A stretch of DNA of 64,000 nucleotides. Origin: Lucifuga dentata. Taxonomy: Eukaryota > Chordata > Actinopteri > Ophidiiformes > Bythitidae. Position numbers and translations under genes: made by a program. The notes beneath the pieces were generated by a model. The model was not told the origin of the DNA. It saw nothing but the letters and a program-made list of their open reading frames with translations, and did no database searches. Of this stretch, positions 1 to 64,000 are shown in pieces (the first letter of the stretch is position 1; each line of letters begins with the position of its first letter). The DNA lies in NCBI GenBank assembly GCA_014773175.1, contig VXCM01001416.1:62001-126000 (forward strand), written 5' to 3'.

Positions 1-360
1 ACTCGTGGAGATCCTGCTTTTCAGGTTGTTGCTCCAAAACTGTGGAATGAGCTCCCATCCTCCCTCCACTCTGCTGATTGAGGTAGTTTTTTCAGAGGCA
101 GCTAAAGACTTTCTTGTTTAGACAGACTTTTGGATAGTATTTTAAATCTGTGGTATCGATGTTACGTGTTCTTTGAATTTTCATTTGTTTTGTTTGTTTT
201 ACGNGTATTTTAAATCTGTGGTATCGATGTTACGTGTTCTTTGAATTTTCATTTGTTTTGTTTGTTTTACGTTCCTCGTTTTTTTAAATCTGTGAAGCAC
301 TTCGTGACTTTTGTCTATGAAGGGTGCTATATAACTAAATTTTACTTACTTACTTACTTA
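1..360 (+). mobile_element. L2-like LINE, 3' end
   Basis: The first bases encode the conserved end of a non-LTR reverse-transcriptase ORF (GDPAFQVVAPKLWNELPSSL, then a stop). A 3' UTR follows with the phrase GTGAAGCACTTCGTGAC and GGTGCTATATAACTAAA, ending in a (TTAC)n tail. This order is typical of fish L2-type LINE tails. It is 5'-truncated by the window edge and contains the assembly duplication at 137-271. Confidence 0.7.
137..271. repeat. Direct duplication of 67 bp around a single N (assembly joint)
   Basis: 137-203 and 205-271 are the same sequence, separated only by the N at 204. Probable unmerged contig overlap. Confidence 0.85.
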
Positions 361-392
361 CAACATAGAGCTGGAGAGAACCAGGTGAGAGA

Positions 393-436
393 TTGTGTGT
401 CTGTGTGTGTGTGCGTGTGCGTGTGTGAGATACTGA
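393..436. repeat. Interrupted (GT)n microsatellite
   Basis: TG dinucleotides with scattered TC and GC interruptions. The open frames here only translate the repeat. Confidence 0.8.
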
Positions 437-561
437 GAAATGTGTTTGCGTGTGTAGTGTAAGTTCTTCTGCCATTTTAACATACTGTAGTGAGTGAGGA
501 AGTTTTGTTTCTGTAAAGTAATTCTTGTAATGTCTGATATTTTGGACATTTGTGTCTTAAG

Positions 562-596
562 CTGGCCAATCAGCATCTCGTATGCTGATTGGCCAG
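562..596. repeat. Perfect 15-bp inverted repeat with 5-base loop
   Basis: CTGGCCAATCAGCAT is followed by CTCGT and the exact reverse complement. Each arm carries a CCAAT core (ATTGG in the other orientation). Confidence 0.85.
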
Positions 597-1159
597 AACA
601 AAGACACTGACATCGATGCTATAATCTGTGTATGAATATTATTTAGTTTAATTCATTCGATTAAGGTAAATCCCATCTATAAAATACCATATACTTTTCC
701 ATTTCTTACTGGTTCCTAAAATGACTAAGGATGTTCAGATTAGCCGTTTACTACTTATCAAACATAAAACAATGTCAGAGTTTCCAAATTAAAACAATTT
801 AGAAGCCACAGTTTAGAAAATGTAATTAAAAAAGTCCCTGGGTTCATGTGGGAAAAAGTTAAATTGTGTCTTTTCTCCTTGTGTCTTGCAGCGGCTTTCA
901 ATAGCCTTAACTTGCTGTGGCTGCAATCTACTTTCAGTTCAGTATGGAGGAGGGATTTGACAGGGTGTAGGTGAGGAAGATGGATATCCAGTTTGCAATG
1001 CGAGCCGAAAACAAGTTGCGGCTAAAGGATTCAGCACGTCTAACACACTTCAGGATCTTACATATCACCATCCAGTCAAGTCAATGCAAAGCTCTCCGCT
1101 AGCTAATGTTACCATCTAGGTTTAGCTGGTGGTTTGTCTTACCCACAAAGTTAAATTAA
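597..1159. other. No recognisable gene
   Basis: AT-rich sequence. Short frames only and no splice-bounded exon that I can support. Confidence 0.5.
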
Positions 1160-1396
1160 ATTTTTTTTCCCCCACCTATGGCTCCTATTGCACACCTGGC
1201 CATATGAGCAGAGGGAATCTCTCTCTCTCTCTCTCTGAATTTTCTCTCCTGAGCTTTTCTTTCATTTTTTATTTTTTTTTACCTTATATAAGGTTTTTTA
1301 TGGAGCTTGTGCTGGGTCAGGAACCACTGATATGTGGCCCTGTAAAGTCCTTTGAGACATTGTATGTTATATTGGGCTTGACTTAAATTAAACATT
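1160..1396 (+). mobile_element. LINE-like 3' UTR (L2/CR1 type)
   Basis: Contains a (CT)n tract and ends with the phrase CCTGTAAAGTCCTTTGAGAC and TTATATTGGGCTTGACTTAAATTAAA, typical of fish L2-like LINE ends. A diverged second copy of the end lies at 54680-54770. No reverse-transcriptase frame remains. Confidence 0.5.
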
Positions 1397-2097
1397 TAAA
1401 AAAAATGACAGCTAGGATATTTATTTGCATTAATGCTAAAGGAAGTTCTATGGTCTGTGATCATTTTATTTAAAAAAAAAAAATCACTTTTGTTTATTTT
1501 TGTTTATTTGGAAAAGGCAGAGGCAGATGCTGCATTATTATACTGCATGATTTTGGTTTCAAAGGATAAAGAATCAGTGAAGTTTTCTTATTTGTCATCT
1601 TATTAGTTATCTTATTTGTGTAGTCATACATATTTTCTCTGAAGGACAAAAATATGTTAATTCTGACAGCATTGGTTTTGGTGTTTTACATAATAAATAT
1701 TCATGAAACCAGGAAGCAGCGACTATTTTCCTGACTATATTCACATTCACACCATCTAAAGCTCAAACTGTGACATCTCTAATGATGACAAGTCGCATAT
1801 ATTACTTGATTGCATTCAAGTCAAATCAAATTTTGTTTATTGGTTTGAAAAGCTTGCAGGTCTCTTCAACAGTGCAGTGTCAAAATACAGACCTAAAATT
1901 ATGCATTAACATATACTATAAATACACACACATACACAATCTGTGCAAGATATCCATAGGATGCATAAAACGTGCAGTTGACATTAAACCATTCTACTAT
2001 TTATGTTCAGGATTCAAGTTTGTGTGGACAGGATGAAATACTGGAATGTAAAAATTTGAGATAATTAAGCTAAATGCAGTTATTGCAAAACCACTAA
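1397..2097. other. No recognisable gene
   Basis: AT-rich, with poly-A and poly-T runs. Nothing beyond short random frames. Confidence 0.5.
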
Positions 2098-2912
2098 CTG
2101 TGTTTCCATCCAACTTTTTAAAATGATTTAGCATTAAACAATTTTTTAAAAAGTGGATGGAAACACTGCAAAGTTGTTTTAAGTCCGCAAGTCATTTAAA
2201 AAGTTAAGACACTAAGCAGAGGTGGTTTAGCAGACGAGTCGACTCAATTAGAAACGACTTAAGTGGATGGAAATAGGTTAGTTGTTTAAATTGATGTTTA
2301 CATTGAGATTGAGTTTAAATTTAGATTTTATAACATTTAAATGTAAAAGTAAGAAATTAATGAAATGCTCACAGCCTGTACCTGTATCTGTATAGATGGG
2401 AGGTGTTGAACACCCGCAGCATCATGTACGCTACCAGGTGAGCCCACACACACATCTCAGAAGCTCAGGTGGTCGTCAACAAGTGCCTGCAGAATGATAG
2501 ATGGCTCCTTTCTGTTTATAAAGTCTGATTCCCATCCGCTGGAGGATGAACCGGAATTGTGCCATCAGTTGTACACTTGCGGAAAATGGTGTGCAACGCA
2601 ATGACGACGTGCTATCTGCTGTGCCTCCACCACGTCAGGAAACTTAATGGTAACTTTGTAGTTTCCATACAGTACTTCACACACCGCATACACACAACGA
2701 TGAGCTGCTGTTATGCTTACACCAAATGTTTCCCTAACCACCTGGTATTCAGCACAAGTGGTGAATTTATACGGCACAATTGCGCAGCATCACGTACAGC
2801 GTCCTCGAGTCGCTTAATACAGTGAATGGAAACGTAACCTAAGTCACTTTTTCTTGAATCAACTTTCATTAAGTCATTTTTAAGAAACGACTTTAGTTGG
2901 ATGGAAACACAG
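2098..2912 (-). mobile_element. Decayed PIF/Harbinger DNA transposon with terminal inverted repeats
   Basis: The ends are CTGTGTTTCCATCCAAC and its reverse complement GTTGGATGGAAACACAG. The flanking trinucleotides are TAA and CAA, consistent with the 3-bp TWA-type duplication of PIF/Harbinger after one mutation. The interior holds a minus-strand transposase relic. GGATGGAAA motifs recur inside (2153, 2266, 2823), suggesting rearranged or nested ends. Confidence 0.65.
2400..2777 (-). pseudogene. Harbinger (HARBI1-like) transposase fragment
   Basis: Read on the minus strand, one frame gives EYQVVRETFGVSITAAHRCV, then a segment ending KFP and HFPQ, then after an in-frame stop IILQALVDD, another stop, and DVCVGSPGSVHDA. 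These match, in order, the helix-turn-helix and the first catalytic Asp block (consensus FTDVxVGxPGSxHDA) of HARBI1-type DDE transposases. Two stops, loss of the segment between HFPQ and INRK, and loss of the C-terminal catalytic residues show it is dead. Confidence 0.7.
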
Positions 2913-3306
2913 CAATTGTTATGTGTGTGAGAACAGTAACAACAGCAACCTAATAGACATTTACAGAAAACACGTCAGAAATACTGCATTGCAGAAATAC
3001 TGATGCAAAGTGGCTGCTTTGACCTCAGTACGGGCAATCCACCCCCCGGCTCTGTGGGACGTGGCCCTGATCCACACCAAAATAACATCACAGCATCAAC
3101 CTCAGGTCAAGGTAACACTCATTATTAGATAAACAACTCCAAAGTTATTAACTTTGGAAATGACAGTGAGCTCACATGAGCTCACACACTTTGGATTTAT
3201 GCTCTTAAATCCACAGATAACGTCACTCAAGCAGCAGGCCAACAGCATCAAATCAAACCGCCCGAACCTTTAACCACTGCCAGACAAGTGGAATGACATG
3301 AACTAA
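2913..3306. other. No recognisable gene
   Basis: Mixed sequence, with no frame or repeat that I can identify. Confidence 0.5.
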
Positions 3307-4035
3307 TGCTGCATTCCAGACGACTCGGAACTCAAACATTTCCAACCTCCTACTTGAAAAAATGTGTTGGAACGGCATTTGAAGTTGGAGCTCCAGCTTG
3401 GAAATGCTGGTCAAATCCATCTACCCCAACTTCAACTTCGTTGAAGTTGGGGTATGACATCACTTAATGATGACGTCACTTAATGAGGCGGTGACTGTGG
3501 AAGAGAACTTTGTGAGTAAATAATCAGCTAACAGCTGAATAACGCACTATATATTATCTGTCTGTTGCTAGATCAAACTGCATATATATAAAAAATGGTT
3601 ATGCCAATCTTGGCATATACCACAACTACATATGCAGACAGGAGAAAGGAAAAAAAAAAAAGNTTTTTTTTTTTTTTTTTGCATGACATTGAAATAAAAA
3701 GGTCAAAATATCAAGTTAATTATCTATAATGTATAATAACTGTTTGCCATTTATACATCATTGATATTGCAAAGTCATTGATGCCGTCTGAATAATTTCA
3801 GAAAATTAACTTTTCTGCACAAATGTTTAAAACTGTAATTAATATCATTGTAACACAATCCAACAAAGCTGTAATCTAACTTTACTTTAGTTAGTATTTA
3901 TTACTAACTTTATTTATTTTAGCATATTTATTGGCGTTAAGCCATGGCTTTTGTTTATATCTAGCATCATGGGGCCTGGAACGTTTGGAGGTTGAAAGTC
4001 GGAATTTTCAACTCCACTTTGACTGGAACGCAGCA
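3307..4035. mobile_element. MITE-like DNA transposon with TGCTGCATTCCAG ends
   Basis: The left end TGCTGCATTCCAGAC and the right end GACTGGAACGCAGCA are near-perfect inverted repeats, extended inward by matching GACTCGGAACTC/GACTTTCAACC-type blocks. An internal perfect palindrome sits at 3424-3453. It has no coding capacity, and the family is unassigned. A poly-A/poly-T joint with an N lies at 3663. Confidence 0.55.
3424..3453. repeat. Perfect palindrome CCCCAACTTCAA...TTGAAGTTGGGG
   Basis: Two 12-base arms around a short CTTCG-containing loop, inside the MITE at 3307-4035. Confidence 0.8.
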
Positions 4036-5079
4036 AAAGAATGACTTATTGTTACAATCACCAAGTTCGTTAGAAAGATTAATATAGCCCTTTACAACAT
4101 GTAGTCAGGTAACCTAAACTCACAAGTACTTATTCCACAACCATTTTTAAGATTTCTGCCACAAGTAAAAAATAGGATTGATTTATTATTTGACAATGCA
4201 TGCCTTTTCCACAAAATTATAGCAACTACTATTGATAAACATCAATAAGTATTGAAAATGTTCTCACTGAAAAAATGAGTATCGATATTAGTTTTGGAAA
4301 AAAAAAAAAAAAAAAAAAAGCCCTGTGAATTCCCATCCCAAATGCCATCTCTGTTTGTCTCCTCTCTGCAGGCAGACATATGTCGGAGCTGAGAAACCTG
4401 TTCAGAAAACAGAAATAAATCAATGGTATAAACACAAGCAGAGAGAGACCTTTCAGCTCTGATATCCACCGTGGCTCTCGCTGCGTTGATCTCATGACTC
4501 AGATTCACTGCTGACTATCTTCCACAGCATCTTCTGGACTGAACTCGAATCGCAGACTTCACAGTCTGTTCCTTGAGTCCTTCTAGGGACTACAGACAGA
4601 AAAAGACTTCTGAATGAAATAAATTAGCAATAATTGCATTTTAAAAAAAGAGGGGATAAAAGCACAAAAGTTTGGGAGCAAATAATTCATCTAGACAAAA
4701 GCTTAAACTCTTGTATTTTCTCTTGTATCCATGCTGTCCATCCTTTTTTGTTTTACATGTTAATGCACCAATATTTCTATTGTGCTTCTTTTCAAACTCG
4801 AAAGCATTCAAAGCAATATTAGCTCAGTTTTTGGGGCCACAGTGTTTTAGGGATGAATGTTGTTTTGGCATGAGTTGTGTTTTGGTGGTGAGTGTGAGCT
4901 CATTATCTAGAAACCAAATCAATGGCAAAAAAAATTGATATAGGGAATAAATGAGAGATTTTCTGACATCTGAATATATTTGTACCTTATGAATATTCTG
5001 CTGAAGGAAAAAGCCTTACATATTACAACCTCTGGTTAAATGTGAGGCTCAATATCCTCATGAAAAGTTTTTATATCTG
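4036..5079. other. No recognisable gene
   Basis: Contains a 21-base poly-A tract near 4300 and otherwise AT-rich sequence. Frames through the poly-A only encode homopolymer. Confidence 0.5.
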
Positions 5080-5250
5080 GCACTTGATCCATCCGTTATT
5101 AATTTAACAGGCAATTATGGCCCTATGGGAGATCATTAAAGCTGGCATCAACAAATCCAGGTGCACTAATTAGCTGCTAATAAGCATGAGATCATTTTGT
5201 TCCAAGTGCATTTAAGCGCTTGGAACTACATCGTTGCTAAATGGCATTCA
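5080..5250. promoter_or_regulatory. Candidate conserved non-coding element
   Basis: Non-repetitive, moderately AT-rich sequence dense in homeodomain-type cores (ATTAA, AATTA, CTAATTAGC, TAATAAG). It differs in texture from the simple AT-rich flanks. This is a judgement of composition only. Confidence 0.2.
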
Positions 5251-5457
5251 AACTTATTGCAAAGATAATGTTTTGCCAAACTATCTTTCATAAGTTCCTT
5301 ACATGTGTAGAAATTTGACATACAGGAGCAAAACTTACATCATTTATCAATGGCTTGAGTAATACGCTTTGGACAAACGTAGGCTGAAAAGCTTTGAGTG
5401 CAGTCCTCTGTGACCTTTTTATTTATTTTAAAACAAGGAAACTTGGACTGGATACCT

Positions 5458-5743
5458 CAGTTAGGGGCAAAAAGCATTTGCCCCCTTGCTGATTTCTTCT
5501 ATTTTTGGCACAATTGTCACACTTAATTGTGTTACATCTTCCAACTACACTGAACATAAGACAAAGACAGCCTGACTAAACACAAAATACAGGTTTAAAT
5601 GATTGTTTCATTAATTGAAGGAAAAAAACTATCCAACACCTATATCACCCATATGGAAAAAGTAATCTCCTAAAACTAAGTGTGAAAAATATGCAAAAAA
5701 CAGACAAAATCAGGAAGGGGGCAAATACTCTGTCACAGCACTG
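5458..5743. mobile_element. MITE with GTATTTGCCCCC-type ends (Tc1/mariner-like)
   Basis: The left end CAGTTAGGGGCAAAAAGCAT runs into TTTGCCCCCTTGCTGATTTC. The right end is GGGGGCAAATACTCTGTCAC followed by AGCACTG. This is the familiar fish element with CAGTG...CACTG ends and TTTGCCCCC subterminal blocks. It is non-coding, and the superfamily assignment is from memory of similar elements. Confidence 0.5.
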
Positions 5744-7803
5744 TGAAAGACTTCCCTCTAAATATTCCTTTCATTTTGTGGGAGAATGAATTCACTTAGA
5801 GTCAGCATTATTGTCTTTGTTGTATCGAAGTTTTATTGAATCTAATTTATCCTTTTGTATTGTGGTGTGCTTTGGTAACCTTGAACTGGGAAGTAAAAAT
5901 AAGCTCAATTCATTTGAGGGTCCCAGCGGGAAAGACTAAAAGGTTCACATCATCGTTTGTTCCTCAAGCAACAGGATTAATGAATTCACTCCACATTGTT
6001 TCTAGGTCTTGAATTAAGTGAAATGACACTTGGGTATAGTGCATATAGTGTAGTGTATTTGTATTATATTGCAACTTATGTTCTTAATTTGTGAATGTAT
6101 GAATGAATGTCTCTGGTCTGTTGTGGTTGTGTTTTCTGGCTGCAAACCAAATTTCCCCTTGGGGACAATAAAAATTGGGATTTGGGTTTTATTTCACTTA
6201 TCAGTTTCTTTCTTTACAATCGATGTTTAATCAATAAATTTCTGCTAGTTAGCACTGTACAAGACTGTATAAGTGACAGCACTGTGCTTAAAGTACTTAT
6301 GGCTCATAAAACCACGTATAATTTCAGAAAGTACGCATTAATGACATGTGACACTGCATCAGTCATCCTGCAGGCCTGCATCTGTGTCTCTGCTGGTGAC
6401 ACCCACCATCCAGCCCACAGGAAAAGGGCTCAAAACAATGTCAGTAAACACTCCTGGCATAATGTCGGGATATGGTCCCATCTGGAAAACTCATACACAT
6501 CAATACACACTCTTTTGCAAAAAACACTTTCAAACAGCAGATGACGCTGGTACTTAATCATGAGTCAACTTTCAGGGCCTAAATACACAACAGTGAGCAG
6601 GCTTTATTATCGCTGCATTGCCCAAATGGGCGGACAGATTAGCAGCCGGCTGTGAAAATGGGCTTTTGATTTTCAGACCACATATTGCTTATCATCTTGA
6701 CACCTCCTGCAAATGTACAGTCTGCATTAGCTGTATAAAGCTCCGCTGGAGACCAATTACAGACGGCGAAATACTTGGCAAACAGAACATTTAGAAGTGC
6801 TGCTGATGAACAAGTTTATTCACACGATCTGCATGGCTGTGAAATGGTAATGCTGGAGCATCTGTGCGACAGAGAGGTAAAATGCCAGAGATAGAGGTCC
6901 AGTTCTCCACGCTAGCTTAGCCAGGTGCTTCTCACTCCCCCCCGATTTTGAAAAGGGATGAGGAGGAGGAGGAGGATCTGGGGGGGGGAGACAGCATGAA
7001 CCTCCATGTACAAATACAAGGTAGATGGCACAATCCACAGGCTGACAAAACAGCTAGCACTGACAGTGAACAGTGGGTACTTGTGAAATTGACAAAAACT
7101 GGGCAACTTTCAAACTAGAAAGAACCCAGAGATACTGCTAGATCTGAATGTGAAAACACATAGAGAAAGTCACGCTGAGTGGCTGATGGTAGCTTTTTGA
7201 AGAACACAAAATTCTGTTTTTGACTATGAGAGCTTTGTTTAAGGCTAAATCTTGGAAAATTTCAAGTGCCATTTGACCTTTGAATGGCCATTTAAATGTT
7301 TGATGTTGCTGTGAAACCACCTACATAGGCCCATGACATACATATGTCATCTAACTTTGGTAACAACTGTACAATACGAGATACAATCAAGAGTTATAGC
7401 ACGCTTTAAAAAAGTTGGCAAGCAGGAAAACAGTTTGTAATACCAAATACAAATGAATGAACTGCATTTTTCACCCCAAGTATAATATATAACAAACACA
7501 GTGAAGAATGTCTGGAATTTGTAGAAGTTGAGAAAAAAACTGAACAAAAAGAAAATCATAGTATTTATAGTATTAAGACTACACAAGGGGAATGAGTAGC
7601 TGGTCCATGTATGACAGATGTCAAAGTTAAAAAGAATCTGTTTAATCTCCAGTTGTCATCGAGATGTTAGCAACAGCGATAACTCACAAAAACATCTCCT
7701 AGGGATGAGTAAACATTTTTAAATTAGATTCCCAGTAGCATTTATCTGAGAATAAAGCCAATTATCGCATTAAAACTATTTCTAGCAGCAGCTCCAGAGT
7801 TAA
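5744..7803. other. No recognisable gene; possible LINE tail and regulatory stretch
   Basis: At 6090-6185 the sequence AATTTCCCCTTGGGGACAAT AAA resembles the tail of many fish retrotransposons. At 6590-6780 a unique stretch has balanced composition and could be a conserved non-coding element. A 145-codon open frame at 6107-6544 has no recognisable domain. Confidence 0.4.
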
Positions 7804-8362
7804 AGGACAATACTGTCGATTTTGCATGTTTGAACCAATGTATACAACCCTCACACGTGTTACCTCACTGACAACCATTTCCAAAAACATACTACTGGAG
7901 CGGTAAATGTTAGAATTATATTTCCTACCTTCCAGAACGCCATTGGTTTGAGTTCATTGTACACTATGCACTTGTGATAAGTAATCCATCACAGTAAACA
8001 CTACAGTATGTCTATTCATTTTTTTTTTTAAACTAACTTTATTTAACAGGTCCAACACAGAGCTGCACAGATGACAATGTATGTCTCCTCCAGGGAATAC
8101 AGTCCCAGGAAAAGACATCTTTTACCAAGAAATTAAAAACGTTGTGCTTAAAGTCCCTTCTACATTCAGACATACATGTTAGCAGGCGAAACATTGAATG
8201 TCAAGGTGGGTGTATCACCTGAACATTTGATTTTGAAAGATTAGGGGATCTGGCAAAATAATAGGAAATTAGTTTTGTTGTCGTTTTGAAAATAAGTTGT
8301 CAGTAACGTAATGTGTGTGCGGTTATATTTATTGGCTTACACATGAAAAATCGCTGGTGCTC
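7804..8362 (-). mobile_element. Fold-back element, copy 1 (subfamily A, reverse)
   Basis: Starts AGGACAATACTG after TTAA (7800-7803). The internal CTCCAGGGAATACAGTCCC is in reverse orientation. The right end is diverged (ATGAAAAATCGCTGGTGCT). Confidence 0.75.
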
Positions 8363-9552
8363 AGATGACACCACTCAAACCTCAGCTCTCTGGGTTTCTG
8401 TCTTAGGCCGGCAGTTAAATATTGACTGCAGTGTCAAACACATGGGTAGAATTTACAATTTCATAAATCAAGCAGCAGCCCTCTTTCATCATTATTAAAA
8501 AGCTGGAGTGTTAACGATGAGTCTGCTCGCTCATTTCACCAAAACATACTTTGTTTAGTTAACGGTACTCCTCTGGCGTCGTTGCACATGGGGAGGAGAG
8601 AACTGCCATGAAAAATGACTTCTTCAACAGCACAGAATGTCACACTACAAATCTAAGGTGGATGAACATTGCTCTCCTTGTTTCCTCCTGGCTTGATTTC
8701 CCAGGGGGTCGTACTGCTTGTTTCAGGGATTTGGACCTCCCATCATTCATTCAGGATCATGCTTGTCTCCACTTCTAGTGGGAGAGGGGGTGGGGGANGT
8801 GCTCTCACATCCCCAACACTGCCACATTGTAACTCAATAATAAACCAGGCCCATAATGTCTGCTGTCCTTGCTCACTTGGATTTTGGAGCATAAAATCTT
8901 TATTATTGGCCTCATTTACAAGGTCACCGTGGTCTACAAGAATTTTTTCTACAAGGCTCTTCATGCTATAAAGACAAAACATTTTCATGACAGAATAACC
9001 TGAAAATTAAAACGAAGATTAAATGAGTTTGATTAAAGGTGCACTTGCTGATTTTTACAGTTAGCATAATAGCAGAGCAAGTATTTTCCATGTAACACTA
9101 TTGAAATAAAACATGTCTTACTATGTTTTACACAGACATAATAATAATGCGTTTATTTCACCAATAAAGGTGAGATCAGCCCGAAAGTGTTTTTATTTAT
9201 TTATTTTTTTTCTTTTATTGTGGAGCTATAGAATGAAGTGCATTTATTGTAGTACATATATAAATGCAGGTATTATAAATTTGGACAATAACTGATTAAA
9301 GTTAAGTTATTTTTGGTTTTGTCAAGTCAGAAAATTTAATTCAATCAACAAGAAGTTCAAAATTTAATTGAAGTATTAAATTAGCAATTTAACATCAGTT
9401 ATAGAAACAGACAAATCTAAATTCTTCTAACCAGGCAGTATTACTGTAATTCAGTGTGCTAACCCTAAGCAAACCCTTGATGTAGTTCTACTTAGTGCCC
9501 TCTGCAATATACTTGTACTATGTTCAACAACGCATAACTTAACATTTTAGGT
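8363..9552. other. No recognisable gene
   Basis: A minus-strand 81-codon frame at 8743-8988 follows a TTTATAG and is interrupted by an N (8798). It matches no family I know. The rest is AT-rich. Confidence 0.45.
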
Positions 9553-9806
9553 CAGTCACCCTCAAAGTCCAGACTCCGGTCCAGATCCGGACCGAACCAC
9601 AACTGTCTCCGGACTTTGAGGAAATTATACTTTTCATATGTATTTATATTAGCTTCATGACATCACTGTGACGCAACGAGTCAAAATTCTCCACTTTCCC
9701 CACTGCAAAGTGAAATCAAATGTCCGACTGAGAGGTGACAGTGCAGCTGATTTGCTTATTGCAAACTGTCTTTGTGGACCTTTAAATTTGTATTTGAGTA
9801 CCCCTG
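9553..9806. mobile_element. hAT-like non-autonomous element, copy 1
   Basis: Ends are CAGTCACCCTCAAA and TTTGAGTACCCCTG (reverse complement CAGGGGTACTCAAA). The flanks TTTTAGGT (9545-9552) and TTTTAGGA (9807-9814) are a 7/8 match, as expected of a hAT 8-bp target duplication. A second copy lies at 15307-15727. Confidence 0.75.
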
Positions 9807-9814
9807 TTTTAGGA

Positions 9815-10492
9815 CAATAAGTTACCCTTGTGTTTTTATGTATTTATTTATTTTTTGTTTCAGTAAAGTGAACATATCTGGGTTTACAGTGCACATTCAA
9901 CCTATTTTATTCAAAGTTTATAGGATTTTTGGCTCATAGGATGCACTATTCATCACAAGAACATATGGCTATTTTATGGATGGCAACAGAATCCATTTGT
10001 AGAGGTTTACGATGAAATATAAAACTATCCTTTTCAAGTCGCTTTGGTTAAAAGTACAGAATATGTTAGGTGGATTTTCATTCCATTCCACTGTGGAAAT
10101 TAAAAGGAAAAAAATAACAGAAAAGCTTAAGTATGCTCCCGCATGTAACTGTGTACTTTTCCAAACTGTATGTTCCAAAAGTATGCGTTTCGGTTACTTA
10201 TCTCATTAGCATTTAGATTTCGGAACTATTTTTGTCCCTGAGAACGTAACTAAATACACCGCTGATGACTGACATCCTCTCCCACAGTGAGCGGTCAGTG
10301 GGGAACAGACGGTTGACTTTGACACTTTGGCAGTAATTAATTATCAAGCTCCAGAATGCACAGTGGGAAGTGAGCCTTTTCCATGGGACTCCAAGGCTAT
10401 AAATACAACATTAAACCAATAAACATGTTACTGTGAGTGCCATTCAAGATCACACACACATGTAGACATATCTTCAATGTGCCACAATTTAA
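9815..10492. other. No recognisable gene
   Basis: AT-rich and unique-looking. Open frames lack recognisable motifs. Confidence 0.5.
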
Positions 10493-10760
10493 AGAACCAT
10501 GTTGGCGATTTTGTATGTAAGTCCATTAGACACTACACGAATACATGTAACATTACTGACAACCCATTTTCAAAGCATAAAACCGTATTTTAGTTTTCCT
10601 TTCAAAATTAAATGTTCAGGTGATACACCCGCCTTAATATCCAGTGTTTCGATATGTTGAAAGGACAGTCATTTTAAATTTCTCCGTAAAAGCCATCTTC
10701 TCCTGGGACCATATTCCCTGCCAGAGATGTAGTTTAATTTATTTATTCATTTACACATAC

Positions 10761-10800
<40 letters not shown>

Positions 10801-10820
10801 NTTTATTCATTTACACATAC

Positions 10821-10861
<41 letters not shown>

Positions 10862-11122
10862 CAAGATTACATAAGCAAAAAAGGGAATGTGATGGAGAAA
10901 ATGCAATACAAAAAAAACCTCAAGGGGCTTAAATATTGTTTTTCATGCCGCTCTGTGTTGGATCAGTTAAATAAAGTTACTTTGACAAAAAAAATCTATA
11001 TAACTAAAATAATAAAAAAATTCCACTCCAGCAGTATAGTTTGGGAAATGATCATCAGTAACATAACATGTATGTGGTTGTATAAGTTGGGCTCAAATGT
11101 GCAAATTCACCAGTATTGTCCT
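10493..11122 (+). mobile_element. Fold-back element, copy 2 (subfamily A)
   Basis: Flanked by TTAA on both sides (10489-10492 and 11123-11126). Ends are AGAACCATG and CAGTATTGTCCT, and the internal TCTTCTCCTGGGACCATATT is forward. It carries an (AG)n tract and the assembly duplication around 10801, so its true length is about 60 bp shorter. Confidence 0.75.
10742..10860. repeat. Direct duplication of 59 bp around N 10801, including (AG)n (assembly joint)
   Basis: 10742-10800 and 10802-10860 are the same, each ending in an (AG)n tract. Confidence 0.85.
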
Positions 11123-14100
11123 TTAAGTTACATTAGCATCAATGATGAAAACAACTGATTCAAAGATTCAAAGTAGCTGCAGCTACTTTTATTTCCACTC
11201 ATACTGCCTCTCATCACTTTTTATCCAATAAGAAATTTCAAAATCACACCAGGAGAAGCTCAAGACCACAAACAAACCACATAACGGTGAATCAATACTA
11301 GTTGTAAACTTAAGATAACCTGTACAAGACAGAATCAACATGACAAGCAAGCTGTGAAAACGTCATCGTAAATGAATATGTTGGAGCAGCAAGTACTTTT
11401 CCCTCCACATATATATGTATTAAAGGAGAAATGCCATTTATTTGCATCCAGGACAATATATCTGACAGTTGTGCACTTCTTCAGCCTTGCTTTGTAAATC
11501 CGGAAAATGAGATGTTCAGTGTCTCATGCTTGTCCTCTACCATTTTCAATCATCTGCATCCAATATGTGCAACATTCAGTTCAGACAAGCATATGCTGTG
11601 GCACCCCTCTAAGGCCAATGAGTTCAATTTTGGAAATGCAACCGTGTAGCAGATGGTCGAAAGAATAGATGGACAGACAATACTAAGACAGATCAGGGCC
11701 AATCTGTACCCTCTCCCCCAGTTTCACCGTGGGTACAAAAATACACAAGTCTGATCAGAAGAAGTGCAAGGGCACTAATTTGCACCATGTTTGTTCAACA
11801 CAGGAAATCAGTTTGTGGAATGTGGGACATCGAATACAGCTGCCAAGCTTTAAAGTACAAATTAAGACTACGATTGTGTCATAATTCAGGGTCTGCCTTC
11901 CTTTAAGTACACATTTCACAACAGAATACAGAAACAGATGGAAAAGGCTGTCCTACTCCGAGGGCTCACCAAGATCAAGGAAAAAATATGGCCGTCTTTG
12001 GCCTGAATTTGCAGTAATGATGTTTTCAGATATAATTGTCAAGTTGGGAAATATCACAGAATAACAAATTTACCAGGTGTTGGCCCAAGTGGCCACAAGT
12101 CACCTGGAACGCTGGAAGCCAGACACAAATGCCAATGTTCCCGTTTGAAGTCGATATATATACTGTTAGTCATAATAGTCTGATATCATTTCCACACATT
12201 ATGAAACTAAAGTTACATGGATACCTTTACCTTCCCCTGGTGCACTGATTGCCATAAACTTGAGTATCAGGAAACTGGTCGCCGCTTTGTCAGCTGTTCA
12301 AGGGCAACTTCCTGGTTGTAAACTTGGAAATGTTCAATTTTACGAGTTCACAAGGGCCACACGAACACATTTCATAAAGATATGGAACTACAGAGTTGGC
12401 ATGGTGAACTACATAGTAACCCTTTGTGTGATAATTATGTTTAAAGTAAATTTTAGTTTTGAGAAATATCTTACTTGGTTGAGCCCAGGTGATCAAATTT
12501 AGATATCTAAAAACATAGGTGTGGGAGTCATAATTGTCCTATTTCAGAGTGTAGATATGTACATGATAATACGCTCAAACCATGTACTTTTTCTTCAAAG
12601 ATATTATAGAGTTAATCCTAGCTTTGATAAATTTAAAAGTTGATGGGCACAAGAAATGTTACTGCTTTGTTTAGTTTGGTTAAGTTTATCAAGAAAATAA
12701 TGTGTGTGTTTTCATTTCTCAAACTGACTTCACTGACCTATAGGCATGTATGAAATATTTTGGTTTATATCTGTCCAAGTTGCTGGTTGTTGCCAATGTG
12801 TATGTTGTAGTTGTTTTTTGTTCCTTATACCCTGGAGAGGAGTCTAAAAGAACAAAATAAATGAAATGAAATGAAACACCATTACTACTGGACTGTGAGG
12901 CTCGGCTGCAGATCACACTTTGGCAGATACCGTTTAATTTGGAGATGAAGAAAAGTTTCGGCGTACTAGCCTTCAGTTCAGGAGTTCTGAAACTATCAAT
13001 CCTAAATATGACCAGCCCTCCCTTAAAACAAACTGCCAAACAAGCATCGACCAGAGTTTTAATCAAGTTAAAAGAGGAACGCATTTTCAAAAATGGATTT
13101 CAGTGTATTTCACTGAAAGCTTAGGGAACCAGACTGACTTCGACAGGCCGGCTGTGCTCCATGATGATCATGGGCCTGAGTCTGTCTTGGGTTGAGTTTA
13201 AAGCGATGGACATGAACAGCTAGAATTAGTGCTTTGATTACCAAGTGCATCTTGTGCTGGTAGGAAAGACAGAAATGTTTTACTATTTACGTTGAGGCAA
13301 ACACATCCACCCATGAAACCACAAAATAACATTAGTTACATAATTAGTGGTGAAATTTATGATTCAGTGTTTGTATCACATGCCAAGGGACTGGCAATAA
13401 ATTTGAGCTTTCTCACTAATTATGAGGGTGTAACTAATTATCTGTTATCACTATTAAATAAATATGCCAAGCTTTTGGTCAAGCCACGGGAAAATAGCCT
13501 ACATAAAACATGCCATCTTTTGCATGGATGTACTTTCTAAATTCAGTCTTATGCAAAATTAGCATTCATCAAAACGGACTGCAAATATACAGAATTAAAG
13601 TAATGATGTATACGCAAAACTTTTAATTGTATTAATTATCTGCTACTGATAAATTAATGAATTTAGGCCAAACTCTCCTCCCTCGTGTCCTGAGAGATCA
13701 CTGTGACTAACTCATTATCCTAAGCTTCTTTATGGTTGGCAGTAAGAAGCTCTGTGTGATCACTGAGAACAGATACAAAGATTATGGAACTGTATTAGAT
13801 TTTAGATGAATTTACTCTCAATTTTACCAATCTCCTTTCTTCTTTGTGAGGAAAATTACATACAGTATGCCTCCTGAATAATTTCATGGGAAAAACAAAG
13901 ACTGGAACGGTTAAATAATGCGGCACTAAACTGAATTTTCTGAGCGGTAGCAGCCAAAACAGATTCAAAGTCATTCCTGATATATCCATGCCTGAAAACA
14001 CTTTAAAGCATTAAAGAAGAAGGATTGACTTCTGTAGGACTGTACTGTTTTAAAACAATATCCCTTGATAATATTAAAATTTATATGCAACACCTTTTTG

Positions 14101-14694
14101 GTAGATTCATAATGACTTTGTTTTCCATTTGTTTTTACTTATCCATTTGAAATTTAACAGAATATTGCGTTCCTCCATTCACCAATGTCCCAATGACTAG
14201 TTGAGCTGCTGAGACTTCCGGCTTCTGATATAAATTTTGCAGCCTGTGCTCTGTTTGGGAATAAACACTCAACACCTGCTGGAGTTTTTTTTTGCACATT
14301 CCTAAAGTCAACTAGATTTCCAACTGCTCAATAAATGAGGCAGATACAGAAAAGTAAGCACATTTCACATATGACAGCTGAAAGTGTATTTTCTGTTCCA
14401 TTTCAGGTGCCATCTACTTCAAATACCACTTTTGAAGGTCAAATAACAATAATAATCCACATCTTAAGCCTTATATTGCCTTTGTGTAAGGACAAAACTC
14501 ATCTCGTGTGTGGTGTCTGGTGTCCTGAGCTCCACTGTATGCTGGTCTGTCTTATCTTTGGGGTCAGAACTCAAAGTGACACTACGGCAGACTACCTCAG
14601 CTGCAAGTTCAGCCTGGTAGCCTTCAGTCCTATGACAGATGTACCTTTGTAGGCTGTGCCCTTCAGAAGAAGCAGCTGCTGAAATGGGAAGCAC
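11123..14694. other. No recognisable gene (3.6 kb)
   Basis: Largely unique AT-rich sequence without transposon ends or long microsatellites. Open frames up to 123 codons (minus, 12719-13090) have no recognisable domain and no splice context. It could be intronic to a minus-strand gene starting near 25.3 kb, but nothing here proves that. Confidence 0.45.
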
Positions 14695-14698
14695 TTAA

Positions 14699-15300
14699 AG
14701 GACCATACCGGCGATCGTGCATGTTTCAGCCAGTATATACTGTACAACCTGCACACATGTTGCGTTACTGACAATCATTTCCAGAACATAAAACTGTATT
14801 TTGGTTTCCTGTTATTTTTTCAAATCCCCTAATCTTTCAAAGTCAATTGTTCAGGTGATGCAACCAACTTAAAATTCAATGTTTTGCCTGCTAACACTTA
14901 TGCACAATTGTAGAAGGCATGGTCATTTTAAATTTATCTGTAAAAGCCATCTTCTCCTGGGATTATATTTCCTGGCAGAGAAATACATAGTTGTCATTGC
15001 AGCTTTGTGTTGGATCAGTTAAATAAAATTACTTCGGCAAAAAAATCTAATAGACATCTTGTTAGCTGTGATGGATTACGTATCTCAAGAATGTTTCAAA
15101 TCTCTAATCTCAAATCTCTAAATTGATTCTAGTAGTGTACTGGAATAAGCTGTAGCCAATGACAGTCTGGAAGGTAGGAAAAACATTCTGAAATTTACCA
15201 TAAAGCAGTCTGTATATTTTGGAAAATAACACAACATGTATGTGGACCGTACGTATACAGTATTTTGGGCTCAAACATGCGTGATCGCAGGTATGATCCT
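14699..15300 (+). mobile_element. Fold-back element, copy 3 (subfamily A)
   Basis: TTAA on both sides (14695-14698 and 15301-15304). Ends are AGGACCATACCGGCGATCGT and GCAGGTATGATCCT. A hAT-like element is inserted exactly at its right target site. Confidence 0.85.
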
Positions 15301-15306
15301 TTAAAC

Positions 15307-15727
15307 CAGTCATTCTCAAAGTCCAGATCTGGACCGAACCACAGCTGTCTCCGAACTCTGAGCAAATTATACTTTTCATATGTATTATTTGTATTATATG
15401 TGAGACATTGATGCGACGCAATGACTCAAAATTCTCTGCTTTCTCTACAGCGGAGAAAGTGAAACCAAATGTCCGACTGTCTGTGAGAATCTCTGCTTTG
15501 GTTTTGTCCAATCACATTCAGTCCCATCATCTCCATAGGATCTTTGAGAGTGACAGTGCAGATTGAGAGTTGATAGAGCCCCCCANNNNNNNNNNNNNNN
15601 NNNNNNNNNCCCCCCACCCCCGAAATTCCTGGTAAAAATTAGGATCCTAATCCGACCTTAATAAACATACCTGTCTTATTGAAAATGTTCTTTGTGGACC
15701 TTTAAGATTTGAATTTGAGTACCCCTG
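15307..15727. mobile_element. hAT-like non-autonomous element, copy 2
   Basis: The same ends as the 9553 copy, with perfect 8-bp flanking duplications CTTTAAAC (15299-15306 and 15728-15735). The middle is interrupted by the 24-N gap 15586-15609, so its true length is unknown. It is inserted at the terminus of fold-back copy 3. Confidence 0.85.
15586..15609. other. Assembly gap (24 Ns)
   Basis: The only multi-base gap. It lies between C-rich sequences inside the hAT-like element at 15307-15727. Confidence 0.95.
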
Positions 15728-15735
15728 CTTTAAAC

Positions 15736-18700
15736 TGTCAATGTGTAGTTCAAGGTGATGGGACAGATGGAGGGACAGAACTGAAAGACAAAGTTTTGTT
15801 GTTGCTATTACAGTTCCCACTCATTGCCTCGTCTTTCGAAATCAATAGAAGTTTACTTTCCCACTCTAACTGTAACAGGTTTCAGCGTGTTTGTTTTAGG
15901 AGTTTTATCCATCTCCTATCAGTTGGTGAATTATAAACATATTTTATGTTTAGTATAGAGACGTTCCATTTCACAGGCTGCTGAACAAGACAAAGTCTGA
16001 ATCTGTTTGGTGATACTAAGACTGGTGGTCTGTAAACACATACAAAATGCACTGTATGTTTAAACACAAAGTTTAAAACTGCAAATACCTGCAAAGCAGA
16101 AACAATTTGTCCCCCATGTTGTGATATTGGCAAATTATTGGAAGGTTTTTGTACTTGCCAGTTTGAAACTTCATAACTGTTACATGTGGAGGCAAAAACA
16201 ATGAGAGCGAAACTGAAGACTGGAATCGTGGCATAATTTTTTATGAAATCAATCATAGTGAAATTAATCCATTTCTCATTTTGCTGGAGGGGCCCTGGGA
16301 CCCCCCCACTAATACTTTGAGAACCGCTGGATAAAACTAATAGAACTCATTCAGTTCTTAATGCATATTCACATGCCATTAGAAGATAAAAGATAATTGT
16401 CTAAGGTTTCGCAATTGCTTTTTTCAGACTTGAGTGTTTCAGTTTAGAAGAGACTCGAGTGTATTCTGGAATCGACTCGTCCAATCTCAGGTTAACGGCT
16501 CAGCAGACATACAGCATAAGAGTGAATTCACCAGAGTGATTCCTCAATCAGAATTTGCAAGCATGGCAGATGTTTAAAAAAAAAAAAAAAAAAAANAAAA
16601 AAAAAAAAAAAAAAATATTGAGGTAGAGGAGAAAAGTAATATTTTTAATATTTTTAGCATTGCCATTTATTTCATATTCAGCAAAAACAGCATGTAAGAA
16701 GTGTATAGCCAAACTGATGATTAAAATTCTAGCCAATGTTAAAGTGTTAACCTAATCATAGCCTAACCGTAGCCTAGCCTCAAGCAAAGAGTGTGGAAGA
16801 GCCTGCAGCTTTCTTTTGCTTTGCGGGTTAAATCCTTCTTCGTATGCATGTAGTAGAATTATTACAAGTATTTGGACCTAATCTAGAAAAGCAAAGGCTA
16901 TCATAACAGCCGGGATCCGAGTCTGTCTAACTTCAATAAAATAATTGATTATACTGGGTACTGCTCAATCCAGCAGGGTGCTCTGGGGTAGGAAAAATGT
17001 GTTTTCATAAAGCACAGAACACAAAGTAAAAGTATAGATCTAACTTCAATCAGGGCACAATCTTTAATTTTATTATAGCAGAGTAACTGTACCAATAACA
17101 TTTTGTAAACCTGCCTGTAGGCACTTTTCAAATGCCTAATTCTGCACTGGCCTAAATTGCGCTGCCTTTTTGTAAAGCACAATTCTGTTTCCTTGGAGAA
17201 CAGAGTTACAGTTTACAAGCTATCACATTTTTTTGGACATGCACAGATGGTTTTCAGTCTGCTCGAATTAAATAGATAAATGTCACCGGTATTTTGTGAA
17301 AGTGTTTTCAGATGCTGAGCCGAGTTTTATTCTGGATCACGCGGTGGCTGGTCTGGCCCTGAGACTGATTCTTTCCCTGTGTGTTCTGTCATGTTTTAAG
17401 AGAGTACAATGAGATTTTAATGAATTCACAACTGAAACAGGCGTCTTACTTCTCCACACGACAAAATGAAGGGTCAAAGCTGAAATGTTAGATGCATTTA
17501 GGGCCTACATTCTTCACCAATGGGCTTAGAATAATGGAGGCTAGGTCAAAAGGCCAGAACATGCATCTGTGTTTTGTTTTCTAATCAAATTTTCATTCAT
17601 TTTGTCACCATTCAGTGTTGTCTTCAGAGTTTCTTGATCTGAATACACAGTGAAACTTCTGTCAGCTGTAGAAATTAAACACTTCTTTCAGTCTGAGTTT
17701 TCTGCATATGGTCACTAAGGTTGTGCAAATCCAGTGCAAATCCATAACAATGTTATGGTGGCCTAATTTGTAAAATATTTCTTTCTCTGTTTAAAAGTCA
17801 ATATGCTAAAGATTTAAACTCTGTATCCAGCAGATATGCACACACTACGCCCACAATTCCTACACGATATCAGCGATTGATTTCAGATTGATTTGAGTTT
17901 GAAGACAAACTCAGCAGGCTATGCTGGGGAGTGAGCTCTCTCTTCATTTCACAGCTTTTTTGACATTTTCTATGCCAAGTTTGGTAAACGAGACATGTAC
18001 ACACACACGCGACACACCAACCTTTTTTTTTTTTTTTTTNTTTTTTTTTTTTTTTGTCAGACTGTTTTCTCAAGTTTGAAAGAACAATTAATTACATGTA
18101 TTGAATTAAATAAATTCCATGAACAAAAACTACAATTGGTGAGAAGTCATTTTTGAAGCCATAACGTAGCATTTTGTGCCAACCAAAGCTTAGCACTAAC
18201 ACTTTCAGAAATAGCAGCCTTCCAGCAAAAACCATAAATCATACACTGTGGAGAAAACTGCAATGTTTATTTGCATAAGCTTCAAAAGCCTGCATTTTTT
18301 CTACATGCAAACTTCACAAAGTGGAATGTATAACACTCAAAGATATCTTGTCACATTCAGGGGATGAATTATGCATGTGACAGTTAAATCTAACGTCTTG
18401 AGGATGGTATACAGAATTATTTTAAAAATACCAAAAATCACAATGGAAACGTCAGTTTTAATGAGTTATTACAAACCTTTGGATATCTTGCAACTTCGTC
18501 CATGTTACTTTCCTTTTTTCACAGTCAGTGCCTCATATTTACAATACATCTGACATGATAGGGATATTAAATAATCACCAACTAGGCTAACTCCTTGTAG
18601 CCTTGTAGCTACCTACAATAAATACACTTCCACTTTTGCCATGTTGATGACAAGAACCTGCTGTGAAGTTTGAGGACACTTGTAAGGCCACACTGCAGCA

Positions 18701-20534
18701 GGAAAACCGATCCCCTAGCTGAAAACAATATTGTGCTGAGAAAAAATTAAACACTGGCTGATCGCAGAAGGGAAAGATGAGGTTGGCTGCCAGAGTGGAG
18801 GATGTCTGCGACTGCTTTTGCAGATTTGCAGCACGGGGAAAACAGCATGGGGAAGGGCAAGATGTGCTGAGAGGTAAAAATCTGGCCATATTTCTTTCAT
18901 TTCCGATGCACTGATTGCAGACAAATCCTTCGTTATGTCTGTGGGGACGTGAAGGAAGGAGATATGCTGATATGCAAAGCAGGAGAACCAAGGCCGCTGT
19001 CCCAGATGGTTTTCTGTTTTGACTTGAGTGAATTCCCCAGCTTTTTACAGTCTAATAAATACCATATAGCCAAACTAATTTTATACATGGTTCACATCAC
19101 TCATTTCTAATGTCATGAATTAAAGATGGCCTTTTCATATTCAGGCTCTTCTTTTGGCAATAGGCAGTAGGCAGTAAACCTCTATGACATTAGCATAGCT
19201 TCAACTCTGCCACCCAAGTTGCTGTTAACCTTATTTGGTGTAATAGATTTTTTTTTTTTTCAGTAGCAATAAAATATTAAAATATTCGCTGCGCTGATGC
19301 TTGCGGTGAAATATGGAGATGTCTCCTGCAGACCTTCTGAGAGTTTGTATAATTCTGGTGCTGAAGCTGTCAGCACTTTGTCCAACAGGGGAGATCTTGC
19401 CCTCCTCTCACTATATGTATATGTATAAATGATTATAAATATGTATCATATGTATAAAATATCATGTATCATTCCCTCTTCATTTATTCCTCTTCAAAAT
19501 AAAAAATAAAAAATACAAGGGCCTCCTCCACTCTCACCTTTTCTCCATTCAGAAATCTCATTCAGTCAGAGATGACAACTTGTTGATTGTGAGATGTACT
19601 GCCATGTCCTGATGAGTCCACCAAAATGAGAGAAGGGTTTAACACTGCAGCCTGAAAGGTGTGTGCCACAGTGGGTACCGTCACACAGCTGATAACGGTG
19701 TTAAGCAAAGCCCAAATGACAGCAAAGCCCACATCCATCACCAAATATCCAAGAAGTGACATTTCTCTTGAGCAATATCCAGAAATGTTCCCATACAGCT
19801 CAACTCTTTTTACAGGTTTGTTCTATATGGCAACTGTGGTATCTCACTGGTAAAGTGTTCATTTATAAGTCAAAGTCATAAGTAAGTTCGTAGTAAAAAT
19901 GTGGTGGAATGTGTATGTGAGGTGCAGAGTATCAAATCTGGCATCCAAACCAAACATGTGTAACCTCCTGATATAAACTGATAACACTGAGTATAGTTGC
20001 AGAACTCCCCAAAGTTGGAAAAAAGCTGGTAGAAGAAGGTTTTATCGCCAGTCTCTCCAAATGAATGATTAAAACACAGTTCTATAATGCACAAAGTAGC
20101 TCCACAGACCCTACAACACAGAGAACTTCCTTCAGTCTTCAGAGATAATCACAATTACAAGCAAAATCAGCAGCGATCATAAAAACAGACTAGACACGTG
20201 CACAGATTTAAACCTGTTTAATAATAACCATCTCTGCAAAAGGGAGTCCAACAGCTAGCCATCAAAATGGAGCATTAAACATTAACTGTTTTGAAAGGAA
20301 CGATGCTTTGAGTCAGAGGCAGCTGCTGTCAGAAGTGATGAGGATCTTCACATGCACATGTAACGACTGGCACACTAGACTGTACAGCTCGTGATGAAAC
20401 ATCTCGAGTCCATCCATGAGCTTAAGAACCTAAGAAAGCATGTTATATCTACTGTACTTAATCTGCATTTTTAAAAATTCAAGGCTCTTTAGTGTACTCA
20501 ACACGAAATCAGGACACATTCAACACAGTAAATT
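15736..20534. other. No recognisable gene (4.8 kb)
   Basis: AT-rich. Contains N joints in poly-A (16596) and poly-T (18040), a hAT-like end near 16315-16329 (TTTGAGAACCGCTG), and one member of a repeat pair at 18736-18825. No exon can be supported. Confidence 0.45.
18736..18825 (+). repeat. Dispersed repeat pair, member 1 (partner 39647-39737)
   Basis: Shares about 80% identity by eye over some 90 bases with 39647-39737, including CTGGCTGATCGCAGAAGGGA. Both copies can be read as WLIAEGK in the same frame, suggesting a decayed coding repeat. The family is not recognised. Confidence 0.5.
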
Positions 20535-20661
20535 GATTGCTATTAAGGCCGTCGTGTCTGGGGGGGAAAAAACATGCATGTTTTCATTACGGTCTGCNGA
20601 TTGCTATTAAGGCCGTCGTGTCTGGGGGGGAAAAAACATGCATGTTTTCATTACGGTCTGC
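20535..20661. repeat. Direct duplication of 63 bp around N 20598 (assembly joint)
   Basis: 20535-20597 equals 20599-20661. Confidence 0.85.
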
Positions 20662-21652
20662 CAGTACACGACGACTCGATCACCAGCTGCCATGTCTGAA
20701 AAGGTTAATGCATTGTAAACAATTAGTGTCCTCCTTTCAGCAAAAACTACCATGAAGCCCTCAAGGCCTTGGTTGAGGGTTTCCACATCACGCTACATCT
20801 GACGGATGAGCTCCACAAAAGCTTCCTTTCACTGCTGATGAAGGACAACATCCTTAGGATTCACTCCACAACGGGCCATGGCACAGCCACAATGTCTCAC
20901 AAGCAACAGCTTGGGGCAAAAATACAGTTCCGGGCATCGAGGGGCTCTGAGCAGAGTGTGGCTTCAAAGAGATTTCAAAAACCCTTTTTTACAATAAATA
21001 AATCAAATTTTGTCCTGTTGCAACAATTAAACAAGAGCAAACTGAAAACCATATGGTCTGACAGCACAGCCTGAAAAACAGAGTTACGGAATGAGGCTGT
21101 GAGGATAATAAAAACCTGTCTTCACAAGAATAACTTCTATTTCTCATGATTTCCAGTCAAACTTTACCCTGCTGCACAGATTGATTTTAGCCTTCAGCAC
21201 ATCTGTCACTGAACATGAAAACAATTCTACTGCATTTCAGATGGGTTTACAATTATCTGACGCCTACAGTGAACACCGCAAAAAGCACTTCCCTTAAGCA
21301 CATACTGAAAGCTGCAAGTTATAAAAGACATATGCTGAATGAATGCAAGTGACAGGCACAATAACAAAAAAAAACACAACAATTTCACATACAGAAGAAA
21401 AACATAAACAAGCATTGATGCTTTAGGATAGGCAGGGAGATTCTCCGTGTAACAGTCTCAATACAGAGATCGTGAAGCACCTCTTAACACAATCAGAGAG
21501 CACAGGGTTTGTTTCACCACATGTAAATCAATTAAGCTACAACACCAGAGCTGCTGTGTCATACAGCCCTTGTCTGCTCTCCGTCTACTCGAGAAGATGG
21601 GCCGGTGCTGGGAGAGCTGCCAAGTACATCCAAACCATGACTGGGCAAACAC
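20662..21652. other. No supported gene; open plus-strand frame of unknown meaning
   Basis: A 101-codon frame at 20769-21074 follows a CCTTTCAG near 20740 and has less AT bias than its surroundings (EALKALVEGFHITLHLTDEL). I know no such family and no donor was fixed, so it is left uncalled. Confidence 0.35.
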
Positions 21653-21785
21653 GGCTCCCCAAGCCATGTTATTCAGCCGGCCACGGAAGCAGCTTCAAGC
21701 AATCAGACGTACTTAAACNGGCTCCCCAAGCCGTGTTATTCAGCCGGCCACGGAAGCAGCTTCAAGCAATCAGACGTACTTAAAC
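21653..21785. repeat. Direct duplication of 66 bp around N 21719 with one mismatch (assembly joint)
   Basis: 21653-21718 and 21720-21785 differ at a single base (CCATG against CCGTG), as expected if the two contig ends came from different alleles. Confidence 0.85.
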
Positions 21786-22005
21786 GCCGCATTTGCCGCG
21801 CCAACTTCCACGCAAGGCCGTTAATCATAATCCATTCAATCCATTTCGCCAAGTTAACTGTAATATTTTCCTGCCATGTCGGTCTCTTGAATGTGTGAAG
21901 CTGAAGGTTTCCATATAGAGCAAATGGAAGAAGAAAATTCCCAGTCTTACTCAGCAAATATAGCTTTGATAAGGATTGGTTACTAAATGCCAGCTAATCT
22001 ATTAA

Positions 22006-22539
22006 AGGACCATACCACCCATTTTGCATGTTTGAGCCTAATATATTCAATTTTCATACATGCTACGTTACTGACAATCATTTCCCAAAGGATAAAAACA
22101 TATTTCAGCTTTCCTGATATTTTGCAAAATCTCTTAATCTTTCAAAATCAAATATTCAAGTGATACACCCACCTTAAAAATTGACGTTTCGTCTGCTAAT
22201 AGTTACGCAAATTATGAAGTCACGGTTGTTTAAAGTTGTCGATAAACGCAGCTCTTCTTGTGGGACTAGATTCCCCGGTGGAGACATGCATTCACTCCAT
22301 GCTTTTTATTGCGCTTAAATGCTAAAATTACGAAACTTTGAAAAAAATCTGAATATACGTGTTGTTCATGATGATGGATTACCTATCCCAAGAACATTTC
22401 AAGTATCAGCAAGTTGATTTTAATAGTGTATCAGAATGAACTGAAACCAATGGGTAGGAAAAACATTTTTGAACTCACCGTTCCAGTAGTATGCTTTGGG
22501 AAATTAGACCCAAACATGCAAAATGGGTGGTATGGTCCT
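22006..22539 (+). mobile_element. Fold-back element, copy 4 (subfamily B)
   Basis: Begins AGGACCATACCACCCATTTT after TTAA (22002-22005) and ends AAATGGGTGGTATGGTCCT. The inverted repeats run over 80 bp (ACTGACAATCATTTCCCAAAG is matched on the right by CTTTGGGAAAT). The interior carries the subfamily B block CTCCATGCTTTTTATTGCGC. Confidence 0.85.
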
Positions 22540-23262
22540 TAAAAACTGTCATCTTAAATGTGATCGCCACAGCGTTCTCAAAATCCACCGTGATTTTGTT
22601 GCTTTTTATGTAATTATTTAGTCAGTTTTGTTCACCAATACCAATTTTTGGCATTTTGTAGCAGGAAAACCACAGTAAGTAATAACATTTAAAATGGCTC
22701 TGTACCAATTTGATGTCCTGGGGAGCCAATGTGCACAATACCAGGGCGATGGTGCAGCTAAATGGAATGAATGCAGCCATCATTGATGTTATTACTTACA
22801 CTTGTGTTTGACAAGCTGAAATTAAAAAGACCTATTGCTCATTTAAAGGTAGTAAATTATGTGAGAAAGCTGATTAAGCACGGGTGGGTCAAGAGTTGCT
22901 AATCCTAAAAAAAAAATAATGTAGTAGTCAGGCTTTTAATGAATGCACTCGCGTCCCACGGTGAACACTAGTGAACACATTTTCAAAAGGCTTTCCTGTT
23001 CTGCACCTGACCTTGACTTCTGACCTCACTTTTTTTTTGGGNGGGGGGGGGGGGATCCCCTGGGCATCAACAAGGGATTTTATGTAATCCGAGGTACTTG
23101 CTGTGGCCTCGTTACCTCTCACAATGTCACCTTAATAAATCATTAATCCCATGGTGAGGTTTGCATTAATTCACTCTTTGAGCCAAGCAAAATTTGAATA
23201 AGTGAGTAAAGTTCATAATAAATTCTTCGCAACACTCTATTTTCCTGAGAACAAGACTTTAA
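22540..23262. other. No recognisable gene
   Basis: Unique AT-rich DNA with a poly-G joint and N at 23042. Confidence 0.5.
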
Positions 23263-23825
23263 AGGACAATACTGGCGATTTAGCAGGTTATCCCAATATG
23301 TACAACCCACATACACATTATGTTACTGACAACTATTTCCCACTATATACTACTGGAGTGGCACATTTTAGAATTTTCTTTCCTGCCTTCCAGGCTGCCA
23401 CTGGTTTTGTTTCATTCCAGCACACTATAAAAAATCAACTTGAGAGACTTGAAACATAATCCATCACACAAAACATGTCTGTTAAGTTTATTTTTGTCAA
23501 AGTAACTTTATTTAACCAATCCAACACAGAGCTGCAATTTCTCCGCCAGGGAATATAATCCCAGCAGAAGACAGCTTTTATCAAGAAATGAAAACGGCCG
23601 AGCCTTCTACAATCGTGTAGAAGGATCATGTGTTAGCAGACGAAACCTTGAATTTTAAGGTGGGTGCATCACCTGAGCATTTGACTTTGAAAGATTAAGG
23701 GATTTGAAAAAATCACAACAAGACTAAAGTATGCTTTTAGGTTTTAGAAATTGTTTGTCAGCACCACAACGTGTATGTAGGCAGCATTATTGGGCTTAAA
23801 CGTGCAAAATTGCCAGTATGGTCCT
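23263..23825 (-). mobile_element. Fold-back element, copy 5 (subfamily A, reverse)
   Basis: TTAA on both sides (23259-23262 and 23826-23829). Ends are AGGACAATACTGGCGATTT and AATTGCCAGTATGGTCCT. The internal CCAGGGAATATAATCCCAG is reversed. Confidence 0.85.
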
Positions 23826-23829
23826 TTAA

Positions 23830-25265
23830 GTACATGATATCTTTCCCCACTCCAGGGATTTGGATGCTCAATTGTTCATCCATTTGCTGCATTTCTCTTG
23901 AGGTACTCCTCCAATTTGTTGACTTATGGTAAGAGTATGATAAGGGGAAAGTGTTTAACACTGCTGGGTTGACCGCAACAGGGTTTCTGAAGTCTCTGAG
24001 GCCAAGAGCTTCTGAAACCAACCTCAGGGGGCAGCAGGCCAAGTGCCAAATCCGTTACTGAAATAACTTTTGACAGCAGCACCGTTACTGTCCAGTAAGG
24101 TGGATGTTCCTGCATGAGCGATGCTGACCACAGGCATTGTATTTGTGTAGGCAGAGTGCTGCAGAAAGCACTCTGTCTACACAACTCTGATTGTCAGCCT
24201 GGTGAAACCGTAAAAGGAGCGTATATTATTTAGCATAAAAGGAGCGTATATTATTTAGTGCTCGGGCATTTCTTGCATGCGGTAATAAAAACTGAAGTAA
24301 GACTTTGTACCAATAAGTAATACAGGGGAGATATAAAGGATGCAAGGATGGTTATGCAACAATATGTAAAAACTCTGCAATCTGGCTTCAGGCTATATAT
24401 TTGTCTGAATTTGTAGTCTAAATTGAAAGTTTTTAAAGCAGGGGTGCAAATAAATACACAGAGGCAGGAAGGTGTTACTGCAAAGTTTGGCCCTCAGTGA
24501 TGCAGTTAATCCAGGCACACACACTGCAACATCATCCTCTGATTACTGGTGAAAACAGTGCCATGCTGCTGCATCAATAATAGACACTTTGGCGTTAAGG
24601 GAGGATTAAGATTTAGGAGTCCACCTACATCCACTAGGACATGTCAGGAAATCCTCATTCTGATGTCAGACTTGGAAATTGTAACACTTTGCCCTGCAGA
24701 CATCAGACTATGTGGGGCAAGCTCTAGTTTTGTCTACTTGTATAATGCTCTCCCACCATGAGAGATGAATTTTCAATAATAAATGGAAATTTCAGACAAT
24801 ACTATAATGTGATATATATTTGCAGTTCTTACTGAGAAATTTTACCCATTTTATTTGTTGTTTTAGCACTACATTGTCTACACCTACAGCTGATAGTGTG
24901 GCACTTTGCAACTGTTATGCTGCATATTCCTATAATATTATGTTGGTATAAATTTTATAATATCCCTATAATAAGTGGTTGTGTTTCTCACTGGTAAGCC
25001 TAAAGTGACCTCATTGGCAGGTTTTTTTTAATGTTATTTGGACTATACACTTTATATATATATATATATATATATACATACATATATACATATATATGAT
25101 GTTTGCATTTGTAAATTATTTTTTGTGTAATAGAATTTGTGGTTTTTAAATAAGTTAGCATATATCTCTCTCAAAAAAAAAAAAGACCAATCAGGAGAGC
25201 GGCTACCTCTGCGGTTGCATGTTGCAGAAATTNTGGGGATGCAGATGAGGGGGGAGTTTACTCAC
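23830..25265. other. No supported gene; would be intron 1 of the candidate minus-strand gene
   Basis: Holds a direct repeat of about 23 bp (TAAAAGGAGCGTATATTATT at 24211-24260), a (TA)n/(TACA)n microsatellite near 25055-25097, and an N at 25233. Minus-strand frames at 23758-24184 have no recognisable motif. Confidence 0.45.
25055..25097. repeat. (TA)n and (CATA)n microsatellite
   Basis: Alternating TA followed by ATACATACATATA. Confidence 0.8.
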
Positions 25266-25326
25266 CACACGAAAGGGCCACCATACAGATGAGGGGAGTC
25301 CATCTGCAATCCCGTACCCCTGACAT
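25266..25326 (-). CDS. Candidate first coding exon of a minus-strand secreted or membrane protein
   Basis: On the minus strand an ATG at 25326 (ACC before it) opens MSGVRDCRWTPLICMVALSC plus one base, then a consensus GTGAGT donor starts at 25265. The peptide has a basic N-terminal region (two Arg) followed by a hydrophobic run, as in a signal peptide exon. It lies at the downstream end of a CpG-rich block of about 1.2 kb that could be its 5' UTR and promoter. I do not recognise the gene, and no later exon was identified in positions 1-25265. The single N at 25233 lies inside the putative intron. Confidence 0.35.
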
Positions 25327-26590
25327 GGTAGAAATCCCAGTCTGGATGTTAAATCCCAGATGGAGCCGGTGGTGGGTAAATAAAGGTCTCTGCAGGTGTT
25401 AGCCTCCACACGGCGCTTGTTGCAGTTCCTCCGATGCTCTTAAGTTGGGTAATGCGCAATAGATGAGTGTCTACGACAGTCTGAGCGCGCGCGCGAGTGA
25501 CCGAACGCGTGCGCTGCCTCAGTCGTGGTTCTAGCCTATCTTGTTTTCAAAAACCGCGTCCGGTTCCAGTCTTTAAGCAGCAAACCGAAGGCACGGCCGA
25601 ACTGCGTCTTCTCCAAGCAGAAGAAAAGCGTTTTTTTTCCTCCACATGGGAGAGGAAAGTTACAGGTATTCCTCACCAAATCTTGAAACTGGAGGAGAAA
25701 AGAAGCAAAAATGTTCTAGAAACGGATCCAAGTCCTTGTGCCAAATCCGATAAATGCCCCCCCCNAAAAAAAAATCGTCAATCAATGGACATCATTGGAG
25801 AGATGACGTGCGTCCCTGGCTTAAAACAAGAGAGGTCTGCGTCCCAAAAATGACTAGACTGGTCAAAATAAAAAATCCAGAGAGAAAAGACTGATCGAAT
25901 TTATCTGAATTGTTTGCTATTCTCCAATTTGAAAATGAAATAATGAAATCCCTTTGCGCAAATCACGGAAACGCTGGAGTGATGGGGCGAAAACGCGTCC
26001 AACGGCTCCGCACCGTTACGGTTCAGCTGCCAAATGTGACTTCGCTGTTTTCACGCAAAATCCAGTCAGCAGAGGAAAAATGTGGAAATTAAAACCCGTG
26101 AAATTAAACCACAAAAACAAAGCTTAAAAAAAAAACAAAAAGTGCAGGTTTTGATAGGAAAAAAATGCGCTTTTCCTTCAGCTTTCCAACACTTTGATCC
26201 ACCGCAGCGTGTTGCGATAGTCACTCAGCTGGGTGCCATGATGTTCACACGAGAAGAAAACATCCGGAAAACTCCCGATACTTTCTTATCCTGCTTCACT
26301 TTTTCCCACGTTAAACCACAAAACCGGAGCGGAACCGGAGTCTGAAACCCAGCAGCCAAGTCCTACCAAGTCCCGGTTTTTAATTTTAGTTCCAGCTCCT
26401 TGGCGTCCCTGGACATTTCTATGCCAGTTTTACCGTTGAGGGAACATTTCCGAAGGCTGTCTGAAGAATCGGTCTCCACGGTCTCTCAATGCGCTTCTAA
26501 CTGACGTTCTTGCCGAAATGTGCACAACAGCCACAGCGCGAGCCGGTAAAGCTCGCGTCGCTATAAAACCTTGGTTTCCGAAAAGAATAT
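25327..26590 (-). promoter_or_regulatory. CpG-rich block, candidate promoter and 5' UTR of a minus-strand gene
   Basis: CG dinucleotides are far denser here than in the flanks, including GCGCGCGCGCGAG near 25486 and clusters near 26000, 26210 and 26540. There are no microsatellites or transposons and no long conserved frame on either strand. A TATAAAA lies at about 26560 on the plus strand, so plus-strand or bidirectional transcription is possible. An N at 25765 marks a joint between poly-C and poly-A. Confidence 0.4.
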
Positions 26591-26657
26591 TCAAAATAAA
26601 ACAATGCTGAGTAGTTCGTGTGTAATGATTATAGCCTACTAGGTAATATGAAGCAAA

Positions 26658-26675
26658 TACTACTACTACTACTAC

Positions 26676-26724
<49 letters not shown>

Positions 26725-26743
26725 NTACTACTACTACTACTAC

Positions 26744-26798
<55 letters not shown>
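26658..26798. repeat. (TAC)n(AAT)n microsatellite, duplicated around N 26725
   Basis: Six TAC units, GAATAATAAT and a long AAT run occur twice, 26658-26724 and 26726-26792, separated by one N. The true locus is probably a single tract. Confidence 0.85.
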
Positions 26799-26898
26799 TT
26801 TATTTGATCTTTATTTTATCAGGTAGATCTCAAAGAGATAAAAATTTCTTTTTTCAAAGATCTGGCCAGGATGGCAGCAAGAAAAAACGTGGGAAGCA

Positions 26899-27000
26899 AT
26901 AATAATAATAATAATAATAATAATGAAATAGTTATGACAGTGATAATAGTAATAATAACAAATTGATAGCAATGATAATAATAATAGTAATAATAAGAAG
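26899..27000. repeat. Interrupted (AAT)n microsatellite
   Basis: AAT runs with GAT and GTA interruptions. The minus-strand poly-Tyr/Leu frame is an artefact of the repeat. Confidence 0.75.
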
Positions 27001-27619
27001 TTAATAATGAATGCTTCACAAGCATATTACAAAATACAATATAACATATCTAACAGAGGCAACTCAGATTGAATACTAAAGTAGTGCAAGCGATTATTTT
27101 GAAGTGACATTATATTAAACTACAAACGAAGCATATTACTAGGTGACTAAAAAGTATGTAATTTGTAATACATCTTCGGGGAAAGAAGACGAAATACCTT
27201 GCTGCAGTAATAGCATTTTATTGTGAAGGAGGAACCGGTAATTTTCCGGTATTATTATAGTTAAGTATACTGCACTTGACGGAGATCAAACCACACAAAC
27301 CAAAAATTAATCACGTGAGTGTGTTACCTTCCTCTTCATCATCAGAGGGTACTGCTAGAAAGTATCCTACCGGAGAAAGAAAAATAATCCCTACCGGAGA
27401 AAAGAGCTCAGTCTCTTACCGAGTCACGGCTCTGGTTTTGTCCCGTCATGTAAGGAGTCCGTGAGAGTGTCTCATTTTGCTTATTTACAGCATAATTTCG
27501 AATGTTTCAGGTAATGTCCACTAAATAAAACTCAAACGATAGAGCTAAATTGTTATCTTATCTAATTTTTACTGGACAGTTTTTAAATTAGCTGTTCTTA
27601 CTATTAGTGATAGACCGTC
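27001..27619. other. No recognisable gene
   Basis: Contains two nearby CTACCGGAGAAA units (27369 and 27391). Nothing else notable. Confidence 0.45.
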
Positions 27620-27623
27620 TTAA

Positions 27624-27851
27624 AGGACCAAACGGTGATTTTGCATGTTTAAGCTCAATAAATACTACCCACGTACACATTGGGTTACTGACAACCATTT
27701 TCCAAAACATTCGTTTCCCTGTTATTTTGCCAAATCGCTTAATCTTTCAAAATCAAATATTCAAGTAATACATTTCAAATTATTTTTTTTCTCCTGCTAA
27801 CACACACAATTCTAGAAGGTACAGTCATTTTATTTTACCAGTAAAGGTTGT
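27624..27851 (+). mobile_element. Fold-back element, copy 6, left part (subfamily A)
   Basis: TTAA at 27620-27623, then AGGACCAAACGGTGATTTTG. Collinear with other copies to GTAAAGGTTGT, where a foreign segment interrupts it. The element resumes at 28402. Confidence 0.75.
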
Positions 27852-28393
27852 GTTAAAGATCCTTATATGGGCAGATCAGCAGCAATTAGGTCGCCACCAC
27901 TAGACTGAATGAGAATCAGCTGACAGGTGAATGCATAGCTTTAAATGCCTAGTTGAGAAGCTCACACTCCTTTTGCCAGCAGAAAGCCAGNAGGTGAATG
28001 CATAGCTTTAAATGCCTAGTTGAGAAGCTCACACTCCTTTTGCCAGCAGAAAGCCAGGAGCTTTTCCACCAGTTGTTTGTCTGCATAATATAAGTTTGTT
28101 TCTTTTAATTTAACATTAATGGATCATTTATTTCAATAATATTATTGGTTGCAATTTCTTTAATTATGATGAACCTTATTAGAGTTGGAAAAAACTTATG
28201 TATGTTTCTTTATTTTCCTTTTTAGAAAACAACCAGACAATTCACCTGTTAATCCTTCCGTGTGTGAGAAATAAATTATTGGCAAGAGAAATCCACTTGT
28301 GCTTTGGTGTCTAACATGCACACCCACTGTGTTAATTATTTCCAGACCCACCCAAGCCTTCTCCATAACCCACATCTTCCTGAAGATATTTAA
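27852..28393. mobile_element. Unidentified insertion nested in fold-back copy 6
   Basis: The host reads AAGGTTGT before and TAGGTTGT after the segment, a 7/8 match consistent with an 8-bp target duplication. The insert has no clear terminal repeats or coding frame and includes the assembly duplication at 27925-28057, so the original is about 475 bp. Confidence 0.5.
27925..28057. repeat. Direct duplication of 66 bp around N 27991 (assembly joint)
   Basis: 27925-27990 equals 27992-28057. Confidence 0.85.
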
Positions 28394-28401
28394 TAGGTTG
28401 T

Positions 28402-28698
28402 CTTCTCCTGGGTCTATATTCCCTGGTGGAGACATATATTTTCTTCTAGGTAGCTCTGTGTTGGACCAGTTAAGTAATACTATGACAAAAAAAATGTAAT
28501 AGAGGTTTTTGGATTTCTTATCTCAAGCATTTTTCAAGTATCTACAAGTTGATTTAAACAGCATACTGGAATGAACTGAAATGAAAGGCTGTCTGGAAGG
28601 TTGGAAAAACAATTCTAATACCGCTTCAGTTTTGGAAAATGATTGTCAGTATGTGGTCTGTATTACTGGGTTCAAAATATGCAAAATTGCTGGTATTA
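28402..28698 (+). mobile_element. Fold-back element, copy 6, right part
   Basis: Resumes with CTTCTCCTGGGTCTATATTC and ends GGGTTCAAAATATGCAAAATTGCTGGTATTA, after which the terminus has decayed. Confidence 0.75.
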
Positions 28699-29935
28699 GT
28701 ATTGTTAGTATTCCCATACCAACAAACCATATCTTTGAATGCAAATATTACATTTCACAGTCAGAAACACATTTTACATGGTGCAACTGTATTCCTTCAT
28801 AACAAAGATGGCAGCCAAATGTGCCATACAGTAGCACAACTTGTCCCACATAAGGACGTATGAATGTGTTCATAAAAATTTCTAACTAAAATAAGATTTT
28901 AAAAAAACTGATTAAGAAGGTCATTTTGTGATATGTTACAGGCTACCAATATGAGATACCATTCCTATATGCCATCTTTGATAGAATAGAGTTGCATTTT
29001 GTCAAACAAGTTAGAAACTATTGAACAATGATCATAATGTTATATGCTTATTGTAATCTTTATTACAAGAGGATTATAGTATTCTATTATACAGTATAAT
29101 TCAGCTTGATAGAAGAGTCTTTGGGGATGCCTTCAAAACACCAGTAAATGTTGCCAAACATGCTGGACTTTTAAAGTCTGGCTAATATTTATCTTTGAAA
29201 CAACAGCAATATCTACATAAAATAAATTCAAAATATGACGATGTGAAAACGATTATATAAGAGGCACACAGGGGCTAAGTTGACTATAGGTGATGCAATT
29301 AACAGCTTACTACAACTCTGTCACATCCAAATTCAATAATACAAGTGATACAAGTCACTTTTACTTTGTTTACCCTAAATGTATAAGTTATGATTGTTTT
29401 GAAATGCCAGTCTGCAAACTCTTAACTGCTATGCATAGTAAGCTGGTAGACTAAAGTATAGGCCAGTGAAATAAAATCAATAAAATTGTGGAAAGTTGCT
29501 CTTAATATTTTATTTATTCGCTGTTTGTAGTGCAGAAGGTTGTTGAGCTCATTGTCATTTTCAGAACAGGTTGCAGGAAGGAGATAATCTATGCGACGAA
29601 CAGGCACGCTCGATCCCATTGTGGCCAAAAACTTAACGAGAACAGCTTTCTCTACTTTAGCACCTAATTTATCAAGAGCACTTATGCAAATCAAGTCACT
29701 TGCAATTTTCCAGTTAGAAAACGTGAGGCTGAGCGCTGCAGCAGACAGGTGAGGGAGCAGACTGTGATTCTCTGCTGTGTGAGCCAGGGGCCACAAGGGG
29801 CCATGTCAGTGGGGTTTGACTGCTGGCGGTTCATTTATACATTTTACTTGGCAATTTATTATTTCATCCTCAGAGTTAAAGAGACAATCTGAAAATGAGG
29901 ATTTTTACTTTCTTTTTTATGCTTCTTTGACTTAA
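28699..29935. other. No recognisable gene
   Basis: AT-rich. A minus-strand 124-codon frame at 29422-29796 has no recognisable domain. Confidence 0.45.
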
Positions 29936-30385
29936 AGGGCCATACAGGCAATCATGCATGTTTGAGCCCAATAACACAGCCCACATACAGTATATGGTAT
30001 GTTACTGACAATTTCCAGAATATAAACCCACATTTTTATTTTTTCTTTTATTCTTTTAAATCCCCTAATTTTCAAAATCAAATATTCAGGTGATGCACAC
30101 CCACCTTAAAATTCAATTTTTTCACTTTCTAAAATGTATGCACTATTGTAGAAGGCTTTTACTGCATTTTACTTTTGTGGTAAAAGCCTTCTTCTCCTGG
30201 GACTATATTTCCTGGTGGAGAAATACATTGTCTTCCGTGCAGCTCCATGTTGGATTGGTTAAATACTGTTACTTCGGCAAAAAAAACCCTAACTGACATC
30301 TTGGTTCCTGTGATGGATTACAGTCAGCACCATAATGTATGTATGGATTGTATGGGCTCAAACATGCGCGATCACCGTATGATCC
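29936..30385 (+). mobile_element. Fold-back element, copy 7 (subfamily A, internally deleted)
   Basis: Begins AGGGCCATACAGGCAATCAT after TTAA (29932-29935) and ends GATCACCGTATGATCCT before TTAA. About 100 bp are missing between GTGATGGATTAC and GTCAGCACCATAATG relative to full copies. Confidence 0.8.
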
Positions 30386-30388
30386 TTT

Positions 30389-30416
30389 AAACATGCAAAA
30401 TCACTGGTATTGTCCT
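30389..30416 (+). mobile_element. Solitary right terminus of another fold-back copy
   Basis: Directly after copy 7, AAACATGCAAAATCACTGGT ATTGTCCT then TTAA repeats the right-end motif a second time with different diagnostic bases (ATTGTCCT against ATGATCCT). Confidence 0.6.
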
Positions 30417-31359
30417 TTAAATTGGATGCATGACAAATAAAAGCTTTTGGAGTGAAACTATTATAGCACGCATTTCCAAACAACAACTAAGATTACTATT
30501 TTTAATTGGATTAAGTACAAATTATGTTTTTTTGGAGACATCATAGTGCAACATATCCAAGTCTTGACATCAGTCCTGAAATTTGGATTATTAGGTTCCA
30601 CCAGAAGGTTTGGCAGTAAATTGTCTGTACATAATGGAAAGAAAGATGTTTATGAATGGAAATAGAAAGGGTGGGCATTTCTGGGCGAGAGGTGAGCCCT
30701 GCTGGATCCCAAAGGTGGTTTCTGTAGAGTAAGAGGGTGAAATGCCTGGTATAAAGTTTTCTAGTCGAGAGATCTGAGCCCAAAGATATAGATAGATCTT
30801 GTGCTTAAGGCAGTCACTTAAAATTTTATGATCTATACATACAGTAAGATATAAAATGATTAAACTTGAACATTCAAGAAGACCATGTCTACTGTGTAAG
30901 GTCAAGGCTTTTGACAGAATGTACTGTAAGTAAAACTTTCATCATACCGTTTTTAAAACATGTCACTACAGAGAGCTTCACAGACTCAAAGAAGCAATTC
31001 TAAGGATTCATCCAAGCATACAAGGATGTAATGATATATAAAGTCAGAAATACTTGTGTATGGTATGTAAAAACACAGATTTTTTTATGTGAAAAGTGAG
31101 TTTTTAAGTGTCGATGTAGAGGTAAAAAGTGAAGCCGTCTTACATTCTAAACTTGGAAGGAGGAACAGCTACATGTTCTTGAGTGGAGGACACAAGTTAG
31201 TTTGCCATGTTTGCATTGTTATACCCAAAGCCTTTCAAATAATTAAAATCTATATAGTAATTCTGTAGCCACTAGCAGACAGTGCAACAAAGCAATAAAT
31301 AGTGCTTTATAGTACCTAGAATAATTAAAGCAGTGAGGACCTGCACAATTGAAAGCCAC
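30417..31359. other. No recognisable gene
   Basis: AT-rich. Short frames only. Confidence 0.45.
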
Positions 31360-31615
31360 CTGAGGGGAGGACCCAGCACATTTAAGGGGAGGAGCCAACA
31401 CATCTGATGGGAGGAGCCAACATATATGAGGGAAGGCCAGCACATCTGAGGGGAAGTCAACAAGTCTGAGGGAGGAGCAAACACATCTTGGGGCTCATCA
31501 TATCTGAGAGGAAGAGCAAACACATCAGAGGGGAGGGGCCAGCACATCTGATGGGAGGGGCAAACACATCTAAGGGGAGGGCAATACATCTGAGGGGAGG
31601 AGCCAACTGGGTGCA
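31360..31615. repeat. Degenerate GGGAGGAGCCAACACATCTGA minisatellite
   Basis: About ten units of 22-28 bases with the core GAGGGGAGGAGCCAACACAT followed by CTGA. Unit length varies. A 117-codon Cys/Pro-rich minus-strand frame is simply the translated repeat. Confidence 0.8.
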
Positions 31616-32029
31616 CAGCAGACAATGTTAGGCTAGGACATCGTCAGCCACATGGCAAACCAACACTCACGAGTGTGTGAGGAGGGTCTGACATATCTGA
31701 GAAAGAGAGAATGCTGTGTTGCATTGTAGGAGACAACTGCAACTTTCAGACTCACGTCTGGACAGGGACAACAGATGAAAATGAGCTATCTGGGCTAACT
31801 CTGGCTCATTGACAGTTTTCTGTTTTTGCTGCTGATCAATAAGCATTGTCGCTGACAAATAAACTAATGAAGCATATAAAAGAAATGAAATCAAAAAAGT
31901 ACTTAGTAAATTGCACAGCCATAAAGCTAAAGATTATAACTTTTTGAAAGCTGCTACCCTTAGCAGAGAGAGAGGAGGGTGCACAGTAAATTGATGTGGA
32001 AGCCTGCTGTTAATTTGCATCGGTCAATC
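31616..32029. other. No recognisable gene
   Basis: Nothing supported. Confidence 0.45.
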
Positions 32030-32310
32030 AATACATTTACACGCTATACTCAGAGTATTGGTCTGTACTGCGATTTAGGCAATAATGCGAGTGAGACGTA
32101 TACGTGAACAGAATTAATAGGATTTTGCAATTTGGCGAATACGCATGATGTGTTGCATAATCGGAGTATGCAGAGGATCCACCAAGTGAGGAAATACATG
32201 AGGAGGTGGCTTACTCCAGTTTATGCCAATTTCAATGTAATTATGGTGTTTACATGATGTTTGGGAAAAAATTATTTATTGCCTTAATCTGTGTATAATC
32301 GAAGCTTTAA
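32030..32310 (+). repeat. Dispersed repeat pair, member 1 (partner about 39210-39400, inverted)
   Basis: The block TCTGTACTGCGATTTAGGCA ... AATTAATAGGATTTTG reappears reverse-complemented near 39320-39380, and CAGTTTATGCCAATTT reappears as AAAATTGGCATAAAC near 39226. Probably a non-autonomous DNA transposon; its ends (TTTACACG / GGTGTTTACATGA) are not firmly set. Confidence 0.5.
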
Positions 32311-33639
32311 CATGCACCAACAACTGTGCTGCAGATTGTATAACTAACTTTATTTTTCATCTGATACTTTGAGTGAAGATATGATGCTCAAGGTTAATCA
32401 TCTTTGAATGCTGGTAAAGTACTTGTGACAAATATGCAACCTGCTTAGCTGATAAGAATCTTGTACGCAGCACATGTATCAAGATTACGCGTAAAGAAAA
32501 GTGAAGTTTTTGGCCATAAAATTTTATTGTGGGATTTTTACATTTTTCCCGTTTTCTCATAAATAATTAGAGTCATCTGTGCATCTTATAACCAATCTCC
32601 TGAATTTACTATAAAAGAAAATTACAAATAAACAACATATAATGTATATTTTACAACAAAAGCCAATACAAACCTTGTTAGTGAATGTTAACATTTAGGG
32701 CAATATATGTTGCTTTAGAAGGGCTGTTCTGAGATCTGATTTGCCAGTTTTTCTTTGTAATTTTCCAAAACCAACAATGGACAGGGCAAAATGTGTAGCA
32801 AACTACATGGTTCCAGGTTGTGGTCTGCTGAAATTAAACAAAAATTAAACCCTGTGGTGGTTTTAATGCAGCTGTGTGCTCACCTATCCTTGCAATGTCA
32901 TGAGGGAGGTTTAGCAGTCATCTGAGGAAGACTGTTTTCCAGGGTGAGTGTTTAGTCATTAAAGCCTCAAGCGTCGGTAGAAGGGCCAAACAAACAGCAG
33001 CAGGAGGCATCACAGCAGCACAATAGTCCTTTAGAAACTGATGCCAATTCTTGCTGAAGCGTTTAATTTCCACTTTGACACATAAGCCATTAAACTCTCT
33101 GACTGGGACCTCAGTGACTCTGGAAACTGCTTCACTTTGTTGACATGGCCACAGGGAGCTTTCTGTAACACACTCCACTCCCTCTGACACCGTAGGATAT
33201 TATATGATTATACTTAGTGCATTTTGAGTTGTGCAAGGTGAATGTTAAGCTACCCTTCAAGAGGAGTTTGTTTCCAGAACTGTCTGGAGTCCACAGCCAT
33301 TTTTGTAGTCTTACTTTTTCATTAAATTTGGTTTTCAATTGCCTCCTAAAAGCTGCACTGTAAAAATCTTGATTAAAAAAATGCATTGTAAAAATGCACA
33401 ATTACACATTTTACCGTGCCAGTTTTCTGTCTTTCTACATCTACTGATTTTTGAGGAATTTTGTTTCTAAAATGAAGTAGAAAAGCCTAAATTCAATGAA
33501 AATTTAAATTACAAATGAAAACAGTCCAAGAGAGTTAAAGTACACAGTAAATAATCCACATAAACTAAAGCTATAGGGAGTATCTCAGGAACTAAAAGTC
33601 GCCTCAAGGCATTCTCTGTCTGGATTAATTTTTCCCCCA
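32311..33639. other. No recognisable gene
   Basis: AT-rich. A minus-strand 90-codon frame at 32918-33190 lies in less AT-rich sequence but matches no family I know. Confidence 0.45.
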
Positions 33640-33659
33640 TCATCTAAAAAATATGACGA

Positions 33660-34145
33660 AAATTTGACAAATTTGACAAACTGGTGCAATGCCTGTTGAA
33701 AACATGCCTGTTTGGACCGGGTTGGACTTTGTGGTGCGTGCTGGAGCCTGACATAAAGTGCCTGTGGAGCAGAGCATATTTTGCCACGCCAGGAGCGTAT
33801 CCTGCTGCCACACCTGGAGCGTGTTCAGACTGGGCTGGGCTTTATGGTGTGCGCCACAGCCTGTCATAAGTGGCCTTGAAGTACAGCATATGCTGCCACA
33901 CCTGGGGCATATCCTGCCACTGCACCCAGAGTGTATCCTGCCACACAGACTACTTTTTACCAACACAGTTCAATTCGATAACCGTCATCCAAACAACTTT
34001 GCATGCAGCACTGCATGTCCTTGGGTCCTGAACAACGAGCCTGCCGAATTTCAATTTCATACAGTGCTGGGTTCCAGGGATGTTGGTGCCGCAGACAGAC
34101 GGACAGATGGACGGACAGAGATTTCTGGCTTTATAGATAGAAGTA
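33660..34145 (+). repeat. Dispersed repeat, copy 1 (CTGCCACACC... to a GACGGACAGA end)
   Basis: Contains several internal units of CTGCCACACCTGGAGCGTAT type (33780-33945) and ends GCCTGCCGAATTTCAATTTC ... GACAGACGGACAGATGGACG then ATTTCTGGCTTTATAGAT. A second, inverted copy lies at 37555-38385. Frames in it are not supported as genes. Confidence 0.65.
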
Positions 34146-34986
34146 CTGGTTAGAAGACAACAAAAGTTTGCATTTGTAGTTTGTTTGGGGACTGAATGGA
34201 TGTTTAAAAAGCAATATGCGGGTGGGAAGGACAATTGAAAAAAGAAAGTCAAGACTTCCATTTTCAAAATTACAAGGATCTGCTGAATGTTTCTAGTTGT
34301 TTTTCTGCTTTAGTACTTCACTGATACTCGTGTGTATTTTGGCTCTTACTCACTCACTACATCTCTTTATCACACTTTCTCAGTTGGAAAGTCATCTCTT
34401 GAACAGTTATGGCCTCATAGTCGGAATTATGTACACAAGTTGTTGTAGTCTGGAGCAACTTTCATTAATTCCACTAATAGTTCCTGTGCCATCAGTTGTT
34501 TCCGATGGCACAGGTCTGAAACTGCAACCCTGGAACTACATTTAGAGCTGGCTTGATATGGTTGAAATTAAGTTAAAAGCCTCAGAAAGCTAAAAGGTTT
34601 TCAGGTTCCTGGAAATGTTCCTGTGGTGGAAAATTGCCATATGTTAGACTAAATTAATTACACTAAATGAATAACATACTCCGTACTGTCACTCAGCCAT
34701 GTTTCCTGTTTTCCTTTACTTTTTCTTTGTTTTTAATATCTTAACTAAATCATTTGCCTCACTGTCTCATGAACTTTTGGTGCAACTGGACTAACTTTTT
34801 TTCTATCTTAGTGTTTATTCAGCCTTTTGTATCTAGTTTTGATTCATTGTTATCTACTTTTAACTTTCTCTGACTGAGTACTCCTTTATGTCTTTCTTCC
34901 TGCTGCTGCGGTATCAGTCTGTCTATGTCACTTCTGGGAAGCTGTTATCCTAACAGCCTCCCTCCTTTCCTCCCCTTGCCACCCAG
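34146..34986. other. No recognisable gene
   Basis: Pyrimidine-rich towards the right end, where it leads into a strong splice acceptor-like tract. Confidence 0.4.
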
Positions 34987-35083
34987 GTGCATGACCTACC
35001 AGAAGGCTGTCAGACTAGAGGATCAGCTCCCTGCTCTTCATCAAAAGAAGAGGATGAACAGCTGAGAATCTCTCTTGCTGCAG
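34987..35083 (+). other. Candidate orphan exon
   Basis: A long pyrimidine tract ending TTGCCACCCAG (34986) precedes 97 bases open in one frame (VHDLPEGCQTRGSAPCSSSK then EEDEQLRISLAA), followed by CAG|GTATAT. The product is not recognised; the acidic tail only loosely recalls a ubiquitin-interacting motif. No partner exon was identified. Confidence 0.2.
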
Positions 35084-35977
35084 GTATATCCTGTGCTTCT
35101 TATAAAAAAAAAAAAAAAAAAANAAAAAAAAAAAAAAAAAAGACACTTCAGTGGCAGAAACCGACAATTATTTTGTTAAAATTATCACTTCTCTCTACTT
35201 TCCTACCACTCCTGCTGCTCTATTCAACTGTGGTGGAAGTCTGGAGTCAAACCAAATCTATGACAGGCTCATGTCCTCCTGCAACTTTATCAACCAATGA
35301 GGAAGAAATTACATTGCCAGTACTGTGTTCTCCTCTCTCCATGTCACAAAAGGGTATGAGCATGGGTGAACAGAATTTTTTTTTTGGTCCGGTACTAAAA
35401 TACCAGTAACTTCTTTTTTTGTTTGTTTGTTTGTTTGTTTGTTTGTTTTTTGTTTGTTTTTTGCGTGAGTTAGAAACATTTAGAACAGTTAGAACAGTTA
35501 GAAACATAAAGTTAATCTAATAAAACTAAGCATGATATTTAAACTGATTTACAGTTACATTTACAATGCAATTATTATTACGTCGGAAAGAAAACACTGA
35601 AACGCTTAAAACTTTTTGTGCAGATGTGCCGTAGATCAACTGTCATTAGCAGTGACAAGCTGAACCTGATACCCCATTTATAGAGCGCACACACACCCAC
35701 ACACACACACACACACACTCCCAAGTGGGGTATATGCGCTCCCAAACTCTGTGTCACTTCCATTTCACCACAATTGTTTCCAGATGGTTAAAAACGTGTA
35801 GTATTGGCTATTTGTGCACTGCAGAGGTTCTCAACCTGCAGCAGGTGTCTCTCCTTTCCACTCAGGTGTATTCACATCAGATGAATGCGCTCAGGTCTGC
35901 AAAATGCTATGGCAAATTAAAATAATTTCATTGAAATTTAACCAGAGGGGGAGAGAGAGACAAAGATGGACAAAAAA

Positions 35978-36023
<46 letters not shown>

Positions 36024-36454
36024 CCACGGCTGGCTTAGTAAGCAAATGAGCCTTTACAGGAGAGTCAACCATTTTGCAAATAAGGGCGTGTATGTAGACT
36101 GTGTGCAATCCAGCTCTGACATTCAGACACCAATGGCCGAAAATATAAATGATCCTGTGCACAAAAAACAGATTGTGCAGGGGAACTTCATGAATATCTC
36201 TGAACCTGGCCCACTGCATGTGAACAGGGTGACGGCTTAGGTCCCCACCATTTCCTGGGGGCCCTCATAGAAAAAAGTTTTAGTTTTTTTTTTTTCCATA
36301 GTCTACTTGGTTGTATTTTCAAGGTCACATGCAAAGCTCCAAGTGCAGATATTGTATAGGAAACGCTCTGTTTGTCTTGAAGTTTCTATTTACTGGCTCT
36401 TATCTTGGCAGTGTAGCAAACAATAAGCAACCTTGTGGTCGATAACAATCCCAA
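35084..36454. repeat. Microsatellite-rich stretch without a gene
   Basis: Contains a poly-A joint with N (35123), (TTTG)n at about 35418-35461, (CA)n at about 35689-35718, and (CT)n at about 35978-36020. Frames through these tracts encode low-complexity peptides only. Confidence 0.7.
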
Positions 36455-36458
36455 ACCA

Positions 36459-36501
<43 letters not shown>

Positions 36502-36518
36502 ACAAATAAGAGTNACCA

Positions 36519-36561
<43 letters not shown>

Positions 36562-36573
36562 ACAAATAAGAGT
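36455..36573. repeat. (CA)n microsatellite duplicated around N 36514 (assembly joint)
   Basis: 36455-36513 equals 36515-36573 (59 bp), each an ACCAAG-(CA)n-AATAAGAGT unit. Confidence 0.85.
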
Positions 36574-36837
36574 CCTGTTCCACAGTTTAGACTTGGTTCA
36601 TTTGTGAAAACCTTTCCATGTCAGCATTGCTCAAGGGCGCGAGAGAGTAAACAGGGCCAGGTCTTTGTAAAAGTGTTCATCGCTACTGTCCTTGCTACTA
36701 CCTCAGTCCAGAACTGCACAGCTTGACAGTCGTCTTTTGTTTTCCATTCATAGAAGACTGCTGCATAGCTCAACGTGAACGTTCTGAGAGAGAATCACAG
36801 GCAGGATAAAAGCTGACACTTACTTCCATGTGCTGAC

Positions 36838-37088
36838 GTGCTGGCAGCCCTTACTGCATCTGCCTTGAAACTTCAACCAGAAAGTCCTGGCACATCTGCT
36901 TCATGTTTGTTTCAGCGGTGTTGTCAAGATTTGCTTCACTTAAAGCTGAGGAGTACTGGACTCACGGTGGTGTCATTCAAGTTGGTATCAAGAAGCCTGG
37001 AAAGCAATGGAGAAACTGTGCTGGGCTTGAGATGTGACAATAACTGTATCACCATTCAGACTTGGACCCAAAAGCAGGACTTGACCAG
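36838..37088 (+). other. Candidate exon or decayed repeat ending at a GTAAGT site
   Basis: An open frame (…LTVVSFKLVSRSLESNGETV… to TQKQDLTR) ends at CCAG|GTAAGT (37089). It has no recognised domain, and the phrase GGACCCAAAAGCAGGAC is of a kind common in fish repeats, so a repeat origin is at least as likely. Confidence 0.2.
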
Positions 37089-37554
37089 GTAAGTTCACTA
37101 CTGCTCAAAAGTTTGAATCACTAGTTATTTTCACATAGAATCAATGTTTCCAGTCATGTAAATCTAGTTTTTGTTTCATATGTATGTATAAAATGATTCT
37201 ACTGTGTCTGTTAGTAGTTTGCACCTACAGGTTTAAAATAATTTGCAAAAAGCTGTAAAAAAAAAAAAAAAAAATTAAGACATTTTAAAATTGCCAAGAA
37301 TCATAACATAAATTGTAGATAATTCCAAATTCATGTAGAGAAGCTGTATGTGGTTCCAGAGATTATTAGGAAATTCTAGATTATTCCTTGATGCTCTAGA
37401 AACTGACGCCTCACATTTGTAAAGCAGTGATGAAATCTCACGGTGGATATTTTGAAAAGAAATCACTAAAATTGTGTTATTTAGCATTTAACCCNCCCCC
37501 CCAAACAAAAAAAACCTTTTGGTGTTTGTTTCATCAAACGATAAATCCAGAAGT
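37089..37554. other. No recognisable gene
   Basis: AT-rich with a poly-A tract and a C-run joint with N at 37495. Confidence 0.45.
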
Positions 37555-37674
37555 CTCTGTCTGTCTCTCTGTGACACCAATGTCTCAAAAACCTGGCACT
37601 GTAGGAAGTTGAAATTTGGCAGGTACTGTATATTGCTTATATTGCTCAGGAGACCCAAGGACGTGCAGTGTCAC

Positions 37675-38147
37675 CAGGGGCAGCACTAGGGGTGGGCTTA
37701 TGGGGCTTAAGCCCCAGATGTTTTCCATAAAGCCCCAAAAAATTTTTTGTAATAGTGTGTTTTGAATTTTCTGTAGCATTTTTGCAATTACCCAAATTCA
37801 TCGCCAAGGTGGAACCACANGTTTTGAATTTTCTGTAGCATTTTTGCAATTACCCAAATTCATCGCCAAGGTGGAACCACAGTGTTCTGAATGGATTGGT
37901 TGGACCGAATTGGTGGACGGAACAGACTTACACACCATATAGCTCCACTGTTTAGATCATTGTAAAGGTTTTTGTTTTAGAAGATTTTAAACTTCATATA
38001 ACTTTTTAAAAGATGCAATATGATTTGTTACATTTCTTAAGCATTTCTCGAAATTTATATTTAGCTTTGGCAGATATAAAATAGCTTTGAACTGGGCTAA
38101 GATTTGGGCTAAGCCCTGGATCTCCACTAACCCCACAGCCACCTCTG
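37675..38147. mobile_element. hAT-like element inserted in the dispersed repeat
   Basis: Flanked by perfect 8-bp duplications AGTGTCAC (37667-37674 and 38148-38155). Ends are CAGGGGCAGCACTAGGGG and CCCCACAGCCACCTCTG (reverse complement CAGAGGTGGCTGTGGGG), of the hAT CAG-type. It has GGGCTTAAGCCCC subterminal symmetry and is non-coding. Includes the assembly duplication at 37759-37881. Confidence 0.8.
37759..37881. repeat. Direct duplication of 61 bp around N 37820 (assembly joint)
   Basis: 37759-37819 equals 37821-37881. Confidence 0.85.
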
Positions 38148-38198
38148 AGTGTCACATGTGATGTTGTTTGGATGAGCGGTTCTTGAATTGAGCTGTGC

Positions 38199-38331
38199 CG
38201 TTAAAAAGTAGTGGCAGGATATGCTCTGGGTGTGGTAGCATATGCTCTGCTCCACGGGTACTAANCGTTAAAAAGTAGTGGCAGGATATGCTCTGGGTGT
38301 GGTAGCATATGCTCTGCTCCACGGGTACTAA
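38199..38331. repeat. Direct duplication of 66 bp around N 38265 (assembly joint)
   Basis: 38199-38264 equals 38266-38331. Confidence 0.85.
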
Positions 38332-38385
38332 TGGCAAGCTGCAGCGCACACCATAAAATCTGGCCCGGTCCGAACATAGTATCAT

Positions 38386-39209
38386 TTAAAAACATTATTA
38401 TTGAATAAAATAGGAAGACTTACGTAAATGACAAGTGAGTCTAAACTTTTGAGCGGTAATGTATGTTAAAATAAAATAATTTTTACTGGAGCTCATCAGG
38501 TAACAAATAGCAGGAGTGCCTCTAATAACAGGAAATGGTCGATGTATCAAATGGGGTAGGCAAAAATGGTCGTCCAAATGTTCATACAAATAGTTCAAAA
38601 CCAGGAAGGTATGAAGACAGGCAGAAAATCCAGAGTGGTACAGCTCTGCAATCGATAATTCAAAACGGAGAAACAAAAGTCAGTAACTGCAGCTAACATG
38701 CAGATGGCTGGAACGCTTACATATGCTTATATAATATAATAAATGCTTATGTAATTTGCATTTTGAATTATATAGTTAATTAATTCTAGAGACCTTGTGA
38801 AAAACAGGGATCAAAACCTACAAATCCAATTTGTAGACAGGGTCACAGTACATGTGAACCCATACATCATGGCAGGAGATTGTCTTTCCTGTGCTGAAAT
38901 GCAACCCGTTGAGCTAAAATACACACACAACTGAAAGCAATTTGGTGCCAGAAAGCTGTGCATCTGTGCCGTTTGACCAGGGTTGACCATTTGCAAAAGT
39001 TTGGCATATTCTCAGTGTTTCAGTGGACTGTGGTTCTGTTTCTTTACTTGCATATTAAAAGCTTGATTTTAATGGCCAGATTGAGGCAATTTTTTTCTTC
39101 CAGTTATCATATAAACAAATCAAATTGAAATCAGCATAAATTACTGTTTGTGTACTCTTAGTAACAGAGCGAGATTATGCAAATGTAAGTCGATTTACTC
39201 AAGCATTTA
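38386..39209. other. No recognisable gene
   Basis: AT-rich. Nothing supported. Confidence 0.45.
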
Positions 39210-39400
39210 AACAATCCATCAGCTTAAAATTGGCATAAACAATCTGTGCAGCAGAAGCACGGATTTATCTATTTTGGCCGTCTCGTTAAGCAATGACTTC
39301 AGCAAACGTAGAATCCTATTAATTCCTCTCGTGTATATGGCTCACTCTACATAAATCGCCTTAATCGCAGTACAGACAAAACCTGGAGCATATTGTACAG
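39210..39400 (-). repeat. Dispersed repeat pair, member 2 (partner 32030-32310)
   Basis: Inverted relative to the partner. The best shared block is ATCCTATTAATTC ... ATCGCAGTACAGAC. Confidence 0.5.
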
Positions 39401-39646
39401 GTTCATATACTGACAGTTTCAGCGATGGAGAGGCCGACACACTTCAGCAAACTGGAGGTTTTTTTTAATTAATCAGGAGGAGAACTGTGCAGACAGACTT
39501 CTTCTGTCCTGCCTTGATACTACAACCATCTCTTCCAATGCTTGCACACTTCTTAAAATCCAGTCCTGCGCTGTCAAGAAACCCAGTCGAGGTTCTGGCG
39601 ATTGCCTCCTCTATTTTACCCAGCATGTCCCCAAATCCCATATCAT

Positions 39647-39737
39647 ACTCAGAAAGAATTAAGTATTGGCTGATTGCAGAAGGGAAAGTTGAGTTTGGAT
39701 TGCCAGCCTTGGAGGATGTCTGTGACTGCTTTTGTAG
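39647..39737 (+). repeat. Dispersed repeat pair, member 2 (partner 18736-18825)
   Basis: Reads RIKYWLIAEGKVEFGLPALE in one frame. The same frame in the partner gives KIKHWLIAEGKDEVG. Longer open frames exist on both strands here (39465-39768) but no domain is recognised. Confidence 0.5.
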
Positions 39738-39768
39738 CACTGGGAGTGAATGCAGGAAGATATGCTGA

Positions 39769-40727
39769 AAGCTAATTTGGCTATAAATGACAATTTGGCT
39801 ATAAATGACAAATAAATGATGAATTAATTAGAAATTTTACAAGCGACTTTGGAAAAAGAAACACAGTAAAAACAAGTTGCTTATTATAAGCAGACTTGGT
39901 AATGCTGATCTTTGGTTATTTTTGTATTGTTTCTTTATTGTCATTTATATGCTACATATCACAGCAACAGTAAATATATATTGTACATACAGTATGAAGA
40001 GTGTTTACCAAAGTTGAGGATACATGACTTTCTTGAGTTGGAACAGCATTTTAATTAAAAAACAAAAATCTAAAAATATTCCTTGAGCCCAATATTTTCA
40101 ACAAGGCATTTTGATGGAAGTTTAGAATCCTCCATCCCTCATCGCAGTGAATGGTGAATGCAACTGAATGACTAGATACCTTAAAATATCTAGAAAATGT
40201 GGTTCACAAGCGACAGATGCAGAAGAAGGTAGCACAGTGTTGTTCCTTGTTCCTTCAGCATAAATTAATTTCTGTTAAAGCTCCTAATAAACTCTCTTTA
40301 TTCTGTTTTAAAGGCTTATTCAGGTTTCTCACCTTGTTACCTTAGTCTTGTTTTTTTTTTTGTTTTTTTTTGCAGTTTTTGCAGTTTTTGCCATTTCGTT
40401 GCAGGTTTTTCCATCATGACAGGTCAAGGTGTTATTGCAGCTCCAAGTCATTAGGACTAGTGTGTCAATACACACACAGACTAAATGTGATTCAGAGTGA
40501 TTCACACGTGCAGTTTGAGCTGCTGACATCTGTCATATGTTGATATGACTGCCACAAACTAAATGTGTGTTAAGCTTTAAAACATTTGCTGATGCTGTAT
40601 TGTTAATTACTGTAATTTCAACAAACAACCTTTACATGAATGCATATCTCATACACTCATACACACTGAGGACTGAGGAGACTTCTCCAGGTAGACTTAA
40701 ATTATTTCTTGGTTAGAATGCAAATAA
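39769..40727. other. No recognisable gene
   Basis: AT-rich, with a short GCAGTTTTT tandem near 40372-40392. Confidence 0.45.
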
Positions 40728-40746
40728 GTCAATTATAATTTGTATT

Positions 40747-40785
<39 letters not shown>

Positions 40786-40809
40786 ATTANGTCAATTATA
40801 ATTTGTATT

Positions 40810-40848
<39 letters not shown>

Positions 40849-40852
40849 ATTA
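40728..40852. repeat. (GT)n microsatellite duplicated around N 40790 (assembly joint)
   Basis: 40728-40789 equals 40791-40852 (62 bp). Confidence 0.85.
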
Positions 40853-41042
40853 TGGTTGTATTATGGTCTTTGGTCTTGCTTAATGTGTGTGTATTGTGAG
40901 TATTGCCTGTGTGAATTTTGTGTAGGATCAGATAATCTGAGGTGTTCTCATCTTTAATAATCTTGTTAGGTGTGAATCAGTGTGAATCAGCCACAGCAGG
41001 AGCTGCTGACTGCCAGCAGAGGAACTTGTGTGTGTGAATTAA

Positions 41043-41063
41043 TGTGTGTGTGTGTGTGTGTGT

Positions 41064-41120
<57 letters not shown>
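41043..41120. repeat. Compound (GT)n(GATA)n microsatellite
   Basis: About ten GT units followed by about thirteen GATA units. Confidence 0.9.
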
Positions 41121-42110
41121 GACAGACAGTCACAGTCTTCTTAGCTGCACTAGATGAGCTTGTTCCTCTTTAATCCAGCAGAAAACATCATGCCGACAGC
41201 TGCTGATGGCTTAATGAGCAGATTTGTGCTATTAAAGGCAGACCGTCATAAAGCAGGACATTAATGAAATAGTAATAAACTTATTTTTCATTTACACATG
41301 AAGAAATTACTGACAATTTAATATTGTACTTCAGGCTGCAAGAGGAAATGTGTTGGTAATTGTATTGCAGAAACCAACAAATTATGTAGAACTTTATTAA
41401 CAATGTGAAAGATCGAGTATGGCTGCCTGCTCTCGTGTTTTTTTTTTTTTTTTTTTTTTTTTTTTGTTTTTTTGTTTTTAAATATATGTATATATATAGT
41501 GTTGTTTGCATTAATTAGCTCTGTGGTCTGACAATAGCACAGTCATTTCATTTAGGGTTGTTCTGAAAGTAGTTTGACATTAATATAACTTTAATATATT
41601 AATATGTACTGAAACTACATCAAAAACAATCTACAGCAAGAACATCATAGAATAATTAAAACAACTACAATGTCAGAGCTGAAAGCTTCATATCTGAGAC
41701 ACAAGACATAAGAAAGCGAAGAATGATTATTACATGGTGGATGGTCACACTCGAGAATATAGGAGAAAAGTCCATTTTATCTTTATGAGAAAGATCCAAA
41801 CTATTCTGTAATGTGTTTAAAACAAAAAGCAGAACATGTAGATGCACATGAAAATTATGTAGCAGTACATCAAAAATAGCCAAATGTAGCAAAATATAAA
41901 TTGCTTGAGCACCTTTTATAGATAGTTGAAGCGCTGATAAACACATGACAGATGGTGCATTTCAAGATGGCTATTCTGGAACCGAATTAATTTGCTGCTT
42001 TTCATCACATGCAAGAAAAAAAGTCTTACATTTTGTGAAAAACTCTGAACATCCCTGAAAAACACATCTAATATTTTCTAATTTTGCACGGGAAATACCA
42101 TCTATTAACC

Positions 42111-42142
<32 letters not shown>

Positions 42143-44635
42143 CTACACCAGCCTTCCATCTTAACAAGAATGGACATCAAGTTAATAAGATTTTTAAAAA
42201 GCTGTAAAGTGCACTTCGGCAGTGTAAGTGTTGGGAGAGGAAGATCATTAGAAAGCCCAAATTTTTTGGAAAGCCTATTTTAGTCTAATGGCTGCAAAGG
42301 ACTTAAAGTGGGTCAGGTCATGTCAGGCACAAGTAGATGAGTAATGAAAGATGATAAGTATGCAAAATATCTCACCAGATCCCTGTAATTTCTTGTTCTC
42401 AGAGAAGAAATATATGAAGCTGTGTACCTACACCAGGTAAAACTCACAAACTTAAGAAAAAAGCAAAATATCCTCACAATTGTTCCGCCATCATATTTCA
42501 ATTTATTTTTATCATGGTTATATTAAGAGATGTCATCTCCTCACACAGTCTGAAGAGTGCCACCAGGGAGGAAAAAATATAGATCTTTTTTTTTTTATGG
42601 TTACTTCTGTCAAATGTTGCAACCAGTTGCTTCCACACTTCAAGTCCACCAAGTGTGCAGACTCTGAAACATTCGTCCTCACTGCAGAAATGATAAAATT
42701 ACTTTAATTTTGAGAGTTTTATGTCAGCTTAATTTGTTCTTATGTTCTGCTTCCTTGAGTTGATATGGCAGTAGAATGTCTTTTCTACTGCTATATCTGT
42801 TTTCTATTTTTTAAAAACATTATACCAGAAAGAGGCCATGCTTGTGTCAAGAACCATGTAAAGGACTCAGATGCAGAGCAGATATACTCACAATGTATGA
42901 ATGAATGGTATTTAATGAACAATGCTATAAAATCTGTAGGCAGGGATTTAGTCAAAAACAGGCCAAATTCAACAGCCTACAAACAGGAAATAGAGGGAGG
43001 GTACAAAAACTCTTGGCTGAGTTAGAGTCGGTAGCAAGCAGGTGAAGTACAAAAACCAGATAGAAAAGGTAGATCTAAATCTGGTCAGAAGTAAATAGAA
43101 CGGGGAAAAAAAAAGTCAGACAAAGGATCTGAGCCAGGCATATACAAAATAATCTGGTGAGGAAAAGCCAAATTCCAAATGTGCATCTCAAATGCCCAAA
43201 AATGCCTTCTCCCACTCTCCTCTCCACCTTCCTCTCCTCTGTGACCCTAAACCAAAGTTTTCTGCTCCACTCCTCTGCTGTCCCAAAACTTGAGGAAACA
43301 AGTTGAGGAGCTCTGATTTTTTTTTCCTCCAAATGTCTACTCCAGAGGCAGATCCATGCATGTATCCTTTCAGGAAGCCTTTTGTAAGATTTGTCTGAAC
43401 TCCTTATTATTCTTTCTTTACCATCCATCACAGCTGCCAGTAATGTTCTATTGTCCAGGTAAGATAAGGCTACATGAGAACAAAAACCAAACAAAAATAA
43501 AGCGAGAGAAAGACATCAAGTTCCAAGCTTGATATAAATGGAAGTATGGAAGCAAAGAAGCAGGCAAATGGAAGCAATGGCTGTGAAATGATACAACGTG
43601 GTTGTTTTTGCATATGAATTGCATTCATTGTAGCTCAGTGATTATAACTTGCATGTTCCAGAGGTACCCAAAGTTCTGTGTATTGTACAAAATTGTACTT
43701 GCTGCCTGCCAGCCGCGATTGTGGCTTTGAACTTACTTTCTCACCTGATTTGCCCCTTCACACTTTCACCTCTTCCCAAATATGAAAAAAAGGCTTTAGC
43801 TTGAACTTGTTTGCCTCAGATGATGGCATTGCGTCAGCTGTGGAGAATTTTTCGGGCAGCCAACAGAAGGACTTTAGTGAAACTGGAATGGAATCCCTCC
43901 AGCATCACTGACACAACTGTGTCAAGTGGGGAGGATATTATGTTGAAAAATAAGTAACTGTGACACCTTCGAGCTAGATCCTTTTATGCCAGGCTCACAA
44001 CTTATCCATCAACCCTCGTAGAAAGACATTTCCCCAGCGAAGCAGCTTAAATAAAGAAACAAAATCACACTAAAAGCATCGCTGCAATGATTTGTAGTTG
44101 AGTTAAATAGCATGTAAAGTCTCTGAGCAAATTGCTAGTGGGTTGATTGGTGAGCACAGTCCTTGGAAGATAAAAGTATTCCAGATTCATTCCAGTCCCA
44201 ATCAGATATGAACTTCTGAAAATAGTGTTTCATCTTTCATAGTCACTACATGAAGGAGCGTAATAGGAAGACAATTTAGCGTAGACCTGAGAGATTTATT
44301 TATTTCACCTATTAAAAAAAGAGCACAGGAGCCAGTGGATGAGAGCAAAGGAGAACGAGGAAACTGGATGTGTTTTAGTGCTATAAGTAAGTGAAGATGA
44401 AATACAAATGAATGTCTGTCTCCACGTGAGTGACTGGAGATGTGTCTTGGGTACACCTGCATCCTGGGATGGTTGCAATCCCATTTCATTCTGCAAAAGA
44501 CAACTGGGTCTAGAAAAAGTAACGATGGGAAGCCAGGAGCCAAGCAAACTGTTTACTTCATGACAAGCGGAAGATTTCTCCAAGTTAAGAAGTTATTATT
44601 CCAGAGCATATGGACTGTAGATTGACGTATATCAC
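41121..44635. other. No recognisable gene (3.5 kb)
   Basis: Contains poly-T (41440-41465) and poly-A (42111-42139) tracts. Around 42840-43080 the sequence (GGACTCAGATGCAGAGCAGA and following) resembles a widespread fish repeat, but the ends could not be set. A weak tRNA-like box A (TGTAGCTCAGTGATTATAAC) lies at 43629. A 139-codon minus-strand frame (43075-43494) has no recognised domain. Confidence 0.4.
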
Positions 44636-45085
44636 ACTTGACCATGAGTTACTAATGCATACAAACCAGATAATATCCTGTAGCCATGACTTATTAATAC
44701 ATTGGAACATGATATGGAAATTGTGGCCATGAGAAACTTATAGCATGGCCACAAGAATGTGATATTTAAAATGTGGTCACAAGTTATTAATGCATGGCAA
44801 TGACTTAATTATAAACATGATGTGACCATAGGATAGCAAGCCGCACCTTTAAATTTATTGCACACTTGTTCTGAACTTTATGGTAACCATGGTTGGAGCT
44901 CAGTCAACCGCATGGCTTGACATCACAGATTAATTGCAAACATCTATTGGATATGAGTAGGTTCTTAATTAAGTTGTTCCCAAGCAGTAGTTACTCGTGG
45001 CTACGCTTTAAGTATCTCATAGACATGCTTTAAATATCTTGTGGCCACGATTTAATTATCTCATTCACACGCATTAGTAAGTTGT
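44636..45085. repeat. Internally repetitive fold-back-like stretch (GTGGCCAC / TTATTAATGCATGG units)
   Basis: Variants of TGGCCACAAG, TTATTAATGCATGG and GACTTATTAATACAT recur at 30-60 base spacing. In the right part the motifs run the other way (CTTTAAATATCTTGTGGCCA), giving an overall inverted arrangement. No coding content. Confidence 0.55.
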
Positions 45086-46049
45086 TATATATTTTTTTCA
45101 CAAATGACACCACCTGGTCTCGGTAGGCACTGAATAGCTTTTTGTTCAGTATTAGTATAGATTAAATCTTTCATTCTCGTTGGGTGTACAAAAGCATTTT
45201 CCAAATTTCAATTCATATTGGAATTTTCAATATGATAATCTTCAATAATCTTAATTAGAATGGCCAGTAATAATAGCGCAGGTTCAAAAGGGCAAGACTG
45301 CCATTGTGTAGGACATGGCTGTGAAGAAGTCCTGCCTGCAATCTGAGTGATGGTCTTTCAACAACAAATCATTCAAAATATGTGCACACAAAGTAAAATC
45401 ATTATTTTAATAATCACTTGATTTATTTTGTAAAAACTTGCATAAGAAGATCACTGTTGATGATTGAAATAAAAAATGAAACAAACATTTTAAAATGTGA
45501 AGAAATTTACTTTACTTTGTGTGTCCATAAGATACAGCAAGTATCATCAGCATATAGTAACATTTTATGTGTCTATAATGAAATGAGATGTTGACTGAGC
45601 TTCTTCACTGTAAAAATGAGGGGGGAGGACAACCCAGGATCATCAGTTTGAACATATGCAATGCAACAATATGTGTGTCTGTTAAATGTTTGATGAATTT
45701 TGCCACAAAAACATATTTGCCTGTCTACAGATATTTCATTTGATCAACAACTAGAGTGAATATAAATAAGTGGGATTAAGTGGGTGGAATTATATGAATG
45801 TTATGTCAGAGCTGTCTGATATTATATTGAGGCCTTTAACAACAGAGTGGCTTGTATGCATGATAAAACAGATATACACACACAGAGATGGAGCTATGTC
45901 ATTAGCATGGTCTGGTTAATGTTGCTATGGTTTTCCTGTTTTTAATGTGTATGTCATTTCACAGCCTGCCATTCCCCTCCTGTCCAGCAGCTCTCACCCA
46001 TGAATTTTCCACCTTTGTTCAGTCACCTGACTTACTTGCCTGTTCCCAG
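45086..46049. other. No recognisable gene
   Basis: AT-rich. Nothing supported. Confidence 0.45.
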
Positions 46050-46660
46050 TGCCTCATCAGCCTCTTAGTATCTATTGGTCTTTTTCTATTGTGCGGCTAA
46101 ATCATACTGAACCATGCCAAGCAGACGTCTACACCTTTATCCAATACACCTGTATCTGACCCGAGCTGAAAGTCTGATTTTTTTGGCCCTGCTTTGAAGC
46201 AAAGCCAGCCGTCTCCGGCCTCAACGAGGCCGCAGTGATGTAGCGGTGATCTTATTGGCGCAAGCATGTCATCATGACAAGGGACAAGGAATGTAAACAG
46301 AGGCACCATGTTTAAAAAGACCAGACAATTTTATTTCAGACATTCACTCTTAAATCAGTTTCTAGTCACACATATCTCTGATTCACATTTTCTGCACTTA
46401 CAAGAATTAAGTCCCAGAGCTGGATCGCCGAGGATGTCCAGCCCCTCATTTCCATTTGGTCAGAAGACCGTGTCAAATGTAATTTGGAGGGATCTGTGTG
46501 CAACGAGAAGGTATTCTCAGACTGGCTACATTGGAGATTGCAAAGACCTCCAAACAGTGCCCTGAAAAAAATAAAAACACTGAAGCAGGAATATACAGCC
46601 AGTTCCCCTTTGTGTCTGCTGGATTGTCTCTGTAGCTTTCATAAGTAGTCCAGCGTTTTC
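46050..46660 (+). mobile_element. Fragment of a DNA transposon carrying a Myb/SANT-like gene (possible PIF/Harbinger)
   Basis: The left part (CTATTGGTCTTTTTCTATTG, GTGCGGCTAAATCATACTGA and CCATGCC) resembles subterminal DNA of fish DNA transposons. The right part holds a Myb/SANT-like coding relic. The boundaries are approximate and the superfamily is inferred. Confidence 0.4.
46382..46648 (+). pseudogene. Myb/SANT-like (trihelix) DNA-binding domain relic
   Basis: One frame, open from 46382 to TAG 46646-46648, reads SWIAEDVQPLISIWSEDRVK, CNLEGSVCNEKVFSDWL, then LKKIKTLKQEY. This follows the family pattern: W-x-x-E/D-x-x-x-L-I-x-I-W, then N-x-x-V-F, then K-I-K-x-L-K-Q-E-Y. The middle helix before the KIK block is short and lacks the usual G-x-x-R/W, and there is no good start codon. 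PIF/Harbinger transposons encode such a protein beside their transposase; related host genes (MSANTD type) also exist. Confidence 0.6.
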
Positions 46661-48762
46661 AATGTTCATCATTCCTGCCTGCCTGAATATCTTGACCCAT
46701 ACCCTCCTTTTGTACCAAGTAAATATGCATCACCATTACAGATAAGCTTCAACAACAGGTTGCTGCAATTACAGCTTGTTTTACTACAATTGTTTATAAT
46801 AAAAAATATGCAAACCCATTTTAATTTGTATTTCACTGAGTCTGGCTGCAGCATATTACATTCCTTATGCATTTGCATCACAATGAAATCACTGATATTT
46901 TAATTTAAACTATTTGTCTGCGCTGAACTCTGTCTTTATTTGAACAATTCAGAAGTTACAATGGTTTTGTTTAACTGTTATTTGATAGAAGCAATAGTTC
47001 TGCAACTCACCAAAGTTTCCAAACTGCTTGGAGAGGAAGGTAATGAAAGTTCAAAACTTCCGCAGGTTTCCAATGTCATCAGTCTAGACATGTGACGGAA
47101 GTTTCAAAACGCAGTTGTACACCCAGTTTTGAACCTGAAACATTAAATGCATTCCGAATGAATCAATCTCTGGTGTCAAAATTGGTATCTCTATTTTTTA
47201 CCCTCACTTGCTTGTCTGATTTGGGTCCAGATTCCAGATTCTTAGTCCTCGTGTTGAAGTTTTCCTGCATCTTAGTCTTTAGGCAGCAGCCCACATACTA
47301 AGTCAAATTCTTATTGCAGTTATGTCATTAGCTTCTGTTAGTCTTAACTCCAGCCTCATTTTTGTGCCTGTGAATTCCATTGCTAGACTCGATGAAGCTA
47401 ATTCAAACATAAAGTCACCATAAAATGCAGTAATCAGTCGTTTGAGGTTTGTTCCTTCCATGCAGCAGATATTTAATGACAAAATTACATGCATTGGTAT
47501 TCAGGCCACAGACTAGGAGCTCCTGTGCAGAGTCTAATATATGAGTTGTGCATATGAATTTTGTTGCTTCATAATAATGTGTCAAATCTCAGTGAAAACT
47601 TCTCTTTTTCAAATACTCGTTTCTTCCACACACATACACACACATCTCAGCTTTCTAACAGCTTAATCTAACACTGTGAAACGTTAGGTTGATCCTCCCC
47701 TTGTCCGTGTTTTTTTAAATTTTATAATTTTAAGAAATTGATCATGTCTGAGAAATTGATCGTGTATAAATTATGATTGTGTTAGTGCCCTAAAGCGAAC
47801 CAGATCACTGATACCCAAAGGCACATAACTGAGGATAGAATCATGATGAGAAAAACCCAACTTGAAACTATTGGGCTATTAATATGAAAAACAAAAAAAA
47901 ATGTTGTAATGTTGTATTTGGCAACAGTGACTGCTTAAAATTATTTTTTTTTTCTTTTTTAATCTTATAGGTATCTTTATTTATAGTAAATGGCCACATT
48001 AGCTTTAACACTAATAACCAAACGTTGCCTTTCCTCTGAGCAGCGCCCTTATTCTGCACACAAAATCCTCTTATCACATCCTGAATTCACCTCTGAATCT
48101 GCTCTTCGTAATCTTCCTATTATGTGAACCATCTAAGCCTTTTGCAGCTTCCAACACCACAGGAACTGCACCTTTAATATGCATATTTGTCAGACTGACC
48201 TCTAACATGTTTCTATAATTGTACGGGTCTAGTTTCAACAGAGAACGTGTTTGGGCTGACATACTGCAAAGCAGCCTCTTTCTCCAAAATATTGCATTCA
48301 GGTGCTTGCTTCTTGTTTGATTTTTTTTTTTCCCTCCTGAAAACCTTGAGGGTGTCACAGTCACTTCTGCTTTATTCACAGCTGATACGTCTTGAGCCAG
48401 TCTGACGGCAGGAGTATTAAAATCACAGCAGGGCCTCACAGGCACTGTAGTAGACTTTCCTTCTGTCCTCTACACAAAAATGATTGCCCAAACCTTGAAA
48501 CAGGTTTTGGCTGCTTCAGGCTTTGAAACCTGTGTTAACTTGCTTTCTGCTCTGAAAACATCTAAGATTTTGATGAACTTACATTTGCTGGGAAATAATG
48601 AAATGTGTATTTGTCATTACTTGTCAAGTAAATTGTTCAATTTCCTGGTCACTTTATTTTGTTATTTGATGTTTTATTCACTTCTATTTAAAGACAGCAG
48701 GGTAATTCATTAAAAAATCATGGTAACTACACAGCGTCATGCCAAATAAGCACTGCAGTAAT
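46661..48762. other. No recognisable gene (2.1 kb)
   Basis: AT-rich. Frames to 123 codons without recognisable domains. Confidence 0.45.
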
Positions 48763-48766
48763 TTAA

Positions 48767-49330
48767 AGTTCCATACTGGCGATTGTGCATGTTTGAGCCC
48801 AATAAAATAACCTGCATATATGTTACGTTACTGATAACCAATTTCCAAAACATAAAATTGTATTTTACTTTTCCTGTAATTTTTCCAAATCCCATAATCT
48901 TTCAAAATCAAATGAAATATATACCCACCCTAAAATTCAATGCTTCACTTGCTTACACTTATGCATGACTGCAGAAAGCATGCTCATTTTAATTTCTGGG
49001 TAAAAGCTGTCTTCTCCTGGGACTATATTCCCTGGTGGAGAAATACATTGTCTTATGCGCAGCTCTCTGTTCAATCAATTAAATATAGTTACTTTGGCAA
49101 AATAAAAATGTCTAGACACCTCATTTTCTGTAATGGATTACTTATCTCAAGCATATTTCAAGTCTCTACTAGTTGATTTTTATAACTGGAACTAACTGAA
49201 ACCAATGGCTGTCTGGAAGATAGGAAAAACAATTCTAATATGTATCGCTCCAGTAGAATGTTTTGGAAAATGGTTTCATATATGCAGGTTTTATTTACTG
49301 GGCTCCAACATGCAAAACAGGTATAGTCCT
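48767..49330 (+). mobile_element. Fold-back element, copy 8 (subfamily A)
   Basis: TTAA at 48763-48766, then AGTTCCATACTGGCGATTGT. Internal CTTCTCCTGGGACTATATTC is forward. Ends CAAAACAGGTATAGTCCT followed by ATAA, so the right target site has one change. Confidence 0.8.
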
Positions 49331-50074
49331 ATAAAAGCAGAGTAAAATGGTCTCAAAATATGCCTTTATTGTTTTCAGAATAAAATTGACCTCCATGACA
49401 AATTTAAATTAAGATACAGCTATCACAAACTTTTCTGTATGTTCTCTGTGCGATTCTTCAGTTGTCACAGCAACTGGTGCTAATGATGTGTCAGAAATGA
49501 CATACGCAGCACATAACAGGTTGCACTGTGCACAAGATGTTAGCATGTTAGCCATACTGTTTCTTAGCACAGCATCCCTTTCATTGGTTTGCCAAAAATA
49601 CACAGCTGTAAGTCATAGTTAACAGCCCTATTAAGCTGTCAGCCTCTGCATGTCTGCACAACTGACCAGACGTCATGTCTCAACATTTCAACATTTCATT
49701 TCACAGGAACGTGTGGGGCCAACTGTTCTATCATCACAGCATGTCATGTAGCATTCCAGGAATTCCTCTGAAACCTCCCCCCCCCCAGGAAAAGCTTGAA
49801 GAACAGGCCTCAAACATCTTCACATCAGTCAGTACTGTTTTCCCCTGCGTGATTTATCATTATTCAAATGCGTTGCCGTGTGCAATAAATCGCTGTGCCA
49901 TTTAATGGAATATGTCAATATGACATTATCTGCAGTTCGTCAGTCTGAACGGGTAAACACTGCAATGACATACCAACTGTATACAAAGACAATCAGGACA
50001 GGGAGATTTGTGTTTTTCCACTTGGTCGTATTGTGTATGTTGGCTATCTGGAGGCATGGACATTTATGTTATAT
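49331..50074. other. No recognisable gene
   Basis: Nothing supported. Contains an 11-base C run near 49777. Confidence 0.45.
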
Positions 50075-50820
50075 ACCATAAATACTCAACTAGTGGCTGG
50101 GACCTTTATTTCCCTCAACTAAACCAGGCTATTATTTGTGGCAGGCTTTTATTAGAGGTAGGCCTTTATTTCTAATTTTAAGCCATATAAGGTCCATGCT
50201 TCTCACCAAAGTTTCCTGTGGCTTTGTTATAGTTAGAGTCCATCACTTTACTTTAAAACAATTGAGTGTGGTGCCGTGCTAAAAGTAAGGCAGCATCCCT
50301 GTAACAGCTGTTTATGGATGTGTGGTGCGAAGCAAAACCAAAACCAAAACTAGAGCCTCATAGTAGCTTTCAGCGTGTCCCACCGCCGATGGACAAACCC
50401 ATAACTATTGTACATAAAAACACACTTCCACAAGGGAGAAGCATATGTGAACACGCCTCCAGGCAGATTTTTATAAAGGTTCATTTTCATCCACTTTACC
50501 CACTTTTCTGGATCAGTGATGACAGCAGAGCGTCACTCGCTTTGCCAGGGATGGACTCCATGTTTACGATTTTGTTTCACATTGAGTCTGGCCGCCTTCA
50601 CATGAAGGAACGACGGCTGGAGAGGGGTTTAAAGCGGTTTGGTATTTCAGACATAGCTGCTGTCATCTGGTGGCAGCAGCAGATTACACTAATATTTGCC
50701 TGGACCAGTAACAGACATACATCAAACCCGGCCTTTTTTTGAGACCAGCCTTTATTTCTTCCCGCTGACTTCGTCCCTCGGTTATAATTACCATAGATAT
50801 CAGCCATTATTTGAATACCG
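50075..50820. repeat. Candidate repeat element with recurrent GGCCTTTATTT motifs
   Basis: Variants of GGCCTTTATTT and GGCTATTATTT cluster at both ends (50105-50170 and 50728-50812), while the interior (50220-50720) has a 142-codon frame at 50314-50742 with no recognised domain. The arrangement suggests a dispersed element with repetitive ends; class unknown. Confidence 0.4.
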
Positions 50821-51004
50821 TTTTTTTTTTTTTTTTTTTTTNTTTTTTTTTTTTTTTTTTTGAGCATTGACAGTATTTCTATTCTTCTATATATTGTTAT
50901 CTTTCTATACATATTTCCTCCCTCCCTCAGGTGGTTTAAGGTATTTGAGCCCTTACACACTTACCTATCACTAATGGCTCTTTAGCTTAAGAATGAATTT
51001 TAAA

Positions 51005-51237
51005 ATTTACTGATAGGGAAGGAGGCGGTGGGGGCAGACCCAGAATACGCTGGAGAGATCACATATCACCTTTCGTAGCTGACCAGGGATCACCTTGGAT
51101 CCTTCAGGAAGAGCTGGAAGATGTGGTTAGGGAGAGGGACATCTGGGCTACTTTGCTTAGTCTATTGCCTCCATGACACAGATGCTGATAAGCAGCGGAA
51201 AATGGACGGATGGAAGGACTGAAGGATGGATGGAGTT
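51005..51237 (+). mobile_element. Rex3/RTE-like LINE, 3' end
   Basis: In one frame the stretch reads GRPRIRWRDHISPFVADQGS, PWILQEELEDVVRERDIWAT and LLSLLPP, the conserved end of an RTE/Rex3-type reverse-transcriptase ORF. The tail GATAAGCAGCGGAAAATGGA continues into a (GGAT)n run. The element is 5'-truncated. Confidence 0.7.
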
Positions 51238-51980
51238 GGCAAAGTGGGTTGGCAGTACATAAGATCCCTGACAAGGATCCAAAGTCGAAGGTGGAAGCCC
51301 AGGTTTTTCAGAAAAACCTTCTTTAAAATAAAGATAGATCAGTGCACACAGGACAAAAAGCCAAGGTGCAAAAAAAAAAAAAAAAAAANAAAAAAAAAAA
51401 AAAAAAACATATCGGGAAGAAAAAAGCTCTGCAGACTTGAATCCAATGCAAGTAAAAGCTTTATTTCCAAGCTTTTCAGTACTAGACTTTCTTCATGAAT
51501 AAATTCAACAAAGAGCACTGATGTTTTATAATGGAGCAGATTAAATACACCTGTGCTAGACTGTGCAAGTGCACCTGGGATATGACGTCCCACACTTTGC
51601 AACTACCAGGTCCTCTACAAACATACAGTATAGTAAGTGCCCAACAGTATAGTAAACTACAGGATTAAAGACACATTGCAAAAAAAGTAAAAATAATACA
51701 GTCAGGTATACATTATCCAAAGAGATATATGAAAAGGGGGAAATGTACATATGAGACAGCACCATCACAAAGTGCAATACTAACAGTTCTTAAAATACAT
51801 CACCTAGCCACATTTATAACATAATGCTTGTATCAAAATCCAAAACAAAACAATCAAAATCCTTCTTTAAAACAAAGCTAATCATATATGTAATCTTTTA
51901 ATGCAAATTATTTAATATGATTTCATTCCATCACAGTTGTGGCTCAGTGTTGCTGCACAGCAGCACCTCTGGAAAAGGTT
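51238..51980. other. No recognisable gene
   Basis: Poly-A joint with N at 51389; otherwise AT-rich. Confidence 0.45.
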
Positions 51981-51989
51981 TTTTTTTCT

Positions 51990-52066
51990 CAGGGACGAAA
52001 AGTTGATGCAGGACTTGAACCTGGGTTCTCTGATTGGTCTCCTTACCGACTCTTCAACTAAATATA
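51990..52066 (-). repeat. tRNA-like sequence (SINE head or tRNA pseudogene)
   Basis: On the minus strand TAGTTGAAGAGTCGGTAAGG resembles an RNA polymerase III box A and AGGTTCAAGTCCTGC is a near-consensus box B (GGTTCAAGTCC), about 30 bases apart. A clean cloverleaf is not obvious, so this is not called a working tRNA. Confidence 0.4.
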
Positions 52067-52152
52067 AAAAGTTTACTCTGGAAAAGCTGTAACCTCGTTA
52101 ATTTTGTTTGCAAAACTGATTTGCATCTTTGCCAGTAATTCTTGAGCTTTAA

Positions 52153-52735
52153 AGGCCATTTTGGCCATTTTGCATTTGAGCCTAATATATTAAATTTTTA
52201 TATGTTACGTTACTGACAATCATTTCCCAAAGGAAAAAAACGTGTTTCAGCTTTCCTGATATTTTGCAAAATCTCTTAATCTTTCAAAATCAAATATTGA
52301 AGCAATACACCCACCTTAAAAATCTATGTTTCTCCTGCTAATAGTTGCCTCATGAAGTCACAGTCATTTAAATTTTTCGATAAACGCAGGTCTTTTTTTT
52401 GGGACTATATTCCCCAATGGAGACATACATTCACTCCACGCTTTTTATTGCACTCAAACACTAAAATGACATAACTTCTAAAAAAAAAAATCTCTGAATA
52501 CACATTTTGTTCACAATGATGGATTACTTATCCCAAGAACATTTCAAGTATCAAAAAGTTGATTTTAATAGTGTACCAGAATGAACTGAAACCAATGGCG
52601 GTCTGGAAAGTAAGATTTTTTTTTTTTTAATTCACCATTCCAGTAGTATGCTTTGGGAAATGATTGTCAGTAATGTTACGTGTATGAAAATTGAATATAA
52701 TAGGCTCAAACATGCAAAATGGATGGTATGATCCT
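52153..52735 (+). mobile_element. Fold-back element, copy 9 (subfamily B)
   Basis: TTAA at 52149-52152, then AGGCCATTTTGGCCATTTTG. The interior has CTCCACGCTTTTTATTGCAC. Ends AATGGATGGTATGATCCT then TTTAA. Confidence 0.8.
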
Positions 52736-52740
52736 TTTAA

Positions 52741-54679
52741 GATATAGAATTTCCTCAGATTTCACAAAAGCTACATTCACAGTTTATCATTTTCAAATTT
52801 AAATAAAAACTTCTTTTTTACTATTTCTCCAGCAAAGTATAGGTCTGCAGATTTCCTAGATTATGGGCATTAGTGTGGCTGCCAAAACCCCAAATTATTT
52901 GACTGTGTACACAAATATATTTGACACTGCAGACATAACTCCCAAAGGCTTTATGCTAGAGTAACCAAATCTCAGATACATATTTTGATTGGACCAGACT
53001 CTGTAAACTACTGTGAATTATTCAGCTGTAAACCCTTCAAAATTTTTCTTCCAAAGTTGATCCCTACAAATGGATTTCAACTGCCTACACTGTCACTGCA
53101 TCGCACGCTTTCAACTTGTAATTGTGACATATAAAAGATGATGGTGAAGATGCACAAACAGGGAGCAATGCATACTCAATCTCTTAAGTGAGGTAGACTA
53201 ATCGTGATAAATAATAAATGTTCATGCTACAACATCAAGACTTCACACAGTCCCTTTTGTATACAAAGGCACCTTAAGTGTGTCGCACCATATTTTGTTG
53301 ACATTCAATAAAATCACCATCAGGACAAACAGGCAATTTTTCAAATGCAATATGTCAGGTACTAGATGTATGACTTTCACTGAAATGTTCTACCTTTGAG
53401 AAAGAACTCTTTTAAAATGATGAATCAAAGTCATGTTGTCATTGTTAAATCATTCAGCTCACAGGCGTGGACCGCACTAATGGCTGCTTGCAGCTATATT
53501 TGTCAATTTTATTGTTGATCATGTTAAACTGCTGGCATCTTTCTTACACTGCAAAAACAGAATTGAACAATGTTAGTTTTTATATTGCAACGTCAAGGCT
53601 GAAAATGTTTGGTTATGGCAATATTGTTTTTGTGAGCTTATATTGTTAGATTTGTCATTTAAAGACAACTTGCCGATATAGTTAGCTATCGATTATATGT
53701 CGGTTTATGGTTTAGATGGAATGCTCATACCCTTGGTGGGGATTAATTTGAAAAAAGATGATCAAACTGGCTGTCAGAGCTGTCCAGTTTTACTGTCTGT
53801 TATGTGGATTTAATGAGCACCCTCCAGATAAACAGAGGCAAGTATTCTCCCCGGCCTTGGTATGGATTGGAAAGCAGTTTATTATAATCTTTAATATTTA
53901 ATACAATCCATGTTGTGTCATGCCTGCAGAGTATTGTACCTGCACCATATGTGATTACATAGATACATCTGAAGTCAGAATATATATTAAGAGGGCTTCA
54001 TCTTACAATGCAAATATATCGCATTATTTGTAAGATTAGATAAGAGATGTAAGACCTGTTATGTCTGTTTTCTGCACCATGAAGAATAAATGGTGTTATA
54101 CTTATTTATCTCCAGTTGAGGGCAGCAATACTTCTGAGAGGGATGTAGTCTTCTTTAAAATCATACAAAAGAAGTAGAGGAACAGTGGAGGACAAGGAAG
54201 ATGACAGAAAAATGCAACCTTCAGGAGATTCTGTAAGCTATGGAGGTAAGAAGTCTCCTGCTGTCAAAATTGTGTGTGTGTGTGTATATATATATGTGTA
54301 TATATATATTTGTTGGTTTAATTACATGTGAAATATATTGTGCTGGATGGACAAAGAAATGTGCATGAGACATAAAATGTGTTCTATACTTATTAATTTA
54401 TTGCAAACAGAAAAGGTCAGAACAAAGAATTGAAGAGCAAAAAAAAAAAATTATTATTATGTCAGCTCCTTATTTTTGCTCATACTTTGGCCAAAAGAAA
54501 TGTAACATATGGGCAATGTTTTTTAGAAAAAAATAAAACAAACTAAAATTAAATATTTGTGGACACTCCAGCTGTGGGCACCCAGAACTTGTCTGTTTTT
54601 CACCACTAGTCACAACACTGAATGCATATATATATATATCACCAGTCAAAGTACAGTATATAAAATCCCCTATGTAAAA
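52741..54679. other. No recognisable gene (1.9 kb)
   Basis: AT-rich, with a (GT)n(TA)n microsatellite at about 54270-54310. No supported exon. Confidence 0.45.
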
Positions 54680-54770
54680 TCACCTCTGGAACTGTTAATG
54701 TGTGGGCCTGTAAAGCCCTTTAAACCACTGTATGTGATATTGGGTTATACGAATAAACTTGACGTGTAAA
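54680..54770 (+). mobile_element. LINE-like tail (L2/CR1 type)
   Basis: GGCCTGTAAAGCCCTTTAAA and TGTGATATTGGGTTATACGA ATAAACTTGA match the tail phrase at 1335-1395. Confidence 0.45.
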
Positions 54771-55380
54771 CTGGCCCAGGAGTTCCCAATCCTGTTCTCG
54801 TGCATCCCAGCACTGCTTATTTTCCACCTCTCCCTGCTTTGCCCAAACCTGACTAGGAAAATCAGGTATGTTTAGCCAATCAAGATCTGTGAGGCATCAA
54901 CTCTGGGTCAAGTGAACACATCTGATTTAGCTAATAAGCTGTGTGTAGACCAGGGAGAGGTAGAAAATATGCAGTGCTGGGGTTCAGGAGGGCCAGCATT
55001 GCAATCAATGCCCTGGCCTTTAACATCAACTCAATGCGCTGCCAGTTTAAACACACTGCTAATACCTCAGCTAATCTCATTTTGGTTCATAAGTTAACTA
55101 ATGTGTATATATATATATACACCTGTGTGTTTATGCCACTTATGTGTTCTAAATAAGGACTACACTTCCTGTACATTGTGTTTTCTTTCTATTGATAAGA
55201 ATTCTTTATAAGCATTTATTTATACCTTAGGTTGCATCTGGAGTAACAATTTCCTTTACTTATGTACTGAAGAATGACAATAAAGCTATCTTGAATGTTG
55301 AAATCTTCCCATATGAGGGTCTATTGCGTCTATATCTGCGACTCGATGAGCATGTTTAATAACTTTTTGCTTGTTCCGAA
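54771..55380. other. Upstream intergenic DNA of the dtx2-like gene
   Basis: Contains a TATATATATACAC tract near 55108 and, at about 55260-55300, GAATGACAATAAAGCTATC TTGA, a phrase typical of retrotransposon tails. Confidence 0.4.
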
Positions 55381-55729
55381 GTATGGGTTTTCCTAAAATA
55401 TGCTTGGGTTTTGTTATTTACGACATTTCCGGCAGGTCACAGAATGCAGCAGCAGAGGAGCCATGGCAGCGCTGTAACTGTCTGTCCACAAAGCTTGTTA
55501 CCTTACCACTCTGGATCTCTGCAGAATGAGCTTCAACATGCCTCTACGCGCTTTTCATGGCTCTTTAACATTTAATAATATCTTCTTCGCAACCTCAACA
55601 TCCTGCTAATTTACAATGGAATCTTTTAATGAGCCAAGCTAGCAGACTTGTTTCGTCGTAGCCACAGTCTGTTGACCAGCTAAGCAGAACGAGTTGTTGT
55701 TAGCTTGTCAGCTAGGTAGCTGGGTGAAC
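55381..55729 (+). promoter_or_regulatory. Probable promoter and 5' UTR of the dtx2-like gene
   Basis: The stretch before the start codon contains a TTTCCGG (55426-55432), which on the other strand is a CCGGAA ETS-type site common in TATA-less vertebrate promoters. CG content rises locally and no TATA box is obvious. An upstream ATG at 55444 opens a 43-codon frame ending at TAA 55573-55575, and a second ATG at 55463 opens a 4-codon frame. Both are upstream ORFs if transcription starts before them. The transcription start was not determined. Confidence 0.4.
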
Positions 55730-56039
55730 ATGGCTATTGTTTCTGGTTCCTGTATAAGGGTAAACGGCTCTAGAAATGGGCCATCCATCTCAGCTACTCC
55801 TTCTGGATCTTCTGGACAATCTCAGCCCATGATAGCGGTATGGGAATGGCAGGATGACCTGGGCTACTGGCGGCCTTACAGTGGCCAAGTGAGCGCTCAC
55901 ATCGAGCGGTGTCTCTCACCGCGGGGCCAGAGAGCAGGAGGATCCGGCTCAACGAGCATCTGCCTCGGACAATCAGACCCTAGTCTGTCGCCTTATCTCA
56001 TAGACATACCAAGCTTGAAACAATTTCGGCAAGATACAG
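55730..56039 (+). CDS. dtx2: dtx2-like coding exon 1 (first WWE domain)
   Basis: The ATG at 55730 has a good Kozak context (AAC before, G after). An in-frame TTG lies 36 bases upstream but is no likely start. The exon encodes 103 residues plus one base: a Ser/Gly-rich leader of about 33 residues, then the first WWE domain. It ends at GATACAG with a strong GTAAGC donor at 56040. Phase 1 joins to exon 2 as a Gly codon, giving QDTG-KTRSVRRS, the layout expected between the Deltex WWE domains. Translation past the donor is intronic read-through. Confidence 0.88.
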
Positions 56040-58737
56040 GTAAGCCTGCGACGATACGACATATTTATACTTTATGCCTTTCATTAATTTTCCTTTTTTT
56101 TTGTTGTAGATCAAAGATACCAGGGCCGCTAACAGATAGCCACTTAGCGTTAGCTTGCTAGGCACTGTTGTTTTGATCGGAGTGTTTACATACTGTACCT
56201 AAGATTAGAAGACTATACTGTGTTAACTTTATGCAAACTTTTCATAAACTAATTTAGTGGCTATTAACATAACATTAACTTCAACAAAACGCCTCCTACT
56301 TGTCAGATTTTCGACTTATAAACGTGTGTAGTTTACATCAGCATATTGAGTCATTTAAACTCAGCTGATTCGTACAGCTGTCAGGATTCACGGAAAGCTG
56401 TAAATTATCGGATTGTAAACTAACTTTAAATCGTATGACAAAATAACAGAAAATGTAGTGAACTTGATTTAACTTCTGCCAATGTTCCTTCAAACACTGT
56501 TGAACTGATAACTAATAACAAAATATTCAATATGACCTTCCCCGGTTGGCCCCAGGTTTGGTCATCAAATAACTTAAGTATTATTTAATAAAATGTAGCT
56601 TAAAATCCAAAGCTATGTATGTTATTCCTTTACTTGTGACAGTTGAAATGATGTTTACTTGAACTTTACTGACATCTATAAGGACATCTGACATTTAAAT
56701 GAAACATCAGGGTGCTCCTATCAGTCACAGCCACACTATTAGTTTATTTAGTGCCATTTTAATTTGTCTCATTTAAAGGAAAATACTGCTTTCTTTCAGG
56801 AAAGACGCGGTCAGTGCGCCGGTCCCTGTTTGCCCAGTCGTCAGGCCTCGGCAGTGGCGTCTACTGGGAATGGCTCAACGATGATGGAGGATGGACTCCG
56901 TATGAGACTCGAACCTCCATCCTGTTGGAGCACAGTTACCAGGCCCGACAAGGCACAGCAGACTTGGGCCCGCATGGGTATAATTACATCGTGGATCTTA
57001 CATCTTTGGCACAAGTGAACAAATCCACGGGCTTCAGACGGCAGGTGCGACGGCAGTGTAACCTCCCCTATCCACTGGCCTCTGGGCCCGCGGCCATCCC
57101 CTCTGCTCCTNGACGGCAGTGTAACCTCCCCTATCCACTGGCCTCTGGGCCCGCGGCCATCCCCTCTGCTCCTCCCTGCTCCTGTCAGCAGTGTCTGAGC
57201 CACAGCAGTACGGGACCCATGCCCAGCCGCTCGCGACACTCCTTCTCGTCGGGCAGTCTGAACCGGCCCAGTCTCCAAGGGACGGGGAGGGCCACGGCAG
57301 CTCACCCCACCTCGGTCTACTCGCCGTATCCAAGGAGACCCCTCTCTGTTGGGGGGATGTCCTGGGGCAGCCCTTGGCCTCCGCCCCCTTTTGGTAGTCA
57401 ACTCTCTGCACCCCCTCTAACCAGCTCTGCCAGTGCAAATGGGTTGAGGTTGGTATCTGACAATTGTGTCTGTGTGTTAAACTGCAAAATGAATCAAAAC
57501 CAGACGTTATACATTTCCAACGGAAGCAGTGAGAGATTCTTGTGGCGAAGGGACTTGCAACATTACCCATAATGTCCCATGATATATGTCATAGCCCCCC
57601 CACCCTTCCTTCCCATTTCCCTTTGTGTTTCCTTTCTCTCGCCACCGTGATCTATGTGGAAAAACAGGAATGACAGAAAATGATCTTTAGTTTCAGCCCA
57701 GCAGTGGTATGCTTGTTTTGGCTCTTTGACAAAAAAAAAGAAAAGAGAGCAACTTTGACATAAAATCATACGAAAACACAAAATGGGAGCAAATACATTA
57801 TTTTCATTCTCAGTTATTCAGTAACTTCTCTGATTAATTTAGCAGATCTTTTAAATATCAAAATAGTAATAAACACCACGGCTAATCAGAACACAAGGTG
57901 ACATTTTCATATTTCTCATTTTGTCTAAACAACACTTAAAAAAAAAAACTCTAAGGAATAATTTTATAATGATCTAAACCTGAGAAAAGTAGCAAATTCA
58001 CACATCTAAGAAGCTGGAACCAGATAATGTTTGGCACAGTCAACTACACTATTAATTCACTAAATGTTTCGGCATTGTTCACTTACAGTTTGTCTTTGCG
58101 CTAATTTCATTTCACATTTGTTTTAATTATTTCATCTCCAAGCTGCTAGAAATAAAAAAAAAAAAAAAAANAAAAAAAAAATACCACAACTCACCATCTT
58201 CATTTGCGTAATGACTCATGACCCTGCTGGAAGTTGTTGCTAATTAAGAATCAAGGGCTACTTGCGTTTTATGTTACAAATTAATATAGTTGTGCCTAGT
58301 TTGTATTTTGTTTATTTGACAGAATTGCTTATCAGCATATTGTTCATTAGCCTATTTAAAGGACCATGCCAGCGATCATACATACTTGAGCCCAATGCAT
58401 ACAACCTGCATACATGTTATGATACTGACGACCAATTTCCAAAACATAAAACCGTATTTTAGTTTTCCTGTTATTTTTTCAAATTCTCTAATCATTCAAA
58501 ATCAAAAGTTCAGCTGATGCATCCATCTTCTAACACTTGTGCAGAATTGTACAAGGGACACTCATTTTAATTCTCTTTTTTTTTTTTTTTTTNTTTTTTT
58601 TTTTTTTTTGGTTCTTCCTGCTTGGTTCATTCTTGCTTTACTGACAGCGTGTCCGTGTCTTTGTTTCCTGTCCTGCAGCGTTCCTTCCATTTCGGTGCAG
58701 CTGAACAGATCCACCAGCGTGAGCTCTGCCCTGGCAG
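55730..58737 (+). CDS. dtx2: Deltex-family E3 ubiquitin ligase, dtx2-like, N-terminal part (three exons, runs off the window)
   Basis: The joined exons (55730-56039, 56800-57448, 58679-58737) encode about 318 residues after removal of an assembly duplication. Two WWE domains are visible: one around VWEWQDDLGYWRPYS (about residues 37-103, ending SLKQFRQDTG) and one around VYWEWLNDDGGWTPYE (about 123-190, ending in an RRQVRRQ basic run). A CSCQQCLS motif and a Ser/Pro-rich linker follow. In Deltex proteins the WWE pair binds the Notch ankyrin repeats and/or ADP-ribose, and the C-terminal RING-DTC module ubiquitinates substrates; that half is not in the window. WEWQD in WWE1, WEWLNDDG in WWE2 and CSC-QCLS favour DTX2 over DTX1/DTX4, from remembered family features and not an alignment. 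Intron phases are compatible throughout. The gene is close to the right edge, and its introns hold fold-back transposon copies. Confidence 0.88.
56800..57448 (+). CDS. dtx2: dtx2-like coding exon 2 (second WWE domain and linker; contains a false duplication)
   Basis: The acceptor is a TTTCTTTCAG at 56790-56799. The exon encodes KTRSVRRS, the second WWE domain, the CSCQQCLS motif and a linker rich in Ser, Pro and Arg. The donor I chose is AG|GTTGGT at 57449: it is weak at +3, but it is the site whose phase (two bases left over) joins cleanly to exon 3 as NGLS-VPSISV. A 62-bp direct repeat around the N at 57111 (57049-57110 and 57112-57173) is judged an assembly artefact. Without it the exon is 586 bp. 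A long open frame on the opposite strand here is a shadow of GC-rich codon use. Confidence 0.85.
57049..57173. repeat. Direct duplication of 62 bp around N 57111 inside dtx2 exon 2 (assembly joint)
   Basis: 57049-57110 equals 57112-57173. With the N the insertion is 63 bases, so the frame survives and a repeat of RQCNLPYPLASGPAAIPSAP appears in translation. Confidence 0.9.
57449..58678 (+). other. Intron 2 of the dtx2-like gene
   Basis: Holds two homopolymer tracts broken by single Ns (58171 and 58593) and the left half of a fold-back element (58360 to about 58575). No further coding exon was recognised. Confidence 0.6.
58360..58575 (+). mobile_element. Fold-back element, copy 10, left half only
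   Basis: TTAA at 58356-58359, then AGGACCATGCCAGCGATCAT. Collinear with subfamily A up to CACTCATTTTAATTCTC, where a poly-T/N joint ends it. The other half may be lost in the joint. Confidence 0.75.
58679..58737 (+). CDS. dtx2: dtx2-like coding exon 3 (small linker exon)
   Basis: A pyrimidine-rich acceptor (TTTCCTGTCCTGCAG, ending 58678) is followed by 59 bp encoding VPSISVQLNRSTSVSSALAG. The donor is G|GTAAAC at 58738. The last residues match the family context just before the conserved MTSVLMSA segment of Deltex proteins, so the next exon should begin with that segment. I did not find it before 64000, so intron 3 exceeds 5.2 kb. Confidence 0.75.
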
Positions 58738-59782
58738 GTAAACGGGTCACCAGCCATCCGTCCTGACCTCTGCACTGCACCTCTCAGCTGCTTCCAGCTT
58801 ACATTTACAGTCTTTGGTTTACATCGGCAGTTTAATCTCGCAGTCTTCCGCATTTGCTTCGTGAGTGTCGGTCTGTTTAAGAATACTGCAGGAAGCAGGA
58901 AAAAGGAAGAATGCACACACACCAAATTTTAAGCAAGTAGCTGTTGCATAAAATCAAAAAAAAAAAAATCAGGGAAAATGATGTGGCTTTAGGGTTTAAA
59001 CCACCTCCTACCAGAGAGAGACAGTTTTTAACAGTATTAGTTGTCGTGTTATTGGCGTATGTGCTGGATGAAAGCAGATTTAATTTCTAGAACAGTCCAA
59101 AGCTCTGGAAACAAAGGAATTATAGCTTTTTTAGTACCACAGCAACTTTGTCAGGAACATAAAAACTTTCTTTAATTTCACTCCAAGCAACGGACCAGTT
59201 ATGTTTCTTAAACCATTTTTAGCTCTGACTAAAAGGGTAGGTACTCCCCAGAGGTTCAGGATCTGCTGGGTGGAGATGCAAGCGTCCCACAGACAGGCTG
59301 TCAGCCACCATTTTCAAAAACATGCATGCTGTTTTTTTACACAATGAGAACACGAACAGTGAAATTTTACGACTTAATGAAAAACTACACAAAACTGGAC
59401 TGATGAGGAGGCGTGTGGCCACATGAAGAGATCTACACAGACTTGAACTTGTCCGCACTTGCTAAGTTTATCAAAAGTCATAATTACTCATAACGCAAAG
59501 AAGTGCTCAGAAAAATGAGTGCTGACTAAAATATGAAGCGAGACTACAAAAAAAAGTGGCTTTGATAGACGGAGATGTTACTCGCTGGAATTCCCATAAT
59601 CTTCACGGTATTTGAGGCAGGAAAGCACGGAGAATGTGATGCGTGTTTGTTGTGCTTTGCTTTCTCACGTCAAATCTATTTTGTGTTGTTTTTTTTTTTT
59701 TAAAGTTTTCTTTATCAGTCATGTTCAAATTTCACTCAAGTCTCAGGAATTCCATTTAGTTCATGCCTACATTTCATTTTAA

Positions 59783-60331
59783 AGGACCACACCGACTATT
59801 TTGCGTGTTTGAGCCTAATATTTTCAATTTTCATACACGTAACATTACTGACAATCATTTCCCAAAGCATACTACTGGAACAGTGAATTAAAAATGTTTT
59901 TCCTACCTTCCTCTGCCATTGGTTTCAGTTCATTCTGGTACGCTATTAAAATCAACTTGTCATTGCAAACAAGACATATATTCATGTTTTTTTTCAAAGT
60001 TATGTAATTTTAGTGTTTAAGTGCAATAAAAAAGTGCAGAGTGAATGTATGTCTCCACCAGGGAATATAGTCCCAAAAGAAGACCTGCGTTTATCGAAAA
60101 ATTTAAATGACTGTGACTTCATGAGGCTGTGTAACTATTAGCAAGTGAAACATAGATTTTTAAGGTGGGTGTATCGCTTGAATATTTGATTTTGAAAGAT
60201 TAAGAGATTTTACAAAATATCAGGAAAGCTAAAATATGGTTTTATCCTTTGGGAAATGATTGTCAGTAATGTTACATGTATGAAAATTGAATATATGAGG
60301 CTCAAACATGCAAAATGGCTGGTATGGTCCT
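59783..60331 (-). mobile_element. Fold-back element, copy 11 (subfamily B, reverse)
   Basis: TTAA on both sides (59779-59782 and 60332-60335). Ends AGGACCACACCGACTATTTT and TGGCTGGTATGGTCCT. The interior CAATAAAAAAGTGCAGAGTG is the reverse of the subfamily B block. Confidence 0.85.
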
Positions 60332-60697
60332 TTAAGGTGCAACTCAAAGAGCCCACCGAACTACTGAATATATGTGAGCGAACATACAATAATTACTGTG
60401 CATATCTGTCAGCAACTATATGATATCAATATCAGCAGTTTATTTTCATTAATGGTGATAAAAGGTTTTTATTTTGGATTTGGGGATTTTAATTGTTGAG
60501 CTCATCAGGGACAGTTTGCTCTTTTGAATGAGTTAAATCAGGAGAAAACAGTCTTAATATGTGTATTCAACAATTTAATTGTAAATCATAATACAATGAT
60601 TTGACATAGGTAATATCATGGTCAAATGTTTTGTTTTTTTTTTTGTTTTTGTTTTATATGAGTTAGGAGTCCAAGATAGGCCATACGGGATTATTAA

Positions 60698-61202
60698 AGG
60701 ACAATACCAGAAATTTTGCATGTTTGAGCCCAAAACACACACCCCGCATACATGCTACGTTCCTGACAACCATTTCCCAAAATATACTACTTCAGCAGTA
60801 AATTTTAGATTTTTTTCCTACCTTCCAGACTGTGATTTGTTTCAGTTTATTCCAGTACACTATTAAAATCAACTTGTAGAGATATGATACATGCTTGAGA
60901 TAAATAATCCATCACAGTGAACACTATTTAGTTTTTTTTGTCAAACTAACTTTTTAACCGGTCCAACACGAAGCTGCATGTCTCCGCCGCGGCTTTTATC
61001 AAGAAATTAAAAATGACCATCCCTTCTACATTCGCACATACATTTCAGCAGGTAAAACATTGACTTTTAAGGTGTGTGTATCACCTGACCATGACAAAAC
61101 ATAACCGGAAAACAACAGTTTCATGCTTTGGATATTGTCAGTAACGTGCATTGTGGGTTGTATTTATTGGACCTACGCGTGCAAAATTGACGGTATGGTC
61201 CT
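60698..61202 (-). mobile_element. Fold-back element, copy 12 (subfamily A, reverse, shortened)
   Basis: TTAA on both sides (60694-60697 and 61203-61206). Ends AGGACAATACCAGAAATTTT and ATTGACGGTATGGTCCT. The centre lacks the usual CAGGGAATATAGTCCC block. Confidence 0.85.
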
Positions 61203-63710
61203 TTAAAATTGTATTTCTAGAGTCCACATATTATATTTTTATTACGAGCCTCTATGACTTTTTAATGACGCACAGTAACACTTTATGGTGATCGCCCCTC
61301 TACCGCAGTAATTTAAACAAGTCCACCCTGACAACTAAGTCCTTGGCAGTCTCTAAATTGTTATTGTCATAAAAAATGCAACATTGACATGCAAAGTGTG
61401 TGTTCATTCATTTACTGTTACACACCACTAAAATTCTAATTATGTTTCTTGGTTGTGATAAGCAGGCGGAGTCAATACAGCGCGTTTGGCGGGTAGCTGC
61501 TGGACCGTAACCTCATTAGTGACAAACGCATCCAACCGTGACTTTGGCGAATTGTTTAAGATGGAAGGTCACCCATGCAGGATCTTTTCCAAAATGTATC
61601 AAGTCACCATCAGGGCCGCATTTTAGAATCACGCATGAAAATACTGGTTTTAATTACAATTTTAATTAATGAACTAATGTGAAGATACGACCAAGGTTAG
61701 CTTTTTGAGGGACAAAGCAGTTTGCAGTGGAAGCAGAAATGTGTCAAGAAAGGTATTTTGATAGATGTGTACAGAAACCCATATTCAAAACCCGTATTTA
61801 ATTCAAGCGGTGAAGTTTGAAGTATTGAAATTAAAAAAAATGTGATTTTGTGACTTTCTGTTTAATGGCTGTCTAGGCAATGACAGAATGCCGGTTTGCT
61901 CCTTCAGTTTTATCTACTTCGTCAGCCATTTTGGTAGTTTTACATTGGTCTTAACATCAATTTTGCGCTATTTTACCATCGTTATTATGAGAATTGTTAG
62001 TATTTATTCATAGACCGAATGTTCTGCTCACAAGTTCGGGCTGTTCAGGCTCACAAGAATAACTGTCTCCTACAGTGCCCTATGAGAACAAAGTAAATGA
62101 GCTAGCAAGCTAATATTGCTAGCTTGAAGGAGGATATATGCGTACTTCTAGCAGCTTTTATTGACCGGCTAAAACATTTATGTCCAGTGAACAGGTCTTT
62201 GTCAAATGGTTCTAACTTTTTAGCCCCATTCACACCTCACATCAAAGTGCAATCTGTCTCCACATGCGACATCTAAATATGGAAGAATGTACCATAACTC
62301 ATGATGTAAGTTTGCATAGAACGGATCACGTGCAGATGAGGTCACAGCGAGCCAAGTATAAATGCATTCTGCTCAGCTGGGACGTTCGTGTAAAATCCAC
62401 ACAAAAGTTAAAAGCATTGCACAACCTTGTCTCTTTGCTCGCTCGCTGTCCTTAGAAAAGGCATTTTGAATTGGGAGATGCGACCTGCACCTGCAACATG
62501 AATGCAGACTGCAACAACCCACGCAAAAAGTTACTGGAGTCTTTTTTTTAAAAGTTGATGCTGTTTTATAGTTAAGTTGTTCAGGGCGGTTGATCGCGGT
62601 CGTACTGTGGGGTTTATCCCACTCTTTCTTGTGTCTAGACACATCACCCCTCAAACAGTTGGTGAAACCTAAGGATAGCAACGCGTTCCTCCTTCGGTGG
62701 CACCGGTACTACAATGTTCGGTATCCAGTGGATCAATACCTGCTGAGTAGCTACGGTGCTCTAAATAATGCATTTTGTACTCATCGGCATTACAACTCAC
62801 TGAAAATATAGAAGAGAGGACAGAAAGGGGGGTTTGTGTCTAAGACTAAGAACGGCGTGGCTTTATTGGATCATCCTGGCTGATGTTCAGTCTCTTCGAA
62901 ACAAGATCGATGAGCAGCAAGCCACGTCACGTTTTCAACACGCTTAAAAAGATGCCTGCATTTTGGCTATATTGGATTATATCTATAGCTGAAAACAGAG
63001 GTTACAACATGTTTTGGAGGCCGTGAAAGCAATGTGAGACAAACATAAAAAAACAAACTCAACTATCAGCACAGTCGAGTTTATATGTTATTTTATATAG
63101 TTTGAGTTTATGTTAAATAAACTTGAAACCTGAGTTTACAAAAATCTGTTTTTTAAAAAAAAGTTATTTAACAATGATAAAGAATTGGAAGCTTCAACGT
63201 ACGACAAGATTATCACAGTCAAAAAGTCCTGATGTCTCTCACACAAATAACCTGCAAATTCCACTTCGCATAGTGGGTCTGACAGTAGTTATTTTCTTAG
63301 CTTAGGGGTGTTGTATGTTGACTAAAATAAAGTGGGTCTGTGTTTTACCGAGTGAGCGATGAATGCCGTTTGGATTAACACACCCTGACTTCAGGGCTAC
63401 GGTTTGCTTGGGTTTCGCTTCGTATTTCCAAAGTGGAAAAACACAGTTCTTTGAAATTGGTTTTTCCTGGTAATTTAAGCTTTTTGTAACTCTTTGAGGG
63501 GGAAAAGTAGTTTTTGTCCCACTGCACCTAGTTTTAATTAGTTGCTCCTAAGGATCGTTGTCATCATCATCAAACCCGCTCCTCGGTTTGCTGATCGGTC
63601 CACCTTCCAGGCTCACTCAGTGGATGTTTTCGGCGAGCTTTATGAGGCTGAGGGTCGTCGTCATAAATCAAGAATGAGGAGTAGACAGAAAGAGTCTGCG
63701 TGATGGTTAA

Positions 63711-64000
63711 AGGACAGTACCAGTATAATTTTGCATTTAAGCCCAGTAATTACTGCCGGCATACACATTACGTTACTGACAATTTCCGAAACATAAAACC
63801 ATATTTTGTTTAACTGATATTTTGTCAAATCCCCTAAGCTTTCAAAATCAAATGTCCAGATGATACATGCATCTTAAAATTCAACATTTGGCCTGCTACC
63901 ATGTATGTCCGAATCTAGAAGGGAAAAGCCGTCTTCTCCTGGGACTATATTCCCTGGTGGAGACATACATTGGCTTCTGTGCAGCTCTTTGTTGGATCTG
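63711..64000 (+). mobile_element. Fold-back element, copy 13 (cut by the window edge)
   Basis: TTAA at 63707-63710, then AGGACAGTACCAGTATAATT. Forward CTTCTCCTGGGACTATATTC and TTTGTTGGATC place it in subfamily A. Confidence 0.8.

What the first reader, a model, noticed from the sequence alone, without database searches (positions are those of the whole stretch)
7804..64000. A high-copy fold-back element at TTAA sites, at least 13 copies in one window
Copies start at 7804, 10493, 14699, 22006, 23263, 27624, 29936, 48767, 52153, 58360, 59783, 60698 and 63711. The ends read AGGACCATAC(C) and (G)GTATGGTCCT, and inverted arms extend inward with GCATGTTTGAGCCC and ACTGACAATCATTTCC. Every left end follows TTAA, and most right ends precede TTAA. 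None encodes a protein. TTAA duplication is the hallmark of piggyBac-type transposition, but these ends lack the usual CCY start, and because TTAA abuts a palindrome a TA duplication cannot be excluded. I do not recognise the family by name.
Basis: partly seen in the sequence, partly recalled or inferred. Interest (0 to 1): 0.75.

Follow-up and report, generated by a model that had tools for sequence, protein, structure and literature searches.

The report
Abundant Kolobok-type miniature transposon
A short non-coding jumping element that sits at TTAA sites is repeated tens of thousands of times in this genome; a longer sister version still carries a piece of a DNA-binding gene typical of its likely parent, the Kolobok transposons, which makes it an unusually rich but ordinary kind of genomic parasite.

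Summary
In detail: the 13 listed copies are one family of ~588-nt elements (596 with TTAA), with 93-nt inverted ends and TTAA at 13 of 13 left and 7 of 11 right ends. They cover 10.6% of the window. In the whole assembly the exact terminal 14-mer occurs 53,062 times, against 11 for the reversed control.

The ends are AGGAC...GTCCT: the piggyBac motif CC[C/T]T is not met, while TTAA plus RR...YY ends is the published Kolobok signature.

A 935-nt sister subfamily carries a truncated THAP DNA-binding domain; it was found at 10 of 18 THAP loci read (77 listed). THAP is one of three domains of Kolobok transposases. The commonest subfamily is that element minus the THAP segment. Some derivatives are large palindromes, and the arms tend to differ between subfamilies in concert.

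Best reading: an old Kolobok-superfamily MITE family made by internal deletion and moved in trans. No intact transposase was found. New member of a known kind.

The parts
7800..8370 (-). E01, element copy, one end intact, other end replaced
   Evidence: nhmmer model 12-596; TTAA left, GACA right
10489..11126 (+). E02, element copy, both ends TTAA; contains a GA-rich repeat with an assembly N duplication
14695..15304 (+). E03, element copy, both ends TTAA
22002..22543 (+). E04, subfamily A copy; right flank TAAA; right arm shortened
23259..23829 (-). E05, element copy, both ends TTAA
27620..27863 (+). E06 left part (model 1-253)
28378..28703 (+). E06 right part (model 249-587), separated from the left part by ~545 nt of other sequence
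29932..30390 (+). E07, element copy with internal deletion, both ends TTAA
30391..30420 (+). second terminus directly after E07: probably a remnant of another copy's end; no N beside it
   Evidence: nhmmer model 565-596 at 30389-30420
48763..49334 (+). E08, element copy; right flank ATAA
52149..52739 (+). E09, subfamily A copy; right flank TTTA
58356..58588 (+). E10, truncated copy (model 1-237)
59779..60335 (-). E11, subfamily A copy, 93-nt arms, both ends TTAA; folds far better than 100 shuffles (z -11.7)
60694..61206 (-). E12, element copy, both ends TTAA
63707..64000 (+). E13, element copy cut by the window end (model 1-319)

Best explanation
These are miniature, non-autonomous members (MITEs) of the Kolobok superfamily of cut-and-paste DNA transposons. 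A Kolobok transposase made elsewhere, now or in the past, binds the long inverted ends, excises the element and inserts it at TTAA, which ends up on both sides. The small elements arose by internal deletion of a larger THAP-carrying element: subfamily T still holds the first two thirds of a THAP DNA-binding domain, and subfamily A is T without that segment. The resident copies are old and diverging about neutrally. Shown: TTAA specificity, TTAA on both sides of clean nested insertions, RR...YY ends, the THAP segment inside copies of the family, and the relation of T and A. Inferred: that the transposase was Kolobok, that the THAP segment is its own first exon, and that B lost the segment too.
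For: TTAA at 13/13 left and 7/11 right ends, and at 20 left and 19 right ends of 23 near-complete copies, 8 of them from the window. 48 exact junctions of the element's end with its own internal TTAA site in the genome, reversed control 0; of 6 loci fetched, L033 and L035 show the outer copy split with TTAA on both sides. Ends AG...CT fit 5'-RR/YY-3' with TTAA (PMC9587614, passages), and a Xenopus Kolobok (XKol A3) also begins AGGAC (PMC6004289, Table 5 seen in passages). 77 THAP matches listed in the genome, a lower bound (150 of 162 candidates scored); of 18 such loci read, 10 lie inside family copies, 8 of them with TTAAAGG at both ends and 2 with the left end lost or decayed; the consensus frame matches Pfam THAP, E 5e-13. 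A aligns to T 1-291 and 635-935, and B runs past A's breakpoint to T 323, so A lost the segment. In contig C2324 the element's left half (T 64-294, 305-392) and THAP exon (T 412-629, 80% identical) are colinear, with a complete THAP domain.
Against: No DDE catalytic domain or H2CH finger was identified. Among the 77 listed THAP matches the longest open frame is 383 aa, and no pair of family ends bounds it in the 5 kb read, so no intact intronless transposase was found. THAP also occurs in P elements and host genes (recalled); the segment's closest solved relative by sequence is THAP11 (E 8e-8). The fifth terminal base is C, so the stricter T2-MITE motif AGGRR is not met. C2324 lacks the outermost 63 nt of the left end and no right end was recognised for it. 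In 4 of the 6 nested loci the outer copy does not resume cleanly.
Confidence: 0.85

Rival explanations
1. Kolobok MITE, but the THAP segment was captured from a host or unrelated THAP gene (a MITE next to a THAP exon picked it up), so it says nothing about the transposase.
For: The segment's nearest solved relative is THAP11; it ends just after the CSDHF motif, as a captured exon could; the C2324 THAP gene has a MITE-like stretch upstream, which capture would also give.
Against: T is ancestral to the most common subfamily A; the THAP of C2324 is closer to T (40 of 66 identical) than that of L038, THAP11-like by eye (30), or the four other THAP domains compared (16-25). None of this excludes capture from the C2324 gene itself.
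Confidence: 0.25
2. A piggyBac MITE with unusual ends.
For: TTAA target.
Against: piggyBac elements carry a CC[C/T]T terminal motif needed for transposition (PMC2872659, passages); here the consensus end is AGGAC. THAP is not a piggyBac domain (recalled).
Confidence: 0.04
3. A Tc1/mariner-type element that duplicates only TA, with a strong T-TA-A preference.
For: The letters of filled and empty sites are identical under this reading (argument from the sequence).
Against: Only 12.3% of TA dinucleotides in the window lie in TTAA, yet 13 of 13 left ends do; a THAP segment is not expected in Tc1/mariner (recalled).
Confidence: 0.03
4. A Sola3-type MITE (another TTAA superfamily, recalled).
For: TTAA target.
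Against: The THAP segment fits Kolobok (PMC6004289, passages); Sola3 ends were not compared with any source.
Confidence: 0.03

Closest known systems
Kolobok superfamily (Xenopus XKol subfamily A3, PMC6004289; zebrafish Kolobok-1, PMC3392230; passages of both)
   Same: TTAA target duplicated, RR...YY ends (PMC9587614, passages); XKol A3 ends AGGACATGTC / AGGACGTGTC share AGGAC; Kolobok transposases usually carry a THAP domain (PMC6004289).
   Different: The window family is ~588 nt and non-coding; no DDE or H2CH domain was found; by eye the sequence beyond AGGAC does not follow the printed XKol ends. The sequence of zebrafish Kolobok-1 was not available.
T2-MITE (Xenopus; Unsal and Morgan 1995 and Hikosaka and Kawahara 2010, seen only as references and passages in PMC6004289)
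   Same: High-copy TTAA MITE with an AGG start, attributed to Kolobok.
   Different: Defining AGGRR motif: here AGGAC, so the fifth base is not R.
Angel (zebrafish; passages of PMC3636048; Izsvak 1999 seen only as a reference)
   Same: High-copy fish DNA element with long inverted repeats able to fold back.
Coral CMITE piggyBac MITEs (PMC2872659, passages)
   Same: TTAA target, empty allele known.
   Different: CC[C/T]T ends.

Membership tests
Kolobok superfamily | TTAA target, present on both sides after insertion | tested here: met
   13/13 left, 7/11 right ends; clean nested insertions at L033 and L035, 2 of 6 loci read. 4-nt versus 2-nt duplication cannot be told from the letters.
Kolobok superfamily | termini 5'-RR ... 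YY-3' | tested here: met
   consensus AGGACCATAC...GTATGGTCCT
Kolobok superfamily | autonomous member with DDE, THAP and H2CH domains between the same ends | tested here: inconclusive
   truncated THAP inside family copies at 10 of 18 THAP loci read, of 77 listed; complete THAP colinear with the left half in C2324; DDE and H2CH not found
T2-MITE family (strict) | TTAA target plus terminal AGGRR | tested here: not met
   TTAA met; fifth base is C in the consensus
piggyBac / piggyBac MITE | terminal CC[C/T]T | tested here: not met
   AGGAC at the ends
Tc1/mariner | TA duplication without fixed outer bases | tested here: inconclusive
   outer T kept in 13 of 13 left flanks, against a free TA target; duplication length not decidable from sequence
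MITE | short, non-coding, high copy, inverted ends | tested here: met
   588 nt, 93-nt arms, no Pfam match in 7 frames, 53,062 exact terminal 14-mers in the genome
Angel (zebrafish) | sequence identity to Angel | not testable with these tools
   no Repbase/Dfam library or fish genome collection was on hand

The most novel reading that the evidence does not exclude
New subfamilies of this MITE are founded by inverted duplication: one arm is copied onto the other (hairpin-templated synthesis or a fold-back switch), which makes both ends identical and gives a fresh, highly mobile founder. The signs are subfamily differences that appear in both arms at once, and fully palindromic derivatives, one kind of which has a centre present in hundreds of copies.
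Probability: 0.2. Interest if true: 0.6.

Novelty: new member of a known kind. Interest (0 to 1): 0.4.

Why it matters
By rough estimate the family makes up several percent of a ~598 Mb genome, and it preserves a deletion series: a THAP-carrying intermediate, its THAP-less derivative, and palindromic derivatives. That makes two open questions directly testable: how MITEs descend from autonomous elements, and how their two arms stay alike. It also gives a concrete lead (contig C2324) to the parent transposase.

Tried and rejected
Double termini seen in fetched copies (L003, L018, L019, L023) looked like a biological structure, but in the sequences printed each sits on a single assembly N with the same sequence on both sides, so they are artefacts. 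The extra terminus after E07 in the window has no N and stays as a remnant of another copy. Empty sites inside the window: none; joined flanks of 10 copies found no spanning match. E03 lies beside another repeat but was not shown to be inside it. A hit in IMG/VR (L001) was a chance match that the family profile does not recognise; other public scans gave nothing. No other TTAA-flanked inverted pair of at least 13/16, 80-2500 nt apart, was found in the window outside the family. Rfam: 0 matches at gathering scores. Protein searches with the THAP peptide and with a possible transposase exon of C2324 found no homologue, so the resemblance of that exon (minus-read 4823-5158) to Kolobok transposases is recall only and is not used as evidence. 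Selection on the THAP segment: 42 synonymous, 84 non-synonymous and 0 stop changes against neutral fractions 0.25/0.71/0.04. That is near neutral, and the copies had been picked by a profile, so the lack of stops proves nothing.

Not done: the second nested-insertion pattern and a genome-wide count of THAP-carrying copies, because the genome machine did not answer.
Full report
What is there. A profile built from 10 copies finds all 13; a further terminus remnant follows E07. The element is 588 nt (596 with both TTAA), with inverted arms of 93 nt including TTAA; the arms are identical at 86 of 93 consensus positions, and the local self-complement score is 151 against a maximum of 43 in 200 shuffles. 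TTAA precedes 13 of 13 left ends and follows 7 of 11 right ends. The exceptions are TAAA, ATAA, TTTA, and E01, whose end is replaced. In 10 copies with both sides no duplication beyond TTAA is evident. The family covers 6,759 of 64,000 bases. Copies differ from the majority consensus by 13-28% (10 copies). No protein domain was found in the window family (7 frames). Two copies folded as single DNA strands do far better than 100 shuffles each (z -11.7 and -5.1).

How common it is. The window is part of contig C1171 of a 597.9 Mb, 8,189-contig assembly. The exact 14-mer TTAAAGGACCATAC occurs 26,446 + 26,616 times there; the reversed control occurs 5 + 6 times. Scaling by bases per exact terminus gives about 23-72 Mb, or 3.8-12% of the genome and 39,000-122,000 full-length equivalents. 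This is rough: the 200 kb sample was chosen with the hit list in view and is richer in the 14-mer than the genome (150 against 89 per Mb; window 78), and assembly duplications inflate counts. In that sample the profile found 38 pieces covering 6.4%.

Empty sites. Because the element has an internal TTAA, copies nested in copies are a natural empty-site test: the other copies are the empty site. The junction CACCCACC-TTAA-AGGACCATAC occurs 28 + 20 times exactly, control 0. Six loci were fetched. In L035 and L033 the outer copy resumes right after the inner one: ACACCCACC-TTAA-[element]-TTAA-ATTTC (L035) or -AATTT (L033), where the consensus reads ACACCCACC-TTAA-AATTC. In L033 the inner copy appears as two overlapping pieces. 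The other four are less clean: L031 has a truncated inner copy, L032 a right TTAA followed by other sequence, L034 a decayed right end, and in L036 the outer copy resumes but the inner right end is rearranged. So TTAA is the target and stands on both sides after insertion. Whether 4 or 2 bases are copied cannot be read from such sites, since T-TA-A with an element AAGG...CCTT gives the same letters.

Which superfamily. Papers (passages read): piggyBac needs CC[C/T]T ends (PMC2872659). Kolobok makes TTAA duplications and has 5'-RR/YY-3' ends (PMC9587614). Xenopus T2-MITEs have TTAA and AGGRR, and Kolobok transposases usually have DDE, THAP and H2CH parts (PMC6004289). The family's AGGAC...GTCCT meets the Kolobok rule and fails piggyBac; it fails the strict AGGRR at base five, so I do not file it as a T2-MITE, although one Xenopus Kolobok (XKol A3) also starts AGGAC.

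The THAP link. THAP (PF05485) is listed at 77 places in the genome, a lower bound. I read 18 of these loci (L030, L037-L052, L055), choosing L039-L049 because their matches end early in the profile (positions 58-62), so 10 of 18 is not a rate for all 77. Ten lie inside copies of this family: L037, L039, L040, L041, L043, L044, L046, L047, L048, L049; eight have TTAAAGG at both ends, while L040 and L046 have lost or decayed left ends. L042, L045, L050, L030, L038, L051 and L055 do not; L052 is treated below. This subfamily T has a 935-nt consensus: the family model 1-324, a THAP-coding stretch with ATG at nt 436, then model 302-596. The frame matches THAP positions 1-61 of 87. T copies are 6-10% from their consensus and the THAP frame is close to neutral in resident copies. 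Subfamily A, 13 of the 23 near-complete copies compared, equals T without 292-634; subfamily B has sequence homologous to T up to 323, past A's breakpoint, so A lost the segment. B also lacks the THAP segment; whether B lost it or never had it is open.

A possible parent. At C2324 (L052) a THAP exon 79.8% identical over 218 nt to T's continues into a complete THAP domain (Pfam E 1e-15, positions 1-87). Upstream of it, colinear, lie T 64-294 and 305-392; the gap before the exon largely consists of another repeat. Shuffled controls reach 29 where the real scores are 216 and 132. This looks like a decayed, less-deleted relative, but the outermost left end and a right end are missing, so exon capture next to a MITE stays possible. 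The longest open frame listed with a THAP match is 383 aa; that locus (L030) holds a partial MITE copy beside the frame but no pair of family ends around it in the 5 kb read.

Arms and palindromes. Comparing both arms between subfamilies, changes occur in both arms together more often than chance. In the window set: 8 concerted, 5 one-arm, 2 arm-specific sites (P about 2e-7 from hand counts). In the larger set: A vs D 7 concerted and 6 one-arm (P 3e-6), A vs B 6 and 9 (P 3e-4), D vs B 2 and 5 (P 0.02); A has 13 copies, D 4, B 5. Sites are not fully independent, so P values are rough. Within resident copies the two arms are no more alike, or hardly more, than arms of different copies (A 0.152 vs 0.153; D 0.242 vs 0.236; B 0.286 vs 0.308), so matching happens in founders, not after insertion. 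True palindromic derivatives exist: L019 and L023 are two right parts of a T-like element around a shared centre, and L003 is two A-like elements head to head. The centre 20-mer occurs 312 + 240 times, control 0; two of these were read, and some neighbouring pairs in the list are probably assembly duplications. So such a palindrome has probably spread itself. Co-evolution of both arms with a changing transposase would be a simpler reason for concerted change; it does not by itself make the palindromes.

Verdict. An old, very abundant MITE family of the Kolobok superfamily. New and useful are its abundance, the THAP-carrying intermediate and the palindromic derivatives. Whether the family already has a Repbase/Dfam name could not be checked. 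My literature searches used class names and motifs, not this sequence, so they do not show that it is unpublished.

Noticed in passing
window, 25 runs of N; e.g. 204, 10801, 20598, 26725, 27991, 36514, 37820, 38265, 40790, 57111: Single Ns join stretches whose sequence is repeated exactly on both sides: 16 of 25 N runs have at least 15 nt, ten of them 59-67 nt; in the fetched sample 34 of 53 single Ns. This looks like an assembly artefact that fakes tandem duplications.
   Followed up: yes
55676-57110 (+): Two WWE domains (Pfam), as in deltex-type ubiquitin ligases (recalled); copies E10-E13 lie downstream of these exons.
   Followed up: partly
9579-9730 and 15321-15479: Another repeat, 80% alike, with CAGTCA and CTCAAAGTCC at its start; hAT-like ends by recall. 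E03 sits directly beside one copy.
   Followed up: partly
5473-5729 and 54797-54990: Two other hairpin-like elements with 56- and 76-nt arms; the reported arms do not abut TTAA.
   Followed up: no
27852-28396: About 545 nt of other sequence inside copy E06, including one N duplication; a short imperfect repeat near AGGTTGT flanks it.
   Followed up: no
31360-31620: Minisatellite-like array with a ~22-nt unit.
   Followed up: no
G000:C2324:22843-23178 (-): Cysteine-rich open frame downstream of the complete THAP exon; possible transposase core exon by recall only, no Pfam family over its cut-off and no homologue.
   Followed up: partly
L030 (G000:C3554) 3845-4020: A partial MITE copy overlaps the upstream end of an open frame carrying a THAP domain and may lie in or beside a THAP gene.
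   Followed up: no
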